This document shows positions 1 to 64,000 of a DNA stretch of 64,000 bases, one piece after another. Below the pieces are notes generated by a model that saw only the letters and a program-made list of their open reading frames with translations, did no database searches and was not told the DNA's origin. The first letter of the stretch is position 1. Every line of letters begins with the position of its first letter. Source of the stretch: Ligilactobacillus faecis. Its GTDB lineage: Bacteria > Bacillota > Bacilli > Lactobacillales > Lactobacillaceae. Made by a program: the position numbers and the translations under genes. The DNA is taken from positions 143,501 to 207,500 of the forward strand of contig NZ_CP123639.1 in NCBI RefSeq assembly GCF_029889745.1, given 5' to 3'.

Positions 1-127
1 TTAGATCTAGCAACCAATAAAAACCTAACGCACATATGAATAGCGCCACAACTGCTTCACTCAAAGTAAAAGCTTTAGTTTTTAGGTAGATACTTAAATG
101 AACTCTTTTGCTGATGCATTTCAACAA
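1..127 (-). CDS. comGF: ComGF-like pseudopilin, 3' end outside window
   Basis: This is the N-terminal part of a minor pseudopilin of the competence DNA-uptake pseudopilus. The frame reads a short basic leader, then KAFTLSEAVVALF and a hydrophobic stretch, which is a type IV prepilin cleavage site plus membrane helix; processing would fall before FTLSE. I place the start at TTG 127-125, because a GAAAGG ribosome site lies about 10 bases upstream and a TAG stop directly precedes it; the next codon is also TTG. The frame overlaps the end of comGE, as is usual in comG operons, and stays open to base 1. The assignment as ComGF rests on gene order more than on sequence. Confidence 0.6.
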   Translation of the reverse strand, partial: MLKCISKRVHLSIYLKTKAFTLSEAVVALFICALGFYWLLDL

Positions 128-335
128 CTAATTCGACCTTTCTTTTTTGATCTTTTTGGCTTAACTTTTGAGCTAAGCGCCCACTTTCATACAAAAGTTT
201 TTGCTCTAAAACTAATGCTTGTTGCGCTTGGTGTTCAGCCTTTTGTAAACGTAACTGCGTCACACAAAACATTCCGGACACAATCACTAAAACAAACATC
301 CCACTACACGCATCCGCCAATAAGAATGCTCTCAC
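75..335 (-). CDS. comGE: ComGE-like pseudopilin, possibly N-terminally altered
   Basis: An 86-residue protein with AFLLAD followed by a hydrophobic helix (residues 3-25) and a charged, Gln/Lys-rich C-terminal half. This fits a minor pseudopilin of the comG operon. The start is GTG directly after an in-frame TAA, and I see no Shine-Dalgarno sequence. The usual basic leader before the prepilin site is almost absent (only Arg2). A 220-base non-coding gap separates it from comGD, whereas the other comG genes here overlap or nearly touch. An insertion may have removed the original start. Family placement comes from position and the AFLLAD motif. Confidence 0.55.
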   Translation of the reverse strand: MRAFLLADACSGMFVLVIVSGMFCVTQLRLQKAEHQAQQALVLEQKLLYESGRLAQKLSQKDQKRKVELVVEMHQQKSSFKYLPKN

Positions 336-555
336 TTATAATTTTCTGGCTATATAAAATGTGAACAAACATGATCTTTTCCATCGGATGATCATATTAT
401 TTGGAAAGAAATATAGCTCCTCCTCTCTTGATTTTTACTACCATCAACAGCTATGTTCTCATAAATCACATTGACTGCACTGAATTTATATATTCGCTTC
501 ACATTTTATCTTTCTTACGCATACATACTATATTCGATCACATTTTCAGTAACAG
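336..555 (-). repeat. Unexplained spacer in comG operon resembling the cdaA leader
   Basis: This 220-base gap sits inside the comG operon. On the minus strand it contains GAAAGATAAAAT and, further on, AGCTATATTTCTTTC preceded by an AG-rich run. The same two blocks, in the same order and strand, occur in the leader of cdaA (about 49666-49814), with weaker similarity between them (AGTCAA...AACATA). AAAATGTGA also occurs twice on the minus strand and once on the plus strand. No convincing reading frame is present. It could be a diverged mobile or structured RNA unit. Confidence 0.4.
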
Positions 556-984
556 TCAAGCATGTTTCTTTTCAACGATCCGATATTGTCCTCCGTACCC
601 CAGCTGGAATCTTAGCGAATAGTTTTTACCTAAAGTAGATCGAAATATTTCTGTTTGTGGATGTACGGCTAAAGTACCACTTAATAAATATTGTCTGGGA
701 GGACCTACATGTTTTAAAGTTCTGGGATATTTGATGACTTTCTCTGGTTTATCACCTTGAAAAAAAGAAACATGGTCTTCTAAAAAAATGACATTGACTG
801 GATAATTTTTTTGGATAGCTCGATAAAATTGTCCCGCCCATTCAGCACGTAACTCTCGAAAAAAATCTTCCTCACGTAAAGCTTCGACAGTCTGCTGATC
901 CAATGTAAACCCTAGCCAAAATAAAAAACAACTGATCAATAAAACAAGACTTGTTTCTAAGAGGGTAAATCCTTTGAGTTGCAT
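556..984 (-). CDS. comGD: ComGD-like pseudopilin
   Basis: A 142-residue minor pseudopilin. The N-terminus MQLKGFTLLETSLVLL has the canonical prepilin peptidase site (cleavage between Gly and Phe, Glu5) followed by one hydrophobic helix. The rest is a soluble globular domain. It starts 2 bases after the comGC stop, so the two are translationally close. In Firmicutes, ComGC, GD, GE, GF and GG assemble into the short pseudopilus that pulls DNA through the wall. The length is normal for the family. The gene appears intact. Confidence 0.8.
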   Translation of the reverse strand: MQLKGFTLLETSLVLLISCFLFWLGFTLDQQTVEALREEDFFRELRAEWAGQFYRAIQKNYPVNVIFLEDHVSFFQGDKPEKVIKYPRTLKHVGPPRQYLLSGTLAVHPQTEIFRSTLGKNYSLRFQLGYGGQYRIVEKKHA

Positions 985-986
985 TA

Positions 987-1286
987 CTATTCCTGCTTTC
1001 CGATCTTCAAATGGTGCTTTTCAACTTCTTTTACTTGTCGTGCCGTCAAATAGCCCTCTTTTTCAAGTTGCTCAGGAGCAATGCTATTCAAAGCCACATC
1101 TTTTTCATCAGCATACAACTGCGCTTGCGTATTTAACTCTGCTTGCAATGCTTGTGTATTGACATTTTCAGCATTTGTCCGCTGTTTAGTAATGTTGGGG
1201 ATGATGATCAAGATCAACAAACTAATAATGAATAAGACAACTGACATCTCTAATAAAGTAAATGCTTCAACCTTTTTCTTCTCCAT
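987..1286 (-). CDS. comGC: ComGC, major competence pseudopilin
   Basis: A 99-residue major pseudopilin of the DNA-uptake machine. It carries EAFTLLEMSVVLFIISLLILIII: the prepilin cleavage site (before FTLLE) and the strongly hydrophobic assembly helix. I choose the ATG at 1286-1284 because AAGGA lies 7 bases upstream. A TTG at 1307 would add seven residues and overlap the comGB stop. The C-terminal part is short and hydrophilic with a QLEKEGYLT segment typical of ComGC. It lies between comGB and comGD in the operon. Confidence 0.9.
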   Translation of the reverse strand: MEKKKVEAFTLLEMSVVLFIISLLILIIIPNITKQRTNAENVNTQALQAELNTQAQLYADEKDVALNSIAPEQLEKEGYLTARQVKEVEKHHLKIGKQE

Positions 1287-1303
1287 GTTTGATCCTTCTT
1301 TTA

Positions 1304-2377
1304 TCAATAAGCGCCCAGTGTTTCTAAACTAGAATACATTGGAAGTAACAAGGCTAAATAGGTCCCAACTATGATCATCGCGATCACGATAAAAAATATG
1401 GGTTGGACCCAAGCGATCATCTTATCTGTCAAATAAAGCAAACGTTTATAAGCTAATTGTGCATAAGTCATCAGATCTGTCCCCAACTCTGCTTTTGTTT
1501 TTCCTTTTTTAAAAAAAGCACTCAGCTCATTTGGAATAAATGGATACTGTGAGATAAGGTCATCAAAATTATTTCCATGTGATACCTCTCTAGCTAAGAG
1601 TTTGCCTAATTGATGTAATAAAGTTTTTTTATCAAATGTTTGCAACAACTGACAGATCTGCTGAAATTCAAGCCCACTTTCGATCAAGAGACCTAAGTTA
1701 AATGTCATATAATAACTACAATATTGACGATAAAGTTTTCCTACGAGCGGTAAGCAACTATACCAGCTGTGGCGATCCAAGACCGCACAGTGTTTGAGCC
1801 AATATAGCGTCTTTAAAAGGTAACCACTAAAAATAAGAACCCCACCACCTAAAATAAATCTGCTACTTTTAAATCCTAGCTTGACCAGCCCAGTTGCTTT
1901 ATCAGGGGCAAATTGTAGCATCTCTGGAACTAGCCACATTTTGATCCCAAGTAATAAGAAAAGCAAAAGACTTAACAGTAAGAACGGATAGAGCAAAACA
2001 GCTCGAAGCTTTTCTTGTTGCGCGATCCGAAGATTCAAATAACGCCCTAACTGAGTAACGCTTTTTTCTAATTGACCATGTTTTTCTGCGATCACTAATT
2101 GACAATATAAGCTAGGCGTCAAATACTCCTTCATAGCCACACTAAAAGAGCTACCTGCAGCTAATTTATCCATAACTTGCTCAGCACCTCGATGTTTAAA
2201 GAAAACTCTTAGTTGATCTAACGAACGTTTTAAAGAAAAACCTGCAGCTAATAATTCAGCCAAAGTGCTCAGAAATTCGGCTTGTTGTTTTAGTGGCCAG
2301 CGCTTGTTATCCTTCAAGAAAAGCTTGTTTCGTTCTTTTAGTGATCTTACCTTCTGCAACCGATCGTTCAAGTTCAT
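1304..2377 (-). CDS. comGB: ComGB, type II secretion F-like membrane platform protein
   Basis: A 357-residue polytopic protein of the GspF/PilC family that anchors the competence pseudopilus in the membrane. Hydrophobic segments are visible around residues 134-150, 170-190 and 330-350, separated by the two repeated cytoplasmic GspF domains. The ATG at 2377 has its GGAGGG directly abutting, which is too close. A TTG two codons later (2371) has ideal spacing of about 7, so it may be the true start. Either start overlaps the end of comGA by more than 60 bases, implying tight coupling with the ATPase gene. Confidence 0.88.
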   Translation of the reverse strand: MNLNDRLQKVRSLKERNKLFLKDNKRWPLKQQAEFLSTLAELLAAGFSLKRSLDQLRVFFKHRGAEQVMDKLAAGSSFSVAMKEYLTPSLYCQLVIAEKHGQLEKSVTQLGRYLNLRIAQQEKLRAVLLYPFLLLSLLLFLLLGIKMWLVPEMLQFAPDKATGLVKLGFKSSRFILGGGVLIFSGYLLKTLYWLKHCAVLDRHSWYSCLPLVGKLYRQYCSYYMTFNLGLLIESGLEFQQICQLLQTFDKKTLLHQLGKLLAREVSHGNNFDDLISQYPFIPNELSAFFKKGKTKAELGTDLMTYAQLAYKRLLYLTDKMIAWVQPIFFIVIAMIIVGTYLALLLPMYSSLETLGAY

Positions 2378-3275
2378 CCCTCCATTCTTTTGTCATCGTC
2401 ATTTCACTCCGAAAGACTGTTTTAAATTCTTGTTTAAATATTAAATCAAACAAAACAGCTTGCGTGCCATCTTTGAGGGGTAAAAGTCGTTGATAACTAA
2501 AGCATTGCGTCACTTGTAAAACATCTTTTTTCGCCAACCCTAGATCTTCTAAACGAGTCAAGATCCCTGTAGCACTCATTGCATGGACCGTGCTTAAAAC
2601 TAAATGACCACTCAAAGCTGCCGTCAAGGCAATATGTGCCGTTTGTGTATCACGGATCTCGCCGATGATGAAGATGTCGGGATGATGTCTTAAGGCTGCC
2701 TTTAACAGTATTTCATAACTCATCTGTGCAGGCTCATTTACTTCAAGTTGCAAAAAAGAATCGTCTTTGATCTCAACTGGATCTTCAATGCACATTACTT
2801 GTTGATCAGTTAGTTTTTTAGCTAGTTGGTACATTGTCGTTGTCTTACCTGATCCCATCGGTCCTGCTAAGAGGACCAACCCCTTTTTTTGACAGACATT
2901 CTCTAACCGTGACCATTGTTTCAGATCAAGAAAGTTTTTAGTTGCACGCTCTAGTGGGTAGATCAAACGGATCACTAGTGACTCTCTTCCTAAAAAATCA
3001 CCGACTGTTGATAAACGTAAAAAAATCTCATTCCCCGCCAAAGTCACTGTCAATGCACCAAGCTGCGGGCGACGTTGTTCACTTAACATCATATTTGCTT
3101 GAAATTTGAAATACGCGATCATCTGCTGTGCACTAGCTTTTTTTAACTTAGTGATCATTTGATAGGTGCCTTGACAAAAAAACTTGACAATGTAATCTTT
3201 TCCCCCTGGCAAGAGCAAAATATCTCCAGCCCGTTTAGCAAACGCTTGTTGCAATAATTCATCTGCCAGTCGCAT
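2307..3275 (-). CDS. comGA: ComGA, competence pseudopilus assembly ATPase
   Basis: A 322-residue GspE/PilB-type ATPase, first gene of the comG operon. It shows the Walker A GPMGSGKTTT, an Asp-box CIEDPVE, Walker B DIFIIGEIRD and the HIS box LVLSTVHAMSA. It powers pseudopilus assembly at the inner face of the membrane. GGGAGG lies 8 bases before the ATG. The upstream region (minus strand, 3301-3308) reads TGCGTATT, which only loosely resembles the competence sigma box TACGAATA; I cannot call it a regulatory site with confidence. The ATPase is short compared with PilB, as expected for ComGA. Confidence 0.9.
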   Translation of the reverse strand: MRLADELLQQAFAKRAGDILLLPGGKDYIVKFFCQGTYQMITKLKKASAQQMIAYFKFQANMMLSEQRRPQLGALTVTLAGNEIFLRLSTVGDFLGRESLVIRLIYPLERATKNFLDLKQWSRLENVCQKKGLVLLAGPMGSGKTTTMYQLAKKLTDQQVMCIEDPVEIKDDSFLQLEVNEPAQMSYEILLKAALRHHPDIFIIGEIRDTQTAHIALTAALSGHLVLSTVHAMSATGILTRLEDLGLAKKDVLQVTQCFSYQRLLPLKDGTQAVLFDLIFKQEFKTVFRSEMTMTKEWRDELERSVAEGKITKRTKQAFLEG

Positions 3276-3330
3276 CTTCTTTTCCTCCCTTCACTTTATA
3301 AATACGCAAAAAGGCAGATTTTTTTGAACA

Positions 3331-3371
3331 AAAAAATTCCGTCTAAAATAGTTATCATTTTAGCCGGAATT
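3331..3371 (-). terminator. Terminator after rbsK
   Basis: On the minus strand AATTCCGGCTAAAAT pairs with ATTTTAGACGGAATT around a 7-base loop and is followed by a T run. It ends the rbsK transcript before the comG operon. Confidence 0.8.
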
Positions 3372-3382
3372 ATCAAGTATTT

Positions 3383-4312
3383 TTAGTAATCTGTTGCAGA
3401 ACCAAGTGCTTCGTTAACTGTTTCAAGTCTTGGGATCGATGGGATAGCACCGATCTTTTGAACTGCTAAGGCAGAGGCCATACTAGCAAAAACGATCGCT
3501 TCAGCAATATTAGTCAGATCTCGATCTAATTGTGAACTCAACGCACCTAAGAAAGTATCGCCAGCAGCTGTTGTATCAACAGCTGTAACTTTGAAAGCTT
3601 TAATAAACCCTTCAGCCTCACTCGTCTTATAATAGGCCCCTTTACTTCCAAGCGTGATGATCGTATTTTGGACCCCTAATTTAGCTAATTTCTCAGCGGC
3701 TGCACGCCATGTATCTTCTTCCACTACTTTGATGCCTGTCAAGATCTCAGTTTCAGTTTCATTTAACACGATCAGATCAACATTTTCCAAAAGTTCTTTT
3801 GGGACCCGTTTAGCTGGGGCTGGATTCAAGATCGTCACAACACCATTTTCTTTAGCATAAGCAAAGGCTTTGATCGCCTGCTCGATCGGTGTTTCAAATT
3901 GTGTGATCAAAAAATCAGAGTCTTTGATCTTTGGTTTAGCAGCTTCGATATCTGTTGCAGTCAAAGCTTGATTGGCTCCCCCCAAGACTAAAATACTATT
4001 CTCACCATTTTCTTGTAATAAAATAAAGGCTTGTCCTGTCTCAGCATCGGCCAAAGTGACACTACTTGTATCGATCTTTGCATCTTCTAAATAAGTACGC
4101 ATCAGCTTTCCTTGCTCATCAGCTCCTATTTTCCCGATAAAAGCTGTTCTTGCACCAGAACGAGCAGCTGCGATCGCTTGGTTAGATCCTTTACCCCCAC
4201 CTGCGATCTGCTTATCAGTCATCGTCATCGTTTCACCTGGTAATGGTAGACGTTTGATCTGCATAATATGATCGACATTTAGGCTCCCTAGAACTGTTAC
4301 TCTATTTACCAT
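3383..4312 (-). CDS. rbsK: Ribokinase
   Basis: A 309-residue PfkB-family sugar kinase that phosphorylates D-ribose at O5 with ATP. It has the N-terminal motif GGGKGSNQAIAAARSG and the C-terminal signature DTTAAGDTFLGAL with catalytic Asp. The start is the ATG at 4312-4310, with GGAGG 9 bases upstream; the open frame extends further but without a ribosome site. No ribose transporter gene lies beside it, so it stands alone in its transcript. The length and motifs are those of ribokinase; other PfkB substrates cannot be fully excluded. Confidence 0.88.
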   Translation of the reverse strand: MVNRVTVLGSLNVDHIMQIKRLPLPGETMTMTDKQIAGGGKGSNQAIAAARSGARTAFIGKIGADEQGKLMRTYLEDAKIDTSSVTLADAETGQAFILLQENGENSILVLGGANQALTATDIEAAKPKIKDSDFLITQFETPIEQAIKAFAYAKENGVVTILNPAPAKRVPKELLENVDLIVLNETETEILTGIKVVEEDTWRAAAEKLAKLGVQNTIITLGSKGAYYKTSEAEGFIKAFKVTAVDTTAAGDTFLGALSSQLDRDLTNIAEAIVFASMASALAVQKIGAIPSIPRLETVNEALGSATDY

Positions 4313-4440
4313 TATTGATCCTCCGTACTTTTGTCTGTAAACATTATAATATATCTGCCCCCTCTTAGACAACAAAGGCTTAAGCAAAAGTTAACGAGGA
4401 AATATATCTGTTTAGATAAAATATTACTACTTTAATTGCA

Positions 4441-4474
4441 CAAAAAAAGACCACACTAAAATGTGGCCTTTTTG
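4441..4474 (-). terminator. Terminator after yebC
   Basis: AAAAAGGCCACA and TGTGGTCTTTTTTT form a stem around TTTTAG on the minus strand, immediately after the yebC stop. Confidence 0.8.
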
Positions 4475-4480
4475 ATCTAT

Positions 4481-5212
4481 TTAATCTTCATCGGGAAATT
4501 CAGCAGATGTAAAGACTTCAGAAACATCATCTTCATCTTCTAAACGATCGATCAAACGTTGAAGTTGTTCAACTTTATCTTCTGGCACTGGTACTGTATT
4601 TTGTGGTACCATTGTGATCTCAGCTGAATCAAGATCATATTTAGCTTGCAATGCATCTCTTACATCTTCAAAGATCTTTGGCTCTGTATAGATTTCAAAA
4701 ACTTCTTCTGAAGTTTGGAGATCTTCAGCACCAGCTTCGATCACATCTTCAAACATTTGATCTTCATCAACATCTAGACCTTCACGTACGATCGCAATGT
4801 AACCTTTGCGATCGAACATAAAACTAACTGAGCCTGTCTCACCTAAGTTCCCACCATTTCGGTTGAAATCTGTACGTACGGCTGACGCTGTTCGGTTACG
4901 GTTATCTGTCAAAGCATGCACTAAGATCGCTACCCCTGCAGGACCATAACCTTCATAGGTGATTTCTTCATAGTTAGCACCATTTGCACCAGTAGCCTTA
5001 TCAAGAGCACGTTTGATGTTGTCTTTTGGCATATTAGCAGCACGAGCTTTTTCCATTACAAGGCGCAATTGTGGGTTGGCGTCTGGGTCAGGACCGCCAC
5101 TCTTTGCAGCCATATATAGGTCTCGTGAGATTTTTTGGAAAATTTTTCCACGTTTTGCATCTTGGGCATTTTTACGCCCTTGGATGTTATGCCATTTTGA
5201 ATGTCCTGACAT
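4481..5212 (-). CDS. yebC: YebC/PmpR family protein
   Basis: A 243-residue member of the YebC family (Pfam Transcrip_reg). It begins with the hallmark [14 protein letters not shown] and continues with [17 protein letters not shown] and the [14 protein letters not shown] segment, then an acidic C-terminus. Family members act as DNA-binding regulators and, in some bacteria, help ribosomes through difficult proline stretches. An AGAGG ribosome site precedes the ATG. It forms its own transcription unit closed by the terminator at 4441-4474. Confidence 0.92.
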
Positions 5213-5274
5213 TTCTAAATACCTCTTTCCGAAAAGTAAAATTTAGCAATATAGCCGTGTCTATTTTATCAAAA

Positions 5275-5802
5275 TTACTTTTTATCTGCAAGCGCACGCA
5301 TTGCGTTTTTCCGTCTTTGATAATACGCAAGTATCGCTTTGATGACTAAGATCCCACATAAAGCCCCACAAGAGTCTAGGAGCACATCCTGAACTAACGG
5401 CGTTCTTCCGCCTGTCAACATCTGATGAAATTCATCAAAACTTGCATAAGCCACAGCTAAAATAAATGCACTCATAAACGCTTTTTTTGAACTAAGACGT
5501 CCAACAAGTCCCAGATAAGTAAATGCTGCTAGTAAGAAATAAGTTCCAAAATGAGCAGCTTTTCGTATAAAAAATTCGACAAATCTATAGTAGCCAACAG
5601 CTTGGATACTGATCGTTTTACCAGCGTAATCAAACGAGATATGTGAAAGAAACGTTTCCAAAGGACGGCTTGTCAAATATTTTTCTAAAAATGGGACCGA
5701 AGTTTGTTGCTTATAGGTCATCGAAGAACTGACAAACAAGATCGCGAGCAATAACAGACTTCCGCCTAAACATAAATTTTGAATCACTTTCTTTTTTTGC
5801 AT
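5275..5802 (-). CDS. VanZ-like membrane protein
   Basis: A 175-residue protein with four to five predicted transmembrane segments. The motif SFDEFHQMLTGGRTPLVQDVLLDSCGALCG is diagnostic of the VanZ family (Pfam PF04892). VanZ proteins confer low-level teicoplanin resistance in enterococci, but chromosomal homologues are common and of unknown role. I chose the ATG at 5802 because AGAGGATC lies just upstream; a TTG at 5817 is in frame but has no ribosome site. It follows ccpA with a terminator between them. Confidence 0.82.
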   Translation of the reverse strand: MQKKKVIQNLCLGGSLLLLAILFVSSSMTYKQQTSVPFLEKYLTSRPLETFLSHISFDYAGKTISIQAVGYYRFVEFFIRKAAHFGTYFLLAAFTYLGLVGRLSSKKAFMSAFILAVAYASFDEFHQMLTGGRTPLVQDVLLDSCGALCGILVIKAILAYYQRRKNAMRALADKK

Positions 5803-5813
5803 AGATCCTCTTT

Positions 5814-5845
5814 TCAAAAAAACGAGTAAGTCAAACTTACCCGTC
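5814..5845 (-). terminator. Terminator after ccpA
   Basis: ACGGGTAAG and CTTACTCGT pair around TTTGA and lead into a run of seven T on the minus strand, just past the ccpA stop. Confidence 0.8.
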
Positions 5846-5853
5846 TACTTTCC

Positions 5854-6861
5854 TTATTTTGTCGAAGCGCGCTTGATGTAGCCATATGGAAGTTCGATCG
5901 TTTTCTTGTCTTCGGACATGTCTTCTTTATTCATCATCTTTGTCAAGAAACGCATCGAAACAGCTCCAATATCATATAACGGTTGCGTGATCGACGAAAG
6001 CTGTGGTCGAACGATCTCAGTCAATTTTGAATTATTACTTGTAACGATCTCAAATTCTTGTGGTACGCTAACTCCAGCATCTTGAGCCCCATTCAAAACG
6101 CCACAAGCCAATTCATCATCCCCAACATAAGCAGCTGTGGCTTTAGCAGACGCTAAGGCCGGCCATAAAACTTCACCTGAACGGTAACTATAATCTGTCT
6201 CAAAGATCAATTCTGGATCATATTCGATCCCATGTTTTGCTAAAGCTTGTTTATAACCTTTGAGCCGGAACTCACCATTGATCGGATCTTGTAAAGGTCC
6301 TGAGATGAAGGCAACACGTTTATTACCGTGATTCAAGAGATCAGAAACCGCCTCTTCTACAGCTGCCACGTAGTCCACATGAACACTCTCAACTTCTTCT
6401 TTGGCATCAACTGAACCAGCTAAAACGATCGGTGTCTTAGCTCGAGCAAATTGAGCACGTAATTCATCAGTCAAGTTATTGCCCATAAAAATGATCCCAT
6501 CAACTTGTTTCGCCAACAAAGTATTCAATACTTGAGCTTCTTTTTGCGCGTTACCATCAGAATTGGCCAAGATAATATTATATTTATACATTGATGCAAC
6601 ATCATCGATCCCGCGTGCCAATGAAGAAAAGTAAACATTTGTCACGTCTGGAATGATGACCCCAACGGTCGTTGTCTTTTTGCTTGCTAAACCACGAGCA
6701 ACTGCGTTTGGACGGTAATCCAAACGATCGATCACTTCTAAAACTTTCTTACGTGTTGCTGGTTTAACGTTAGGATTTCCGTTAACGACCCGAGACACAG
6801 TCGCCATGGAAACATTTGCTTCACGTGCCACATCATAAATCGTTATCGTTTGTTTTTCCAT
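5854..6861 (-). CDS. ccpA: Catabolite control protein A
   Basis: A 335-residue LacI/GalR-family regulator and global carbon catabolite repressor. With HPr(Ser-P) it binds cre boxes. The N-terminal helix-turn-helix reads TIYDVAREANVSMATVSRVVNG, followed by the hinge helix NAVARGLASKKT and a periplasmic-binding-like effector domain. GAGG lies 9 bases before the ATG. It is divergent from pepQ, the arrangement well known from lactobacilli. Likely targets inside this window are the glg promoter (43571-43584) and the candidate small RNA promoter (44221-44234). Confidence 0.95.
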   Translation of the reverse strand: MEKQTITIYDVAREANVSMATVSRVVNGNPNVKPATRKKVLEVIDRLDYRPNAVARGLASKKTTTVGVIIPDVTNVYFSSLARGIDDVASMYKYNIILANSDGNAQKEAQVLNTLLAKQVDGIIFMGNNLTDELRAQFARAKTPIVLAGSVDAKEEVESVHVDYVAAVEEAVSDLLNHGNKRVAFISGPLQDPINGEFRLKGYKQALAKHGIEYDPELIFETDYSYRSGEVLWPALASAKATAAYVGDDELACGVLNGAQDAGVSVPQEFEIVTSNNSKLTEIVRPQLSSITQPLYDIGAVSMRFLTKMMNKEDMSEDKKTIELPYGYIKRASTK

Positions 6862-7165
6862 GATATTATCCTCTCATAAATTTTATTTTCAATATCGTTT
6901 TCAATTCGACGCTTTTTAATTTATCAAAGTTTCTAACTAATTGCAAGCGTTTCACGAATTTTAACTACATCTTTTTCATTTCTCTTTCATTATAGCTATC
7001 GTAAAAACAAGCTCTAGTTTGAACTATGATATAATAAAGACGATTTACGATCATTGGCCCAAGCTGCTTGCTTCTTAGCCATAAGGAAGTCAAAAATGTG
7101 AAGTGGTATTAAGAACAGCTCAGCCCAACTTGACCGCAAATAAATCAACAAGAAAGGAAAACTAT

Positions 7166-8329
7166 ATGACCTTTCTTCAAATATGCACCTGCTTATTTGT
7201 TCACATTTTATATAGCAATATGCTTATGTCACATCTTACGACAGTTCAAAACTGGCTCGAACAAAATAAATTCGATATCGCTTATGTTAGCGATTGGCAC
7301 AATATCCAATATTTTACTGGTTTTGGTAGTGATCCGATCGAACGGACTTTGGCACTTTTCATTTTCCCCGATAAAGATCCTTTTATCTTTGCCCCAGCTC
7401 TAGAAGTCGAAGCTGTTAAAAAAGCCGGATGGCCTTATCCTGTTTACGGCTACCTTGATCATGAGGACCCTTATGCTTTGATCAAAAAACATATCCTTGC
7501 TTTGACAAGTGCTCCTAAAAAATGGGCTTTAGAAAAAAATGCTCTCACAGTCGAACGCTATGAAAAGTTAAAGACCAATTTCCCAGAAGCTTCCTTTACA
7601 GGTGATATCTCCAGTTTGATCGAGCATGAAAAGCTCTTCAAAACGCCTGCCGAGATCGAAAAACTCAAAGTCGCTGGCAAATGGGCTGATGTAGCTTTTG
7701 AAGTTGGCTTTAAAGCACTCTCAACTTCACGTACAGAACAAGACATCGTGGCCGAGATCGAATATGAGATGAAGAAAAACGGGATCATGCATATGAGCTT
7801 TGATACGATCATTCAAAGTGGTGCCAATGCTGCCGATCCGCACGGTGCACCTAAAGCAGATCTGATCAAACCAAATGCCTTATGCTTATTTGATCTAGGA
7901 GTCGAATATGCTGGCTATATGTCTGACGCTTCACGGACTGTTGCTTTTGGTGAAGTTGATCAAAAATCAGCTGAGATCTATCAAGTTTGTCTTGAAGCAC
8001 AACTTGCTGCTATGGCTGCCGCTCGTCCAGGGATCACTGCGCAAGAATTAGATAAGATCGCACGGGATATTATTACTAAAGCTGGTTATGGCGAATACTT
8101 CATCCATCGTTTAGGTCATGGGATCGGTCAAAGCGACCATGAATTTCCATCGATCATGGAAGGAAATGAACTTGTCTTAGAACCAGGCATGTGCTTCTCG
8201 ATCGAACCAGGGATCTACATTCCACAAGTTGCTGGAGTACGGATCGAAGATTGTGTATATATCACTGAAGATGGTTGTGAAGCTTTCACCCACACACCAA
8301 AAGAACTTTTAGTTTTACCAGTGAAATAG
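7166..8329 (+). CDS. pepQ: Xaa-Pro dipeptidase PepQ
   Basis: An M24-family metallopeptidase that cleaves Xaa-Pro dipeptides from casein-type peptides. The metal-binding residues are visible in LFDLGVEY and SDASR (Asp), HRLGHGIGQSDHE (His), SIEPGIY (Glu) and RIEDCV (Glu). The ATG at 7166 has a clear GAAAGG site, but gives a 20-residue hydrophobic extension (TFLQICTCLFVHILYSN). The ATG at 7226 gives 367 residues, the normal PepQ length, but lacks a ribosome site. I report the longer form and flag the conflict. It is divergent from ccpA, with a TATAAT box near 7030. Confidence 0.88.
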   Translation: MTFLQICTCLFVHILYSNMLMSHLTTVQNWLEQNKFDIAYVSDWHNIQYFTGFGSDPIERTLALFIFPDKDPFIFAPALEVEAVKKAGWPYPVYGYLDHEDPYALIKKHILALTSAPKKWALEKNALTVERYEKLKTNFPEASFTGDISSLIEHEKLFKTPAEIEKLKVAGKWADVAFEVGFKALSTSRTEQDIVAEIEYEMKKNGIMHMSFDTIIQSGANAADPHGAPKADLIKPNALCLFDLGVEYAGYMSDASRTVAFGEVDQKSAEIYQVCLEAQLAAMAAARPGITAQELDKIARDIITKAGYGEYFIHRLGHGIGQSDHEFPSIMEGNELVLEPGMCFSIEPGIYIPQVAGVRIEDCVYITEDGCEAFTHTPKELLVLPVK

Positions 8330-8340
8330 ATCATTTTGAC

Positions 8341-8387
8341 AAAAAGACCGATAGAGTTCGTAACATTTAGCTCTATCGGTCTTTTTT
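8341..8387. terminator. Bidirectional terminator between pepQ and ytxH-like gene
   Basis: AAAAAGACCGATAGAG pairs with CTCTATCGGTCTTTTTT. It separates two convergent genes and has A and T runs on both sides. Confidence 0.9.
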
Positions 8388-8409
8388 ACCATCAAATCAT
8401 TCTAAAAAA

Positions 8410-8874
8410 CTAGTTGTTATGTGGGTAAAATGTCTCAGTTGGACGTTCATAAGGTTGATCTTTAGCTTCTCCAAAAGCAGAACGGCCATCGATCACGATA
8501 TCATCATTCCAGTCATCAGCACTATCTTCTTGTGCAAGATCTTCAAATTTGTCTTTTGTCGCTTCTAACCGTTCTTTAAGATCAGCTGTTGCTTGCTTTA
8601 AAGAGGCAAAGGCCTCTTTAACTGCTTGGTCATTTTTAAGTTCATCTGCCCGAGATACAACTTTATCTTTCAAAGAGTCGATCCCTTTATCCTCAAGATA
8701 ATCTTGCATGTATTGATTATATTTTAAAGCTTTCTCGCGTCCGTTCAAAACAGCTTCATCTAACTTCATTGCTAACTTATCTTTTTGTTCGTTCGTCAAT
8801 TTTTTTGTCACTGCAGCAGCTACTCCAGCTCCCGCTACTAAGGCGCCTAAACCAAATAATAATTTTTTACCCAT
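8410..8874 (-). CDS. YtxH-domain protein
   Basis: A 154-residue protein with one N-terminal hydrophobic segment rich in Gly and Ala (LLFGLGALVAGAGVAAAV), then a long charged, probably coiled-coil region and a disordered acidic tail. This is the usual shape of YtxH-family (Pfam PF12732) proteins, often stress-induced in Bacilli. Its role is unknown. It lies 176 bases downstream of a DUF948 gene on the same strand; the two families are frequently paired in Firmicutes, suggesting a shared membrane-associated function. Confidence 0.7.
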   Translation of the reverse strand: MGKKLLFGLGALVAGAGVAAAVTKKLTNEQKDKLAMKLDEAVLNGREKALKYNQYMQDYLEDKGIDSLKDKVVSRADELKNDQAVKEAFASLKQATADLKERLEATKDKFEDLAQEDSADDWNDDIVIDGRSAFGEAKDQPYERPTETFYPHNN

Positions 8875-9050
8875 AATATCTCACGCTCTATAAGATGTAA
8901 TTAAGTTCACAAGAACCCCAAAAAGCTTATAGATCTTCCTTTCTTTAAAATACTTTGCTGTCGGTCTTTATTTTAAAACCCCATTTGAAACACTAGATAT
9001 CCGAGTTACATCGATCTTTTTGCGAATATCACTGCTTAGCTAAAGTAAGC

Positions 9051-9464
9051 CTATTTTCGTTTATCTTTATGACGTTGGTAAAAACCAGCTGCCATCTTTC
9101 CAAAGCGTAAAGCAAGACTTGCTTTAGCAGCATTTTCAGTGGAACGCGTGATCTTTTCAGCCATTGAACGGCTAGCAGTATTAAGATCAGAGACACTTTC
9201 ACTTAATTCAGCCGCTGTCCTAAACAACGGATCAAGTTCAGTCGATTTGTGATTGATATCATCCATCAAAACATTCGTTTTTTCAAGTAATTGATCCACA
9301 TTGCCTGCAATACTTGAGGCATCTTTGGTCAAAGCTTGGATACTACTGTTCATCTCCTTGACCGTTGTTACTAATTGTTTTAGAACAGCGCAAATGAACA
9401 CGACCAAGATCAAAAATGCTAAAGCTGCGATCAACCCAGCGATCTGCCCAAAGGTTATCGTCAT
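9051..9464 (-). CDS. DUF948 membrane protein
   Basis: A 137-residue protein with one N-terminal transmembrane helix (about residues 8-30) followed by a predicted coiled coil and a basic tail ending RHKDKRK. Pattern and order match DUF948 (Pfam PF06103), described as general stress-related in some Bacilli. GGAGG precedes the ATG by 7 bases. It is upstream of the YtxH-like gene on the same strand and divergent from mscS. The function is not established. Confidence 0.72.
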   Translation of the reverse strand: MTITFGQIAGLIAALAFLILVVFICAVLKQLVTTVKEMNSSIQALTKDASSIAGNVDQLLEKTNVLMDDINHKSTELDPLFRTAAELSESVSDLNTASRSMAEKITRSTENAAKASLALRFGKMAAGFYQRHKDKRK

Positions 9465-9595
9465 TTTTTTACCTCCATGATCAATTCATTGTCTTTAGAA
9501 TATCATTCAATCAAAAAAACTTCAATCATAACGCCAAAACCATGTCAAAAATCTGCTATCATAGTTACAGTAAACCAAAATAAAGGATTGAGCCT

Positions 9596-10519
9596 ATGTT
9601 ATTTTCTTCATTTTTAACAACATCACAGAAAAGTATCTCCTCTGATGTTACTAAGCAAGTAGCTAAACAAACGAATATTTTAGATAATTACATAAAAAAT
9701 ATCAATTGGGACAACATTATTACTAAGATCCTCATGACAACGATCTCTTTAGTCTTGATCTCTTTACTCTTCTTGCTTTTGCATTCGGTCGGTAAAAAAG
9801 TTATCCAACGAAGCTTTGCCAGTGCTAAAAATAAAGATTCGCACTATTCACTCGGAAGATTAGGTACGATCTATACCTTGACCCAAAATATCTTCCACTA
9901 TTGTATTTTGTTTTTTTACTTTTATGCTGTTCTTTCCCTTTTAGGGATCCCAGTTAGCACCCTTTTAGCAAGTGCTGGGATCGTCAGTGTCGCACTTGGT
10001 CTAGGAGCACAAGGATTTGTGACAGATATCGTAACTGGCTTTTTCATCTTGCTAGAACAACAATTTTCTGTCGGAGATGTCGTTAAGATCAACTCGATCA
10101 CCGGTACGATCCATGCCGTCGGTCTACGAACTACCCAAGTCGTAAGTGATGATGGAACTTTAAATTTCATCCCTAATCGAAGTATCACAGTTGTCAGCAA
10201 TATGTCTCGCAATGATATGCGCGCTGTGATCGACATTCGATTAGATCCTAAAAAAACAAATGCTGAGATGAAAAAAGTCATTGAAGCTGTCAATCAAAAG
10301 ATCAGTCCGACTCTTCCTGAGATCATCAAAGGTCCTGATATTTTAGGTGTGGTCGATCTAGGAAAAGGAGCCCTTGTTTTTCGTGTCATCGCCTATACAA
10401 AAAATGGTGCCCAAGCTAAAGTCCAACGAACTCTTTTAGACCAATATCTCTCTGCTTTAAAGCAAGCTGGCTTTGAGATCCCACTCTCACCTCTTAATTT
10501 AACGTCACCAACTAATTAA
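9596..10519 (+). CDS. Small-conductance mechanosensitive channel, MscS family
   Basis: A 307-residue protein. It has three transmembrane regions (about residues 42-65, 92-115, 120-145), and the third carries the pore-lining Gly/Ala-rich helix SAGIVSVALGLGAQGFVTDIVTG typical of MscS. The beta domain follows with FSVGDVV and FIPNRS. It opens on membrane tension to release solutes during osmotic downshock. AAAGG lies upstream of the ATG. It is convergent with the CBS-domain gene and they share a terminator. Confidence 0.9.
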   Translation: MLFSSFLTTSQKSISSDVTKQVAKQTNILDNYIKNINWDNIITKILMTTISLVLISLLFLLLHSVGKKVIQRSFASAKNKDSHYSLGRLGTIYTLTQNIFHYCILFFYFYAVLSLLGIPVSTLLASAGIVSVALGLGAQGFVTDIVTGFFILLEQQFSVGDVVKINSITGTIHAVGLRTTQVVSDDGTLNFIPNRSITVVSNMSRNDMRAVIDIRLDPKKTNAEMKKVIEAVNQKISPTLPEIIKGPDILGVVDLGKGALVFRVIAYTKNGAQAKVQRTLLDQYLSALKQAGFEIPLSPLNLTSPTN

Positions 10520-10554
10520 AGAGCTCCGCGATCGCGGAGCTCTTTTAATTAGTT
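10510..10554. terminator. Bidirectional terminator between mscS and cbpB
   Basis: GAGCTCCGCG and CGCGGAGCTC form a near-perfect GC-rich stem flanked by AATTAAA and TTTTAATT. The palindrome extends into both stop codons. Confidence 0.9.
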
Positions 10555-11039
10555 GATTTTTCTAATGGCAGTAAATAGTAACTTTTTTCAAGATCATGTG
10601 CCAAATAATTGATAGCTTTCATTACTTCACGTCTCGTTATGATCCCAGTAAAGATCCCATCATTATCAGTCACTGCCAAAAAAGGTTGGTCTACTAGCAG
10701 ATGTAAGATCTCTTCCATATTATATGGTAGAGTAACAGTTGGAACATCAACTTGCATAACATCTTTGACTTGGTAACGGCTGAGTTTACTAGGATCGATC
10801 CCTGTCAGCCCTAACATCGTATCTGTGATCATCGCAAGCGATAAAAGTCCTTTAAAATGTTGGTCACTATCTAGCACGGGGATCTTAGCATACTTGACTT
10901 TTGTTAAAACTAGAAAGGCGTGATCAAGATTATTCGTTTCTTGTACATTAGCTACGATCTCAGCAGGGATCAAAAACTTATCTCGGCGTTTATTTAACAT
11001 TTCTTCAACTGGTTTTGAAAGCATAAGATCAACTATCAT
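10545..11039 (-). CDS. cbpB: CBS-domain protein, CbpB/DarB (YkuL) type
   Basis: A 164-residue protein made of two CBS domains and little else. Sequence features such as KFLIPAEIVANVQETNNLDHAFLVLTK resemble CbpB/DarB, a cyclic-di-AMP receptor that in Firmicutes controls the (p)ppGpp synthetase Rel and pyruvate carboxylase. The first ATG (11039) abuts its AAGGG site; a second in-frame ATG five codons on (11024) may be used instead. The cyclic-di-AMP synthase CdaA is encoded in the same window at 48774-49619. The receptor role is inferred from homology. Confidence 0.75.
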   Translation of the reverse strand: MIVDLMLSKPVEEMLNKRRDKFLIPAEIVANVQETNNLDHAFLVLTKVKYAKIPVLDSDQHFKGLLSLAMITDTMLGLTGIDPSKLSRYQVKDVMQVDVPTVTLPYNMEEILHLLVDQPFLAVTDNDGIFTGIITRREVMKAINYLAHDLEKSYYLLPLEKSTN

Positions 11040-11213
11040 TCCCTTCTCAGTTTTTATCTTTGCTTATTTTTCTTATCAAAAATCGATAACTACCCTTATT
11101 GTATGCGTTTTTATAAAAATTACAACTAGATCTTCGATTAGAAAAAACTAATTACATTAAAGAATATCTAAAAAATATCGTTTATTTTGCAAAAAAAATA
11201 TTCTACATGCCTA

Positions 11214-11242
11214 TTGACACGCACTAGAGCAATGATTATAGT
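11214..11242 (+). promoter_or_regulatory. Sigma-A promoter of glpF-like gene
   Basis: TTGACA (11214-11219), a 17-base spacer and TATAGT (11237-11242) lie about 50 bases before the gene. This is close to the vegetative consensus. The preceding 170 bases are AT-rich with nothing else recognised. Confidence 0.8.
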
Positions 11243-11290
11243 TATATGAGTATTTATATTTCATTGTTTATTTTTTACTAGGAGGAAGCT

Positions 11291-12028
11291 ATGGAATTTC
11301 CATTACTTACTAAGCTCGCAGCCGAATTTTTTGGAACTGCGTTAATGATCGTTCTTGGTAACGGTTCGGTCGCAAACGTTGAATTGAAAGGTACTAAAGG
11401 CCACCACAGTGGTTGGATCATCATCTCGATCGGATATGGTTTTGCTGTTATGATCCCTGCTTTGATGTTTGGTAGTGTCTCTGGTAACCATATCAACCCA
11501 GCATTTACGCTTGGCTTAGCAATTGCTGGGGACTTCCCATGGTCACAAGTTTTACCGTACATAAGTGTTCAATTACTTGGGGCGATCGTTGGTCAATTGA
11601 TCGTTATCGCGTGCTTTAAACCACACTATGATCTGACTAAAGATCCAGAGGCGATCTTAGCTACATTCTCAACGATCGACGCAACAAAGAGTCGTTTTAA
11701 CGGTTTCGTCAATGAATTTTTCGGAACATTTACTTTAGTCTTCAGTGCTTTAGCGATCACACATTCGCCGATCTTTGCGCATGGTAACCAAGGTGCTGGT
11801 TTTATCGGGATCGGGTTGCTCGTTATGGTTATCGTTACATCTTTTGGGGGGCCGACTGGTCCAGCTTTGAACCCAGCACGTGACTTTGGTCCACGTCTAG
11901 TTCATGCTTTATTACCACTTAAGCACAAAGGCTCCTCCCAATGGGATTATGCTTGGATCCCTGTCTTAGCTCCATTTTTAGCTGGTGCTTGTGCAACTTT
12001 GCTTTACAAAGCAATTTTTGGTTTATAA
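11291..12028 (+). CDS. glpF: Aquaglyceroporin family channel
   Basis: A 245-residue MIP-family channel with six transmembrane helices and the two half-helix NPA motifs: NHINPAFTLG near residue 58 and ALNPARDFGPR near residue 197. Asp after the second NPAR is the mark of glycerol-type rather than water-only channels. Lactobacillar members transport glycerol, water and in some cases lactic acid. GGAGG precedes the ATG. It has its own promoter and terminator. The exact solute cannot be deduced. Confidence 0.87.
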   Translation: MEFPLLTKLAAEFFGTALMIVLGNGSVANVELKGTKGHHSGWIIISIGYGFAVMIPALMFGSVSGNHINPAFTLGLAIAGDFPWSQVLPYISVQLLGAIVGQLIVIACFKPHYDLTKDPEAILATFSTIDATKSRFNGFVNEFFGTFTLVFSALAITHSPIFAHGNQGAGFIGIGLLVMVIVTSFGGPTGPALNPARDFGPRLVHALLPLKHKGSSQWDYAWIPVLAPFLAGACATLLYKAIFGL

Positions 12029-12036
12029 TATGCTAA

Positions 12037-12072
12037 AATGAAAAGGCGCGATCTGATCGTTAGCCTTTTTAT
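12037..12072 (+). terminator. Terminator after glpF
   Basis: AAAAGGC and GCCTTTTT enclose an inner CGATC/GATCG pairing just after the glpF stop. Confidence 0.75.
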
Positions 12073-12104
12073 TTTACCTTCAATCAACTGAAAGGATGCT
12101 CTTT

Positions 12105-12791
12105 ATGTCTCAAAATAAATTAACGACAATTGGCCTTTATCTCTGGCGCTTACTTAAGTTTGGTCTTTTATTTGGTTTGATCATCTTGCCACAATTTGCG
12201 CTTCTCTTACCTAGTTGGTTTCCCAAAAACTATTCTCCGCTGACTAAAATAGCTGTAGCTTGGCTTTTCTTTAGTTTAGCTTATGTTTTAGCCGTTTTTT
12301 GTCTTTTCAAACAATTCAAGCCCCGCAAATTAGCACCGATCAAAGGTAAAATGACCAATGATGTGATCGTCGGTTTTATTGCTTTTTTATTCATCAAGAT
12401 CTTATATGGCTTTATCAGTAATATTCAAACAACTCAAAATGACGCTGCTTTAAGACAGATGTTTTCGCTCTCGACCTCAGCTATGTTGATGATGACGCTT
12501 ATGACTATCTTTATGGCTCCACTTTGTGAAGAACTTCTTTTCCGCGGACTCTTTATGCAGTATTTCTTTCCTAATAGTCGTTTTTTAGCGATCTTCTTTA
12601 GCGGTGCTTGTTTCGGAGCGATCCATTTCCATAGTGGGGATGACCTAACTGTACTTCTCTTATATATGTCATTTGGCTGGATCTTGGCTTATTACTACAA
12701 AAAATCTGACAATCTTTTAGTTCCGATCACGATCCACTTTTTAAATAATCTTCCAGCCGCTTTAGTCATTTTACTTTCTAATTTAGCCTAA
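12105..12791 (+). CDS. CPBP-family intramembrane metalloprotease
   Basis: A 228-residue protein with six or seven hydrophobic segments. It carries the CPBP/Abi motifs EELLFRGLFMQ, FGAIHFHS and a distal HFLNN, matching the glutamate and histidine residues of the CAAX/Rce1-like fold (Pfam PF02517). In lactobacilli such proteins are often linked to bacteriocin self-immunity, but no bacteriocin genes are nearby. I prefer the ATG at 12105, 9 bases after AAAGG, over the ATG at 12096, which overlaps that site. Confidence 0.82.
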   Translation: MSQNKLTTIGLYLWRLLKFGLLFGLIILPQFALLLPSWFPKNYSPLTKIAVAWLFFSLAYVLAVFCLFKQFKPRKLAPIKGKMTNDVIVGFIAFLFIKILYGFISNIQTTQNDAALRQMFSLSTSAMLMMTLMTIFMAPLCEELLFRGLFMQYFFPNSRFLAIFFSGACFGAIHFHSGDDLTVLLLYMSFGWILAYYYKKSDNLLVPITIHFLNNLPAALVILLSNLA

Positions 12792-12832
12792 AAAAATAGC
12801 GCTGCTCCCTACGGAACAGCACTATTTTTTTG
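12791..12832. terminator. Bidirectional terminator between CPBP gene and pgi
   Basis: AAAAAATAGCGCTG and CAGCACTATTTTTT form a stem between convergent genes. Confidence 0.88.
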
Positions 12833-12833
12833 C

Positions 12834-14186
12834 TTATTTATTTAAACGTGCATTAAGTTCTTTTGTCAATTCTTCAAAACCTGGACGTCCAAGTAAAGCA
12901 AACATATTCTTCTTGTATGCTTCGACCCCAGGTTGGTTGAATGGGTTGATCCCATTCAAGTAACCTGAAATGCCGACTGCGATCTCAAAGAAGTAGATCA
13001 TGTAGCCTAATGTATAGGCACTTTGATCTGGGATCGTCACGATCATGTTAGGCACATCACCGTCTGTGTGAGCTAAAACGACACCTTCCATGGCACGGTC
13101 GTTGACATAGTTCATTGTCTTACCTTCTAAGTAAGCAAGTCCATCTAAGTTTTCGTCTTCTTTTGGAATGACTGTATCATGTGTTGGTTTAGCAACATGG
13201 ATCACAGTTTCCATCAAGTTGCGACGTCCTTCTTGGATATATTGACCTAAAGAGTGCAGATCTGTAGTAAAGTTAGCTGATGAAGGATAGATACCTTTTT
13301 GATCTTTACCTTCAGATTCACCCATCAATTGTTTCCACCATTCTGCAAAGTATTGCAAGGTTGGTTCGTAGTTTTCCAAGATCTCTGTCGTATATCCTTT
13401 ACGGTATAAAATGTTACGTAAAGCAGCGTATTGGTAAGCTTCGTTTTTAGCTAGATCTTTATCACTGTAATCGCTGCGAGCATCAGCAGCACCTTGCATC
13501 AAAGCATCGATATCTGCGCCAGAAACAGCGATCGGTAAAAGACCAACTGGTGTCAAGACTGAGAAACGACCACCGACATCATCAGGGATCACGAATGTTT
13601 CGTAACCTTCAGCATCAGCTTCAGTCTTCAAAGCGCCCCGAGCACGGTCTGTTGTAGCGTAGATCCGCTTTTTAGCGCCTTCTTCACCATATTTTTCGAT
13701 CAATTTTTCTTTGAAGACACGGAAAGCGATCGATGGTTCTGTTGTTGTACCTGACTTAGAGATCACGTTGACAGAGAAATCTTTATCTCCGATGAGTTCA
13801 ACTAGATCATGTACATAAGAACCTGAGATCGAGTTACCTGCAAAGAAGATCTGTGGTGCTTTACGCTCTTCTTTTGAAAGTAAGTTGAAGAATGTGTTGT
13901 TCAAAAAGTCGATCGCTGCCCGAGCGCCTAAGTAAGAGCCCCCGATCCCGATCACAACTAAAACATCTGAATCAGCTTTGATCTTTTCAGCTGCTTCTTT
14001 GATCCGAGCAAATTCTTCTTTGTCATAATCAACTGGAAGATCTAACCAGCCACGAAAATCTGCCCCTGCACCAGTACCTTGGCGTAATTGTTCGTCAGCA
14101 GCATTGACCATTGCTTGCATTTCATTTAATTCATTTTCATGAACGAATTTTGTCAAATTGGAACTATCAAATTTAATATGTGCCAT
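12834..14186 (-). CDS. pgi: Glucose-6-phosphate isomerase
   Basis: A 450-residue phosphoglucose isomerase that interconverts glucose-6-phosphate and fructose-6-phosphate in glycolysis. Family signatures are present: [13 protein letters not shown], the phosphate-binding SKSGTTTE, and [11 protein letters not shown]. The length is that of the Bacillus-type enzyme. GGAGAG lies before the ATG. It is monocistronic. Glucose-6-phosphate also links to the glycogen genes at 33439-43418. Confidence 0.95.
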
Positions 14187-14309
14187 CTAACTACCTCTCC
14201 TTTATAAAAGATATACTTCTTCGGCTTTAATTATACTATATAATACAGATTTTTAAAGTATAAACACTAGATAAATTAAGATTTTTACTTAAAAATCCTT
14301 AAAACCTAT

Positions 14310-14342
14310 TATAAAAAAAGACCATCTCAGTGATAGTCTCTT
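14310..14342 (-). terminator. Terminator after glcU
   Basis: GACTATC and GATGGTC pair around ACTGA on the minus strand and are followed by seven T. Confidence 0.8.
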
Positions 14343-14347
14343 CTTTT

Positions 14348-15208
14348 TTATTTTAAAAGCCCTAACATCACACCACCGATGATGACCATCAATGAGCCAA
14401 GCGTGACATAGACCATTTCACGTTTTGTTTTATGTTCTCCCAATAAGAGGATCGAACCAAAGGTCGAAATAACGATCCCTGTTTGAGACAGTGAAAAGCT
14501 AACTGCTAGACCGATCATCGCTGTAGCTTGGAACATGCATAAATTACCTGTCCCCCAAACTAAACCAGTAACAATGTTTTTGAAACTTTCTTTTTTAAAT
14601 GCATCTTTTCCAAGCGCAAAAACTGAAGCTCCAGCGACCATCCCGATCGCTTGCGGTAAAACCATCGCTTGTGCATCAACCTTTAAGAAGTTGACTACAA
14701 CTGTATAACCAAGATAACCAGCTGTCGATAAAACTAAAGCCGTTGTCCCTTTAGCCCAATTTTCGCTTTGACCACCAGTTTGAGCACTCTTGTCACGTAA
14801 AGCCGTTAACGTTGCCCCAACGACAAGGATCACTAAAGCAAGTGTCCCTAAAGTCAATTGATGGCTTGTCGTCCATTCATGGAACAAGATCACACCAGCT
14901 AAAGCATTCGTTACTAACTGAGCTCCAGTCGAGATCGGAACTGCTTTTGAGATCCCAACAGCTTTCATCGCATGGAACTGTTGGTTTTGTCCTAAACTCC
15001 AAAACAGACCTGACAAGATCCCAGCGATCCAAAGTCGCATGTCATTATGCGCTAAAAAATTTCCCGGGGAAACTAATGTCGTTACTAAGGCAAAGAGCAA
15101 TGCCCCCCATGTCATTCCTAACGTTTGTTGGTTTGCATTTCCACCAAGCTTACCACTGATCAATCCAACACTACCCCATGCGATCGCAGGGATTAAGGCA
15201 ATCCACAT
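14348..15208 (-). CDS. glcU: GlcU-like sugar uptake protein (GRP family)
   Basis: A 286-residue protein with about ten transmembrane segments, of the glucose/ribose porter family (Pfam PF06800). The N-terminus MWIALIPAIAWGSVGLISGKLGG and QNQQFHAMKAVGISKAVPISTGAQL are typical. It should take up glucose (or ribose) by proton symport, independent of the PTS. AGAGG lies 8 bases before the ATG. In staphylococci a glcU mRNA is a target of the CcpA-repressed small RNA RsaI, which is of interest given the candidate small RNA at 44105-44200. Confidence 0.85.
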   Translation of the reverse strand: MWIALIPAIAWGSVGLISGKLGGNANQQTLGMTWGALLFALVTTLVSPGNFLAHNDMRLWIAGILSGLFWSLGQNQQFHAMKAVGISKAVPISTGAQLVTNALAGVILFHEWTTSHQLTLGTLALVILVVGATLTALRDKSAQTGGQSENWAKGTTALVLSTAGYLGYTVVVNFLKVDAQAMVLPQAIGMVAGASVFALGKDAFKKESFKNIVTGLVWGTGNLCMFQATAMIGLAVSFSLSQTGIVISTFGSILLLGEHKTKREMVYVTLGSLMVIIGGVMLGLLK

Positions 15209-15584
15209 AATAAAACCTCTCTTCGTAAATCAATTTTCTTCTCTAAAACTTATGCAAAAGATATTTTACCAGTTCCTTGCAAGCCATTACAAGAGAAATT
15301 TTATGTTAAAATATTTATTTTATCTTCATGAAAATATTTTTCAAAAGGAGCGTTTCTAAAAAAACGCGTAAAACTCTTAAAAAATGACATTTGTTCTTTG
15401 CAAAAAAGAGCGTTATGAGCAAATTAAGTTTTTTCTTATTATGTATTTACATTTTTATTTTCATAATTTATCCAGTTCAATTTTAACTATTTGCTAAAAT
15501 CCTGACCAAAAATTGACGCCTGCCCTTTTTTTGATTTAGAATTAGATGATATGCAAATCCACTAGGAAAGGACGGTTTGCAACT
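15209..15584. other. AT-rich intergenic region with ltaS promoter
   Basis: This divergent 376-base spacer contains, for ltaS, TTGACG (15513-15518), an 18-base spacer and TAGAAT (15537-15542). An AAAGGAGCG run and a short GCGTTT/AAACGC hairpin lie near 15343-15366 without a recognisable gene. Nothing else is evident. Confidence 0.5.
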
Positions 15585-17741
15585 GTGAACTGGACAAAAC
15601 TACGAAATTTTTTAAATACGCGCTGGGGATTTTTTGCGCTAGTTACTTTTTTGTTTTGGGCCAAAACGATCTTAGTTTATTTGATCGACTTTAATTTAGG
15701 CGTACATGGGATCTACCAATATTTCGTCTTATTGATCAATCCGATCGCAACGACAATGTTACTCTTTAGCATCGCGTTATACATCAAACGGACGATCCCA
15801 GCCTATCTTTGCTTGTTACTACTATATATAGCTAACACTGCTTTTCTACTGATCAGCGTGATCTATTACCGCGAATTTACTGATTTCATGACCACAAACG
15901 TGATCTTTGGTTATTCTTCTGTCTCACAAGGCTTGAGTGGAAGTTCATTTTCGCTACTCAAACCACAAGACTTTTTGATCGTTGGTGACGTCGTCTTAGT
16001 TTTACTACTATTATTGACACGACAGATCAAACTCGATCCTCAGCCGATCGAAAAAAAGCAAGCCGTAGCTATGACATCTTTTTCATTGATGTTTCTACTT
16101 TTGAATGTCACTTTAGGCGAGATCGATCGGCCTCAGCTTTTGACGCGGACTTTTGATCGTAATTATTTAGTCAAATACTTGGGGATCGATGCTTTTACTG
16201 TCTACGACGGCTTAAAGACCGCTAAGACAAGTCAAACAAGATCCAAAGCAACTGGCTCTGATCTAAATAAGATCATCGATTTTACGCAAAAAAATTATGC
16301 TGCGCCCGATCCGAAAATGTTTGGGATCGCCAAAAATAAAAACATCATCGTGCTCCATTTAGAGAGCTTCCAACAGTTCTTGATCGATTACAAATTAAAT
16401 GATCAAGAAGTCACACCGTTTTTAAATAGTCTTTACCATGGGAAAGAAACATATTCATTTGCTAACTTCTTTAACCAAGTTGGACAAGGAAAAACATCTG
16501 ATGCCGAAACGATGCTTGAGACTGGGACATACGGTCTCCCACAAGGTTCACTTTTTTCTACACTTGGAACAGATAATACATTTGAAGCGATGCCTGCGAT
16601 CTTGAACCAATCGCAAAATTATTCTTCAGCTGTTTTCCACGGAAATGCAGGTTCTTTTTGGAATCGGGACAAAGTTTATAAAAATTTTGGTTATCAATAT
16701 TTCTTTGATGCTAGTTATTACGACCAAAATGCAGCTAATTTGACTGAATACGGTTTAAAGGATAAATTACTTTTCCATGATTCTGTCAAATACTTAGAAA
16801 AACTTCAACAACCTTTTTACGCTAAGTTCATCACTGTCTCAAATCACTTTCCTTTTGTCTTAGACGAACAAAATAAGTCTTTTGAAACAGCTAATACTGG
16901 TGATAGTTCTGTCGATAACTACTTTGTTACGGCTCACTATCTTGATCAAGCCGTCAAAGAATTTTTCGACTACTTGAAAGCTTCAGGTCTCTATGATAAT
17001 TCTGTCATCGTTTTATATGGTGACCATTATGGGATCTCTAATTCACGTAATTTGAAACTTGCGTCTTTACTTGGACGTTCAGCTTCAACTTGGAGCGATT
17101 TTGATAATGCTCAATTACAACGAGTTCCCTTTATGGTCCATATCCCGGGACAAGAAAACGGACGGATCTCAGAGCAATACGGTGGTGAGATCGATGTCAT
17201 GCCAACACTGCTTCATCTTTTAGGGATCGATTCTAAAAAATACTTGCTCTTTGGGACTGACTTATTCTCACCTCAGCATAATCAGACTGTAGCTTTCCGC
17301 AATGAAAATTTCATTACACCAAATTATACGGTCATCGGAAATACGATCTACGAAAATAGTACTGGTAATGTTGTTACACATCCTTCTAAAAAAGTACAGA
17401 CTGAACTCAAACAAGCAAAAGAACATGTTGGCAATGCGCTTTCTCTTTCCGATGCATTGAACAACAAAAATCTCTTACGCTTCTATGTACCAACTGATTT
17501 CAAACCAGTTGATCCAAGAGATTATAATTACAAAAATGAAGTGGCTAAGCTCGACAAGATCCAAGAAAAATTAAAAGAGCGCTCGACTAGTCTCTGGTCT
17601 AAAAATAACGGGCATTCAACTGTTGATAAATATCAAACTGATGCACCTGAACTGCATAAAGATGAGACACAAACAGATGAAGAAAGCTCAAGTACTCAAC
17701 CCCAAACGACTAGTTCTACGCTAGAAGATGAGCAACAATAA
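15585..17741 (+). CDS. ltaS: Lipoteichoic acid synthase family sulfatase
   Basis: A 718-residue membrane protein with five N-terminal transmembrane helices (roughly residues 1-185) followed by an extracellular sulfatase-fold domain. The catalytic Thr is in GQGKTSDAETM, and metal ligands are in HLESFQQ and YGDHYG. LtaS polymerises glycerol-phosphate from phosphatidylglycerol onto lipoteichoic acid. I chose the GTG at 15585 because AGGAAAGGACGG lies just upstream; an ATG at 15546 has none. The last 45 residues form a Ser/Thr/Glu-rich disordered tail. Paralogues (LtaP, YvgJ) are hard to separate by eye. Confidence 0.88.
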   Translation: MNWTKLRNFLNTRWGFFALVTFLFWAKTILVYLIDFNLGVHGIYQYFVLLINPIATTMLLFSIALYIKRTIPAYLCLLLLYIANTAFLLISVIYYREFTDFMTTNVIFGYSSVSQGLSGSSFSLLKPQDFLIVGDVVLVLLLLLTRQIKLDPQPIEKKQAVAMTSFSLMFLLLNVTLGEIDRPQLLTRTFDRNYLVKYLGIDAFTVYDGLKTAKTSQTRSKATGSDLNKIIDFTQKNYAAPDPKMFGIAKNKNIIVLHLESFQQFLIDYKLNDQEVTPFLNSLYHGKETYSFANFFNQVGQGKTSDAETMLETGTYGLPQGSLFSTLGTDNTFEAMPAILNQSQNYSSAVFHGNAGSFWNRDKVYKNFGYQYFFDASYYDQNAANLTEYGLKDKLLFHDSVKYLEKLQQPFYAKFITVSNHFPFVLDEQNKSFETANTGDSSVDNYFVTAHYLDQAVKEFFDYLKASGLYDNSVIVLYGDHYGISNSRNLKLASLLGRSASTWSDFDNAQLQRVPFMVHIPGQENGRISEQYGGEIDVMPTLLHLLGIDSKKYLLFGTDLFSPQHNQTVAFRNENFITPNYTVIGNTIYENSTGNVVTHPSKKVQTELKQAKEHVGNALSLSDALNNKNLLRFYVPTDFKPVDPRDYNYKNEVAKLDKIQEKLKERSTSLWSKNNGHSTVDKYQTDAPELHKDETQTDEESSSTQPQTTSSTLEDEQQ

Positions 17742-17742
17742 C

Positions 17743-17776
17743 TAAAAAGGCCGATCTTAACGATCGGTCTTTTTTG
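17743..17776 (+). terminator. Terminator after ltaS
   Basis: AAAAAGGCCGATC and GATCGGTCTTTTTT pair around TTAAC. Confidence 0.88.
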
Positions 17777-17823
17777 TGTAAAAAAAGACTAGCGCTCACT
17801 AATGACCACTAGTCTTACATATA

Positions 17824-18189
17824 TGGAGATGGCGGGGATCGAACCCGCGTCCAAGCATATCGCCACTCAGACGTCTACGTTCATAGAAAGACGATTTTGA
17901 TCTCGCCTAAAGCTTCGCCGTCTTTCAGGGCAGACACTTTAAGCCAGTCTGAAGATCTCTTTTTAGTTTATCAGACGGCTAAACTAAACGTAACCCACTC
18001 ATAATAGGACCCAAAACTGACACATGGGTGATACCAGCTGGATCTACGTTAAAGCTGACTAGGCAGCTAAAGCGTAAGAATTGTTATTATTTTTTGCAGT
18101 TATAATTTAAACTGAGCGTTTTAAAGTAGTCGCAACCTACTAAACGCAGTCTAAGCTCGACCTATACCTGTCGAATCCTAAACATCCCC
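17824..18189 (-). ncRNA. ssrA: tmRNA
   Basis: Transfer-messenger RNA of about 366 bases that rescues stalled ribosomes. The 5' end GGGGATG pairs with CATCTCC at the 3' end, forming the acceptor stem. The T-arm reads GGGTTCGATCCCCGCC. The 5' part has the conserved GGATTCGACAGG. The tag frame is GCA AAA AAT AAT AAC AAT TCT TAC GCT TTA GCT GCC TAG, giving AKNNNNSYALAA (about 18061-18099). CCA appears not to be encoded after the discriminator base. A promoter (TATAAT at 18202-18207, TTGAAT at 18224-18229 on the minus strand) lies just upstream. Confidence 0.97.
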
Positions 18190-18344
18190 GTTTGTGTCTA
18201 TATTATAACACATTTTTTAGATTATTCAATGTCACCTTTTACGGCTCAGCATCACACCAAGATCTGCTAATACTCTTAACATCCTGCGTTTTGCACCAAA
18301 AAAGTGCTATAATCTTATTAATGTAAATGAAAGGTCTTGATTTT

Positions 18345-19250
18345 ATGAAACAAGGTACAACGATCATCACACTTGATAACGGTTACCATCTTTGGACTAA
18401 TACCCAAGGAACTGGAACGATCCATCTTTTAGCACTTCACGGTGGTCCTGGTGGGAACCACGAATATTGGGAAGACGCTGCTGCTCAATTAAAGAAACAA
18501 GGTTTAGATGTTCAAGTACATATGTACGACCAATTAGGTTCTCTTTATTCAGACCAACCTGATTACGACGACCCAGAGATCGCTCAAAAATATTTGACCT
18601 ATGACTACTTTTTAGACGAAGTCGAAGAGGTCCGTCAAAAACTTGGCTTAGATAATTTCTATTTGATCGGACAAAGTTGGGGTGGCGCTTTAGTTCAGAT
18701 GTATGCGCATAAATACGGCCAACATTTAAAAGGTGCGATCATCTCTTCTATGGTCGATAATATCGCTGAGTATGTGACACATATCAACAAACTTCGAAAA
18801 GAGACGTTATCTCCAGAAGCTGTTTCTTTTATGCGTCACTGTGAACAAAACAATGATTATACTAATGAAAAATATCAACGTTATGTGCAGATCATGAACG
18901 AAAATTTCGTCGATCGCAAACAACCTTCAAAACTCTATCACTTAAAAGATCTTGGTGGTACTAAAGTCTACAACACATTTCAAGGTGATAATGAATTTGT
19001 GATCACCGGTAAGTTAGATCAATGGAATTTCCGTCAAAAATTACCAGAGATCACAGTTCCAACTTTGATCACCTTTGGAGAGCACGAAACAATGCCTCTA
19101 GCAACTGCTGAAAAAATGCAAAAACTGCTCCCTAACTCCCGTTTAGTAACGACACCTGAAGGCGGACACCACCATATGGTCGATAATCCAGATGTTTACT
19201 ATAAACATTTAGCGGATTTTATTACAGATGTCGAAAATAATAAATTTTGA
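18345..19250 (+). CDS. pip: Proline iminopeptidase (prolyl aminopeptidase)
   Basis: A 301-residue alpha/beta hydrolase of family S33 that removes N-terminal proline from peptides. It has the HGGPGG oxyanion motif (residues 32-37), the nucleophile elbow GQSWGG with Ser near 111, and a C-terminal catalytic His in EGGHHHMVDNP. This matches lactobacillar PepI. I chose the ATG at 18345, downstream of AAAGG; an earlier ATG at 18327 overlaps that site. Together with pepQ it points to a proline-rich peptide diet such as casein or cereal protein. Confidence 0.88.
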   Translation: MKQGTTIITLDNGYHLWTNTQGTGTIHLLALHGGPGGNHEYWEDAAAQLKKQGLDVQVHMYDQLGSLYSDQPDYDDPEIAQKYLTYDYFLDEVEEVRQKLGLDNFYLIGQSWGGALVQMYAHKYGQHLKGAIISSMVDNIAEYVTHINKLRKETLSPEAVSFMRHCEQNNDYTNEKYQRYVQIMNENFVDRKQPSKLYHLKDLGGTKVYNTFQGDNEFVITGKLDQWNFRQKLPEITVPTLITFGEHETMPLATAEKMQKLLPNSRLVTTPEGGHHHMVDNPDVYYKHLADFITDVENNKF

Positions 19251-19280
19251 TTGACATTTATTTTATCAGTGTAGTAAAAT
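19251..19280 (+). promoter_or_regulatory. Promoter of trpXYZ leader
   Basis: TTGACA (19251-19256), an 18-base spacer and TAAAAT (19275-19280). It predicts a transcript starting near 19287 and a leader of about 260 bases before trpX. Confidence 0.75.
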
Positions 19281-19311
19281 TCAGGTATCAAATTCAGAAA
19301 GGAAGAGGACC

Positions 19312-19365
19312 ATGCTTTTAGCTAAGTTGCAACAATTGAATACTCGTTGGCAAAGCCAGCACTAG
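19312..19365 (+). CDS. Leader peptide of trpXYZ (17 residues, one Trp codon)
   Basis: A short reading frame encodes MLLAKLQQLNTRWQSQH. GGAAGAGG lies 4-6 bases before its ATG, so it is likely translated. Codon 13 is TGG. The last codons (CAG CAC) are part of a stem arm (19355-19362) that can pair with 19407-19414. The position upstream of a tryptophan-type transporter, and before a terminator, suggests ribosome-mediated attenuation sensing Trp-tRNA, or Arg-Trp. This is inference: the frame, ribosome site and hairpins are seen; the control mechanism is not. Confidence 0.65.
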   Translation: MLLAKLQQLNTRWQSQH

Positions 19366-19503
19366 GTTGCTTCTGGTAACAGATGCGACCGTCTTCGATC
19401 GTATCTGTGCTGGTCTTTTCTTCATCAACCTGCATGGATCATTTTATTACCATGCAGGGATCAAAAAGCACTCCCTGTTAACTTAGGGAGTGCTTTTTCT
19501 TTA
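19355..19503 (+). promoter_or_regulatory. Attenuator-like leader hairpins before trpX
   Basis: Four structures are visible. Arm 19355-19362 pairs with 19407-19414. An inner hairpin joins 19379-19391 and 19396-19408. CCTGCATGG (19429-19437) pairs with CCATGCAGG (19450-19458). A terminator joins 19463-19476 and 19485-19498, followed by TTTTTCTTT. CAGGGA (19455-19460) can instead pair with TCCCTG (19472-19477), which would break both the third hairpin and the terminator and so act as an antiterminator. No T-box GGGTGGNACC sequence is present. Confidence 0.65.
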
Positions 19504-19546
19504 CCACCACGATACGATCACAAAATAATCTAAAAAGGAGCTTACT

Positions 19547-20536
19547 ATGAAAAGGATCTACACAACGATAATTTTACTATTGGGCTTTTTGATCTTTGCT
19601 TTCTTTAAAAGTGACCAAACAGCCAAGCATACTCAAACACCATTAGTTGGGATCTTACAATTGACTTCTCACCCCGCGCTTGATTCGATCCACAGAGGGA
19701 TCATCGCCGGCTTAAAAGCCGAAGGGTTCACAGTTGGTAAAAATCTCAGAGTTGATTTTCAAAATGCCCAAAATGATCAAAGCAATCTTAAATCAATGAG
19801 TCAACGCTTTTATAACGAAAATACTAATGTCATGATCGGGATCGCAACTCCAGCTGCCCAATCATTGGCTAACACAACTTCAAAAACACCGATCGTGATG
19901 GGCGCGATCAGTGATCCTGTTGGAGCTGGACTTGTCAAAGATCTAGACCATCCTGGTGGTAATATCACAGGCGTCATGCACCGCGAGCCGATCGCAAAGC
20001 AACTGGAATTGATCCAAAAATTGATGCCTACGCTCCAAACGGTCGGGATCTTACATACTTCTAGCGACGATTCCTCGGCCGCGGAAGTCAAAGAATTCAC
20101 CGAGCTAGCAAAACAAGCTGGGATCACACTCAAAGAGTATACGATCACCTCGACCAACGATATTGCCCAAGTTTCAGCTACAATGGCGAGTGAAGTCCAA
20201 GCGATCTATATTCCAAACGACAATACTGTAGCTTCAGGATTTCAAACCGTCTTAAAAAATGCCGATCAAAACAAGATCCCAGTCTTTCCGTCAACTGCTG
20301 ATATGACAAAACAAGGAGGGCTTGCAACTGTCAGTGTAAGTCAATTCGAACTTGGAAAAATGACTGGTAAAATGACTGCTCAGATCTTAAAAGGTAAAGA
20401 TCCAGCTCAAATGCCGATCGAATATCCAACTAATGGGATCACATATTTAAATCTTAAACAAGCTAAACGGTTAGGGATCCACGTCCCTGACACATTGATC
20501 AATAAAATACAACATCAAGGAGTGGTGATCAAATGA
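19547..20536 (+). CDS. trpX: ABC transporter substrate-binding protein, TrpX-like
   Basis: A 329-residue extracellular solute-binding protein (Pfam ABC_sub_bind, PF04392). It has an N-terminal hydrophobic anchor (residues 4-20) without a lipobox Cys. Family features include VGILQLTSHPALDSIHRGI near residue 34 and GAISDPVGAGLV. Streptococcal homologues are called TrpX for a predicted tryptophan uptake system. It overlaps trpY by four bases, so the three genes form one operon. The Trp codon in the leader supports the substrate assignment. Tyrosine or another aromatic ligand remains possible. Confidence 0.78.
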   Translation: MKRIYTTIILLLGFLIFAFFKSDQTAKHTQTPLVGILQLTSHPALDSIHRGIIAGLKAEGFTVGKNLRVDFQNAQNDQSNLKSMSQRFYNENTNVMIGIATPAAQSLANTTSKTPIVMGAISDPVGAGLVKDLDHPGGNITGVMHREPIAKQLELIQKLMPTLQTVGILHTSSDDSSAAEVKEFTELAKQAGITLKEYTITSTNDIAQVSATMASEVQAIYIPNDNTVASGFQTVLKNADQNKIPVFPSTADMTKQGGLATVSVSQFELGKMTGKMTAQILKGKDPAQMPIEYPTNGITYLNLKQAKRLGIHVPDTLINKIQHQGVVIK

Positions 20537-21429
20537 ATCTTATCGTATCTGCGATCGGACAAGGTCTGATCTGGGGGATTTTAGGCCTCGGATTATTTTT
20601 GACTTTTAGGATCTTGAAATTCCCCGACATGACTGTTGAAGGGACATTTCCTTTTGGTGCCTGCGTTTGTGTTGCTGCGATCACAAACGGGATCTCACCA
20701 ACGCTTGCTTTGCTCTTATCTTTTGGAGCAGGCCTTTTGACTGGGCTAACGACTGGTCTGTTATACACTAAAGGCAAGATCCCGGTCTTGCTTGCTGGGA
20801 TCTTAGTTATGACTGGGATCTACTCGATCAACTTGCATATCTTAGGAAAAGCGACTGTTGGTCTTCTAGATGAAAAGACACTTTTGAATACACCTTTTAT
20901 GCGAACTTTACCAAATAGCTTTCCCTCTGTCTTGTTAGGGATGTTTTTAGCCTGTGCCTTGATCATCTTATTAGCACTCTTTTTAAATACTGATATGGGC
21001 CAAGCTTTTATCGCGACAGGTGATAACAAATTGATGGCGCGCTCTTTAGGGATCAATACAGATAATATGGAGATCTTAGGCTTGATGCTTTCAAACGGTC
21101 TGATCGGTCTTTGTGGCGGTCTGATCGCACAAAACGATGGCTACGCTGACGTCAACATGGGGATCGGCACGATCGTCATTGGTCTCGCTGCGATCATTAT
21201 CGGCGAAGTTGCTTATAGTAATATTCCTCTAACAGCACGCTTGATCGCAGTTGTTTTAGGGAGCATCCTTTACCGTTTTGTCCTTTTGATCGTCTTGAAA
21301 CTTGGCTTTAGTACAAATGATTTCAAACTGATCTCGTCGCTTGTCTTAGCGGCATGCTTGATGCTTCCACTCTTTGAAAAGAAATTCCACTTTGCTAAAT
21401 TATTGAAAAAGGGGGTCGCTAAGCCATGA
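20533..21429 (+). CDS. trpY: ABC transporter permease, TrpY-like
   Basis: A 298-residue permease with eight or nine transmembrane helices, of the BPD_transp_2 family (Pfam PF02653). Features include the amphipathic GLGLFLTFRILKFPDMTVEG and the late cytoplasmic SRSLGI-like segment ARSLGINTDNMEILGL. It forms the membrane channel of the TrpXYZ importer. ATG overlaps the trpX stop (ATGA-type coupling), and AAGGAG precedes it. The next gene again overlaps by four bases. Confidence 0.8.
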   Translation: MNLIVSAIGQGLIWGILGLGLFLTFRILKFPDMTVEGTFPFGACVCVAAITNGISPTLALLLSFGAGLLTGLTTGLLYTKGKIPVLLAGILVMTGIYSINLHILGKATVGLLDEKTLLNTPFMRTLPNSFPSVLLGMFLACALIILLALFLNTDMGQAFIATGDNKLMARSLGINTDNMEILGLMLSNGLIGLCGGLIAQNDGYADVNMGIGTIVIGLAAIIIGEVAYSNIPLTARLIAVVLGSILYRFVLLIVLKLGFSTNDFKLISSLVLAACLMLPLFEKKFHFAKLLKKGVAKP

Positions 21430-22178
21430 GTACATTAGAACTAAAAAATATCACGACTGTCGTCAATCACGGAACACGCGAAGAAAAAACGATCTTAAAT
21501 GATCTTTCGTTAAAGATCGAAGATGGGGATTTCATCACGCTTTTAGGGACAAATGGCGCTGGAAAATCGACTTTATTAAACGTGATCAATGGTTCATTAC
21601 GTCCGACTTCGGGCCAAATCTTACTCGATCAAAAAGACCTGACACCATTATCAGAAGTCAAACGCGCCACCTATATCTCACAAGTCTTCCAAGATCCTAA
21701 GCTCGGAACAGCGCCTCGAATGACCGTGGCTGAAAATCTTTTACTAGCCGATAAGCGGGGACAAAAAAGAGGTTTACGTCCACGTCATTTAAAAGAACAA
21801 CTTCCACGCTTTGAAAAATTGACGGCCATGTTACCTAATAGTCTTTCGCAACGCCTCAATACTTTTACAGGTGACCTTTCAGGTGGGCAAAGGCAAACCC
21901 TTAGTTTTTTGATGGCCACGCTAGCGCAACCTGAGATCTTATTATTAGATGAACATACCGCTGCTCTTGACCCAAATACTAGTGCGCAATTACTCGAACT
22001 GACTGATAAAGTCGTGACCGAAAACAAATTGACTTGTTTGATGATCACTCATCGACTCGCTGATGCCCTTCGTTACGGAAATCGTGTCGTCATTTTAAAA
22101 GATGGTCAAGTCGTTTTAGACACACGCGATAAAACAAATTTATCAGAAGAAAAGATCTTAACTTATTTTGCAGACTAA
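21426..22178 (+). CDS. trpZ: ABC transporter ATP-binding protein, TrpZ-like
   Basis: A 250-residue ATPase that energises the importer. Walker A GTNGAGKST is near residue 41, the signature LSGGQRQ near 150, and Walker B LLLDEHTAALDP follows; the switch His is in MITHRL. It starts inside the trpY stop, so all three genes are co-translated. Terminated by the strong hairpin at 22176-22226. Confidence 0.82.
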   Translation: MSTLELKNITTVVNHGTREEKTILNDLSLKIEDGDFITLLGTNGAGKSTLLNVINGSLRPTSGQILLDQKDLTPLSEVKRATYISQVFQDPKLGTAPRMTVAENLLLADKRGQKRGLRPRHLKEQLPRFEKLTAMLPNSLSQRLNTFTGDLSGGQRQTLSFLMATLAQPEILLLDEHTAALDPNTSAQLLELTDKVVTENKLTCLMITHRLADALRYGNRVVILKDGQVVLDTRDKTNLSEEKILTYFAD

Positions 22179-22226
22179 AAAAAGAAGATCTACTTAGCTT
22201 TTAGCTGAGCAGATCTTCTTTTTTAG
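22176..22226. terminator. Bidirectional terminator between trpZ and arsR-like gene
   Basis: AAAAAAGAAGATCT and AGATCTTCTTTTTT pair around a loop containing AGCTTTTAGCT. Confidence 0.9.
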
Positions 22227-22237
22227 TGTTCTTCGGT

Positions 22238-22576
22238 CTAGAACGTGTCAATATTTTTCCTCAAGTGATAGAGCACTTGTTCAAGCTTTTCTAGTGGCTT
22301 ATTCAAAGTTACATAATAAAAACTTTGGAGACCTCTTTTTTTAAATGCTACTAATTTTGCTTGACGTAAGATCTTTAAATGATGCGAAACTGCTGGTTGG
22401 GTGATCGACATCATCTGTGTGATCTCAGTCACAGTCATTCCTTCGGCCAGATTTTCACACAGCAAATTGATGATCTTTTGCCGATTTCGATCTGCCAAAG
22501 CATTTAATGTTTCAAACTCGTTAGTGAAATTTTGCAATGCATCTCTCTGATTTGCGGTCAACTGGATCGTTGGCAT
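22238..22576 (-). CDS. ArsR-family winged-helix regulator
   Basis: A 112-residue protein with an ArsR/SmtB winged helix: MTVTEITQMMSITQPAVSHHLKILRQAKLVAFKKRG covers the recognition helix and wing. No CxC or other obvious metal-ligand cluster is seen, so it may sense something other than a metal, or only act as a repressor. AAAGGAGA lies 8 bases before the chosen ATG (22576); a GTG three codons earlier is too close to that site. A cre-like sequence lies upstream at 22642-22655. Its targets are unknown. Confidence 0.78.
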   Translation of the reverse strand: MPTIQLTANQRDALQNFTNEFETLNALADRNRQKIINLLCENLAEGMTVTEITQMMSITQPAVSHHLKILRQAKLVAFKKRGLQSFYYVTLNKPLEKLEQVLYHLRKNIDTF

Positions 22577-22641
22577 CGACTTCACTCTCCTTTCCCGAGA
22601 TACTTTCCTCTAAAATAAGATTAACATTAAATAAAATTAAT

Positions 22642-22655
22642 AGCAAACGCTTACA
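22642..22655. promoter_or_regulatory. cre-like box upstream of arsR-like gene
   Basis: AGCAAACGCTTACA differs from the consensus TGNAANCGNTNNCA only at the first base. It lies 66 bases upstream of the arsR-like start in an AT-rich spacer. CcpA binding is inferred. Confidence 0.45.
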
Positions 22656-22789
22656 CCTAAAAAATTAAAAATAATTACTGTAAAAAACGATTTTTTCTGT
22701 ACTTTTAAGTAAAAGAATATTTTTATAAATCGTATGATAACAGTAATTTTTCCGATCCAAACTCTAAAAAAACCTTATAATAACATAAT

Positions 22790-23419
22790 CTATTTCAGAT
22801 AAAAATAGATCGAACAAAACATCAAACCTGAACCTAAGATCACGAAAAGATGCCAATAAATATGCATATACCGCCTTTTTAAGCTATAGATCAAAGCTCC
22901 TAAAGTAAACGAGACCCCACCTAAAAACAACAACAGTAGCCCTGTTGGTCCTAGTGCATTAGCTAAAGGTTTAAAGGTAAAAACACATAACCAGCCTGCC
23001 AAAACGCAAGTAAGTGTCTCAACGATCTGGTATCGTGGTTTAGCCAAAGTATGATATAAGATCCCAAACAGCATCAGACATGCAATGACTAGCCACATAA
23101 GTAATCCTTTCGTACCTTTGATCCCAATAATGCAGTAAGGCATATATGTACCTGCGATCAAAAGATAAATACTGATGTGATCAAAAAGTTGAAACAACCT
23201 ACGGGCCTTCGTAAAATATAAACAATGAAAAAGCGTAGAAGCTAAATATAAAAATAGTAACGTCAAACCGTAAAATACATAAGCACTAAACGCCAAGGCG
23301 CTTGAAGTCGCTAAACCTTTGCTGATCAAGAGAACTAAAAGCCAAATACTAAGACCGATCCCGATCCCATGTGTGATCGCACTCCAAACTTCGTTGACGA
23401 TCTGTTGTTTTTTATTCAA
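22790..23419 (-). CDS. Hemolysin III / PAQR-family membrane protein
   Basis: A 209-residue protein with seven transmembrane segments of the YqfA/HlyIII family (Pfam PF03006). Conserved features are the Glu and His near the N-terminus (NEVWSAITHGIGIGLS), HCLYF, and a C-terminal HIYWH. Despite the name, bacterial members are membrane enzymes or sensors of uncertain role. I use the TTG at 23419, 7 bases after GAGGTG; upstream in-frame codons have no ribosome site, and this length suits the family. Confidence 0.83.
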   Translation of the reverse strand: MNKKQQIVNEVWSAITHGIGIGLSIWLLVLLISKGLATSSALAFSAYVFYGLTLLFLYLASTLFHCLYFTKARRLFQLFDHISIYLLIAGTYMPYCIIGIKGTKGLLMWLVIACLMLFGILYHTLAKPRYQIVETLTCVLAGWLCVFTFKPLANALGPTGLLLLFLGGVSFTLGALIYSLKRRYMHIYWHLFVILGSGLMFCSIYFYLK

Positions 23420-23576
23420 GATCTTCACCTCACTTCTTATCTTAAGTTTACTCTCAAATATTTTTCGAGTCAACAACAACTAGACTTTAAAACTAGATAA
23501 AAAGCTCTAAAAAAACTTAATAATCATAAAAAATATCTATGTTATAATATTAAAAAACTAACAAAGGAATTTGAGG

Positions 23577-24113
23577 ATGGAAAAAGTTAATATCCAAAAA
23601 CAGTTGGACAGTTTTGCAAATAAGCAATTACCTCTATGGGATGATTTTCCTGATTTTGAGCTTTATATGGACCAGCTTGTCAGCCTAGGTAATCGCTATT
23701 TAGAGGGCTTGATCGAAAGTCCTTTGACACCTTCAATGGTCAACAGTTACGTCAAAAAAGGGCTGATGAGCCGCCCCCAAAAGAAAAAATATACTAATAC
23801 ACATTTAGCCGAATTGATCGCGATCAGCTTACTAAAAGCGATCTATCCTCTCGATGTGATCGCCAACTATCTTGATGAACTCTTACATGAATTTTCGATC
23901 AAAGAGTCTTATAACAGTTTTGCAACGATCTTCAATGACTCTTTGAAAAATAGTTGCCAAGTAAATTTTGCCACTGATCTAACGACGCTTTCACAGACAA
24001 CGATCACAAAGCATATCGTGATCAAAGCTATGATCTATAAAATGATCGGTGAACAACTGATCAAAAAAGCCCCTGCTATCTCTGCCAAAACGACCACACA
24101 AAAAAAGATCTAG
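23577..24113 (+). CDS. DUF1836 protein
   Basis: A 178-residue protein that matches the DUF1836 pattern (Pfam PF08876). It has a winged-helix-like N-terminal part (TPSMVNSYVKKGLMSRPQKKKYTNTHLAELIAISLLKAIYPLD) followed by a helical domain. The arrangement resembles MerR-type DNA binding, but no target is known. AAAGG lies 10 bases before the ATG, and a TATAAT box lies near 23541. It is divergent from the hemolysin III gene and convergent with fba. Confidence 0.75.
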   Translation: MEKVNIQKQLDSFANKQLPLWDDFPDFELYMDQLVSLGNRYLEGLIESPLTPSMVNSYVKKGLMSRPQKKKYTNTHLAELIAISLLKAIYPLDVIANYLDELLHEFSIKESYNSFATIFNDSLKNSCQVNFATDLTTLSQTTITKHIVIKAMIYKMIGEQLIKKAPAISAKTTTQKKI

Positions 24114-24138
24114 GAAAAAATTCCTAGATCTTTTTTTT
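24101..24138. terminator. Bidirectional terminator between DUF1836 gene and fba
   Basis: AAAAAAAGATCTAGGAA and TTCCTAGATCTTTTTTTT form a long perfect stem between convergent genes. Confidence 0.92.
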
Positions 24139-24152
24139 GGCTGATCTATTGA

Positions 24153-25019
24153 TTAGTCAACAGCTGGTGTACCGATCCAGTCGATGATTTCTTCAACTGT
24201 ATCTGTAATAGCTTGTGTACCAGGTGCAAGAAGTTTACGTGGGTCGTAACCTTTACCTTCACGATCCTTACCTGCTTCAATGTACTTACGTGTTGCTTCA
24301 GCAAATGCGATTTGGCATTCTGTGTTGATGTTAAGCTTGGAAACACCCATTGAGATAGCTTTAACAACTTGATCTTGAGGAATACCAGAACCACCGTGCA
24401 ATACTAATGGCATATCTGGCATAGCATCTGCTAATTCCTTCAAACGGTCAAAGTTAAGACCTTTCCAGTTTGCTGGGTATTGGCCGTGGATATTACCGAT
24501 ACCACATGCTAAGTAGTCAACACCAAGTGCAGCGATCTGTTTTGCTTCTTCAACGTCTGCTAATTCACCGGCACCAACAACACCGTCTTCTTCACCACCG
24601 ATTGAACCAACTTCAGCTTCAACAGAAATGCCTTTAGCATGTGCTAATTCAACGATTTCTTTTGTTTTAGCCAAGTTTTCTTCAAATGGTAAGTCATGTC
24701 CGTCGAACATAACTGATGAGAAGCCTGCTTCGATACATTCCTTAGCTGCTTCGTAGTTACCATGGTCTAAGTGCATAACAACTGGAACAGTGATGTTCAT
24801 TGCTTCCATTTCGCTAGCAACTAAGTCACGAACTAACTTGTAACCACCCATGTATTTAGCAGCACCCATTGATACTTGGATCAATACAGGTACGTTCTTT
24901 TCTTGGGCACCTTTAAGAATAGCACGTGTCCATTCCAAGTTATTTGTGTTAAAAGCACCTACTGCATAATGGCCCTTGCGAGCTGCAGAAAAAATTTCAC
25001 TACCGTTTACGAATGACAT
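24153..25019 (-). CDS. fba: Fructose-bisphosphate aldolase class II
   Basis: A 288-residue zinc aldolase that splits fructose-1,6-bisphosphate in glycolysis. Zinc ligands and signatures are visible: VMHLDHGNYE (catalytic Asp and His), AEVGSIGGEEDG (Glu), and LHGGSGIPQ (His). AGGAGG lies 6 bases before the ATG. The gene has fewer GATC-ending codon pairs than its neighbours, as expected for a very highly expressed gene with its own codon bias. It is monocistronic. Confidence 0.95.
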   Translation of the reverse strand: MSFVNGSEIFSAARKGHYAVGAFNTNNLEWTRAILKGAQEKNVPVLIQVSMGAAKYMGGYKLVRDLVASEMEAMNITVPVVMHLDHGNYEAAKECIEAGFSSVMFDGHDLPFEENLAKTKEIVELAHAKGISVEAEVGSIGGEEDGVVGAGELADVEEAKQIAALGVDYLACGIGNIHGQYPANWKGLNFDRLKELADAMPDMPLVLHGGSGIPQDQVVKAISMGVSKLNINTECQIAFAEATRKYIEAGKDREGKGYDPRKLLAPGTQAITDTVEEIIDWIGTPAVD

Positions 25020-25143
25020 AAAACAGCCTCCTAAAGATTTTACAGTAAAATTACTCAACTCTGAGTACATCTACATTCTATCATATTTACTTGATAAAAC
25101 GTACCATTTTCCCAAGATTTTAATTAAAATTCGCCGACTTTAC

Positions 25144-25809
25144 TTACAGATCATTACGACCAAGTTCTGTGATCTTACCTTTTTTCGTATAAACGATCCA
25201 TTCAGCGATATTTGTGATATAATCGCCTGAACGTTCTAAATGATTAGCGATCTGTAAGTAATCGATCCCTTCAGCAGTAAAATTTGGACCTTCCTTGATC
25301 AAGATCAAAGCTCTTTTTCTGATCTGTAAATAGATCTTATCACTTTCAGCGTCACATGCAGCGACTTTAACGGCTAGATCATCGTCCATCTCAGAATAAG
25401 CTTGTAAGATCTCACTTAACATGGCAAGCACGTTATCACCCATCGAAACGATCAAAGCATCGAGCTCTTCGTCGTGCTTTTCTTCTTTGAGTGAAAGCAC
25501 ATTTTTAGCAATACTTACAGCGTGATCGGCTAAACGCTCTAGGTCTGAACTAGCTTTCAAAAGAGCAATGATCCCACGCAGATCACTAGCTACCGGACTG
25601 TGTAATGCGATCAATTGGGTCGTCTTTTTTTCTAGATGCGTTTCATGGTTATTGATCACTTCATCGTGCTCGATCACTTCTTTAGCTGCCTTTTTGTCAT
25701 CATTTTTTAAAGACATGATCGCTTTTTCAAGTGAAGCTTTTACTTCTAGACCCATAGTTACAAATTCTTGATGTAAAGCGTCTAGTTGTGTATCGATATG
25801 ACGTTGCAT
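25144..25809 (-). CDS. phoU: Phosphate uptake regulator PhoU
   Basis: A 221-residue all-helical protein made of two PhoU three-helix repeats. Each has an E/D cluster of the DxxxD type (LERLADHAVSIAKN and LERSGDYITNIAEW), which binds a metal. PhoU relays phosphate status from the Pst transporter to the PhoR/PhoP system. Last gene of the pst operon, 18 bases after pstB2. Confidence 0.93.
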   Translation of the reverse strand: MQRHIDTQLDALHQEFVTMGLEVKASLEKAIMSLKNDDKKAAKEVIEHDEVINNHETHLEKKTTQLIALHSPVASDLRGIIALLKASSDLERLADHAVSIAKNVLSLKEEKHDEELDALIVSMGDNVLAMLSEILQAYSEMDDDLAVKVAACDAESDKIYLQIRKRALILIKEGPNFTAEGIDYLQIANHLERSGDYITNIAEWIVYTKKGKITELGRNDL

Positions 25810-25827
25810 ATAATTTTTCCTCCCTAA

Positions 25828-26589
25828 TTATCCAAATCGGCCGCTCAAATAGTCTTCGGTCTCCTGTTTTTTAGGTGTCACAAAGATCTTTTTGGTCGTG
25901 CCTGTTTCTATTAATTCCCCATTCAAGAAAAATGATGTCGTATCTGAGATCCGCGATGCTTGTTGCATATTATGCGTTACCATAATACATGTATATTCAT
26001 CTTTTAAAGTCAACAACATCTCTTCGATCTTACTACTTGAAACGGGATCTAGTGCGCTAGTCGGTTCATCTAACAAGATCACTTCTGGTTTGACGGCCAA
26101 GACCCGTGCGATGCAGACCCGTTGTTGTTGTCCCCCGGAAAGCTCTAAAGCACTTTTATGCAGATCATCTTTGACATCATCCCAAACAGCCGCTTGTTTT
26201 AAGCTCGTTTCAACGCGCTCATCTAAGAGCTGCTTGTCTTTGATCCCAGCGATCCTCAATCCATAGACGACATTTTCATAGATCGAAAACGGAAATGGAT
26301 TAGGTTGCTGAAAGACCATTCCGACCTTTTTCCTTAATTCTACCGTATCTGTTTTCGGGCTGTAAATATCTTTGCCGTCAAGTTTGATCTCACCTGTGAT
26401 CTTGACATTTTCGATCAGATCATTCATGCGATTCAAACACCGCAAGTATGTTGACTTACCACAACCAGACGGTCCGATCAAAGCATGGATCCCACTTTTA
26501 GGAAAATCAAGCGTGATCCCTTTCAAAGCTTCCTTTTCACCATAATATAAATGAACGTTATTTGATGTTATGATCTTTTCTTGTTTCAT
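25828..26589 (-). CDS. pstB: Phosphate ABC transporter ATPase (second copy)
   Basis: A 253-residue PstB ATPase. Walker [10 protein letters not shown], signature LSGGQQQR and Walker [14 protein letters not shown] are present, as is the PstB-typical NRMNDL segment. TGAGG lies 9 bases before the chosen ATG at 26589; an in-frame GTG at 26604 overlaps it. It is the second of two tandem pstB genes; the pair share domain order but have diverged, a common layout in lactobacilli and streptococci. Confidence 0.92.
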
Positions 26590-26610
26590 TTCTCGTATCC
26601 TCACTTTAGC

Positions 26611-27420
26611 TTAGCCAAAATTACCTGAGATGTAATCCTCAGCTGCTTGGGTCGTTGGGTTTGTAAAGAGGCGCTTTGTTTGATCATATTCGATCACATG
26701 TCCCATATGAAAAAATGCAGTATAGTCACTTGCGCGTGAGGCTTGTTGCATATTATGCGTCACGATGATGATCGTATATTTTTTCTTTAATTCCAGCATT
26801 GTTTCTTCGACCTTTAACGTTGAGATCGGGTCAAGCGCACTACAAGGTTCATCCATCAATAAGATATCTGGCCCCATTGCGATCGCTCGGGCGATACAAA
26901 GACGTTGTTGTTGCCCTCCAGATAAAGCAAGTGCGCTTTTATCTAGATCATCTTTGACTTCATCCCAAAGTGCAGCCCCACGTAAACTTTTTTCGACGAT
27001 CTCATCTAGCTTTTGTTTATCTTTGATACCATTTTCCTTTAAAGCAAACGTGATATTTTCTTTGATCGATTTTGAAAACGGATTAGGTCTTTGAAAGACC
27101 ATCCCGATCTGTTTGCGCATCTCATAGAGATTGATATTTTTCGAATTGATATCGATCCCGCGATACAAGATCTTTCCTGTCACCGTTGCAACATCATCAT
27201 TCATCCGGTTCAAAGAACGTAAAAAAGTCGATTTTCCTGAACCCGATGCTCCGATCAAAGCCGTGATCTTATAACGTTCAAACTGAAGATTTCCGTCAAA
27301 AAAAGCATGTTTATTGCCATAATAAACTTGGAGATCTTCGGTGGATAATGCGATCTCTTGTTTTTGAGGATCAAACTGCTTGATCGCTGTATCATTCAAA
27401 TCATATTTACCTACATTCAT
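26611..27420 (-). CDS. pstB: Phosphate ABC transporter ATPase (first copy)
   Basis: A 269-residue PstB ATPase with Walker A GASGSGKST, signature LSGGQQQR and Walker B ILLMDEPCSALDP. It has about 15 more N-terminal residues than the neighbouring copy. GAGGT lies 7 bases before the ATG at 27420. It probably pairs with PstA/PstC; whether both copies form heterodimers is unknown. Confidence 0.92.
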   Translation of the reverse strand: MNVGKYDLNDTAIKQFDPQKQEIALSTEDLQVYYGNKHAFFDGNLQFERYKITALIGASGSGKSTFLRSLNRMNDDVATVTGKILYRGIDINSKNINLYEMRKQIGMVFQRPNPFSKSIKENITFALKENGIKDKQKLDEIVEKSLRGAALWDEVKDDLDKSALALSGGQQQRLCIARAIAMGPDILLMDEPCSALDPISTLKVEETMLELKKKYTIIIVTHNMQQASRASDYTAFFHMGHVIEYDQTKRLFTNPTTQAAEDYISGNFG

Positions 27421-27433
27421 TGCCATACCTCGT

Positions 27434-28321
27434 TTATTTACTTGCCGTCAAGCGTTTATATAATCTATTTCCTAAATAACGTGCTGATAAATTAAAGATC
27501 AAAACAGCTACGATCAAAACAGCCGACGCACCGGCTGAGATCTGGTCTGCGTCAGGCATGATCCCTTCTGAGTTGATCTTCCAAATATGGACAGCCAATG
27601 TTTCTGCTGGGCGAAAAAGATTCAAAGGACTTGCTTCGTTAAATGGATTCCAATTTGTAAAATCGATATTTGTCGCACTTTGACCAGCAGTATAGATCAA
27701 AGCAGCGGCTTCCCCAAACACACGCCCCGCACATAAGACGATCCCTGTAATGATCCCTGGCAACGCCTCAGGTAAGATGATCTTTGTGACTGTATGCCAT
27801 TTAGATAATCCTAGAGCTAGCCCAGCTTCACGTTGAAGTTTAGGGACATTTTGCAATGAATCTTCAACGTTGCGTGTCAATAAAGGTAGATTAAAGAAGG
27901 TCAATGCGATCGCACCAGAGATAATCGAAAAACCCATTTGAAATTGTACAACGAATAACAAGAAACCAAAAAGGCCAACTACAACTGATGGGAGCGAACT
28001 CAAAACTTCGATCGCCATGCGTATGCCTTCGGTCACTTTATTTTTAGGCGCATATTCTGCTAAATAGATCCCTGCCCCTAAAGATAACGGAAATGAGATC
28101 AGTAACGTCAAGATCAATAAGTAAAACGAATTAAACAATTGGATCCCGATCCCCCCACCAGCAGTAAAGGAACGTGACGGAGAAGTCAAGAAGTGCCACG
28201 AAACGTGCGGGAGACCACTCAATAAGATCTTACCGATCAAAAAGGCCAAGATCAAAACAACGATCAAAGCGATCAATTTGATCACAGCTAACGCCACTTT
28301 ATTGATTTTCTTCGTATCCAT
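27434..28321 (-). CDS. pstA: Phosphate ABC transporter permease PstA
   Basis: A 295-residue permease with six transmembrane helices and the cytoplasmic EAA-type loop EAGLALGLSKWHTVTKIILPEALPGI. It has the PstA-typical GIYLAEYAP segment. It forms the membrane channel with PstC. Two or three bases separate it from pstC, so they are translated together. Confidence 0.93.
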   Translation of the reverse strand: MDTKKINKVALAVIKLIALIVVLILAFLIGKILLSGLPHVSWHFLTSPSRSFTAGGGIGIQLFNSFYLLILTLLISFPLSLGAGIYLAEYAPKNKVTEGIRMAIEVLSSLPSVVVGLFGFLLFVVQFQMGFSIISGAIALTFFNLPLLTRNVEDSLQNVPKLQREAGLALGLSKWHTVTKIILPEALPGIITGIVLCAGRVFGEAAALIYTAGQSATNIDFTNWNPFNEASPLNLFRPAETLAVHIWKINSEGIMPDADQISAGASAVLIVAVLIFNLSARYLGNRLYKRLTASK

Positions 28322-28324
28322 AGA

Positions 28325-29239
28325 TTACATCTTTCCTTTCCGACTGATAAAGCGTACTGCAATGTTGAAGACTAGTGACATCAATAAAAGGATCAAAGCT
28401 AAAGACCATAGAGCATTGTTTGCAACTGTTCCCATAACGGTATTTCCGATCCCCATCGTCAAGACACTAGTCAAAGTTGAAGCAGGCGCAAGTAAACTTT
28501 CTGGTAATAAAGTCGCGTTCCCGATGACCATTTGAACAGCTAAAGCTTCGCCAAAAGCTCGGGCCATCCCAAAGACGATCGCCGTCATGATCCCTGGTAA
28601 TGCTGCACGCAAGAGGACCCGATAGATCGTTTGCCATTCAGTTGCACCTAAAGCCAAAGACGCCGATTTATAATGCTTAGGCACTGCTTTTAAACTATCG
28701 ACTGTCATCGAAGTGATCGTCGGTAAGACCATAACGAATAAGACAAAAGAACCAGATAAGATCCCATAACCTGAACCCCCAAAATGATCCCGAACAAATG
28801 GGACTACAGTCGTCAAACCGATAAAACCATACACAACAGATGGGATACCTACTAATAGTTCGATCACACTTTGCATAAAACGCTGACTGCGCTTAGTTGA
28901 TAATTCCGTCATATAAAGCGCTGTTCCGATAGCAAATGGTGTTGCAAATAGTGCGGCTAGTAAAGTCACTCCAAAGGAGCCTAAGATCATTGGTAACGCT
29001 CCGACTTGGGGACGCCCCGCAACAGTCGCGTTTGGATTCCATTCTGTACCTGTTAAAAATTCTTTTAAGCTCGCATTATTTTGGGTAAAAGTCGCGATCC
29101 CTTTTGAAGCAACAAAAGCAAAGATCGCTAAAACTACTGCAACGATCAAAAAGATACTTGCATAACTCAATGTTTTACCTAACATATCTTGACGTGTTTC
29201 TTTTGATCGATTTAAAATTTTTTCTCGGATCGGATCCAT
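28325..29239 (-). CDS. pstC: Phosphate ABC transporter permease PstC
   Basis: A 304-residue permease with six transmembrane helices and the EAA loop ASLALGATEWQTIYRVLLRAALPGI. PstC-type features include FLTGTEWNP and GIALYMTELS-like text. Its first base overlaps the pstS stop, so the two are coupled. It is the partner of PstA. Confidence 0.93.
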   Translation of the reverse strand: MDPIREKILNRSKETRQDMLGKTLSYASIFLIVAVVLAIFAFVASKGIATFTQNNASLKEFLTGTEWNPNATVAGRPQVGALPMILGSFGVTLLAALFATPFAIGTALYMTELSTKRSQRFMQSVIELLVGIPSVVYGFIGLTTVVPFVRDHFGGSGYGILSGSFVLFVMVLPTITSMTVDSLKAVPKHYKSASLALGATEWQTIYRVLLRAALPGIMTAIVFGMARAFGEALAVQMVIGNATLLPESLLAPASTLTSVLTMGIGNTVMGTVANNALWSLALILLLMSLVFNIAVRFISRKGKM

Positions 29240-30111
29240 TATTTTTCAACCTCCGTTTGTGAGATCACCTTATCATTTTCATCTTTTGTTACTTGCATCT
29301 CATTGATCGGAATATAACCTAGTGTTTTAACGAGTTTGTCTTGAACAAGATCAGAATTCATATACTCTAAAAATTGCTTAGCTTGTTTGTTTGGTCGCCC
29401 TTTTGTATACATATGTTCGTAAGCCCAGATCTTCCATGAATTATCTTTGACATTAGCGGCAGTTGGTTTGACACCGTTGATCTTTAATGAAGTCATATCT
29501 TTGTTCATATATGAAAAAGCTAAGTAACTGATCGCCCCTGGAGTACTCGTTACCATCCGTTGGACTGTGCCATTTGAATCTTGTTCTTGAGCTTTGGCCA
29601 TTTTTTGCCCGACCATCACGCTCTTTTCAAAGGCTCGTCTTGTCCCACTGCCTTCAGCACGATTGATCAAAACGATCGGTACATTTTTACCACCAAGTTG
29701 TTTCCAATTAGTATATTTACCACGAAATACATCGCGTAATTGTTTCATCGTTAGATCAGTGACCCCACTTTCCTTATTTACCACAGGAGCCAACCCTAAA
29801 ACGGCAACTTTATGATCGACTAATTCGTTTACCTTGATCCCTGGCATCTCACTAGCAAAAACATCAGAATTCCCGATCGTCACTGCCCCAGCTTGCACTT
29901 GACTCAAGCCAGTTCCTGACCCACCACCTTGAACGGTGATCGTAACATCAGTATGATCCCGTTGATATTCTTCTGCAGCTAATTCCACCATTGGTTGCAG
30001 GGCAGTTGAACCGACGATCGTAATGTTTTGTTTTTGACTCGTTTTTTGTCCACATCCTGTCAAAATAAAAGCTAACACTAAAGTGCTAAAGATAATAATT
30101 GCCTTTTTCAT
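29239..30111 (-). CDS. pstS: Phosphate-binding lipoprotein PstS
   Basis: A 290-residue high-affinity phosphate-binding protein. The signal peptide ends in a lipobox ILTGCG, so it should be lipidated at the Cys. Phosphate-contact motifs are visible: GSTALQP, GGGSGTGLS and RAEGSGTRRAF. It is the first gene of the pst operon and is preceded by PhoP-type boxes at 30196-30234. Confidence 0.94.
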   Translation of the reverse strand: MKKAIIIFSTLVLAFILTGCGQKTSQKQNITIVGSTALQPMVELAAEEYQRDHTDVTITVQGGGSGTGLSQVQAGAVTIGNSDVFASEMPGIKVNELVDHKVAVLGLAPVVNKESGVTDLTMKQLRDVFRGKYTNWKQLGGKNVPIVLINRAEGSGTRRAFEKSVMVGQKMAKAQEQDSNGTVQRMVTSTPGAISYLAFSYMNKDMTSLKINGVKPTAANVKDNSWKIWAYEHMYTKGRPNKQAKQFLEYMNSDLVQDKLVKTLGYIPINEMQVTKDENDKVISQTEVEK

Positions 30112-30195
30112 CTCTTTTTCCTTCCTCGATCAGATCAGTTGATCTACAATTTACTATTCTTTCGTTGAGCTTATTCTTTTATTTTATGCTTTTTT

Positions 30196-30234
30196 TGTAA
30201 AGGACTTTGGTGCTTTATGTAAAGAATATGTAAA
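30196..30234 (-). promoter_or_regulatory. PhoP box array of the pst operon
   Basis: On the minus strand TTTACA occurs at 30234-30229, 30223-30218 and 30201-30196. The spacings are 11 and 22 bases, one and two helical turns, which is the pattern of PhoP direct repeats in Firmicutes. A TAAAAT-type -10 lies just downstream. The ISL3 insertion stops 52 bases upstream and leaves the boxes intact. Confidence 0.75.
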
Positions 30235-30410
30235 TAATATTAGCTTGAGCGCAAAAGCAAAAGATGACTTGAGCGCTCTAAAAGTGGGTATACACTTTCT
30301 GATATGGATGAAAAATTCCATACCAGTTTTTTTGCGCAAAAAAAAGGACATTTAATGCCCTCTCATTATACAATGAATTCACCACAAACCACGTAAAGGA
30401 GAGAATTTAA

Positions 30411-31649
30411 ATGTCCCATAACGATTGTATACTAAAACTTCTAAATATTAAAGACCCTAATCTCAAAGTTATTGATGTTATCGATAATTTAAATAATGGC
30501 ACAGAGAAATTAGTTTTGATCAAAGCTGTACTATCTTATCCTATCAGCCGTTGTCGAAATTGTGGCTTTGCCACTGTTAATAAAAATGGTTTCGCTAAAG
30601 CTCACGTACGTTTACCAAGTTTAAACGGTATACGTTATGAAATGATCCTTCATAAACAACGCTATCAATGTAAAAATTGTCGCACAACTTTCGGTGCGAC
30701 CTCTGAATTGACTAAGCCTAATCAAACTCTTTCTCGTAAACTAAAAAATCAGATCATGTTATTAGCTAGGGAAGGTTTGAACGGTGAACTTATCGCTCGC
30801 ATCTGTCATTGCTCTGCTAGTAGTGTTCGAAGAACTATTGTCGAACGGATCAAACCTCAATATCGAGTACCTGTTTTGCCCAAGAATCTTTGTTTTGATG
30901 AATTTCGTTCGATTAAAAATACAACTTCTTTTATCTGTTGTGATGCACAAACTCATAGGTTAGTTGCTAAACTCCCAGATAGACTATCTTCTACCATTAT
31001 CAATTATTTTGAAAATCGTTACTCAAAGTTTGAACGTGATCAAGTGGAATCGGTCGTCATTGATTTAAACGCTCAATACCAGCGTTTCATTCGACGACTT
31101 TTCCCGAATGCCAAGATTATTATTGATCGATTTCATATCGTTCAGCTAGCCGGACGTGCTTTAGACAGTTGTCGAATCGCTCTCACTAGGTCGCTCAATA
31201 AGCATAGTCGAGAATATAAGATCCTCAAATCACAGTGGCGTTTATTCCATAAAAAATCTGATGAGATCGACCCTAAAAATGTTGTCTATCTTAGGGGAAT
31301 CAATGAATATATGACTCAACAGAATGCGATCGACTTGATCATCAATAAATTTTCTAAATTCAAAATAGTTTATCAGACTTACCAAGATATTACCTTAGCT
31401 TTGAAGAATAAAGACATTACTACTTTGAATGAGGTTCTTGATAGTTATGAGCGCACCAATACAGAGATGGATACGACCATTCGTACTTTCCGTAAAAATC
31501 GCAGCTATCTAATAAATAGCGTAACTTCAATATATTCCAATGGTCCTTTGGAGGGTATCAATCGAAAGATCAAACTCTTAAAACGAAGTTGTTACGGTTT
31601 TGCTAATCAACAATTTTTCTTTTTACGAATTGATTGTATATTTGCGTAA
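30411..31649 (+). CDS. ISL3-family transposase
   Basis: A 412-residue transposase. It has an N-terminal zinc-binding part (CRNCG, then CKNCR near residue 86), a helix-turn-helix (LIARICHCSASSVRRTI) and a DDE core with CFDEF, IDLNAQY, IIDRFHIVQ and SNGPLEGINRKIKLLKR. AAAGGAGAG precedes the ATG. The C-terminus appears complete, so the nested insertion at 31673 falls after the stop codon and does not disable it. The presence of intact ends, duplication and gene suggests recent activity. Confidence 0.93.
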   Translation: MSHNDCILKLLNIKDPNLKVIDVIDNLNNGTEKLVLIKAVLSYPISRCRNCGFATVNKNGFAKAHVRLPSLNGIRYEMILHKQRYQCKNCRTTFGATSELTKPNQTLSRKLKNQIMLLAREGLNGELIARICHCSASSVRRTIVERIKPQYRVPVLPKNLCFDEFRSIKNTTSFICCDAQTHRLVAKLPDRLSSTIINYFENRYSKFERDQVESVVIDLNAQYQRFIRRLFPNAKIIIDRFHIVQLAGRALDSCRIALTRSLNKHSREYKILKSQWRLFHKKSDEIDPKNVVYLRGINEYMTQQNAIDLIINKFSKFKIVYQTYQDITLALKNKDITTLNEVLDSYERTNTEMDTTIRTFRKNRSYLINSVTSIYSNGPLEGINRKIKLLKRSCYGFANQQFFFLRIDCIFA

Positions 31650-31681
31650 AAAAACACTCCCCACAATTCTATTGATATGAT

Positions 31682-31740
31682 TCCCCTAGAGTGGACACGG
31701 AAATAATAAAGATTCTGTGATCACTCTAGGGGGATTTTTT
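31682..31740 (+). terminator. Hairpin at left end of IS150-type element
   Basis: CCCCTAGAGTG (from 31682) pairs with CACTCTAGGGG just before ATTTTTT and the orfA start. It can stop incoming transcription and also covers the orfA ribosome site. The same hairpin occurs at 53882-53940 in copy 2. Confidence 0.7.
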
Positions 31741-32430
31741 ATGTCTAGAAGAACTACTAAACATACACTTGAAGAAAGATACCAGGCAGTCTCCGAGTAT
31801 CTTAGTGGACAATATAGTAAGTACTTTATCTGCCGGAAATATACCATTTCTAAAAATACATTTGATAATTGGATCAGAAAATACAAAGCTGGCGGTTTAG
31901 ATGGCTTAAAAGAGTCTAGAACCTGGAAAGAATATTCAGTTGAATTAAAAACAACTGCGGTTCTAGAATATTTAGAAAATGGACGTTCACCAAAGAAAAT
32001 TTGTGATAAATACAATATTTCGAGTGTTTCGGTTTTACGTAAATGGATCAACTTGTATACTAATGGAAAAGGCTTTAAAGCTACCATTGGAGGTCGTAAT
32101 AGAATGAAACATGGACGTAAAACTACTTTTAAGGAACGGCTCGAAATAGTTCAGTATACACTTGCTAATAATAAGAATTATCACAAAGCGATCGATAAAT
32201 ATAATGTTTCTTATTCCCAAGTCTATAATTGGGTCAAAAAGTTTGAAGTAGATGGCGAAAAGGCATTATACGATAATCGTGGTAAAACAGTTAAAGATCG
32301 TGATTATAAGACTCTTTCTGAAACTGAGCGTCTCAAGCTTGAGATCCTACGTTTGAAAGAACGTAATAAATATCTAGAAGCAGAAAATATCGTTTTAAAA
32401 AAATTGGACGAACTCGAAAGGAGGAGATAA
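31741..32430 (+). CDS. IS3-family transposase OrfA (copy 1)
   Basis: A 229-residue protein with three helix-turn-helix units (KYFICRKYTISKNTFDNWIRKYKAGG; KKICDKYNISSVSVLRKWI; HKAIDKYNVSYSQVYNWVKKF) and a C-terminal leucine-zipper-like coiled coil. It binds the inverted repeats. GGGGG lies 7 bases before the ATG. It ends 27 bases past a perfect slippery heptamer A AAA AAA (32397-32403), where ribosomes can shift -1 to make the OrfAB fusion. Confidence 0.9.
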   Translation: MSRRTTKHTLEERYQAVSEYLSGQYSKYFICRKYTISKNTFDNWIRKYKAGGLDGLKESRTWKEYSVELKTTAVLEYLENGRSPKKICDKYNISSVSVLRKWINLYTNGKGFKATIGGRNRMKHGRKTTFKERLEIVQYTLANNKNYHKAIDKYNVSYSQVYNWVKKFEVDGEKALYDNRGKTVKDRDYKTLSETERLKLEILRLKERNKYLEAENIVLKKLDELERRR

Positions 32431-33311
32431 GCTTTATACCTAAAAATCTGCGTTTTAAAGCTATTCAGGAAGTTCTTAAAGAGTTTCCACAAATTGAACT
32501 CTGGATCCTTTGTGCGATCTTAAATGTATCGCGCTCAGGGTATTATCGTTATTTAACTGCTCCAAAATCACAATGTACTTTGGAAAATGAATGGTTAAGT
32601 GAGATCATAAAAAAAGAATTTCATGCTTTAAATGGAATTTACGGTTCTAGAAGAATGACTCTTCTTATCAATCGAAAGTATCAAAAACAATATAACTTCA
32701 AACGTATTCGTCGCTTAATGAGAGTCCTTGGTTTATATTCAGTAATTCGTCGCAAACGCCGAGGTTGTACTCGTTCAGAACATTTAAACTACGAAGAAAA
32801 TACTTTAGGTCGTGATTTTTCCGCTACTAGACCTAATCAAAAGTGGGTGACTGATGTCACTTATTTAGAATATGGCTTAGGACAAAAAGCTTATTTAAGT
32901 GCGATCAAAGATCTATACGATGGATCTATCATAAGTTTTGAAATTAGTAAAAGAAATGATAATCGGCTTGTCATGAAGACTTTAGAAAAAGCATTCACGC
33001 ATTTAAATGAAGCTAATCTACTTCTTCACAGTGATCGTGGATTTCAATATACTTCAAAGGAATATCTTCGGTTGACCTCAAGGCATGGTGTTACAAGAAG
33101 TATGTCTCGAGTGGGGAAATGTATCGATAACGCACCAATGGAAAGTTTTTGGAGTCATTTCAAGACAGAATGTTATTATTGGCTAAAATGTGAAACATAT
33201 GGAGAACTTGTAGAAATGATCGAAAACTATATCAAGTTCTACAATACCCAACGTTACCAAATAAAACTAAACAGCCTGACTCCAGAAGAATACCGGAATC
33301 AGGCTGCCTAG
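32403..33311 (+). CDS. IS3-family transposase OrfB, expressed by -1 frameshift (copy 1)
   Basis: The catalytic half, in the -1 frame relative to orfA. An integrase-core (rve) domain is visible with WVTDVTYLE, LLHSDRGFQYTS and DNAPMESFWSHFKTE giving the DDE triad. There is no good independent start codon near the beginning, so I begin the feature at the slip site. The first ATG inside the frame (32580) would lose the N-terminal HTH_21-like portion. The full OrfAB product spans 31741-33311. Confidence 0.88.
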   Translation: MGRTRKEEISFIPKNLRFKAIQEVLKEFPQIELWILCAILNVSRSGYYRYLTAPKSQCTLENEWLSEIIKKEFHALNGIYGSRRMTLLINRKYQKQYNFKRIRRLMRVLGLYSVIRRKRRGCTRSEHLNYEENTLGRDFSATRPNQKWVTDVTYLEYGLGQKAYLSAIKDLYDGSIISFEISKRNDNRLVMKTLEKAFTHLNEANLLLHSDRGFQYTSKEYLRLTSRHGVTRSMSRVGKCIDNAPMESFWSHFKTECYYWLKCETYGELVEMIENYIKFYNTQRYQIKLNSLTPEEYRNQAA

Positions 33312-33438
33312 AATTTTAATTATTTAGTTGTTCACTTGACGGGTCTCAGATCATATTGTAGGAAGTGTTTGTAGGAATATCCATATCAGTTGACGGATAC
33401 CCCTAAAAGTGAGCACCAAGTCATCTTTTGGTCAGATC

Positions 33439-35253
33439 TCAAACTTCAACATCGATCCCTTCAAACGGTGCCAAAGTTTTGCCATTCAATTTTGTCAATA
33501 AAGCTCGTAAATTCAACTCATCATGATACTGTTGCAATTTATCAGCGTAAAAATCATTTGGTCGTGCACTTGCATTTACTAAATAAATATATTTTTTAGT
33601 GCCTAGATAACGACCGACTGCAAAGAAATTTTCCCCAGCTAACAATGTTAATTCACCATCGACTAAAACATCAGTGGCCTTTCTTTTAGCTACTAACTGC
33701 TTCACTTTTGCCAATAATGTTTCATTTTCACGGCCCCACGGATAAAAACGGCGATTATCTGGATCGCTTTCACCAGCTAAACCAACTTCATCTCCATAAT
33801 AAATGCATGGAACACCAGGAAACATCAACATCAGCGCAAACGCAAGTTCAACTTTATGTTCGTCGCCCTGTAAAGCAGTCAAGATCCGTTTTGTATCGTG
33901 TGTCCCGATATTATTCAGCGAACTTTTGTAAAATTCTAATGGATAATTTTCGCGTAGTTGCATCAAAGTTTTGGCGATCGTTTCAACAGGTTCTTCCTCA
34001 TTCAACAAAGCAATGATAGCTTTTCTCAAAGGATAATTCATCACACCATCGAGCTCATCGCCATTAACGTAATGCCGGCGTTTGTTATACGTTATCTTAT
34101 TTGAAGCATCTTCCCAAACTTCCCCGATCAAGACCCGCTCTTTATAACGCGTCAAGTTCTTTTTGATATTTTGGATAAAACTTCCCGGAAGCTCATCAGC
34201 AACATCTAGTCGCCAACCATCAACACCGACTCGGTTCCATTTGGCTAACACACTCTCATTTTCACCATAAATAAACTTTTGAAAGCTCGGATCATTTTTA
34301 TCGACGACAGGAAGATCACTGATCCCCCACCAAGAACGATACTGATCTGGGTAGTGCTCAAATGAGAACCATGGATAATACGGGCTTTTTTGATCACGCG
34401 CTGCCCCAGCATGTTCACCATAAAGCCCTCCCGCGTTAAAGTAGCGACTATTTTTACCAACATGGGAAAAAACGCCGTCTAAGATCAACTTGATATTGGC
34501 TTGGTGAAGTTTAGTGACTAATTCACGAAAGATCTTTTCTGTTCCTAACATCGAATCAATCTTTAAATAGTCATTTGTATCATAGCGGTGATTACTCGTA
34601 GCTTCAAAGATCGGATTGAGATAAACGATCGTTACACCAAGGCGTTGCAAATAGGGGATCTTTTTGATGATCCCTTTGAGATTTCCACCATAAAAATCCC
34701 AGCGTGCGATCGAACCATCTTTTTTCCGAATATACATCGGACGATCGCTTTTTCTTCCATAAATAAAAATATTTGGTTTTTTGTTATCGATATAACCAGT
34801 TAAATTCCCATTATAAAAGCGATCGGGAAAGATCTGATAACAGATCCCATTTTGGTACCACTTAGGTGCCTTAACTTCAGTTTCATAACATGTCAGCTGG
34901 TAAGAATGACTCTCTAAAAGCTCACTTGAACTCGTCAATTGTCCAACTCCGCCTTGAGCAGCACAATAATATTGCACAAGTTCTTGCTCATTTTGCCGTG
35001 AGACCAATTTGAAGTAGTAAAAATAAAGTCCGCTCTTTTTGGGAGTATAAGTCGCGTAAAAACGACCTGGACTTTTATTTTCAAGCATGATGATCTCAGG
35101 GATCAATTTACCATCGCCATAAACATAAAGTTCTGCACTCGTGATATCAATATCATAAGCTTCCAACATAAATTCGACTGGACGCCCGACTTTGATCGCT
35201 CCAAACGGTTTTTTATGTTTTTCCTGCCATGGATCAAAGTGGATATACATCAT
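33439..35253 (-). CDS. Glycoside hydrolase family 13 (neopullulanase/alpha-amylase type)
   Basis: A 604-residue enzyme that probably trims glycogen or maltodextrin. An N-terminal carbohydrate-binding domain (residues 1-120) precedes the TIM barrel. The catalytic residues are in GWRLDVADE (Asp nucleophile), LIGEVWED (Glu) and NIGTHDTKRI (Asp). AAGGG lies 7 bases before the ATG, which overlaps the end of glgP by 20 bases. Last gene of the glg operon, matching the amy position in lactobacillar glgBCDAP-amy operons. No signal peptide is seen, so it acts inside the cell. Confidence 0.88.
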   Translation of the reverse strand: MMYIHFDPWQEKHKKPFGAIKVGRPVEFMLEAYDIDITSAELYVYGDGKLIPEIIMLENKSPGRFYATYTPKKSGLYFYYFKLVSRQNEQELVQYYCAAQGGVGQLTSSSELLESHSYQLTCYETEVKAPKWYQNGICYQIFPDRFYNGNLTGYIDNKKPNIFIYGRKSDRPMYIRKKDGSIARWDFYGGNLKGIIKKIPYLQRLGVTIVYLNPIFEATSNHRYDTNDYLKIDSMLGTEKIFRELVTKLHQANIKLILDGVFSHVGKNSRYFNAGGLYGEHAGAARDQKSPYYPWFSFEHYPDQYRSWWGISDLPVVDKNDPSFQKFIYGENESVLAKWNRVGVDGWRLDVADELPGSFIQNIKKNLTRYKERVLIGEVWEDASNKITYNKRRHYVNGDELDGVMNYPLRKAIIALLNEEEPVETIAKTLMQLRENYPLEFYKSSLNNIGTHDTKRILTALQGDEHKVELAFALMLMFPGVPCIYYGDEVGLAGESDPDNRRFYPWGRENETLLAKVKQLVAKRKATDVLVDGELTLLAGENFFAVGRYLGTKKYIYLVNASARPNDFYADKLQQYHDELNLRALLTKLNGKTLAPFEGIDVEV

Positions 35254-37666
35254 CTAAGGTCCCTTCTGTTGGCTGATCTGCTTTGATATCCCAAATTTCA
35301 GCCGCATATTTTGCAACTGTATCATCAGCCGAGAAATAACCTGCATTTGCAATATTAATCAAACATTTCTTTTGCCATGCTAATTGGTCTGCATACGTTT
35401 GCGCGACTTTTTCTTTTGTGTGGATATAAGCTTCAAAATCACGTAAGACAAAAAATTCGTCATTGACCCGAAGAAGCGAATCAAAGATCTCGTGCCCCTC
35501 AACTTCAATATTTGGGATCGTCCCATCAACAAACGCATTTAAAACACGTTGTAAGACAGGATCATTGTTATAATAATCGGCCGAATGATAACTATGATCT
35601 TTTTCATATTGTAAAACATCATCTTTTGTCAGACCAAAGATAAAGATATTATCGTCACCGACATGATCTTTGATCTCAATATTAGCCCCGTCAAGAGTGG
35701 CAACTGTCAAAGCCCCATTCAACATCAACTTCATATTTGAAGTTCCAGAGGCTTCTTTAGTCGCCGTTGAGATCTGTTCACTCACATCAGCTGCTGGAAT
35801 GATCTTTTCAGCTAAAGAGACTCCATAATTTTCAAGAAAGACGACTTTTAACTTATCTTTGATCGTTGGATCATTATTGATCAAATTGGCCACTTCGTTG
35901 ATACATTTGATGATCGACTTAGCATAATGATAACTTGGCGCAGCTTTAGCTCCAAAGATAAAGACTCTTGGGATCATCTTTTGTTCTGGATCATCTTTTA
36001 AGTCAAGATAAAGTTTGACGATCCCTAATAGATTCAACAACTGTCGTTTATAAGCATGCAGTCGCTTGATCTGAATATCAAAGATCGCATCAGGTGAAAC
36101 GACGATCCCTGTCTCTTGTTTGATAAAATCGGCTAGCTTAACTTTATTGCTACGTTTAGCTTGCCCGATCTTTTTCAAAACTTTCTTATCATCAGCATAT
36201 TTTTCAAGTTCTTTTAGCTTTTTAGTATCGAACCGCCACTTAGTCCCGATCGTTTGATCGATCACCTTTGAAAGTTCTGGATTGGCTACTTGTAACCAAC
36301 GTCTAACTGCGATCCCATTGGTCTTATTATTAAAACGTTCTGGGTAAAGTTCATAAAAATCATGTAAGACATCATCTTCCAATAGCTCTGTATGCAACTT
36401 AGCGACCCCATTGACACTATGAGAACCAATGATCGCTAAATGCGCCATCTTGACCATGCCATCTTTGATGATCCGCGTCCGCTCAATGAAATCTTGGTCT
36501 CTTTTACCAGCTAATTCTAAAGCATAGCGTCGATCGATCTCTTGAATGATCTGTAAGATCCGAGGTTGAACTTTTTCAAGCATCTCCAAAGGCCATTTTT
36601 CAAGAGCTTCAGCCATGATCGTATGATTCGTATAGCTCATCGTCTTAACAGTCTGCTCCCAAGCCACCTCCCAATCGAGGTGTTTTTCATCAAGTAAGAT
36701 CCGCATAAATTCAGCTACACACATCGCAGGATGCGTATCATTAATATGGATCGCCACATAATCGCTGATCTTTTTCAAAGGTTTTCCATACTTCTTATAG
36801 TGGCGCACGATACTTTGGATCCCAGCTGAAGTAAAGAAATACTCTTGTTTCAACCGTAAGATCCGGCCCTCATAATTTGAATCATCTGGGTAAAGAACTG
36901 ACGTCAGATCTTCTACGCGCCGACGGTCTTCGATCGTCGGATACTTGACTTCTTCGGTCGCTGGGATCTGAGCATCCCATAGACGCATCGTATTGACATG
37001 ATCGTTACGGTAACCAACGATCCCCGTATCATACGGTACAGCCTTGATCACATCAGCACCCTCATAGATCGGTTCAAGATATTTGCCGTTATCGATCAGA
37101 TGGACTTGTCCGCCCATCAAAACATCGACAGCTTTACTTTCACGAGCTACAGCCCAATTATTGCCATCAGTCAACCATTCGTTTGGTAATTCGATCTGAT
37201 AACCATCGACGAATTTTTGTTTGAAAAGTCCATACTTGTAACGGATCCCATTCCCATTTCCTGGTAACCCATCAGAAGCTAACGAATCCATGAAACATGA
37301 AGCTAAGCGTCCTAGACCTCCGTTACCTAAAGCCATATCAACTTCGGCCTCAGAGATCTTATCAAGCGAAAGCCCCATTTCTTTTAAACCTTTTTCAACG
37401 ATATCATACCAACCCATATTGAGTAAGTTGCTCTTTAAAAGGCGCCCTGGTAAAAATTCGATCGAAAAATAATAAACTTGCTTTTCATCATTTTTAACAT
37501 AATCTTTCCATGTATTACGCCAAATATCAGAGTAACCCGATTTTACAACGGAAACTAAGGTCTGATAAAGTTCGCTTGGTGCTGCATCTTTAACATCCAA
37601 TGCATATTTTTCGGCCAAACGCTTCTTGAATTCATGTACAAATTTTTCCTGTGTGATTTTTTTCAT
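35234..37666 (-). CDS. glgP: Glycogen phosphorylase
   Basis: An 810-residue GT35 phosphorylase that releases glucose-1-phosphate from glycogen ends. The pyridoxal-phosphate region EASGTSNMKLMLNGALTVATLDG with its Lys is present near residue 650. The N-terminal NGGLGRLASCFMDS signature is also intact. AGGGAGG precedes the ATG. It makes the operon both synthetic and degradative. Confidence 0.95.
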   Translation of the reverse strand: MKKITQEKFVHEFKKRLAEKYALDVKDAAPSELYQTLVSVVKSGYSDIWRNTWKDYVKNDEKQVYYFSIEFLPGRLLKSNLLNMGWYDIVEKGLKEMGLSLDKISEAEVDMALGNGGLGRLASCFMDSLASDGLPGNGNGIRYKYGLFKQKFVDGYQIELPNEWLTDGNNWAVARESKAVDVLMGGQVHLIDNGKYLEPIYEGADVIKAVPYDTGIVGYRNDHVNTMRLWDAQIPATEEVKYPTIEDRRRVEDLTSVLYPDDSNYEGRILRLKQEYFFTSAGIQSIVRHYKKYGKPLKKISDYVAIHINDTHPAMCVAEFMRILLDEKHLDWEVAWEQTVKTMSYTNHTIMAEALEKWPLEMLEKVQPRILQIIQEIDRRYALELAGKRDQDFIERTRIIKDGMVKMAHLAIIGSHSVNGVAKLHTELLEDDVLHDFYELYPERFNNKTNGIAVRRWLQVANPELSKVIDQTIGTKWRFDTKKLKELEKYADDKKVLKKIGQAKRSNKVKLADFIKQETGIVVSPDAIFDIQIKRLHAYKRQLLNLLGIVKLYLDLKDDPEQKMIPRVFIFGAKAAPSYHYAKSIIKCINEVANLINNDPTIKDKLKVVFLENYGVSLAEKIIPAADVSEQISTATKEASGTSNMKLMLNGALTVATLDGANIEIKDHVGDDNIFIFGLTKDDVLQYEKDHSYHSADYYNNDPVLQRVLNAFVDGTIPNIEVEGHEIFDSLLRVNDEFFVLRDFEAYIHTKEKVAQTYADQLAWQKKCLINIANAGYFSADDTVAKYAAEIWDIKADQPTEGTLDDVYPL

Positions 37667-37713
37667 AAGTTCCTCCCTTAATTAACACCGATAACTGAAA
37701 TTTCCCCAGTGAG

Positions 37714-39147
37714 CTATCTTAAGATCTGCGTATATAGATCAAGATAATTTTGACTTGCACTATCCCAACTAAAATCAGATTCCATCGCAGTCTTGATCAT
37801 CTTCTTCCAGACATTTTTGTTGTCATGGTAGACGCTCAAAGCTAATTTGATCTCTTCCATCATCCAAAATGAAGAAAATTCTTCAAAGCCAAAGCCAGTT
37901 CCGACTTGTTCGATCGGGTTATAAGCCCAGACGCTATCCCGCAACCCACCGATCTGATGAACGATCGGTAACGTTCCATAACGCATCGAGATCAATTGCG
38001 AAAGACCACATGGTTCAAAAGCCGATGGCATCAAAAACATGTCACACCCAGCATAGATCTGTTGGGCAAGATCGACATCAAAACTGATGCTGACACTACA
38101 TTTATCTGGATAGCGCCCAGCAAAGTAGTTAAAATCATGCTCGAAATTTGGATAACCTGTTCCTAGTAAAATAAATTGGACATCAAATTGCATCAAATTA
38201 GCCATTTCTTCAACAACTAATTGAAAACCTTTTTGATAAGTCAAACGACTGACGACCCCGATCACCGGAACATCTTTTCTGACTGGTAAGCCAAATTTCT
38301 TTTGAAGTGCTGCTTTATTTTTAGCTTTGCCCTTTAAATTTTTAACATCGAATTTAAAAGGCAAGGCTGGATCTTTTTTAGGATCATAAGTCTCATAGTC
38401 GATCCCGTTTAAGATCCCCGATAATTTATAATCGACTGAACGTAAGATCGCATCCAATCCACAGCCATACTCAGGCGTTTGGATCTCACTAGCATAACTT
38501 GGACTGACAGTGTTGACTTTATCAGCGTAGTAGATCCCAGCTTTCATAAAATTAACGGCAGTCCCCATTTTGATCGTTCCATCGTCATAGCGCTCAGTTG
38601 ACATTCCAAAAAGTTCAGGTAAGATCTCGCGCCCATATTGCCCTTGAAATTCCAAATTATGGATCGTCAACACAGTGGCAATATGGTTAAAAGCTTCGAT
38701 CCAACCATATTTTTCACGTAATAAAAACGGAATAAAAGCCGTATGGTAATCGTTAACGTGTAAAATATCAGGAATGTAATTGATCCGCTCCATCAATTCG
38801 ATGACAGCTTGTTGGAAAAAGGCAAAACGCTCGCCATCATCATAATATCCATAAAGCCCAGGCCGATCAAAATAATACTTATTATCTAAAAAATAATACG
38901 TCACGCCATCTAATTCCAAAGCTTTGACGCCACAATATTCTTTGCGCCACCCGACCGAAACATAGAAATTAAAAATATCAGTCAGCTTTTCTTGATATTT
39001 AGCTGGCATTTGCGTAAAGAAAGGTAAAACGACGCGAACTTCGTTACCTTTTTTAGCTAAACTTTTGGGCAAAGCCCCCGCCACATCACCTAAGCCACCT
39101 GTTTTAAAAAAGGGTGCACATTCAGCAGCGGTAAATAAGATCTTCAC
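37714..39147 (-). CDS. glgA: Glycogen synthase
   Basis: A 477-residue GT5 enzyme that transfers glucose from ADP-glucose to glycogen. The ADP-glucose site KTGGLGDVAGALPK is at residues 16-29, and the C-terminal PSAFEPCGLSQLISMRYGTLP contains the catalytic Glu region. The first base overlaps the glgD stop. It is followed by glgP after 47 bases. Confidence 0.95.
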   Translation of the reverse strand: MKILFTAAECAPFFKTGGLGDVAGALPKSLAKKGNEVRVVLPFFTQMPAKYQEKLTDIFNFYVSVGWRKEYCGVKALELDGVTYYFLDNKYYFDRPGLYGYYDDGERFAFFQQAVIELMERINYIPDILHVNDYHTAFIPFLLREKYGWIEAFNHIATVLTIHNLEFQGQYGREILPELFGMSTERYDDGTIKMGTAVNFMKAGIYYADKVNTVSPSYASEIQTPEYGCGLDAILRSVDYKLSGILNGIDYETYDPKKDPALPFKFDVKNLKGKAKNKAALQKKFGLPVRKDVPVIGVVSRLTYQKGFQLVVEEMANLMQFDVQFILLGTGYPNFEHDFNYFAGRYPDKCSVSISFDVDLAQQIYAGCDMFLMPSAFEPCGLSQLISMRYGTLPIVHQIGGLRDSVWAYNPIEQVGTGFGFEEFSSFWMMEEIKLALSVYHDNKNVWKKMIKTAMESDFSWDSASQNYLDLYTQILR

Positions 39148-40298
39148 TATTTCTCCCCCCCATAAATATCAGCCACGACATGACTATCTTTAGTGATCAC
39201 GATCGGTTTTTCTGGTGTCCCCATGATCGTCACTCCGGCTTCAACTTCAACATTTTTATCTAAGATCGCATATTTTAAAGTCGCTCCATGGCGGATCTTA
39301 GCATTACTCATCACGATCGAATTTTCGATACTTGCATCTTCTTCGACTATTGTTCGTCGTGAGATCAAACTATGATCAACTTTTCCTTTGATGATACACC
39401 CAGTCGCAAACTGACTTGAGTTGACTTCAGACGAATCGTAAAAGTGTGTCGCCACTTCATTTTTGGTTCGCGTGATCACACGTTGACTTGAAAAAAGAAG
39501 TGTATTGAAATTTTCTGGATCAAGCATATCCATATTGGCATCATAATAGCTCTTGATGTCATAAATATTGCTCAAGTAGCCTGTATACTCATAAGCCCGT
39601 GTATTGACCCGCGTCATCTCACGAGTCAAGAGCTCTTGCACACTTGCAGGCGCACCAGCATTTTGGCCTTTATTCAAAAGATCGATCAGCCAATCTGTCT
39701 TGACTAAAAAGATGCTCATCGATAAGTTATACAACGCCTGCTCACTGCGCTCTTCTCCATAAACTTCACTACTCAAAACTTTATTTTCGTCACTTAGTTC
39801 TAAAATATGGTCGTCAGATGCGATCTTTTCTTTTGGAACACGTTTAAAAACAACAGTGATCTCATTATCATGGGCTTCATGAACAGCTAAAACTGAACGA
39901 AGATCGATATTACACAACATCTTATTTCCAAAGAAGACAGTGTAGGCTGATTTTGACTTTTTCAAGAAGCCGATCATATCGCTAAAATATGGTTTACCAT
40001 CAGCTTTTTTACGTAAAATATCTTGGTAAAAACCGAGATATTGGTAACTCCCGATACTATCAAGTCCCCACTCACGACCACCACCTAAATGATCAAATAC
40101 CGATTTGACCCGACCTTCGTTTAAGATCATATAAACAGTCCTGATATTAGCATTAACTGCACTTGAAAGCGCAAAATCCATTACTCGATACTTACAATCA
40201 AAATACAGAGTCGAAAGTGGTCGATTGGCGGTCAAAGGCAGTAAACCATTATACTCATGTTCATTTCCTAAAATCGCACACATCTTATTAGCCTTCAT
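39147..40298 (-). CDS. glgD: GlgD, regulatory ADP-glucose pyrophosphorylase subunit
   Basis: A 383-residue homologue of GlgC. The nucleotide-binding motif GGGKGTRL of active subunits is replaced here by [17 protein letters not shown], so it is likely non-catalytic. GlgD pairs with GlgC to raise activity. The C-terminal left-handed beta-helix is retained. It overlaps glgC by 11 bases. Confidence 0.93.
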
Positions 40299-41430
40299 TG
40301 ATCGTCACCCCTAATACTTCTGAATTACCTACAACTGCGATCTCTTCTGTCCCATCGATCACCGCTCCATCACCGATGATCGCATTTTCACCAATGATCG
40401 CCCGTTTGATCGTCACATTTTTACCGATCGAAGCACCTGTCATCACAACGCTATCTTCGATCACGCTGCCTTCTTTAACTTGAACGTTAGCCGCTAAAAT
40501 ACTATGTTCAACATCACCTGCAATAAAGCACCCATCTACGATCATTGAATTATTGACCCGGGCACTATCAGTGATAAATTGTGGAGGGGCGATCGGATTT
40601 TTAGAATAGATCGGCCAAGTCTTATCACGAATATCAAGGTCACCTTCATTATCGATGAATTCCATATTCGTACTCCATAAAGATTCGATCGTTCCTACAT
40701 CTTTCCAATAACCCGAGAAATGGTAGGCATGCACATTATCGCCGCTCTTGATATAAAATGGGATCACATTTTTACCAAAGTCATACATATCGACATCTTT
40801 TTTGAAACTATTCATCAAAACATCACGCAAGCGTGACCACGTGAAGATATAGATCCCCATCGAAGCATGATTGCTTTTTGGTTCAGCTGGTTTTTCTTCA
40901 AACTCGATGATCCGATCATTTTCATCGGTATTCATGATCCCAAACCGACTTGCTTCATCCCAAGGAACATCGATCACGGCTACGCTTAAGGCAGCATGAT
41001 TTTTGATATGTTGCGCTAACATATCTTCATAATCCATCTTGTAGATATGATCGCCAGATAAAACTAAAAGATATTCTGGATCCATCGAATCGATATAGTC
41101 GATATTTTGGTAGATCGCATGTGAAGTTCCTTCAAACCACTTGGAACCTTCATTATTTGAATATGGTTGTAAGATCGTGACCCCCGAATCGAGCCGATCT
41201 AACCCCCAACTAGCACCATTTCCGATATGATTATTTAAGATCAACGGTTGGTATTGCGTCACAACACCGATATTTTTGATCCCCGAATTGACACAATTAC
41301 TAAGTGTAAAATCAATGATCCGATAGCGTCCCCCAAATGGTACTGCAGGTTTAGCAATATTTTGTGTTAGTTTACCTAGCCGTGTCCCTTTTCCCCCGGC
41401 TAAGATCATCGCTAGCATTTCGTTTTTCAT
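40288..41430 (-). CDS. glgC: ADP-glucose pyrophosphorylase catalytic subunit
   Basis: A 380-residue glucose-1-phosphate adenylyltransferase, the committed step of glycogen synthesis. Signatures are [14 protein letters not shown] near the N-terminus, [10 protein letters not shown], and [23 protein letters not shown]-terminal beta-helix domain follows. Its ATG overlaps the glgB stop, indicating translational coupling. Confidence 0.95.
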
Positions 41431-43418
41431 TTATTCTTGGACTTTTTGTCCTTTCCCTCCTTACCAGGTTTGCGCTTAGTTTCTGTCGTTTTTGGCATAG
41501 TTTCTTTAGTTGGTTTTAAGTACTTATGATTCTTATAGCGTAGATTGATCTCTTCTGGTTTTAAGATCAAAACACCTAAAGCTGGAACTGTTATTTTGAT
41601 AACTTGATCGTAATTTTTAAAGATCTTTTCCTTTGTTTGGCTAAGTGGATTATGTTTCGTCCAAGTTCCCCCGAATTCTTCCATCTCTGTATTCCAAACT
41701 TCGCGATAAGTTCCAGGATAAGGGACTCCGATCTCAAAATCTTTTTGTTCAAGCGTCGTTAAATTCATGATCACAATAACAAAATCTTTTTTGCGTTTGC
41801 CATGACGAATAAAACTCAAGATCGTTTGATCACGATTATTAGCATCGATCACTTCGAGACTCTCTTCACGATCCTCTAATTCCCATAAAGAACGATTCTG
41901 TTGATAAAATTCATTTAATTTAGCTGTAAAGTGTTGCATTTTTTGGTTGAATTCATCGTCTAAGTTATCCCAAGTCAACCCTTCATAGTAACGCCACTCA
42001 ATAAATTGTCCAAATTCGCCCCCCATAAAGAGCAATTTCTTACCAGGGTGGGTGATCTGATAAGTCAATAGATTTCTCAGCTGGGCAAATTGTTTATAGC
42101 GGTCGCCCCACATCTTATGCAATAGACTCTTTTTTCCGTGCACGACTTCATCATGCGAGAGCGGTAAAATGTAGTTTTCTGAAAGACGATACATCCAAGA
42201 AAATGTCAACATATCTAGATGGTCTCCTCGAAAGAGAGGATCCATTTGGTAGAAGTTCAAGACATCATTCATCCAACCCATATTCCATTTATAGTCAAAA
42301 CCAAGGGAATCTTCTTCCAACATCCCAGTGACTTTTGTTCCGGCCGAACTTTCTTCAGCGATCAAGATCGTTTTTGGATGGGCAAACTTGACTTCTTTAT
42401 TTAATTTACGTAGGAAGTGCCACCCTTCAAGATTACGATTGCCCCCATATATATTGGGTTTCCATGGACCCTCATCATAATCAAGGTAGATCATATTGGA
42501 AACAGCATCTACTCGCAATCCATCTAAATGGAAAGTCTCGATCCAAAAGAAGGCACTTGAAAGTAGGAATGATTGGACTTCTGGTTTACCAAGATCAAAA
42601 TTTTGCGATCCCCAACCGATGTTTCGCGCCCGGTCAGGGTCTTCATATTCAAAAGTCGGAGTCCCATCATAATAAGGCAAAGTATCATCATTGATGCAAA
42701 AATGTCCTGGGACCCAATCAACGATCACTCCGATATTTTCTTTATGACATTCATCAACAAATTGTTGAAATTCTTCGGGAGTGCCATAAGCTGAACTGAC
42801 AGCAAAATAACCGATCAACTGATACCCCCACGAAGCATCGAGCGGATGCTCCATCAATGGCATAAATTCAACATGCGTATAATTCATCTTCTTTAGATAT
42901 GGGATCAGTTCACGACTAAGGTCAGCTAAACTGTAGGGTGTCTTATCAGCATGTTCTTTCCATGACCCAGGATGAATCTCATAAATGTTCATTGGACGTT
43001 CAAAATAATTCAAACGTTTATGTCTCCCACGCCAAAGCCCATCGTGCCACTTATATTCAGGAATCTCATAGATGATCGAAGCGTCATTTGGGCGCTGTTC
43101 AAAACGAAAGGCAAACGGGTCGATCTTATAGACGATCCGTCCATCATATTGTTTGACTTTATATTTATACATTTGCCCTTTTTTAGCAGTTGGAGCAGTT
43201 ATCGTCCAGATACCGTGCTCACCTAAAGTCATCGGGAGATCATCTTCCCAATCATTAAAATCACCTACAAGCCAGATCTTCTGTGCCTTTGGTGCCCAGA
43301 CCCGAAAAGTGTAGCCTGCCTTTTTAGCTGGATGAACTCCTAAAAAATTTTGGGCATGAAAGTTTTCCCCTTTAGCAAACGTTTCCATTTCAAGGGGTAG
43401 ATTTAAACCAGTGGGCAT
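41427..43418 (-). CDS. glgB: 1,4-alpha-glucan branching enzyme
   Basis: A 663-residue GH13 branching enzyme that adds alpha-1,6 branches to glycogen. A CBM48 domain ([21 protein letters not shown]) comes first, then the barrel with [10 protein letters not shown] (Asp), ILIAEESS (Glu) and [11 protein letters not shown]. The last 25 residues are a Lys-rich tail unlike most GlgB. First gene of the glgBCDAP-amy operon; AAGGAGG precedes the ATG. Controlled by the promoter and cre box at 43560-43588. Confidence 0.95.
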
Positions 43419-43559
43419 CCTCTTTCCTCCTTATCAAAATAATTAACACATATCCTATGTATATAATAACATATTAATGTAATAATGATTAGAATTACAC
43501 TCTTTTATTTCCCATAACTTTTTAAAAAATTTTCTAAATCATCTTTAGAAAAAATTTTA

Positions 43560-43588
43560 ATTATCAGAGGTGTAATCGTTTGCTTTAA
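43560..43588 (-). promoter_or_regulatory. glg promoter with cre box in the spacer
   Basis: On the minus strand TTAAAG (43588-43583), a 17-base spacer and GATAAT (43565-43560). The plus strand at 43571-43584 reads TGTAATCGTTTGCT, matching the cre consensus TGNAANCGNWNNCW, and fills the spacer. CcpA binding here should block the promoter. A second TATTAT/TATACAT-like box lies nearer glgB (about 43460). The leader from this promoter would be about 135 bases. Confidence 0.7.
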
Positions 43589-43642
43589 CCGTTACCAAGT
43601 TGTATAATTATATTTTAATTTTCTCTCTAAAAATACTTCTCA

Positions 43643-43688
43643 TAAAAAATAGCGATCCCGCTCTAATAAAACGGGATCGCTATTTTTA
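43643..43688 (-). terminator. Terminator after the 102-residue gene
   Basis: AAAAATAGCGATCCCG and CGGGATCGCTATTTTT pair perfectly; the stem overlaps the stop codon of the gene at 43686-43994. Confidence 0.9.
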
Positions 43689-43994
43689 TGCAATATGATT
43701 TTCACGTAAGATCGCGTCAACGATCGTTTGGATCTCAGGGGGTTTGACCCATTCTTCAAAATGATCGAAATCTTCAGCTGGCATAACAAAATTTTCATTG
43801 ATATACTTCTCATATTTGATCAAGTTACTTGAACGTGGAATATTCAACTGCAAGATCCGAACTTCTTTGATAAATCCTCTAACGGCCGCTAATTCAGCCC
43901 GTCCATTTTGAGGGATATTTGAGATCTCATAATACTTTGAGCCATCATTACGCGTGATCTCTTCGATCAAATTCAACGTTTCATTACTCTTCAA
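43686..43994 (-). CDS. Hypothetical protein, 102 residues
   Basis: A soluble, acidic protein of unknown family. No signal peptide, membrane segment or familiar motif is evident; the middle contains NIPRSSNLIKYEKYINENFVMPAEDFDHFEEW. The start appears to be TTG at 43994. A strong AAAGGAG site lies about 38 bases upstream (44032-44038), with a perfect hairpin CTAGTATC/GATACTAG (44007-44027) between it and the TTG. The hairpin may bring the two together. A good promoter (TTGTTG, 17 bases, TATAAT, 44113-44085) precedes it. Confidence 0.6.
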   Translation of the reverse strand: MKSNETLNLIEEITRNDGSKYYEISNIPQNGRAELAAVRGFIKEVRILQLNIPRSSNLIKYEKYINENFVMPAEDFDHFEEWVKPPEIQTIVDAILRENHIA

Positions 43995-44084
43995 AGCTTC
44001 TACTTTCTAGTATCAAAGAGATACTAGCTCGCTCCTTTCATATTGTAAAAGAACACTTCTTATAAAATATTCCTCATTGAATAC

Positions 44085-44113
44085 ATTATAACATCGTGGC
44101 TTTTCAACAACAA
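44085..44113 (-). promoter_or_regulatory. Promoter of the 102-residue gene
   Basis: TTGTTG (44113-44108), 17-base spacer, TATAAT (44090-44085) on the minus strand. It overlaps the T run of the small RNA terminator just upstream. Confidence 0.65.
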
Positions 44114-44200
44114 AAACAGTTGTAGCTTCTAGGGAGGCTACAACTGTGGCATAAGAGAGAAAGAGAATTGATTAGAAGGTAAATAATACTATTACCTTAC
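44105..44200 (-). ncRNA. Candidate CcpA-controlled small RNA
   Basis: On the minus strand a TTGACA (44235-44230), 17-base spacer and TATCTT (44212-44207) predict a start near 44200. About 55 bases later comes a factor-independent terminator: CAGTTGTAGC (44146-44137), loop CTCCCTAGAA, GCTACAACTG (44126-44117), then TTTTTGTTGTTG. The C-rich loop can pair with GGGAG or AGGAG ribosome sites, as in Firmicute UCCC-loop small RNAs. A second palindromic stretch AAGGTAATAGTATT lies in the 5' part. No reading frame is evident. A full-consensus cre box covers the -35. Confidence 0.6.
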
Positions 44201-44220
44201 CCCTTAAAGATACCTTATGC

Positions 44221-44234
44221 TGTAAGCGTTGTCA
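44221..44234. promoter_or_regulatory. cre box over small RNA promoter
   Basis: TGTAAGCGTTGTCA matches every fixed position of TGNAANCGNWNNCA. It overlaps the -35 TTGACA of the minus-strand promoter, so CcpA would be expected to repress. It also lies 78 bases upstream of the plus-strand gene at 44312. Confidence 0.7.
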
Positions 44235-44311
44235 ATATTTTTGATTTGACTACTAAAGCAGCCCTAAGCATTATATAATAAAAATAACATTTAGAAAGTG
44301 AGGTCTTTGCG

Positions 44312-44572
44312 ATGATCAATTACCGCCAATTCAAAGTTAGCCTTTTTCTGGGATTACTCATCTCACTCATCAAACTTGTTTTTATTCTCTCAACTCAAGA
44401 TGCAACGACTCAAGCATCTTTAAAGACTGTCTCGCTTCTCTTACATACTGATGTTTGGTTTGCCCCTTTAGGCTTAGCTTTTCTCTATTTTCTCATGGTC
44501 ACGAGCACCATCTATTTAGTTTTTCGCGTGATCAACTATAGCTTAAAGTTATTCTATCGTTTGAGCAATTAA
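44312..44572 (+). CDS. Small membrane protein, 86 residues
   Basis: An unrecognised protein with two clear transmembrane helices (about residues 9-28 and 48-72) and basic residues at both ends. A GTGAGG ribosome site precedes the ATG. It is divergent from the small RNA and the 102-residue gene. Its terminator was the target of the IS4-family insertion. The function is unknown. Confidence 0.65.
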   Translation: MINYRQFKVSLFLGLLISLIKLVFILSTQDATTQASLKTVSLLLHTDVWFAPLGLAFLYFLMVTSTIYLVFRVINYSLKLFYRLSN

Positions 44573-44610
44573 AAAAGAGGCTGCTTGCTGCCCAATGTCA
44601 TTAAGTTAAG

Positions 44611-44664
44611 AGAGCTTGTATCAAATTTCAATTTAGAAATTTGATACAAGCTCTCTTTTTTGAC
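44611..44664 (+). terminator. Terminator inside left end of IS4-family element
   Basis: GAGAGCTTGTATCAAATTTC pairs perfectly with its complement around AATTTA and is followed by TTTTTT. It would stop transcription entering the element from the 44312 gene and replaces the terminator that the insertion broke. Confidence 0.88.
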
Positions 44665-44709
44665 ATCTATGACGTTAATAGAGATTATTAATGTACGGAG
44701 GTGAGCATT

Positions 44710-46017
44710 ATGAATATAGCACAACTGAAAAAGTTATTTTTAACTACCCTTGACTCGATCGACCAAGAAAAAGAAAAATATGTTGTCGATCCCAAACGTG
44801 ATTTTATACGTCAGAGAAAACTTGTTTTTAAAGACACGCTACTTTATATTCTATCAATGGGTGGCGGGACTATTCTAAGTGAATTATCACAACTAACAGG
44901 AGGTATACCGGAACTCACTGTTTCAGCTTTTACACAACAAAGATATAAAGTAAAAGCTGAGGCGTTTAAAAAATTCTTCCATCTGTTTTCCGATCGATTA
45001 TCACAAAACACTCAAAGTCAAATCAGGATCCTAGCTATCGATGGCTCTAGTATTCATATCCCAACTGATCCAACTGATAAAAGCTCTTATTTTCCATCTC
45101 CAAATGGTCGCAAAGCTTATAATTTACTTCACCTTAACGCACTCTTTGACTTAGACAAACAAATTTATACAGATGTGATCGTCCAAAAAGGTATGGATAA
45201 TGAGCGCAATGCCTTGAATAAAATGATCGCTCGTTCTAAAATCCCTAAGGCGCTCATTATTGGCGATAGAGGATATGAATCTTATAATACCTTAGCGCAC
45301 ATCCAAGAAAAAGGTTGGTCTTTCTTGATCAGAGTACGAAACAACAATGGCGTGATCAGTGGAATAGCACTTCCAGATGAACGCCAATTCGATAAACATT
45401 TCACACTAAAATTAACACGTAAACAAACTAGAGAAACTAAGGAATTATTTAGAGAACGTAATTCTTATAGATTTATACCGGCCAATGTGACCTTCGATTT
45501 TTTATCACAAAAAACCAAGAAAGCTGACCCAACTGAATTTTATTCACTTGAATTTAGAATAGTACGTTTTTCTGTATCCGAAGACAAGGATGTGACTGTA
45601 GTAACTAATCTAAATCAAAGTTCATATCCAGCTTGGAAACTAAAAAAGCTTTACCATTTACGTTGGGGGATAGAAACAGCATTCAGGACATTGAAACATA
45701 CCTTGGGATTATTGAACTTTCACGCTAAAAAAATAGTGGGGATCCTTCAAGAGATCTACGCTAAACTTATAGTGTACAATTTCACCCAAATGATCATAGA
45801 TCATGTATCACTCCAAGAAAAGGCTCGATCATATCAATATAAAGTTAATTTTACAGTCGCTGTGAGACTGTGTAGATCTTTTATTAGAGGAAAATCCCCA
45901 CCAAAACGGTTAGAATCCTATATTTCTAAAAATATTCTTCCAATCAGGAATGGTCGGCATTATAAAAGATCATCCAGCAGAAGAAAAGCATCAGGATTCA
46001 ACTACAGAATAACATAA
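44710..46017 (+). CDS. IS4-family transposase
   Basis: A 435-residue DDE transposase. IDGSSIHIP, IGDRGYESYN and the IS4 signature YHLRWGIETAFRTLKHTLGL (Y-2-R-3-E-6-K) give the catalytic triad. I use the ATG at 44710, 8 bases after GGAGG; a GTG at 44701 is too close to it. The gene is complete. A trace of a related element (inverted repeat only) occurs at 62556-62575. Confidence 0.92.
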   Translation: MNIAQLKKLFLTTLDSIDQEKEKYVVDPKRDFIRQRKLVFKDTLLYILSMGGGTILSELSQLTGGIPELTVSAFTQQRYKVKAEAFKKFFHLFSDRLSQNTQSQIRILAIDGSSIHIPTDPTDKSSYFPSPNGRKAYNLLHLNALFDLDKQIYTDVIVQKGMDNERNALNKMIARSKIPKALIIGDRGYESYNTLAHIQEKGWSFLIRVRNNNGVISGIALPDERQFDKHFTLKLTRKQTRETKELFRERNSYRFIPANVTFDFLSQKTKKADPTEFYSLEFRIVRFSVSEDKDVTVVTNLNQSSYPAWKLKKLYHLRWGIETAFRTLKHTLGLLNFHAKKIVGILQEIYAKLIVYNFTQMIIDHVSLQEKARSYQYKVNFTVAVRLCRSFIRGKSPPKRLESYISKNILPIRNGRHYKRSSSRRKASGFNYRIT

Positions 46018-46070
46018 AAGAACGTGCTGATAAAAAAATTTGATTAACTATCAGCTTATTTGTCGTGATA

Positions 46071-46119
46071 AAAAGAGATCAGATAACTACAAAATATGTT
46101 TCTGATCTCTTTTTCAATA
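46071..46119. terminator. Terminator inside right end of IS4-family element
   Basis: AAAAAGAGATCAG pairs with CTGATCTCTTTTT around an AT-rich loop. A and T runs flank it on both sides, so it can act in both directions and could stop transcription leaving the transposase gene. Confidence 0.8.
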
Positions 46120-46181
46120 TCTAATCTTTAGTACTGTAGGCTTAACTTAATGACATTGTGCTTGCTGCAGTCTCTTTTTTA

Positions 46182-47540
46182 CTATTCTTCTACACCCATA
46201 CGGTCTTTTACGACAGTTACGATCTGCATGACGTAATCATGGACTAATTCTTTAGTTGGTGCTTCAGCCATGACCCGTAACAGATCTTCGGTCCCACTTG
46301 GTCGAACTAGGACCCGTCCTTCTGTCCCCATTTTTTCTTCAACAGCTGCGATCACAGCTTTGATCTCAGGATCGTCTAAAGCAGCTTTTTTATCAGTGAC
46401 CCGAACATTGATCAATTCTTGCGGATAAGTCGTCACTTCAGCTGCTAATTCAGAGAGTGGTTTACCAGTCTGCTTGATCACATTCAATAGTTGTAAAGCA
46501 GTCAACATCCCGTCACCTGTCGTATTGAAATCTAAGAAGACTACATGTCCAGACTGTTCTCCTCCGACATTATAGCCACTTTTACGCATTTCTTCAACAA
46601 CATAGCGATCACCGACTTTTGTTTTGACAGATGTTAGCTCATGCCGCTCCATCGCTTTATAAAGTCCGATGTTACTCATGACTGTCGTTACGATCGTATC
46701 TTTTTTCAACCGTCCTCGTTCACTCATGTATTTGCCACAAATATACATGATCTTGTCACCATCAATAATATTTCCAAGCTCATCGACTGCAATACAACGA
46801 TCACCGTCACCATCAAAAGCAACTCCGACTTGTGCTTTTTTGTCTAAAACAAATTTAGCCAAAGCTTCTGGGTGCGTTGAACCGACATCTTTATTGATAT
46901 TCAATCCGTCTGGCGTTGTTGCCATCGTTTCAAATTCAGCTCCTAGATCAGCAAAAAGGCGCGACACTAAGGCACTCGTCGCACCATTTGCACCATCGAC
47001 TGCGATCCGTAATCCACTAAGATCATCTGGGATCGTTTGTTCTAAAAATTGGGTATACTTCAAAGCACCTTCACGATAGTTATTTAAAGTCCCTAAACCT
47101 TCAGCTGCTGGCCGTGGTAGCGTATCTTCTGGTTGTTCGAGCAAAGCTTCGATCTCAGCTTCTTGGTCATCTGATAGTTTGTAGCCATCACCACCAAAGA
47201 ATTTGATCCCGTTATCTTGCACAGGATTGTGTGATGCTGAGATCATGACCCCTGCATCTGCATCTTGCAAACGTACAAGATAGGCCACACCTGGCGTTGT
47301 GATCACACCAAGAGAGAAAACTTCGATCCCCACAGATAGCAGACCAGCGATCAAGGCTTGTTCTAGCATCTGGCCTGAGATCCGAGTATCTCGTGCTACC
47401 AAGACTCGTGGAGCTTGATCGCTCTTTTTAGCATGTTGCGTCAACACATAACCACCACAACGTCCTAATTTAAAAGCTAACTCTGGCGTTAATGTTTGGT
47501 TAGCTACGCCTCTGACACCATCTGTTCCAAAGTATTTCAT
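46182..47540 (-). CDS. glmM: Phosphoglucosamine mutase
   Basis: A 452-residue enzyme that converts glucosamine-6-phosphate to glucosamine-1-phosphate for peptidoglycan. The active serine lies in [13 protein letters not shown] near residue 100; the metal site is DGDGDRC. GAGG lies 9 bases before the ATG at 47540. Third gene of cdaA-cdaR-glmM; GlmM binds and dampens CdaA in other Firmicutes. Its stop now lies directly beside the right arm of the IS4-interrupted terminator. Confidence 0.95.
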
Positions 47541-47583
47541 CTTATGAATCCTCATTTCTTTTTTATCCTATCTGATTATACCG

Positions 47584-48777
47584 CTAATTTGCTTTATCAG
47601 TAACCGAGCTAGACAAACTTTCCGTACTTTCTGTACTTTGTTCAGTCGAACTGACTCGGCTATTTTCCGTTTCGCTTTGTACTTCTGAGCTACTTTTAGC
47701 GGTCGAACTTGCACTTGAACTCGTAGCTTTTTCTGAGCTACTCGAGCGTTGTAGTGCCTCTGTCTCATTTGAATCTATTGCTTGTGTTCCTGAATTCTCT
47801 TCAGTTTCCGAAACCGTGATCATTACTTGGATCGTAGCAGGCGAAACAGCCGCGATCCCACTTTTATTTGGACTCAATTCGACTGTTTTAGTCGTCGAGC
47901 TATTGACTCCCGCAACTGAAACAGGTACGGCAAAAGTTTTGATCCGACTTAAGGCAGAACGCGTACCACGTAAAGTGACCGTTTTTGTCTCTGTCGATAA
48001 AGTATACGTTTTCCCAGGAACACCATTGTTTTCTTTTGTCAATTCAAGCTTGACCTCTTTTGTTGCAGTCGCTTCACTGATCGGTAGGTTTACTTTGACC
48101 GTTTCTGGTGAAAGCGAAACGTTCAAAGGTGTGCCTTTTTTATCTAAAGCTTGCAATAAAACAGTTCGACTATAAGCCTCACGAATATTTGTTGGTAGGT
48201 TCAAATTTGCAACGACACTTTCGACTCGATCAACATCACTCTTAGCGCCAGTGATCTCGACTGTTTGTTGACTCATCAAAGGATCACCAGCCACATGGTC
48301 TTTAGCGATCTGTCCACTATCATAGCGGACTTGGATCGGAAATTTAGCTGTTTTTTTAGTGGCGATCTTGACTTTGATCGTCTCAGGTGCCAATGCAACA
48401 CTCAACTCTTTATTGAAGCCACTAGTCTTTAACTTGACTTTATGTGTTCCTGGCCCTAACTCCGAAAGATCAGCGTAGATCTCGAAATTACGGGTATTTT
48501 CAAGCGCAGTCACTAACGCGTTAGGACCTGTAACTTGAACTTTGACTTTTTCAGGATAGCCAGAAACATAATATTTATTACTATCAAAATTTAACGTCAA
48601 TGGCACTTTGAGCGTTAAGCTTTTATTATTGATCAAACTCGAATCAGCGACCTCTTTTTCTGAAACTCGTGTTGAACCCAAACGTTGATAACTAACATAA
48701 AAGAAGAGCAATAAGGCAAAGACCAGCGATAGCAAGCGATACATCGCTTTTGTGTTCCAAAATTTTGTCGGTCTCAA
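47584..48777 (-). CDS. cdaR: CdaR, regulator of cyclic-di-AMP synthase (YbbR domains)
   Basis: A 397-residue extracytoplasmic protein with one N-terminal membrane anchor (residues 12-30) and about four YbbR repeats (residues 45-310). It modulates CdaA in the membrane. The last 75 residues are a long low-complexity Ser/Thr/Glu tail, expected to be disordered outside the membrane. The ATG overlaps the cdaA stop, so the two are coupled. Confidence 0.92.
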   Translation of the reverse strand: MRPTKFWNTKAMYRLLSLVFALLLFFYVSYQRLGSTRVSEKEVADSSLINNKSLTLKVPLTLNFDSNKYYVSGYPEKVKVQVTGPNALVTALENTRNFEIYADLSELGPGTHKVKLKTSGFNKELSVALAPETIKVKIATKKTAKFPIQVRYDSGQIAKDHVAGDPLMSQQTVEITGAKSDVDRVESVVANLNLPTNIREAYSRTVLLQALDKKGTPLNVSLSPETVKVNLPISEATATKEVKLELTKENNGVPGKTYTLSTETKTVTLRGTRSALSRIKTFAVPVSVAGVNSSTTKTVELSPNKSGIAAVSPATIQVMITVSETEENSGTQAIDSNETEALQRSSSSEKATSSSASSTAKSSSEVQSETENSRVSSTEQSTESTESLSSSVTDKAN

Positions 48778-49619
48778 TGCTTGCGACCTCCTTTATTGAA
48801 AAAACTAGTCAAAAAGCGGGTAAAGACACTATTTTTTTCTTCAGTCTTCGGTACAAGGTCATTATATAATAGTTTTAAATAGTCTTGTTGGTCAAGGTCG
48901 CGGATCAATTCATTATTTTTTGTGATCGTTACCCCACCTGTTTCTTCAGAAACTACGATCGTCAACGCATCAGTTACTTCACTGATCCCGACTGCGGCAC
49001 GATGTCTTGTTCCTAGTTCTTTTGGGATCAAGTTACTTTCTGATAAAGGTAAGTAAGCAGCTGCAACTGCGATCTTATTATCTTTGATAATAACAGCTCC
49101 ATCATGTAGAGGCGTATTCGGGATAAAGATATTGATCAAGAGTGCGCCTGTCACATCAGCATCTAATTTGATCCCCGTTTCGATATAATCGTCCAAGCCT
49201 GTATTCATCTGGATCGTGATCAAAGCACCGATCCGACGCTTCGACATATATTGGATCGCCTGATCTAATGCCTTAACAAGTTGGATCTCAGCCTCATTTT
49301 CTTTTTTATTATAGACGGTAAAGAGCGATCCTCGCCCTAAATGTTCTAAACCACGTCTGATCTCAGGTTGAAAGATCACGATGATCGCAATGATACCCCA
49401 ATTTATCACCTGATCCATGATCCAAGAAACTGTTTCTAAGCCTACATACCAACTGATCAACTTGATCACGATGATCACAACGATCCCGCGAAAAAGTTGA
49501 ACTGCTTTTGTTCCGCGTAAAAGCATCATCAACATGTAGATCACATACCAAACAGCCAGAATATCTAAAAGCCGGATAAAATTTTGCCATGAAAAAAGAC
49601 TGTTCCAGTCAAAAGCCAT
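48774..49619 (-). CDS. cdaA: Diadenylate cyclase CdaA
   Basis: A 281-residue membrane enzyme that makes cyclic-di-AMP from two ATP. Three N-terminal transmembrane helices precede the DAC domain with LHDGAVIIKD (DGA motif) and LGTRHRAAVG (RHR motif). Cyclic-di-AMP controls potassium and osmolyte balance and binds CbpB, encoded at 10545-11039. The gene is preceded by a long leader. Confidence 0.95.
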   Translation of the reverse strand: MAFDWNSLFSWQNFIRLLDILAVWYVIYMLMMLLRGTKAVQLFRGIVVIIVIKLISWYVGLETVSWIMDQVINWGIIAIIVIFQPEIRRGLEHLGRGSLFTVYNKKENEAEIQLVKALDQAIQYMSKRRIGALITIQMNTGLDDYIETGIKLDADVTGALLINIFIPNTPLHDGAVIIKDNKIAVAAAYLPLSESNLIPKELGTRHRAAVGISEVTDALTIVVSEETGGVTITKNNELIRDLDQQDYLKLLYNDLVPKTEEKNSVFTRFLTSFFNKGGRKH

Positions 49620-50016
49620 AATCTTCGACTATACAAAATATGGAAACATCTAAACTTTTACGATGCTTAGAAAGAAATATAGCTTTTCCTTTCTTAAGTT
49701 TATTTATGTTTTAACGCCAGTTTGACTGACCTCTATAACTCCATCCCTTTTACTATTACTGGATAACAGCGCTAGCGAGATGGGGCGATATCCACCCCAT
49801 ATTTTATCTTTCTAGTAAATATCACCAACACATCAACTTGCCTTTTTTCACGCGCTCCCCTCTATTTGATCTATTTCTATATTATAGCACGCTTCGTTCA
49901 GAATGTTTTTTTTTAAAAAAAGACTAACTGCTTAAAAAAATTCTAAATAATCGTAATTGTTATTCATTTCTATCTTTTTTTGCTACAATTAAATCAATAT
50001 TGGTAGGTGATGTTTT
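49620..50016 (-). promoter_or_regulatory. Long structured leader of cdaA
   Basis: On the minus strand a TATAAT box (near 49881) predicts a leader of about 250 bases. It contains ATGGGG...CCCCAT (49780-49800) with a nine-base loop and other paired segments. Two sequence blocks recur in the comG spacer at 336-555. I do not recognise it as a known riboswitch. The rest of the spacer holds the plus-strand promoter region for the DUF1361 gene. Confidence 0.4.
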
Positions 50017-50700
50017 ATGTCGAAAAAATTACAATGGATCGTTCGAGTCACTTTTTGGATCTATCTCCTTTACATCTACATAACGGTCTATCGTCAAGGA
50101 TCTTTCTATAGTTTTTTATTGCTCAATACTTTTCTTGGCTATCTACCGATCGAGATCGCTTTACATTTAAAAGCTACGCAATCAAAATTGATCTATTGGG
50201 GGTTATTTGTCCTTTGGTTGCTTTTTTATCCTAACGCACCTTACGTGATCACCGATCTTTTCCACTTAGCCCGAATGGATCCGTATAATCCAGCAAACGG
50301 TTTGATGAGCTTTGACTTACATATGTGGTTGAATTTCACAAATCTTGTTGCCAGTGCTTTTGGCTGTGCTTTGATGGGGATCTGGAGCTTAGAGTATGTT
50401 GCACAAACGCTTCAAAAAAGATTCCGACTTCTAGGCTGGCCTTATCGTACGCTACTAGTTGTGTTCTTAACACTAGCATCTTCGATCGGGATCTATGTTG
50501 GACGTTTTTTACGGCTTCATACGGCATATCTTTTCTTTGAACCAGATGCTGTGATCAAACAATTGCTTGAGATGTGGAATCCTCGCATGTTGATCTTTGT
50601 CACTTTCATGACGATCATTCAACTCATCATCTGGGCAGCACTTGTGATCGGACGTGAATTGATCGGCAACTACGATAAGTCAGAAAAATTACTCAAATAA
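50017..50700 (+). CDS. DUF1361 membrane protein
   Basis: A 227-residue protein with six transmembrane helices. The segment LFYPNAPYVITDLFHL is diagnostic of DUF1361 (Pfam PF07099). The function is unknown. TAGGTGATG-type ribosome site precedes the ATG. It is divergent from cdaA and was followed by a terminator that now holds an IS1182-family element. Confidence 0.82.
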   Translation: MSKKLQWIVRVTFWIYLLYIYITVYRQGSFYSFLLLNTFLGYLPIEIALHLKATQSKLIYWGLFVLWLLFYPNAPYVITDLFHLARMDPYNPANGLMSFDLHMWLNFTNLVASAFGCALMGIWSLEYVAQTLQKRFRLLGWPYRTLLVVFLTLASSIGIYVGRFLRLHTAYLFFEPDAVIKQLLEMWNPRMLIFVTFMTIIQLIIWAALVIGRELIGNYDKSEKLLK

Positions 50701-50702
50701 AA

Positions 50703-50736
50703 AAACTTTTTATATCAAAAATGATATAAAAAGTTT
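50703..50736. repeat. 34-base duplicated terminator palindrome, left copy
   Basis: A palindrome (arms AAACTTTTTATATC and GATATAAAAAGTTT) immediately before the IS1182-family element. An identical copy follows the element at 52254-52287. It represents the original intrinsic terminator, duplicated whole on insertion. Confidence 0.93.
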
Positions 50737-50820
50737 CAGAATGTAGACTAAGTCATCAGAGTATGTGCTCTGGTGACTTTTTTTGTATAATTAAAGAAAA
50801 CGATTACGGAGGTATTTGTC

Positions 50821-51435
50821 ATGCTTCGCAAGAGTGATCCCAATCTCAAACGCCGTGAATATGCTCGTACTTCTCTAGATGATTTGGTCCCAAAAGATCA
50901 TTTACTCCGTAAAATTGATCAAATTATTGATTTCTCTTTTATTTATGATCTTGTCGAAGATTCCTATTGTAAAAATAATGGCCGTCCCAGTCTTGATCCT
51001 GTATTACTCATAAAGATTCCTTTGATTCAAAATCTATTTGGTATTCGTTCTATGCGTCAAACGATCAAAGAAATTCAAGTTAATGTCGCTTATCGATGGT
51101 TTCTAGGACTGGGTTTAAATGATCCTGTTCCTCATTTCTCTACTTACGGTAAAAACTATAAAAGAAGATTTGCTGAAAATCATGTAATAGAAGCCATTTT
51201 TGCTCATATCTTGAAACTCTGCTTAGAAAATGATCTTATCGACACAACTGATATTTTTATTGATGGAACTCATTTGAAAGCTGCTGCTAACAGCCGTAAA
51301 TATACTACTGAAGTTATTGAAACTAAGTCAAAATTTATGAGTGAAGATCTCGAAAAAGAAATAAATGTAGATAGAGCTAAACATCAAAAGAAACCCTTAA
51401 AAGAAGAAAAACCTAAAAAAAAACTAGACAAGTAA
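50821..51435 (+). CDS. IS1182-family transposase, N-terminal frame
   Basis: 204 residues covering the N-terminal DUF772-like domain (PSLDPVLLIKIPLIQNLFGIRSMRQTIKEI) and the first catalytic Asp (IFIDGTHLKA). It ends shortly after a run of nine A (51415-51423) with in-frame A AAA AAA. A -1 slip there joins it to the frame ending at 52208 and gives a 462-residue product, the normal family length. This may be programmed frameshifting, polymerase slippage or a simple mutation. Confidence 0.85.
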   Translation: MLRKSDPNLKRREYARTSLDDLVPKDHLLRKIDQIIDFSFIYDLVEDSYCKNNGRPSLDPVLLIKIPLIQNLFGIRSMRQTIKEIQVNVAYRWFLGLGLNDPVPHFSTYGKNYKRRFAENHVIEAIFAHILKLCLENDLIDTTDIFIDGTHLKAAANSRKYTTEVIETKSKFMSEDLEKEINVDRAKHQKKPLKEEKPKKKLDK

Positions 51436-52208
51436 AAATATCTAAAACTGATCCTGATAGTGGATGGTTTCATAAGGGTGAACACAAACAGGTTTTTGCC
51501 TATAACGTTCAAGCTGCCTGTGATAAAAATGGGTGGCTCTTAGCTTATGTGGTCGGTGCGGGAAATATCCATGATACGCAACTTTTTCCTGAAATATTTG
51601 AAAAAGTACGGAAGTACGACCCACAATATATTATCGCTGATTCTGGCTATAAAACACCCACGATCGCACACTTTTTACTATCTCAAGGCATAATTCCCAT
51701 TCTTCCTTATAAACGCCCAAGGGGCAAAGTTGGTACGCTTAGACCCAAAGATTTTGTTTATGATGAATATTATGATTGTTATTTATGTCCTGGCGATCAA
51801 ATCTTAATGTACTCCACAACTAATCGAAGTGGTTATCGTGAATATAAAAGTGATCCTACAATCTGTGAAAAATGTCCTTTACTGCACAAATGTACACAAA
51901 GTAAAAATCATCAAAGAGTTATCGCTCGTCATGTTTGGCAAGATAGTATGGAAAAATGTGAGGATATCAGGCATCAAACTGGCTCAAAATTAAAGTATGA
52001 AGCGCGAAAGGAGACGATCGAAAGAAATTTTGGTTCGGCAAAAGAATATCACAACTTGAGATACGCCCGAGAAGTAGGAATTGATAAAATTCTAGCTCAA
52101 GTCGGGTTGATATTTGCGTGCCTAAATCTAAAAAAACTGGTAAAAATACTGGGGAAAAAACCTGTTATATTCGTATATTTCAAAGTATATAGTTATAAAA
52201 ATACATAA
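51423..52208 (+). CDS. IS1182-family transposase, C-terminal frame
   Basis: 261 residues in the -1 frame. It continues KTRQVKISKTDPDSGWFHKG and includes IIADSGYKTP (second Asp) and RKETIERNFGSAKEYH (Glu) of the DDE core, plus a Cys cluster (CEKCPLLHKCTQ). No suitable ribosome site lies at its beginning, supporting expression as a fusion. An ATG at 51549 is too late to give a full domain. Confidence 0.82.
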   Translation, partial: TRQVKISKTDPDSGWFHKGEHKQVFAYNVQAACDKNGWLLAYVVGAGNIHDTQLFPEIFEKVRKYDPQYIIADSGYKTPTIAHFLLSQGIIPILPYKRPRGKVGTLRPKDFVYDEYYDCYLCPGDQILMYSTTNRSGYREYKSDPTICEKCPLLHKCTQSKNHQRVIARHVWQDSMEKCEDIRHQTGSKLKYEARKETIERNFGSAKEYHNLRYAREVGIDKILAQVGLIFACLNLKKLVKILGKKPVIFVYFKVYSYKNT

Positions 52209-52253
52209 AAAAACAAACTCTATCCGATTTGAATAGAGTTTGTCTACGTTCTG

Positions 52254-52287
52254 AAACTTTTTATATCAAAAATGATATAAAAAGTTT
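52254..52287. terminator. Duplicated terminator palindrome, right copy
   Basis: Same 34 bases as 50703-50736, followed by a T run. It can still terminate the element's own transcript and murB from the other side, so this insertion did not destroy termination. Confidence 0.88.
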
Positions 52288-52289
52288 TT

Positions 52290-53195
52290 TTATTTGCCGT
52301 CTGTCCCGATGATCCGTACTTCAGTTTCCAATTTAACACCGAATTTTTCAAAAACGACCTGTTGAACGTGTTTGATCACGGCTAAGTAATCTGTAGCTGT
52401 TGCCGCACCAATATTTACGATAAAACCAGCATGTTTCTTAGAAACTTGTGCACCCCCGATCGTAAAACCTTGCAACCCAGAGTCATGGATCAATTTACCA
52501 GTAAAATGACCTACAGGCCGTTTAAAAACACTCCCACATGAAGGATATTCCAGCGGTTGTTTTGAAGCTCGCAAGAAATTCAACTCATCCATGCGCTCGC
52601 GAATCACTGTTTTATCCCCTTGTTTCAAGGCAAAAACAGCTTCTAACACGATATCATGTTCAGTTTGTAAACGACTGGTCCGATAACCAAACTCTAATTC
52701 TTCATTTGAATATTCTTTGATCTCACCTGTTGGCGTCAAAACTTTGACTTTAGCTAAAACATCTTTGATCTCACCATCATAGGCTCCAGCATTCATAAAA
52801 ACTGCGCCCCCGATCGAACCTGGGATCCCGGCTGCAAACTCCAACCCCGTTAGGCCATGCTGATAGGCGATCTCAGTCGTTTCGATCAAAGACGCTCCAG
52901 CCGAAGCAAAAAGCAAGTCATTTTCGACCTTGACTTCAGCTAACTTCGTCAAAATGATAACTAGACCCCTGATCCCCCCATCTTTAACGATCAAATTGCT
53001 AGCATTGCCAATGATCGTTAACGGGAGTTCATTTTCTTTTGCAAAAAAGACAAGCGCTTGTGTTTCCGCAATATTTTTAGGAAAAGCGATCAGATCTGCC
53101 GGACCACCTGTTTTAGTATTTGTATAATGTGCTAACGGTTCATCTTTTAAAATCTCGATCTGAGGTAATTCATTTAAAATCTTGTCATCAATCAT
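52290..53195 (-). CDS. murB: UDP-N-acetylenolpyruvoylglucosamine reductase
   Basis: A 301-residue FAD enzyme that makes UDP-N-acetylmuramate for peptidoglycan. FAD-binding [35 protein letters not shown] and the catalytic Ser region [11 protein letters not shown] are present; the C-terminus has [13 protein letters not shown]. It corresponds to the shorter, Gram-positive type. The gene is divergent from the exonuclease gene. Confidence 0.95.
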
Positions 53196-53316
53196 TATCT
53201 TATTTGCTTCCTTAAATTATCAATATATCTCTAATTTTAACATTTTTTACTTTGACTTGCGACTCTACTTGTTTTACGCTGAAAGTAAGTTTAATTATTT
53301 GAAAGGAAGGATCCAC

Positions 53317-53853
53317 TTGAATTTCGTTGCGATCGATTTTGAAACTGCTAACGCTAAACGAAGTAGCGCTTGTTCCCTTGCTCTTACCGTCGTTAAAAAT
53401 GATCAGATCGTCGATGAATTATATTCATTGATCGATCCCCAAATGAATTTTTCTCCTTTTAACACAAAGATCCACGGGATCACACCTGCTCAAGTAAAAA
53501 ATGCACCGACTTTTGCTGAATTATGGCCACATATCCAAAGCTTTTTTACGCCAGAACAACTGGTGATCGCGCATAATGCTCCCTTTGATTGTAGTGTCTT
53601 GAAAAAAACATTGGAAGCTCATTCTTTAGAAGCGCCAAGTTTCTTAGTTTTAGATACAGTCAAAACAAGCCGCAATTTTTATCAAGATCTACCAGATCAT
53701 AAATTAAATACTGTTTGTGCGCGTCTAGACATTGAATTGAAACATCACCATAATGCTCTAGCAGATAGTCATGCTTGTGCCCAGATCTTATTAAAACAAA
53801 TGCAGGATTTTGGACCACAACAATTACGCCCTTTTATTCGTAAATATAATTGA
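53317..53853 (+). CDS. DnaQ/PolC-type 3'-5' exonuclease
   Basis: A 178-residue DEDDh exonuclease. Exo I is AIDFET, Exo II HNAPFD, and Exo III HHNALADSHACAQ with the catalytic His and Asp. Likely trims or proofreads DNA as a stand-alone epsilon-like protein. I use the TTG at 53317 (GAAAGGAAGG about 6-8 bases upstream), which starts right at the domain; upstream in-frame codons lie in non-coding AT-rich sequence. Confidence 0.85.
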   Translation: MNFVAIDFETANAKRSSACSLALTVVKNDQIVDELYSLIDPQMNFSPFNTKIHGITPAQVKNAPTFAELWPHIQSFFTPEQLVIAHNAPFDCSVLKKTLEAHSLEAPSFLVLDTVKTSRNFYQDLPDHKLNTVCARLDIELKHHHNALADSHACAQILLKQMQDFGPQQLRPFIRKYN

Positions 53854-53940
53854 TAAAAAAGAGTCTAACAAGTGATATGATTCCCCTAGAGTGGACACGG
53901 AAATAATAAAGATTCTGTGATCACTCTAGGGGGATTTTTT

Positions 53941-54630
53941 ATGTCTAGAAGAACTACTAAACATACACTTGAAGAAAGATACCAGGCAGTCTCCGAGTAT
54001 CTTAGTGGACAATATAGTAAGTACTTTATCTGCCGGAAATATACCATTTCTAAAAATACATTTGATAATTGGATCAGAAAATACAAAGCTGGCGGTTTAG
54101 ATGGCTTAAAAGAGTCTAGAACCTGGAAAGAATATTCAGTTGAATTAAAAACAACTGCGGTTCTAGAATATTTAGAAAATGGACGTTCACCAAAGAAAAT
54201 TTGTGATAAATACAATATTTCGAGTGTTTCGGTTTTACGTAAATGGATCAACTTGTATACTAATGGAAAAGGCTTTAAAGCTACCATTGGAGGTCGTAAT
54301 AGAATGAAACATGGACGTAAAACTACTTTTAAGGAACGGCTCGAAATAGTTCAGTATACACTTGCTAATAATAAGAATTATCACAAAGCGATCGATAAAT
54401 ATAATGTTTCTTATTCCCAAGTCTATAATTGGGTCAAAAAGTTTGAAGTAGATGGCGAAAAGGCATTATACGATAATCGTGGTAAAACAGTTAAAGATCG
54501 TGATTATAAGACTCTTTCTGAAACTGAGCGTCTCAAGCTTGAGATCCTACGTTTGAAAGAACGTAATAAATATCTAGAAGCAGAAAATATCGTTTTAAAA
54601 AAATTGGACGAACTCGAAAGGAGGAGATAA
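53941..54630 (+). CDS. IS3-family transposase OrfA (copy 2)
   Basis: 229 residues, identical to the protein at 31741-32430: helix-turn-helix repeats and a terminal coiled coil. The slippery A AAA AAA is at 54597-54603. The gene is intact. Confidence 0.92.
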   Translation: MSRRTTKHTLEERYQAVSEYLSGQYSKYFICRKYTISKNTFDNWIRKYKAGGLDGLKESRTWKEYSVELKTTAVLEYLENGRSPKKICDKYNISSVSVLRKWINLYTNGKGFKATIGGRNRMKHGRKTTFKERLEIVQYTLANNKNYHKAIDKYNVSYSQVYNWVKKFEVDGEKALYDNRGKTVKDRDYKTLSETERLKLEILRLKERNKYLEAENIVLKKLDELERRR

Positions 54631-55511
54631 GCTTTATACCTAAAAATCTGCGTTTTAAAGCTATTCAGGAAGTTCTTAAAGAGTTTCCACAAATTGAACT
54701 CTGGATCCTTTGTGCGATCTTAAATGTATCGCGCTCAGGGTATTATCGTTATTTAACTGCTCCAAAATCACAATGTACTTTGGAAAATGAATGGTTAAGT
54801 GAGATCATAAAAAAAGAATTTCATGCTTTAAATGGAATTTACGGTTCTAGAAGAATGACTCTTCTTATCAATCGAAAGTATCAAAAACAATATAACTTCA
54901 AACGTATTCGTCGCTTAATGAGAGTCCTTGGTTTATATTCAGTAATTCGTCGCAAACGCCGAGGTTGTACTCGTTCAGAACATTTAAACTACGAAGAAAA
55001 TACTTTAGGTCGTGATTTTTCCGCTACTAGACCTAATCAAAAGTGGGTGACTGATGTCACTTATTTAGAATATGGCTTAGGACAAAAAGCTTATTTAAGT
55101 GCGATCAAAGATCTATACGATGGATCTATCATAAGTTTTGAAATTAGTAAAAGAAATGATAATCGGCTTGTCATGAAGACTTTAGAAAAAGCATTCACGC
55201 ATTTAAATGAAGCTAATCTACTTCTTCACAGTGATCGTGGATTTCAATATACTTCAAAGGAATATCTTCGGTTGACCTCAAGGCATGGTGTTACAAGAAG
55301 TATGTCTCGAGTGGGGAAATGTATCGATAACGCACCAATGGAAAGTTTTTGGAGTCATTTCAAGACAGAATGTTATTATTGGCTAAAATGTGAAACATAT
55401 GGAGAACTTGTAGAAATGATCGAAAACTATATCAAGTTCTACAATACCCAACGTTACCAAATAAAACTAAACAGCCTGACTCCAGAAGAATACCGGAATC
55501 AGGCTGCCTAG
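54603..55511 (+). CDS. IS3-family transposase OrfB by -1 frameshift (copy 2)
   Basis: Identical to 32403-33311. It holds the rve integrase core with the DDE triad and is expressed as an OrfAB fusion through the slip at 54597-54603. Identity over both frames argues that the two copies parted very recently. Confidence 0.9.
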   Translation: MGRTRKEEISFIPKNLRFKAIQEVLKEFPQIELWILCAILNVSRSGYYRYLTAPKSQCTLENEWLSEIIKKEFHALNGIYGSRRMTLLINRKYQKQYNFKRIRRLMRVLGLYSVIRRKRRGCTRSEHLNYEENTLGRDFSATRPNQKWVTDVTYLEYGLGQKAYLSAIKDLYDGSIISFEISKRNDNRLVMKTLEKAFTHLNEANLLLHSDRGFQYTSKEYLRLTSRHGVTRSMSRVGKCIDNAPMESFWSHFKTECYYWLKCETYGELVEMIENYIKFYNTQRYQIKLNSLTPEEYRNQAA

Positions 55512-55569
55512 AATTTTAATTATTTAGTTGTTCACTTGACGGGTCTCAGATCAAAGAGACTCTTTTTTA

Positions 55570-56025
55570 CTATCTTAATTCTTCTAATAGCTTTTGATAT
55601 TTTTTCCCGTGAGCCTCAAAGATCAATGTTCGTTTATCATCATTATCTGGATCTTTTTTTAGTTGGACTAAAAGATATTCACTTGGTAGTTCAGCTTGGA
55701 TAAATTGTGACCATTCGACTACACTAACACCTGAACTGTTAAAATACTCTTCTAAGCCTAGATCGGCCCCACCTGTTTCTTCAAGGCGATAGACATCCAT
55801 ATGATATAATGGCAACCGCCCCATCGAATATTCACGGATCAAGGTAAATGTCGGACTTTTGATATTCCGAGTGATCCCTAATCCTTTGGCCAAGCCCTTG
55901 GTAAAAGTCGTTTTACCAGCCCCAAGATCTCCGTCAAGCAAAATAAGCTCGCCACCTTGTAAGCTCATGGCCAACTTTTCTCCAATAGCTATCGTTTCTG
56001 CTGCATCTGTTACTTCTACTTGCAT
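55570..56025 (-). CDS. tsaE: tRNA threonylcarbamoyladenosine biosynthesis protein TsaE
   Basis: A 151-residue P-loop ATPase. Walker A is GDLGAGKTTF near residue 33 and Walker B-type FVLIREYS-like text is replaced here by TFTLIREYSMG and YHMDVYRLE. It helps TsaB/TsaD make t6A37 in ANN-decoding tRNAs. The ATG lies 1 base after the pta stop; GGTGG is 8 bases upstream. Last gene of ung-pta-tsaE. Confidence 0.92.
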   Translation of the reverse strand: MQVEVTDAAETIAIGEKLAMSLQGGELILLDGDLGAGKTTFTKGLAKGLGITRNIKSPTFTLIREYSMGRLPLYHMDVYRLEETGGADLGLEEYFNSSGVSVVEWSQFIQAELPSEYLLVQLKKDPDNDDKRTLIFEAHGKKYQKLLEELR

Positions 56026-56026
56026 T

Positions 56027-57004
56027 TTATTTACCACCTATCGCTTGCGCGGCCGTGATCAACGCAACTTTATAAACTTCTTCTTCATCACATCCCCGTG
56101 AAAGATCGGAAACTGGTTGGTTCAATCCTTGCAAGACTGGGCCGACTGCTTCAAAGCCTCCTAATCTTTGCGCGATCTTATAACCGATATTTCCCGATTG
56201 TAGTTCTGGGAAGATAAAAACATTTGCTTGCCCTGCGATCTGTGAGAGCGGGGCTTTTTTAGTTGCTACATCTGGCACAAAGGCAGCATCAAATTGTAGC
56301 TCGCCATCAAGCCGTTCTTCTGGGGCAAGTTCATGGGCTAGTTCAACTGCTTCTTTGACTTTATCGACCACTGGACTTTTAGCTGATCCTTTAGTTGAGA
56401 AACTCAAGAGCGCGATCCGCGGTTCAATATCAAATAGGCGCGCTGTCTTAGCACTTTCAAGGGCGATCTCAGCTAATTCTTTAGCTGAGGGGTCGATATT
56501 GATCGCACAATCTGCAAAAACATAACGCTCTTCGCCCCGAAGCATCACAAAAGCTCCACTTGTCCGACTTACATTTGGCTTTGTTTTGATGATCTGAAGC
56601 GCTGGACGTACTGTTTCACCGGTCGAATGGATCGCACCCGAGACCATTCCATCTGCTTGGCCTAAGTACACTAACATCGTTGCAAAATAGTTTACATCCG
56701 TCAGTAATTTTTGGGCCTCTTCTACAGTATTCTTGCCCTTGCGGCGTGTGACAAACGCTTGGATCATCTTGTCTTTTTCGCTAGTTGGATAAGTTTTTGG
56801 ATCTAAGCAGATGACACCTGCTGGTACTTGCGCTCCATTTGTTTTTTCGATCATCGCTTTTTCACCTAAAATGATCGGCGTAAGTAATTTTTCTTTTGCT
56901 AAACGTACCGCTGCTCTAACGACACGCTGATCATTTCCTTCTGGGAAAACGATCGTCTTTTTTTGTTCTTTGACTTTAGTTTTTAAACTCGTCAATAGGT
57001 CCAT
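56027..57004 (-). CDS. pta: Phosphate acetyltransferase
   Basis: A 325-residue enzyme that interconverts acetyl-CoA and acetyl phosphate. Family signatures include FPEGNDQRVVRAA near the N-terminus, DGMVSGAIHSTGETVRPALQ and the C-terminal PVSDLSRGCDEEEVYKVALITAAQA. AAAAGGGGG-type ribosome site precedes the ATG. It lies 17 bases after ung. Confidence 0.95.
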   Translation of the reverse strand: MDLLTSLKTKVKEQKKTIVFPEGNDQRVVRAAVRLAKEKLLTPIILGEKAMIEKTNGAQVPAGVICLDPKTYPTSEKDKMIQAFVTRRKGKNTVEEAQKLLTDVNYFATMLVYLGQADGMVSGAIHSTGETVRPALQIIKTKPNVSRTSGAFVMLRGEERYVFADCAINIDPSAKELAEIALESAKTARLFDIEPRIALLSFSTKGSAKSPVVDKVKEAVELAHELAPEERLDGELQFDAAFVPDVATKKAPLSQIAGQANVFIFPELQSGNIGYKIAQRLGGFEAVGPVLQGLNQPVSDLSRGCDEEEVYKVALITAAQAIGGK

Positions 57005-57020
57005 TGTTTTTGCCCCCTTT

Positions 57021-57710
57021 TTAGCTCAAGCCCACTTCGATCGGTAACTGCCAATCGATCGGCTCTTCTCCCATTGCTTGTAAAGCTGTATTAGTTTTTG
57101 AAAATGGGCGCGACCCAAAGAACCCACGGCTTGCTGATAATGGGCTTGGATGCGCTGACATCAAGACGATATTTTTCTCTTGATCGATCAAAGAAAGTTT
57201 AGCTTGAGCTGCTTTGCCCCAGAGAATAAAGACAACCGGCATCTCTCGGGCCGACAGATGCTTGATCGCTGCATCTGTCAACTGCTCCCAGCCTTTCCCC
57301 CGATGTGAGAAAGCTTGCCCATCGCGCACTGTTAAAACAGAATTTAAAAGTAAAACACCTTGTTTGGCCCACTTTTCTAAATATCCATGCTTAACAGGCG
57401 CGATTCCAAGATCACTTTGCAGTTCTTTATAAATATTTTGTAAAGAAGGCGGAAGTGCTACACCTGGGCGAACAGAAAAACTCAAGCCATGCGCTTGCCC
57501 TGGTCCGTGATACGGATCTTGACCTAAAATAACAACTTTGACTTTCGAAAAAGGCGTCCACTCAAAAGCCTCAAAAATATGATACATATCGGGATGAATA
57601 TCATAGTGACTATATTCGTATTTTAAAAAATCATGAAGTTTGGCGTAATAAGCCGTTTCAAATTCAGGCTCTAAAATTTGCTGCCAATCATTGTGGATCA
57701 GTTCTTTCAC
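57021..57710 (-). CDS. ung: Uracil-DNA glycosylase
   Basis: A 229-residue family 1 enzyme that removes uracil from DNA. The water-activating loop [18 protein letters not shown] and the minor groove loop [20 protein letters not shown] are complete. I use the GTG at 57710, 8 bases after AGGAGGT; an upstream ATG gives a 29-residue extension without a ribosome site. First gene of ung-pta-tsaE, a common lactobacillar arrangement. Confidence 0.95.
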
Positions 57711-57840
57711 TAATATACACCTCCTAGTAATTTTACCATAACTTTGACACAATAACATATCTCTGAAACTGTGCAAGTGTAAAATAGATATGTTCATGTT
57801 AAAATAGAAAGTAATAGATAATTTAAGGTGGGATATGTTT

Positions 57841-58707
57841 ATGGTTCAAATTATTGCATCCGATATGGATGGGACGCTCTTAAACGACAAAATGGTCATT
57901 TCGAAACGCAACGCAGATGCGGTCAAAAAAGCCCAAGCTCAAGGCGTACACTTTATCGTTTCAACTGGGAGAGCTTATGATGAAGTCAAACCTCTGATCA
58001 CTGAAGCAGGTTTCAACTGTCCAATGATCACTTTGAACGGAGCATTTGTTTTAGATGAAAATGGTCAACAGATCAGTGCCGCTCCGATCCCTGATTCGAT
58101 CGCTAAAAAGATCATGCTCGACCTCAAAAAAAGAGGCCTTTACTTTGAAGTTATCACAGCTAAAGGCGTTTGTTCTGATGACAAAGCTAAACGGATCGAA
58201 AACTTTGCTGAACTTTTAGCTAGCATCAGCCCAGATACTCCATATAAATTAGCAGTGACACTTGCTTCTGCTCGAATGGAATTGATGAACATCAATTACG
58301 TTGATAACTATTTAGACTTAGTTGATGATCCTCAAACGATCATTGGCAAGATCGTCGTCTTCAGTACAGAAGGGCAAAAAGTTCTCGGACCATTAAGAGA
58401 AGAACTTTCACAAAATGATAATTTAGTCGTAACTTCTTCTGGTGCACGTAATATCGAGATCAATCATGTCAATGCTCAAAAAGGTGTCGCTTTACAAGCT
58501 TATGCTGATAGCTTAAATATCCCTATGGACAATGTCATGGCGATCGGGGATAATAACAACGATGTTTCGATGTTAAAAGCTGCTGGGATCAGTTATGCGA
58601 TGGGAAATGGTAGTGATGAAGTCAAACTTCTTGCTAAACATGTCACAGCACCTAATACGGAAGACGGAGCTGGGATCGCGATCGAAGAAGTCTTAGCTAA
58701 AAATTAA
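57841..58707 (+). CDS. HAD-superfamily Cof-type phosphatase
   Basis: A 288-residue HAD hydrolase of subfamily IIB. Motif [11 protein letters not shown], motif II STGRAY, and motif [19 protein letters not shown] are present, with a C2-type cap between. Such enzymes dephosphorylate sugar phosphates or cofactors such as FMN and pyridoxal phosphate. The ATG at 57841 has AGGTGG 10 bases upstream; the one at 57835 is rather close. Confidence 0.87.
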
Positions 58708-58739
58708 GCGACTTCACCAAAAAGTAGAGGTGCGTTCAA

Positions 58740-59252
58740 GTGCGTGAGCTATATACAAAAAGAACTGAGCTCTCCAACCGGGGCACAGTTAAGATCACCG
58801 ATCGTTCAGGAAGACTTGTTTACTTTATCATTGGTAAATGGGGGCTCCATCCTAGCGTCTTATCTGTCTATGACGTTTCTGGCCCACTTTTGGCTGAGAT
58901 CAAACAACGAAGTTTAGGGCTCTTCCCCAAATTTGATCTTTACGAGAATAAAAAACACGTTGGTTCTTTACGTCGTTATTATGGTATCAACCGCGAGATG
59001 CTCTTTGTCCGTGGCTTGAATTGGTTTATTATCGGAAACTTACTGACTTTCAATTACAAAGTGTACCATGGCAGAAAATGTATTATGACGATCTCAGAAG
59101 TACAGCTCACTACTGGCGCACGACTCGAATTTCATATTGAAAACCAAGCTGACGAACCGCTTTGCTTTTGTATTGCGGCGATTCTTGATTATTGGGCACG
59201 TTTAGATCTAAAAACAAAAGCTAAAGCCCCTTCACCCAGATTAGCATGGTAA
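58740..59252 (+). CDS. LURP-one-related / YxjI-like protein
   Basis: A 170-residue beta-rich protein starting MRELYTKRTELSNRGTVKITDRSG. It follows the LURP-one fold pattern (Pfam PF04525): repeated strands with IGKWGL, DVSGPLLAEIKQR and LFPKFDLYE. Bacterial members are uncharacterised; some bind lipids. GAGGTG lies 8 bases before the GTG start. It lies 32 bases after the HAD gene and shares its transcript and terminator. Confidence 0.72.
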   Translation: MRELYTKRTELSNRGTVKITDRSGRLVYFIIGKWGLHPSVLSVYDVSGPLLAEIKQRSLGLFPKFDLYENKKHVGSLRRYYGINREMLFVRGLNWFIIGNLLTFNYKVYHGRKCIMTISEVQLTTGARLEFHIENQADEPLCFCIAAILDYWARLDLKTKAKAPSPRLAW

Positions 59253-59295
59253 AAAACGCTAGGGAACCTTTAACGGTACTCCCTAGCGTTTTTTG
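59251..59295. terminator. Bidirectional terminator after LURP-one-like gene
   Basis: AAAAAACGCTAGGGA and TCCCTAGCGTTTTTT pair perfectly around a 14-base loop. It faces pckA from the other side. Confidence 0.93.
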
Positions 59296-59330
59296 TCATA
59301 GTTATCTTGTTTTCTTAGCGACTGATTTTT

Positions 59331-60977
59331 CTAATTCAATTCTTTGATCAAGGCCTCTAACGTTAGTGAGATCTCATTTGGTAAAAGATCATGCGAGTGC
59401 TGTGCCTCATACTCTTTGACCCAATTTGCCCGGATCATCAAACGCTCTTTTAGACGTTGTACATAAGCTTGATCGGTAAAATCGACTGGATGCTCTGGAA
59501 GTTGCAAGTAACTCATTCCAACTAATGGCCCAAAATCTGACCATGTTATTGTTTCATTAGCAATATCCTCTAAGATCTTTAAGGTCGTCTCTTTTTTGAT
59601 ATCTTTCCCGTTAAATGACGCTGTATTAACGATATAACAAGCTGCTTTTTGCTTAGTAAAAAGTTCCTTGAAATCTTGATAATCTTCTGCTAACGGATAT
59701 ACTCTAAAGGGATCAGCAAATGGTTCGATCACAAGATCTTCTTGCTTTCCAATAACATTTTCTGCGGTCGAACGTTTAGTTGCCAAAGTTAAACCAAAAG
59801 TCGTTGCTAACACAGGATCATCTAACTTGACCACTGGTGGCAATGTATCATCTTTCATGATCCAAAAGATCGCATCCAACGCTTCGTCTTCTTTATCAAC
59901 GCGATTTTTTGCTGAATATCTAGATTTGATCGTCCGCCCATTACCGTTACGCAGATCTTGAGTAACTAAAACTTTTTGGCCTTCTTCGTTTAACGTGACT
60001 CCGACGTTCATAACAGTTGTAAAATAAGTAGCCTCTTTTGAACCTGGAAGATAATCATTTGTTTTATCAAAATAAGCTGGTTCAAGCGCGATCGAACTCC
60101 CATTAGAACGATCAATAATAAAAGCATCGTCATGCAAAATAGTTACGGCTTCGAACTTTCCAGCATGCTTTGCATGTGTTAAAGTCGATTTTCCCGAGCC
60201 AGATAGACCATAAAAAGCAAAAACTTGATCTTTTTTGTCTTTAAAGTGAAAAGTTTTTTCGCCACCATGGCAAGCCGTATAACCGTTGCGATGTGCAGTA
60301 GCCCAAGCCAAAGTCAAAGTTGCTTTTTTTAATTCACCAAAATAGCGCAAACCTAAGATCGCAGCAACATTATGCTCAGGATCAAATAAAGCTAGACCAT
60401 TTGGATAAGCAGCATTCTGCCACTCTGGATCACAGTATAGATAAATATCATCTTCTAGGTAGACTTTCGAAGCTTCGTAAAGCTTTTGGTATTCTTCGTT
60501 TAACGCTTGGAAATTCAGCAAATATGAAAGCATGTTGACTTCATAGCCTTTAGGTAACATCAAATGCGCTTTTAACATAAATTCTTTTGCTAGTCCTACG
60601 ACTACTTCGGTTTTATAAAATGAGCGCATTTGCCCTTCATAAACAGCTTCACGTAAAACAGCCTCAAGTTCAGAGGTTTTAACGCCAGGGTCACCTAAGA
60701 CTTGGCGGGCTGCAGCTGTCCGCCCAACTATTCGCCCATGATTGTCGACTAACATCTTAGCATTAGCTGGTAGCCCTAGTTCTTTTGTATGTATGATCGG
60801 TAGATCGGTCACGATCGTTTTTGGATTATCTTTTGCTAATTCGTAAGCCTTTTCAACTGTTGTGACCGCAGTAACGTTATTTCCGTAAAAAGCAGTTTCA
60901 ACGATCGTTTTGGTTGTTGAAAAAAGCTTATTTTCTTTACGGATATCATTTTGTGCAAAATATTCTTGCGTACTCAT
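59331..60977 (-). CDS. pckA: Phosphoenolpyruvate carboxykinase (ATP)
   Basis: A 548-residue ATP-type enzyme that interconverts oxaloacetate and phosphoenolpyruvate. P-loop GLSGSGKSTLTHAKH and the kinase-2 region with LHDDAF are visible. Lactobacilli usually run it in the PEP-carboxylating direction, if at all. I use the ATG at 60977, 6 bases after GGGGTGA. It has an AT-rich upstream region but no recognised cre box. Confidence 0.93.
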   Translation of the reverse strand: MSTQEYFAQNDIRKENKLFSTTKTIVETAFYGNNVTAVTTVEKAYELAKDNPKTIVTDLPIIHTKELGLPANAKMLVDNHGRIVGRTAAARQVLGDPGVKTSELEAVLREAVYEGQMRSFYKTEVVVGLAKEFMLKAHLMLPKGYEVNMLSYLLNFQALNEEYQKLYEASKVYLEDDIYLYCDPEWQNAAYPNGLALFDPEHNVAAILGLRYFGELKKATLTLAWATAHRNGYTACHGGEKTFHFKDKKDQVFAFYGLSGSGKSTLTHAKHAGKFEAVTILHDDAFIIDRSNGSSIALEPAYFDKTNDYLPGSKEATYFTTVMNVGVTLNEEGQKVLVTQDLRNGNGRTIKSRYSAKNRVDKEDEALDAIFWIMKDDTLPPVVKLDDPVLATTFGLTLATKRSTAENVIGKQEDLVIEPFADPFRVYPLAEDYQDFKELFTKQKAACYIVNTASFNGKDIKKETTLKILEDIANETITWSDFGPLVGMSYLQLPEHPVDFTDQAYVQRLKERLMIRANWVKEYEAQHSHDLLPNEISLTLEALIKELN

Positions 60978-61107
60978 CTCTATCACCCCATATTTATCAT
61001 TAAAAATAAAGCACTTACATTATTTTTAGTTTAGCATATCTTAAATAAAAAAACTTGAATTTTAACTTCGCTGTACTCCCAATTTCTCCCCAAATGGCAA
61101 TTTACGC

Positions 61108-61143
61108 AAAAAAATAAACCCTATCCTACAGAATAGAGTTTAT
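61108..61143 (-). terminator. Terminator after yeiH-like gene
   Basis: ATAAACTCTATT and ATAGGGTTTAT pair around CTGTAGG on the minus strand, then T run. Confidence 0.82.
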
Positions 61144-61163
61144 CGCTTGTTAAAAATAAAATC

Positions 61164-62198
61164 TTAGAAGAACAATTTCCCGGCAGTGGCTGATAAGATC
61201 AATAGCACGACTGAAGAGATGAGTGCTGCACTAAAGACACTTTTACCACGTTTAGCGATCACATGGAAGTTAACTGACATCCCTAAAGCAGCCATCGCCA
61301 TGCCTAAGAAGATATACGCAGCTTGCACAAGACCATCGATCAACACTGCTGGTAAAGGCAAGAACGTTCCGATGATACTTGAGATCAAGAATCCTAACAT
61401 AAACCATGGGATCGGTAATTTATTCTTTTCATCGTTACTTTGTTGTAATTTACCTGTTTTAGCTAAATGTTTTTGATACCAGATCCCAATGATCAAAGCA
61501 ACTGGTGCTAATAAGAGCACTCGTGATAATTTCATGATCAAAGCATCATCTAAGCTGATCGTTCCACCAGCACTTCCGGCTGCAACAGCATGTGCGATCT
61601 CATGGAGCGAACCACCTGCCATGATCCCAAACTGAGCATCTGTCATATGCAACAATGGTTTCAAACCGATCTCGATCAAGGTAAAGACTGTTCCCATCAC
61701 ACAAACAACTGCGATCGCTAAAACTTCATTTTCCCGTTTGATCTCTTCGTCAACACCATCATTTTTGATCTGTGGTGAGACACCCATTACGGCAGCGGCT
61801 CCACAAACACCACAACCAGCAGCCGTCAAGATCGAAAGATCACTTTCAGCCCCAAAACGGCGACACAGATAATACGTCAAATAGATCGTAACAGTCACTA
61901 AAAAGATCGCGATCAAGATCGTCTTGATCCCGGCATCCGCTAACTTCATCAAGTTGAGCCTAAAACCGAGTAAGATGATCCCTAAACGCAAAAATTTATT
62001 AGAAATAAACCCTACCCCTGGCTTAGAAGCTTCGATCCAAGTCGGCCGTACTTGTAAAGCCATCCCTAACAACAAAGCGATCACTAACGTACCGACCAAG
62101 TTCAAATACTTCACTTTAGCTAAAAGTACCCCTAATAAAGCACATGCTAAAGTCAAAACAGCTGCGTTCCAAAAAGAACGCGTTTTTAACATTTGCAA
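61164..62198 (-). CDS. YeiH-family putative sulfate exporter
   Basis: A 344-residue membrane protein with about ten helices (Pfam Cons_hypoth698, UPF0324). Features include NKFLRLGIILLGFRLNL, CGVCGAAAVMGVSPQIK and HEIAHAVAAGSA. Family members are annotated as sulfate or cysteine-linked exporters on weak evidence. A GGAGTG site suits the TTG at 62198; an ATG two codons later (62192) is the alternative. Confidence 0.82.
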   Translation of the reverse strand: MQMLKTRSFWNAAVLTLACALLGVLLAKVKYLNLVGTLVIALLLGMALQVRPTWIEASKPGVGFISNKFLRLGIILLGFRLNLMKLADAGIKTILIAIFLVTVTIYLTYYLCRRFGAESDLSILTAAGCGVCGAAAVMGVSPQIKNDGVDEEIKRENEVLAIAVVCVMGTVFTLIEIGLKPLLHMTDAQFGIMAGGSLHEIAHAVAAGSAGGTISLDDALIMKLSRVLLLAPVALIIGIWYQKHLAKTGKLQQSNDEKNKLPIPWFMLGFLISSIIGTFLPLPAVLIDGLVQAAYIFLGMAMAALGMSVNFHVIAKRGKSVFSAALISSVVLLILSATAGKLFF

Positions 62199-62555
62199 TC
62201 AAATCACTCCTATGCATTATTTATTATTATATATATTAGAAAAATAAAATGACTTCATTGGACATATTCAGATATATCATTATTTATCCTTATTTGTTCA
62301 ATAAATCACAATACTAACTCAACAATTAATATAATAGCTCATAACCACGATTTTTGCACTATAAATTCATACAACTTAAGCTAGCCTTAATATTTTATAC
62401 AACATTCTTAACCCCACCAATATTTATTCATAATTTATTATCCGTTCGATCAGAAAAAAAGAATGATTTCATTGTGTGAAATTTAATTATATATCCTTTT
62501 TGTAAAGTAATTCACAATATATTTTGCTTTAAAATAAAAAGACTGAGCCATCGAC
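62199..62555. other. AT-rich spacer ending in a possible terminator arm
   Basis: No reading frame or clear structure is seen in most of this 357-base spacer. At 62536-62549 AAAAAGACTGAGCC looks like the left arm of a terminator whose right arm is absent here. It directly precedes an IS4-type inverted repeat, the same layout as at 44571. Confidence 0.5.
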
Positions 62556-62575
62556 TAATGTCATTAAGTTGAGAG
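62556..62575 (+). mobile_element. IS4-family inverted repeat remnant
   Basis: TAATGTCATTAAGTTGAGAG differs at two positions from the left end of the IS4-family element at 44593. It breaks off where an ISL3-type sequence starts, so an ISL3 element probably landed inside this IS4 copy. The rest may lie beyond the right edge. Confidence 0.65.
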
Positions 62576-62883
62576 GCCTAGACTTTTTGCTGTGTAAGGA
62601 TAGGTCTGTTCATTACACAACTTTTTTGATATGGTATGTAAATAAAAGTTTTTACACAAAAAAGAGCCCTAAAGGCACCTTTTTCTCTATTAAAAAGTTT
62701 GGCGACATTATGACCTCATCATCTCTTATAAAGTTTTTCAAGCTACTATCAATTTCTTCCCTGACAGAGATCGATCGGAAGATCAAACAGATACAACGTA
62801 CTGCCTATGGATATAGAAACTTTGATCATTTAAAAGCACGCATTTACCTTCAAACCTATCTTGGAAAAGATACAAGAAGTTCC
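62575..62883 (+). pseudogene. Internally deleted ISL3-family element
   Basis: A left end GGCCTAGACTTTTTGCTGTGT and leader hairpin like those of the next element, then ATGACCT joined to sequence matching 63164 onward, then a second jump to the transposase C-terminus (EIDRKIKQIQRTAYGYRNFDHLKARIYL). Two internal deletions have removed most of the gene. The right end is cut by the next element. Confidence 0.75.
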
Positions 62884-64000
62884 GGCTCTATACTTTTTGC
62901 TGTGTAATGATAATCTGTTCATTACACAGCTTTTTTGATATGGTATGTAAATAAAAATTTTTACACAAAAAAAGAGCCATAACGGCACCTTTTTCTCTTG
63001 TGTATACAACCACGAAAACATCATTAGAAAGTATGGTGACATTATGACTTCTTTAAATTATACTACATATTCTGTTGATTCGATAGTTAAATCTTGTCTT
63101 GATATCAGTGATCCTCATCTTCACTTCTTTAATGAACCTTATGATGAAATGATCAATGGTATCTCTTATAAAGTTTTTCAAGCTACTATCAGTTTCTTGC
63201 CTCACGAATTAACGAACTTTCGTTGTAATAATTGTGGCTTTAACGCTTTTTACCGTAATGGTTACACTCCTAAACGACTCATCCGAATCCCAGCTGTCAA
63301 CTCCACTCATCAAACTACTATCCAAGCTCGTTCAGCTCGCATTCGCTGTCGCAATTGTAATTCAACTATTTCTGCCAAAACTACGCTCTTACCCCAAAAT
63401 TGTCAGATCTCTTATTCACTTAGAGCTAAGATCGCCACTAAACTAAGACATGACATTTCCGCTAAAACGATCGCTTATGAAGAAGGTGTTTCTACTTCGA
63501 CCGTTAACCGTATGTTATCTCATACTCGTTCTGAATTTCGGAATAACTTCAATTTCTTGCCACTACATCTTTGCTTTGATGAATTTAGAGGTACTCACAA
63601 TAGCTATCACTTTATCTGCCTTGATTCGGATAACCATGTTATCCAAACTATCTTACCTAATAGGTTTAAAGATACTATCATCAAGTATTTTATGAAATTC
63701 CCAGAATCCGTCAGACAGTTAGTGCGCACCATTAGTTGTGATCTAAACTCTTACTACGTTGATATTGCTAAAACTCTATTTCCTAATGCTAAGATCATCA
63801 TTGATCGTTTTCATATCGTTCAAATGCTTAACCGAGCACTTAACTCTATGCGAACTGATTTGATGAATAACTTTGAACGTAGCTCTAAAAACTACAAACT
63901 ATTTAAGCGTAATTGGAAATTATTCTTAAAACGCTATGACGACCTAGATTGTACTCATCAATTTTATGAACGCTCACTAAAAATTTGGACTACTTCAGAG
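62884..64000 (+). mobile_element. ISL3-family element, right end outside window
   Basis: The left end begins GGCTCTATACTTTTTGC. A terminator-like hairpin (GCTGTGTAATGA and TCATTACACAGC, then TTTTTT) lies at 62899-62936, and the transposase gene starts at 63044. It differs clearly from the ISL3 element at 30286. It was inserted into the tail of the deleted ISL3 copy. The duplication cannot be checked because the right end is missing. Confidence 0.85.
63044..64000 (+). CDS. ISL3-family transposase, 3' end outside window
   Basis: The frame is open for 319 codons to the edge. It begins MTSLNYTTYSVDSIVKSCLDIS and has the zinc part (RCNNCGF, RCRNCN), a helix-turn-helix (KTIAYEEGVSTSTVNRM) and the DDE core LCFDEFRG, ISCDLNSYYV and IIDRFHIVQM. 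It is related to but distinct from the protein at 30411. About 100 more residues, including the catalytic Glu, should follow. Confidence 0.92.
   Translation, partial: MTSLNYTTYSVDSIVKSCLDISDPHLHFFNEPYDEMINGISYKVFQATISFLPHELTNFRCNNCGFNAFYRNGYTPKRLIRIPAVNSTHQTTIQARSARIRCRNCNSTISAKTTLLPQNCQISYSLRAKIATKLRHDISAKTIAYEEGVSTSTVNRMLSHTRSEFRNNFNFLPLHLCFDEFRGTHNSYHFICLDSDNHVIQTILPNRFKDTIIKYFMKFPESVRQLVRTISCDLNSYYVDIAKTLFPNAKIIIDRFHIVQMLNRALNSMRTDLMNNFERSSKNYKLFKRNWKLFLKRYDDLDCTHQFYERSLKIWTTSE

What the first reader, a model, noticed from the sequence alone, without database searches (positions are those of the whole stretch)
30259..55568. Five IS elements of four families all sit in the loops of intrinsic terminators
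For each complete element I could rejoin the two flanks after removing one target duplication, and each time a rho-independent terminator stem appears with the insertion at its apex: ISL3 (30286), IS150-type inside ISL3 (31673), IS4 (44592), IS1182 (50737) and IS150-type (53873). Unrelated transposases use different catalytic set-ups, so a common cause may be the target itself: an extruded hairpin, single-stranded DNA at the loop, or selection that tolerates only insertions at gene ends. Insertion at palindromes is known for some families (IS1182 and IS-REP cases), but concordance across four families in one window is striking.
Basis: partly seen in the sequence, partly recalled or inferred. 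Interest (0 to 1): 0.88.

Follow-up and report, generated by a model that had tools for sequence, protein, structure and literature searches.

The report
Jumping genes that land in hairpins
Several unrelated bacterial jumping genes in this genome insert precisely into DNA hairpin sites, mostly those that end genes, and one of them copies the whole hairpin when it lands, which suggests that it reads DNA shape rather than sequence.

Summary
The five insertions are real. Four (ISL3, two IS150-type, IS4) lie at a hairpin apex. The IS1182 does not: it sits at the foot, with the whole 34-bp stem-loop duplicated on both sides.

Genome-wide, three of the four families prefer hairpins. By a fixed criterion met by 4-6% of control positions, IS150 scores 16/20 copies, IS4 7/8 and IS1182 16/17. 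ISL3 does not: of ten copies with an 8-bp duplication only the window copy is apical; the others have A/T-rich duplications, several in a terminator T-tract.

The strongest result is the IS1182 subgroup. All 54 duplications measured (17 own, 37 from other bacteria) are stem-loops of 17-35 bp, centred on the hairpin axis, without helical phase. A fixed-stagger cut would not give this. Joining at the two 5' feet of an extruded hairpin would, a route that Wan et al. 2017 (PMC5678879) drew as hypothetical. IS150 and IS4 relatives in other hosts also hit palindrome centres, so the preference travels with the element. Selection for gene ends may add to it but does not explain the register.

Palindrome-targeting IS are known; exact whole-hairpin duplication appears to be a new variant.

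The parts
30259..30271 (.). 5' arm (AAAAGATGACTTG) of the host terminator-like hairpin split by ISL3; 3' arm at 33417-33429
   Evidence: read; flanks
30278..30285 (.). ISL3 8-bp target duplication CTAAAAGT, left copy (right copy 33403-33410)
30286..33402 (+). ISL3-family element carrying a nested IS150-type element (other copies without it are 1431-1433 bp); transposase 30411-31649
   Evidence: NCBIfam ISL3 272.7 bits, cut-off 180; 11 copies in the genome
31655..31669 (.). 5' half of the ISL3's own 3' hairpin (CACTCCCCACAATTC..., 29 nt without the insert), hit by IS150 in 5 of 11 ISL3 copies
31670..31672 (.). IS150-type 3-bp duplication TAT, left copy (right copy 33354-33356)
31673..33353 (+). 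IS3/IS150-type element, 1681 bp, nested in ISL3
   Evidence: 20 copies; Pfam rve and HTH_21; 100% match of the second ORF here (176080-176808 of contig 1)
44582..44591 (.). IS4 10-bp duplication TGCTTGCTGC spanning the loop, left copy (right copy 46159-46168)
44592..46158 (+). IS4-family element (terminal CAATGTCATTAAGTTAAG), transposase 44701-46017
   Evidence: NCBIfam IS4 186.6 bits, cut-off 115; 9 copies
44610..44655 (+). intrinsic-terminator-like hairpin inside the IS4 left end (a second hairpin near the right end, 46070-46114, by folding)
50703..50736 (.). IS1182 34-bp duplication = whole stem-loop, left copy (right copy 52254-52287)
   Evidence: axis offset 0.0
50737..52253 (+). IS1182-family element, 1517 bp, ends CAGAA...TTCTG; transposase in two frames 50821-51435 and 51549-52208
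   Evidence: NCBIfam IS1182; 17 copies
50750..50779 (+). intrinsic-terminator-like hairpin at the IS1182 left end; right-end counterpart 52245-52211 on the minus strand
53870..53872 (.). IS150-type 3-bp duplication AAG in a terminator-like loop, left copy (right copy 55554-55556)
53873..55553 (+). second IS3/IS150-type element, 1681 bp
   Evidence: NCBIfam IS3 255.7 bits, cut-off 160, for the second ORF

Best explanation
Three of the four families have transposases that choose palindromes, in practice nearly always terminator-like hairpins, each with its own geometry. IS150-type elements join 3 bp apart at the centre of the palindrome. The IS4-type element joins 10-11 bp apart, symmetric about the same centre. 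The short IS1182 branch joins its 3' ends to the two 5' feet of the stem-loop (most likely an extruded hairpin or cruciform, where the feet lie together whatever the stem length), so gap repair copies the whole stem-loop to both sides. ISL3 is different: it enters A/T-rich 8-mers, several in a terminator T-tract, and its apical copy here is probably chance. The compact genome then keeps such insertions because they lie between genes and because the elements carry terminator-like hairpins of their own. Shown: register, symmetry, host-independence. Inferred: extruded structure, direct recognition by transposase, terminator replacement.
For: Apex criterion IS150 16/20, IS4 7/8, IS1182 16/17 against 4-6% in controls. 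All 54 IS1182 duplications used: all different in sequence, length 17-35 bp, best axis offset 0.0 in 54, inner pair positions 1-7 paired in 98-100%, no helical phase (Rayleigh p 0.35-0.43). Random window intergenic segments of the own-copy lengths have all six outer pairs in 325/94486; observed 15/17 own copies. Same rule in other hosts: 8 of 8 fetched and 29 of the 31 loci with a detected duplication, out of 80. IS150 relatives elsewhere 8 of the 11 given. IS4 relatives elsewhere: 10-bp duplication within 2 nt of a palindrome centre in 5 of 5 tested, 4 distinct sites; 4 of the 5 pass the full criterion. Five of 11 ISL3 copies carry an IS150 in one 29-nt hairpin, duplication centres 1-2 nt from its axis, five different combinations of position and orientation. 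Left and right flanks of one IS150 copy pair better than swapped flanks, 0 of 20000 permutations. A T-tract lies near the target on at least one strand in 45 of 45 own IS150, IS4 and IS1182 sites, against 3348/5340 intergenic positions. In 9 of 12 same-genus loci the neighbouring convergent gene is found near the murB 3' end with no room for the element, several with a hairpin between.
Against: No experiment; extrusion is inferred. The IS1182 stem often continues outside the duplication (median 2.5 pairs, up to 13), so the joint is not simply the outermost foot; it prefers an A/T step just outside the G+C-rich stem, and 52 of 54 sites have a T-tract at a foot, so sequence may matter as well as shape. 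Four of 20 IS150 copies, 1 of 8 IS4 copies, 3 of 11 foreign IS150 relatives and 1 of 5 foreign IS4 relatives fail the criterion. Two IS150 copies lack a 3-4 bp duplication. Of 80 IS1182 loci 49 gave no duplication; among 12 loci with recognisable ends (11 of these plus L180), 4 have no perfect abutting palindrome at either end (L180, L187, L243, L244), against a control rate of 280/3600 for at least 7 of 8 pairs. The ISL3 copy at an apex is unexplained except as chance. Recalled, not checked: other IS (IS1549, IS1634) are reported to make long variable duplications, so variable length alone does not prove hairpin recognition.
Confidence: 0.72

Rival explanations
1. Selection alone: insertions happen everywhere but survive only just behind genes, where terminators lie.
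For: The targets are terminator-like in nearly all cases (T-tract 45 of 45 own sites); elements carry their own terminator-like hairpins, which would make such insertions mild.
Against: Selection does not centre a duplication within 0-2.5 nt of an axis; the 3'-end zone control passes in only 95/1740; ISL3 in the same genome lies beside hairpins, not at apices; IS150 copies nested in ISL3 share one hairpin. A few foreign targets have no T-tract on either strand (L265, L277/L280, L195, L228).
Confidence: 0.05
2. Duplex symmetry, not extruded structure: a symmetric transposase dimer prefers two-fold symmetric B-DNA.
For: IS150 and IS4 duplications have near-fixed length (3-4 bp in 18 of 20; 10-11 bp in 7 of 8, the eighth 10 bp if its end is moved by one base) centred on the dyad; the IS4 duplications listed mostly have G or C at their ends, as reported for Tn5 (passage of PMC1525189).
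Against: For IS1182 the two joints are 17-35 bp apart with no helical phase, hard to reconcile with a rigid complex on B-DNA.
Confidence: 0.4
3. Single-stranded hairpins at replication forks or transcription bubbles are the substrate.
For: Terminators are transcribed and their hairpins would form readily in single strands; not excluded by any result here.
Against: Duplication of a full stem-loop needs joining on both strands; IS150 entered the same ISL3 hairpin in both orientations. Strand bias with replication was not tested.
Confidence: 0.2
4. The IS1182 palindromes belong to the element or arise after insertion by repair.
For: Palindromes abut the ends in every copy with a true duplication.
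Against: Each of the 54 copies has a different palindrome; five loci without a matching duplication have perfect palindromes at both ends (L182, L199, L200, L218, L230), different ones where read, as expected of recombination between copies; several same-genus genomes have a hairpin at the corresponding place without the element.
Confidence: 0.03

Closest known systems
IS1272 and TnSha1 (IS1182 family; PMC5678879 and PMC4923244)
   Same: IS1182-family transposase; targets hairpins or terminators with no common sequence.
   Different: IS1272 replaces (deletes) the stem-loop and leaves no duplication; this branch duplicates the whole stem-loop, the 'pathway b' that PMC5678879 draws, in the parts I read, without an example.
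IS1397 / ISKpn1 and ISPsy8 (IS3 family) in REP palindromes (PMC1525189)
   Same: IS3 family; for ISPsy8 a 3-bp duplication at the symmetry axis of a palindrome; for IS1397 and ISKpn1 the transposase is held responsible for the choice.
   Different: Those target one repeated REP sequence; here own-genome targets are mostly unrelated terminator-like hairpins.
ISRm22 (IS4 family) in REP sequences (PMC1525189) and IS1675 of Lactococcus (IS4)
   Same: IS4 family at palindromes; IS1675-type elements share the terminal sequence CAATGTCATTAAGTTAAG and the 10-bp duplication.
   Different: Own-genome targets all have a T-tract (8 of 8); the three distinct Lactococcus targets have a TATAC centre and one of them has no T-tract.
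Other IS1182-family members, such as ISPse1 of Paracoccus (PMC3281130)
   Same: Same family by name.
   Different: ISPse1 appears in a table row there with what seems to be a 4-bp duplication (passage only, column headings not seen).
IS1549 / IS1634 (recalled, not looked up)
   Same: Reported to leave long duplications of variable length.
   Different: I recall no link of those lengths to a hairpin at the target; not tested here.

Membership tests
IS1182 family | IS1182-type transposase (NCBIfam NF033551) | tested here: inconclusive
   Both half-frames hit it, 197.7 and 191.9 bits, each under the whole-protein cut-off of 270 because the gene is split; together they cover positions 6-216 and 288-487 of 488
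IS1182 family | DUF772 plus DDE_Tnp_1 domains | tested here: met
IS1272-type inverted-repeat replacement | No duplication; target stem-loop deleted | tested here: not met
   17 of 17 own copies have 21-34 bp duplications that are the stem-loop
IS3 family (IS150-type) | rve/HTH_21 transposase, TG...CA ends, 3-4 bp duplication | tested here: met
   NCBIfam IS3 255.7 over 160; ends TGATATG...CAGATCA; 3-4 bp duplication in 18 of 20, 2 bp in L045, none in L038. The IS150 subgroup label is recalled, not tested
IS4 family | IS4 transposase and about 10-11 bp duplication | tested here: met
   186.6 over 115; 10-11 bp in 7 of the 8 copies with both ends, the eighth (L065, the window copy) 10 bp only if its end is moved by one base
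ISL3 family | ISL3 transposase and 8-bp duplication | tested here: met
   272.7 over 180; 8 bp in 10 of 11 copies
REP-targeting IS | Insertion into one repeated palindromic sequence family | tested here: not met
   Own IS1182 duplications are 17 different sequences; own IS150 and IS4 targets differ by eye, apart from the ISL3 hairpin hit five times and similar CACTTCC...GGAAGTG hairpins (L034, L045)

The most novel reading that the evidence does not exclude
The transposase of the short IS1182 branch recognises an extruded stem-loop (four-way junction) itself and joins the element to its two 5' feet, so its target duplication is a copy of a whole secondary structure whose length is set by the target and not by the enzyme; together with the IS1272-like replacement mode, one transposase family would use both polarities of the same structure-directed reaction.
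Probability: 0.55. Interest if true: 0.78.

Novelty: new variant of a known kind. Interest (0 to 1): 0.62.

Why it matters
DDE transposases normally cut with a near-fixed stagger (established knowledge, recalled). A branch whose duplication length follows the hairpin at the target would be a natural readout of DNA secondary structure in living cells, and would help to test from insertion maps the old question whether cruciforms form in chromosomes. It also suggests why compact genomes can carry many IS copies with little harm: separate families converge on terminator-like sites and bring terminator-like hairpins of their own.

Tried and rejected
Single common cause for all four families: rejected, because registers differ and ISL3 fails the test. 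Flank-swap test: clear for IS150 (0/20000), weaker for IS4 (53/20000), for the flanks outside the IS1182 duplications (156/20000) and for the two small IS3 groups together (164/20000), not significant for ISL3 (3785/20000; 6 copies given, L019 without duplication among them). For the 17 long IS1182-like elements it gave 1320/20000 with 22-nt flanks and 68/20000 with 12-nt flanks, so stem-loop replacement in this genome remains a lead, not a result. Long variable direct repeats for those elements were sought and not found, apart from a 10-bp match abutting both ends of L135 and an 11-bp match 152 nt away in L143. Close IS1182 or IS4 relatives in about 300 genomes of the family: 2 of 301 (E<=1e-30) and 1 of 301 (E<=1e-60), the own genome included; most of the genomes listed there are drafts in many contigs. 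No solved structure matched by sequence. Near-identical DNA of the ISL3/IS150 stretch in plasmids: none. First attempts to locate ends failed and were redone. Sampling: of 1727 plasmid records with an IS1182 match 40 were listed and 7 fetched; of 54 with an IS150-type match 25 were listed and 6 fetched; of 295 with an IS4 match (150 in the stricter repeat) 30 each were listed and 7 fetched; of 19 foreign murB loci 12 were used. Rows dropped before counts: IS4 copy L066 (right end not found); L180 and L212 from the 54 duplications (non-palindromic 11- and 9-bp matches whose ends are not CAG...CTG); of nine foreign IS150 loci, four without resolvable ends (L256, L257, L258, L261); of seven foreign IS4 loci, L269 and L279 without an exact duplication. 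For IS4 L065 the left end was moved by one base. Judged by eye: ISL3 nested copies and distances to terminators, loci L178, L187, L206; by eye L243 has a palindrome near its left end that the script did not score.
Full report
WHAT IS THERE. The window lies in a 2.38-Mb genome (G000), unnamed; from relatives probably a member of the Lactobacillaceae (inferred). It holds five complete elements in the stretch given: ISL3 30286-33402 with an IS150-type element nested at 31673-33353, IS4 44592-46158, IS1182 50737-52253 and a second IS150-type element 53873-55553 (families by NCBIfam). Four of the five insertions are at a hairpin apex. The IS1182 is not: its 34-bp duplication, 50703-50736 and 52254-52287, is the complete stem-loop, and the element stands at its foot.

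ALL COPIES. The genome has 11 copies of this ISL3, 20 of the IS150 type, 9 of IS4 and 17 of IS1182. I removed one duplication from each and folded 64 bases around its centre. The criterion was a stem of at least 10 pairs, centre within 2.5 nt of the apex and a fold of -9 kcal/mol or lower. Controls in the window passed in 243 of 5558 intergenic positions, 95 of 1740 positions within 90 nt behind a stop codon, and 94 of 1500 coding positions. IS150 passed in 16 of 20, IS4 in 7 of 8 (a ninth copy lacks an end), IS1182 in 16 of 17 (the miss, L085, has a 9-pair stem) (tails). The failures are L036, L038, L039, L048, L059 and L085. A T-tract lies within 34 nt on at least one strand in 45 of these 45 sites, against 3348 of 5340 intergenic positions in this A+T-rich genome, so the targets are terminator-like.

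ISL3 IS DIFFERENT. Ten of 11 copies have an 8-bp duplication. By eye, the window copy is the only one at an apex; four lie in or directly after a terminator T-tract (L013, L014, L016, L017), two lie within about 20 nt of a terminator (L012, L015), and the other three (L010, L011, L018) are in A/T-rich DNA. One search was given only six ISL3 copies and passed one, L019, which has no duplication. With a 5-6% background, one apical copy in ten is compatible with chance. ISL3 is thus an internal control: an element often found behind terminators, but not at apices.

A NATURAL EXPERIMENT. Five of the 11 ISL3 copies carry an IS150-type element, all five in the same 29-nt hairpin behind the ISL3 transposase gene, with duplications at positions 12-14 (twice), 13-15 (once) and 16-18 (twice) around the axis at 15. 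The five differ in position or in orientation relative to ISL3 (strands), so they are separate events. For IS150, the left and right flanks of the same copy pair with each other far better than swapped flanks (0 of 20000 permutations).

THE IS1182 RULE. In the own genome 17 of 17 duplications, 21 to 34 bp long and all different, are symmetric stem-loops; in 15 all six outer pairs form, and in L078 and L079 the outermost base does not pair. To see whether this is the host or the enzyme I took relatives elsewhere, at 54-59% identity over the first frame. Eight of eight fetched, in Enterococcus, Acetoanaerobium, Staphylococcus, Lactococcus, Macrococcoides, Cytobacillus, Sutcliffiella and another genome of the family, have palindromic duplications of 19-35 bp. 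A scan of named genomes gave 80 loci. A search that asks only for a direct repeat of at least 9 bp next to inverted ends, and not for a palindrome, found one in 31; 29 of these are stem-loops of 17-35 bp and two are chance matches. Twenty of the 49 loci without one are cut off by a contig end or have little flank. Twelve loci with recognisable ends (11 of the 49 plus L180) were examined further: eight have a perfect palindrome abutting at least one end, in L182, L199, L200, L218 and L230 at both ends (control 280 of 3600), as if copies in different hairpins had recombined; L180, L187, L243 and L244 do not. Over all 54 duplications the best axis coincides with the centre in 54, inner pair positions 1 to 7 are paired in 98-100%, pairing falls off outside (50-85%), and lengths cover 17-35 bp without helical phase (Rayleigh p 0.35-0.43). 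A T-tract is at a foot in 52 of 54; L195 and L228 have none.

MECHANISM. A DDE transposase acting on duplex DNA normally leaves a duplication of near-constant length (recalled; IS1549 and IS1634 are recalled exceptions). Here the length is set by the target hairpin. The simplest model is that the two joined phosphates are neighbours in space and not along the helix, as at the base of an extruded hairpin or cruciform. Joining at the 5' feet and gap repair then copies the stem-loop. Wan et al. 2017 (PMC5678879; abstract, passages, results section 24 and part 1 of 2 of the discussion read) drew this as a hypothetical 'pathway b' beside the stem-loop replacement that they found for IS1272; they also note that Siguier et al. 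had reported palindromic targets for some IS1182 members without detailed data. Furi et al. 2016 (PMC4923244, passages read) report hairpin targeting with deletion. The joint lies in the A/T step just outside the G+C-rich stem, and the stem can continue beyond it (median 2.5 pairs), so some sequence preference is present. Extrusion itself is inferred.

IS150 AND IS4 ELSEWHERE. Eleven IS150-type relatives with resolved ends, in the same genus, another genus of the family, Ligilactobacillus salivarius, Priestia, Lysinibacillus, Exiguobacterium (two) and Niallia, were tested: 8 meet the criterion, L273 misses by half a base, L270 and L275 do not. IS4 relatives (Lactococcus IS1675 and one in Lactobacillus amylolyticus) have the same terminal 18 bases and a 10-bp duplication within 2 nt of a palindrome centre in 5 of 5 tested, four distinct sites; 4 of 5 pass the full criterion, L278 having a 9-pair stem. 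Two others, L269 and L279, had no exact duplication. Most of these targets have a T-tract too; L265 and L277/L280 have none on either strand. So the preference is carried by the element, and a T-tract is not always needed. Because these duplications have near-constant length, recognition of symmetric duplex DNA explains them as well as an extruded hairpin does. Precedents are the IS3-family ISPsy8 (3-bp duplication at the axis of a REP hairpin), IS1397/ISKpn1 and the IS4-family ISRm22 (PMC1525189, abstract and passages).

WHY IT IS TOLERATED. The elements carry terminator-like hairpins at one or both ends (IS4 44610-44655 and 46070-46114; IS1182 50750-50779 and 52245-52211; IS150 left-end hairpin 53879-53936 and right end 55511-55467; pattern matches and folds only), so a broken host terminator may be replaced at once. 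This is inference; transcription was not measured. In 9 of 12 same-genus loci examined (of 19 foreign loci returned) the convergent neighbour gene lies close to the murB 3' end with no room for the element, and several have a hairpin between.

NOVELTY. Hairpin- and palindrome-targeting IS are known. Ten literature searches of the open library were made; no listed title or abstract beginning reports whole-hairpin duplication, and neither do the parts that I read of five papers (PMC5678879 apart from its hypothetical pathway, PMC4923244, PMC1525189, PMC3281130, PMC9484755). Other papers were seen only as listings. Subscription reviews and ISfinder were not available. I therefore call it a new variant of a known kind.

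Noticed in passing
G000 loci L129-L135 (7 copies) and L136-L145 (10 copies): Two groups of 1.8-kb IS1182-family elements (transposases of 551 and 574 aa in the copies examined) whose flanks in several copies are inverted complements of each other (best: L144, 11 pairs) and mostly without a duplication (L135 has a 10-bp match), as in IS1272 stem-loop replacement. Statistically weak here.
   Followed up: partly
L115-L117 and L118-L119: Two further IS3-family elements. By eye their insertions lie in terminator-like loops in 3 of 3 and 1 of 2 copies; the strict criterion passed 1 of 3 and 0 of 2, with offsets of 3.5-5 nt in the failing loop cases.
   Followed up: partly
L058 and L014 (G000 2334516-2336078 and 2336107-2337481): One terminator seems to have been hit twice: an IS4 copy in its loop and an ISL3 copy in its T-tract.
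   Followed up: no
L022, L025-L028: A second ISL3-family element (453-aa frame in L025) whose right end abuts A/T tracts in several copies, in L028 directly before a hairpin. Left ends were not resolved.
   Followed up: no
window 51390-51440 and the other IS1182 copies: The IS1182 transposase is split into two frames near a run of nine A; the 10 copies listed show the same first frame and all 17 the same second frame, which suggests programmed frameshifting or slippage.
   Followed up: no
L059 (G000 1463923-1465485) and L053: An IS4 copy inserted beside or in a hairpin at the left end of a degenerate relative of the IS150-type element, perhaps another case of one element's hairpin serving as landing site for another.
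   Followed up: partly
window 62770-62844 and 63569-63961: Two pieces of an ISL3-type transposase near the window end, the second inside a reported open frame of 2041 aa.
   Followed up: no
G077 loci L255, L260, L263, L265: IS150-type relatives in another genus sit in similar palindromes (GGGCTCCAG...CTGGAGCCC), possibly a REP-like repeat family of that genome.
   Followed up: no
L212: An IS1182-type element flanked by a perfect inverted repeat of at least 22 bp outside its ends on a short MAG contig; possibly an assembly artefact.
   Followed up: no
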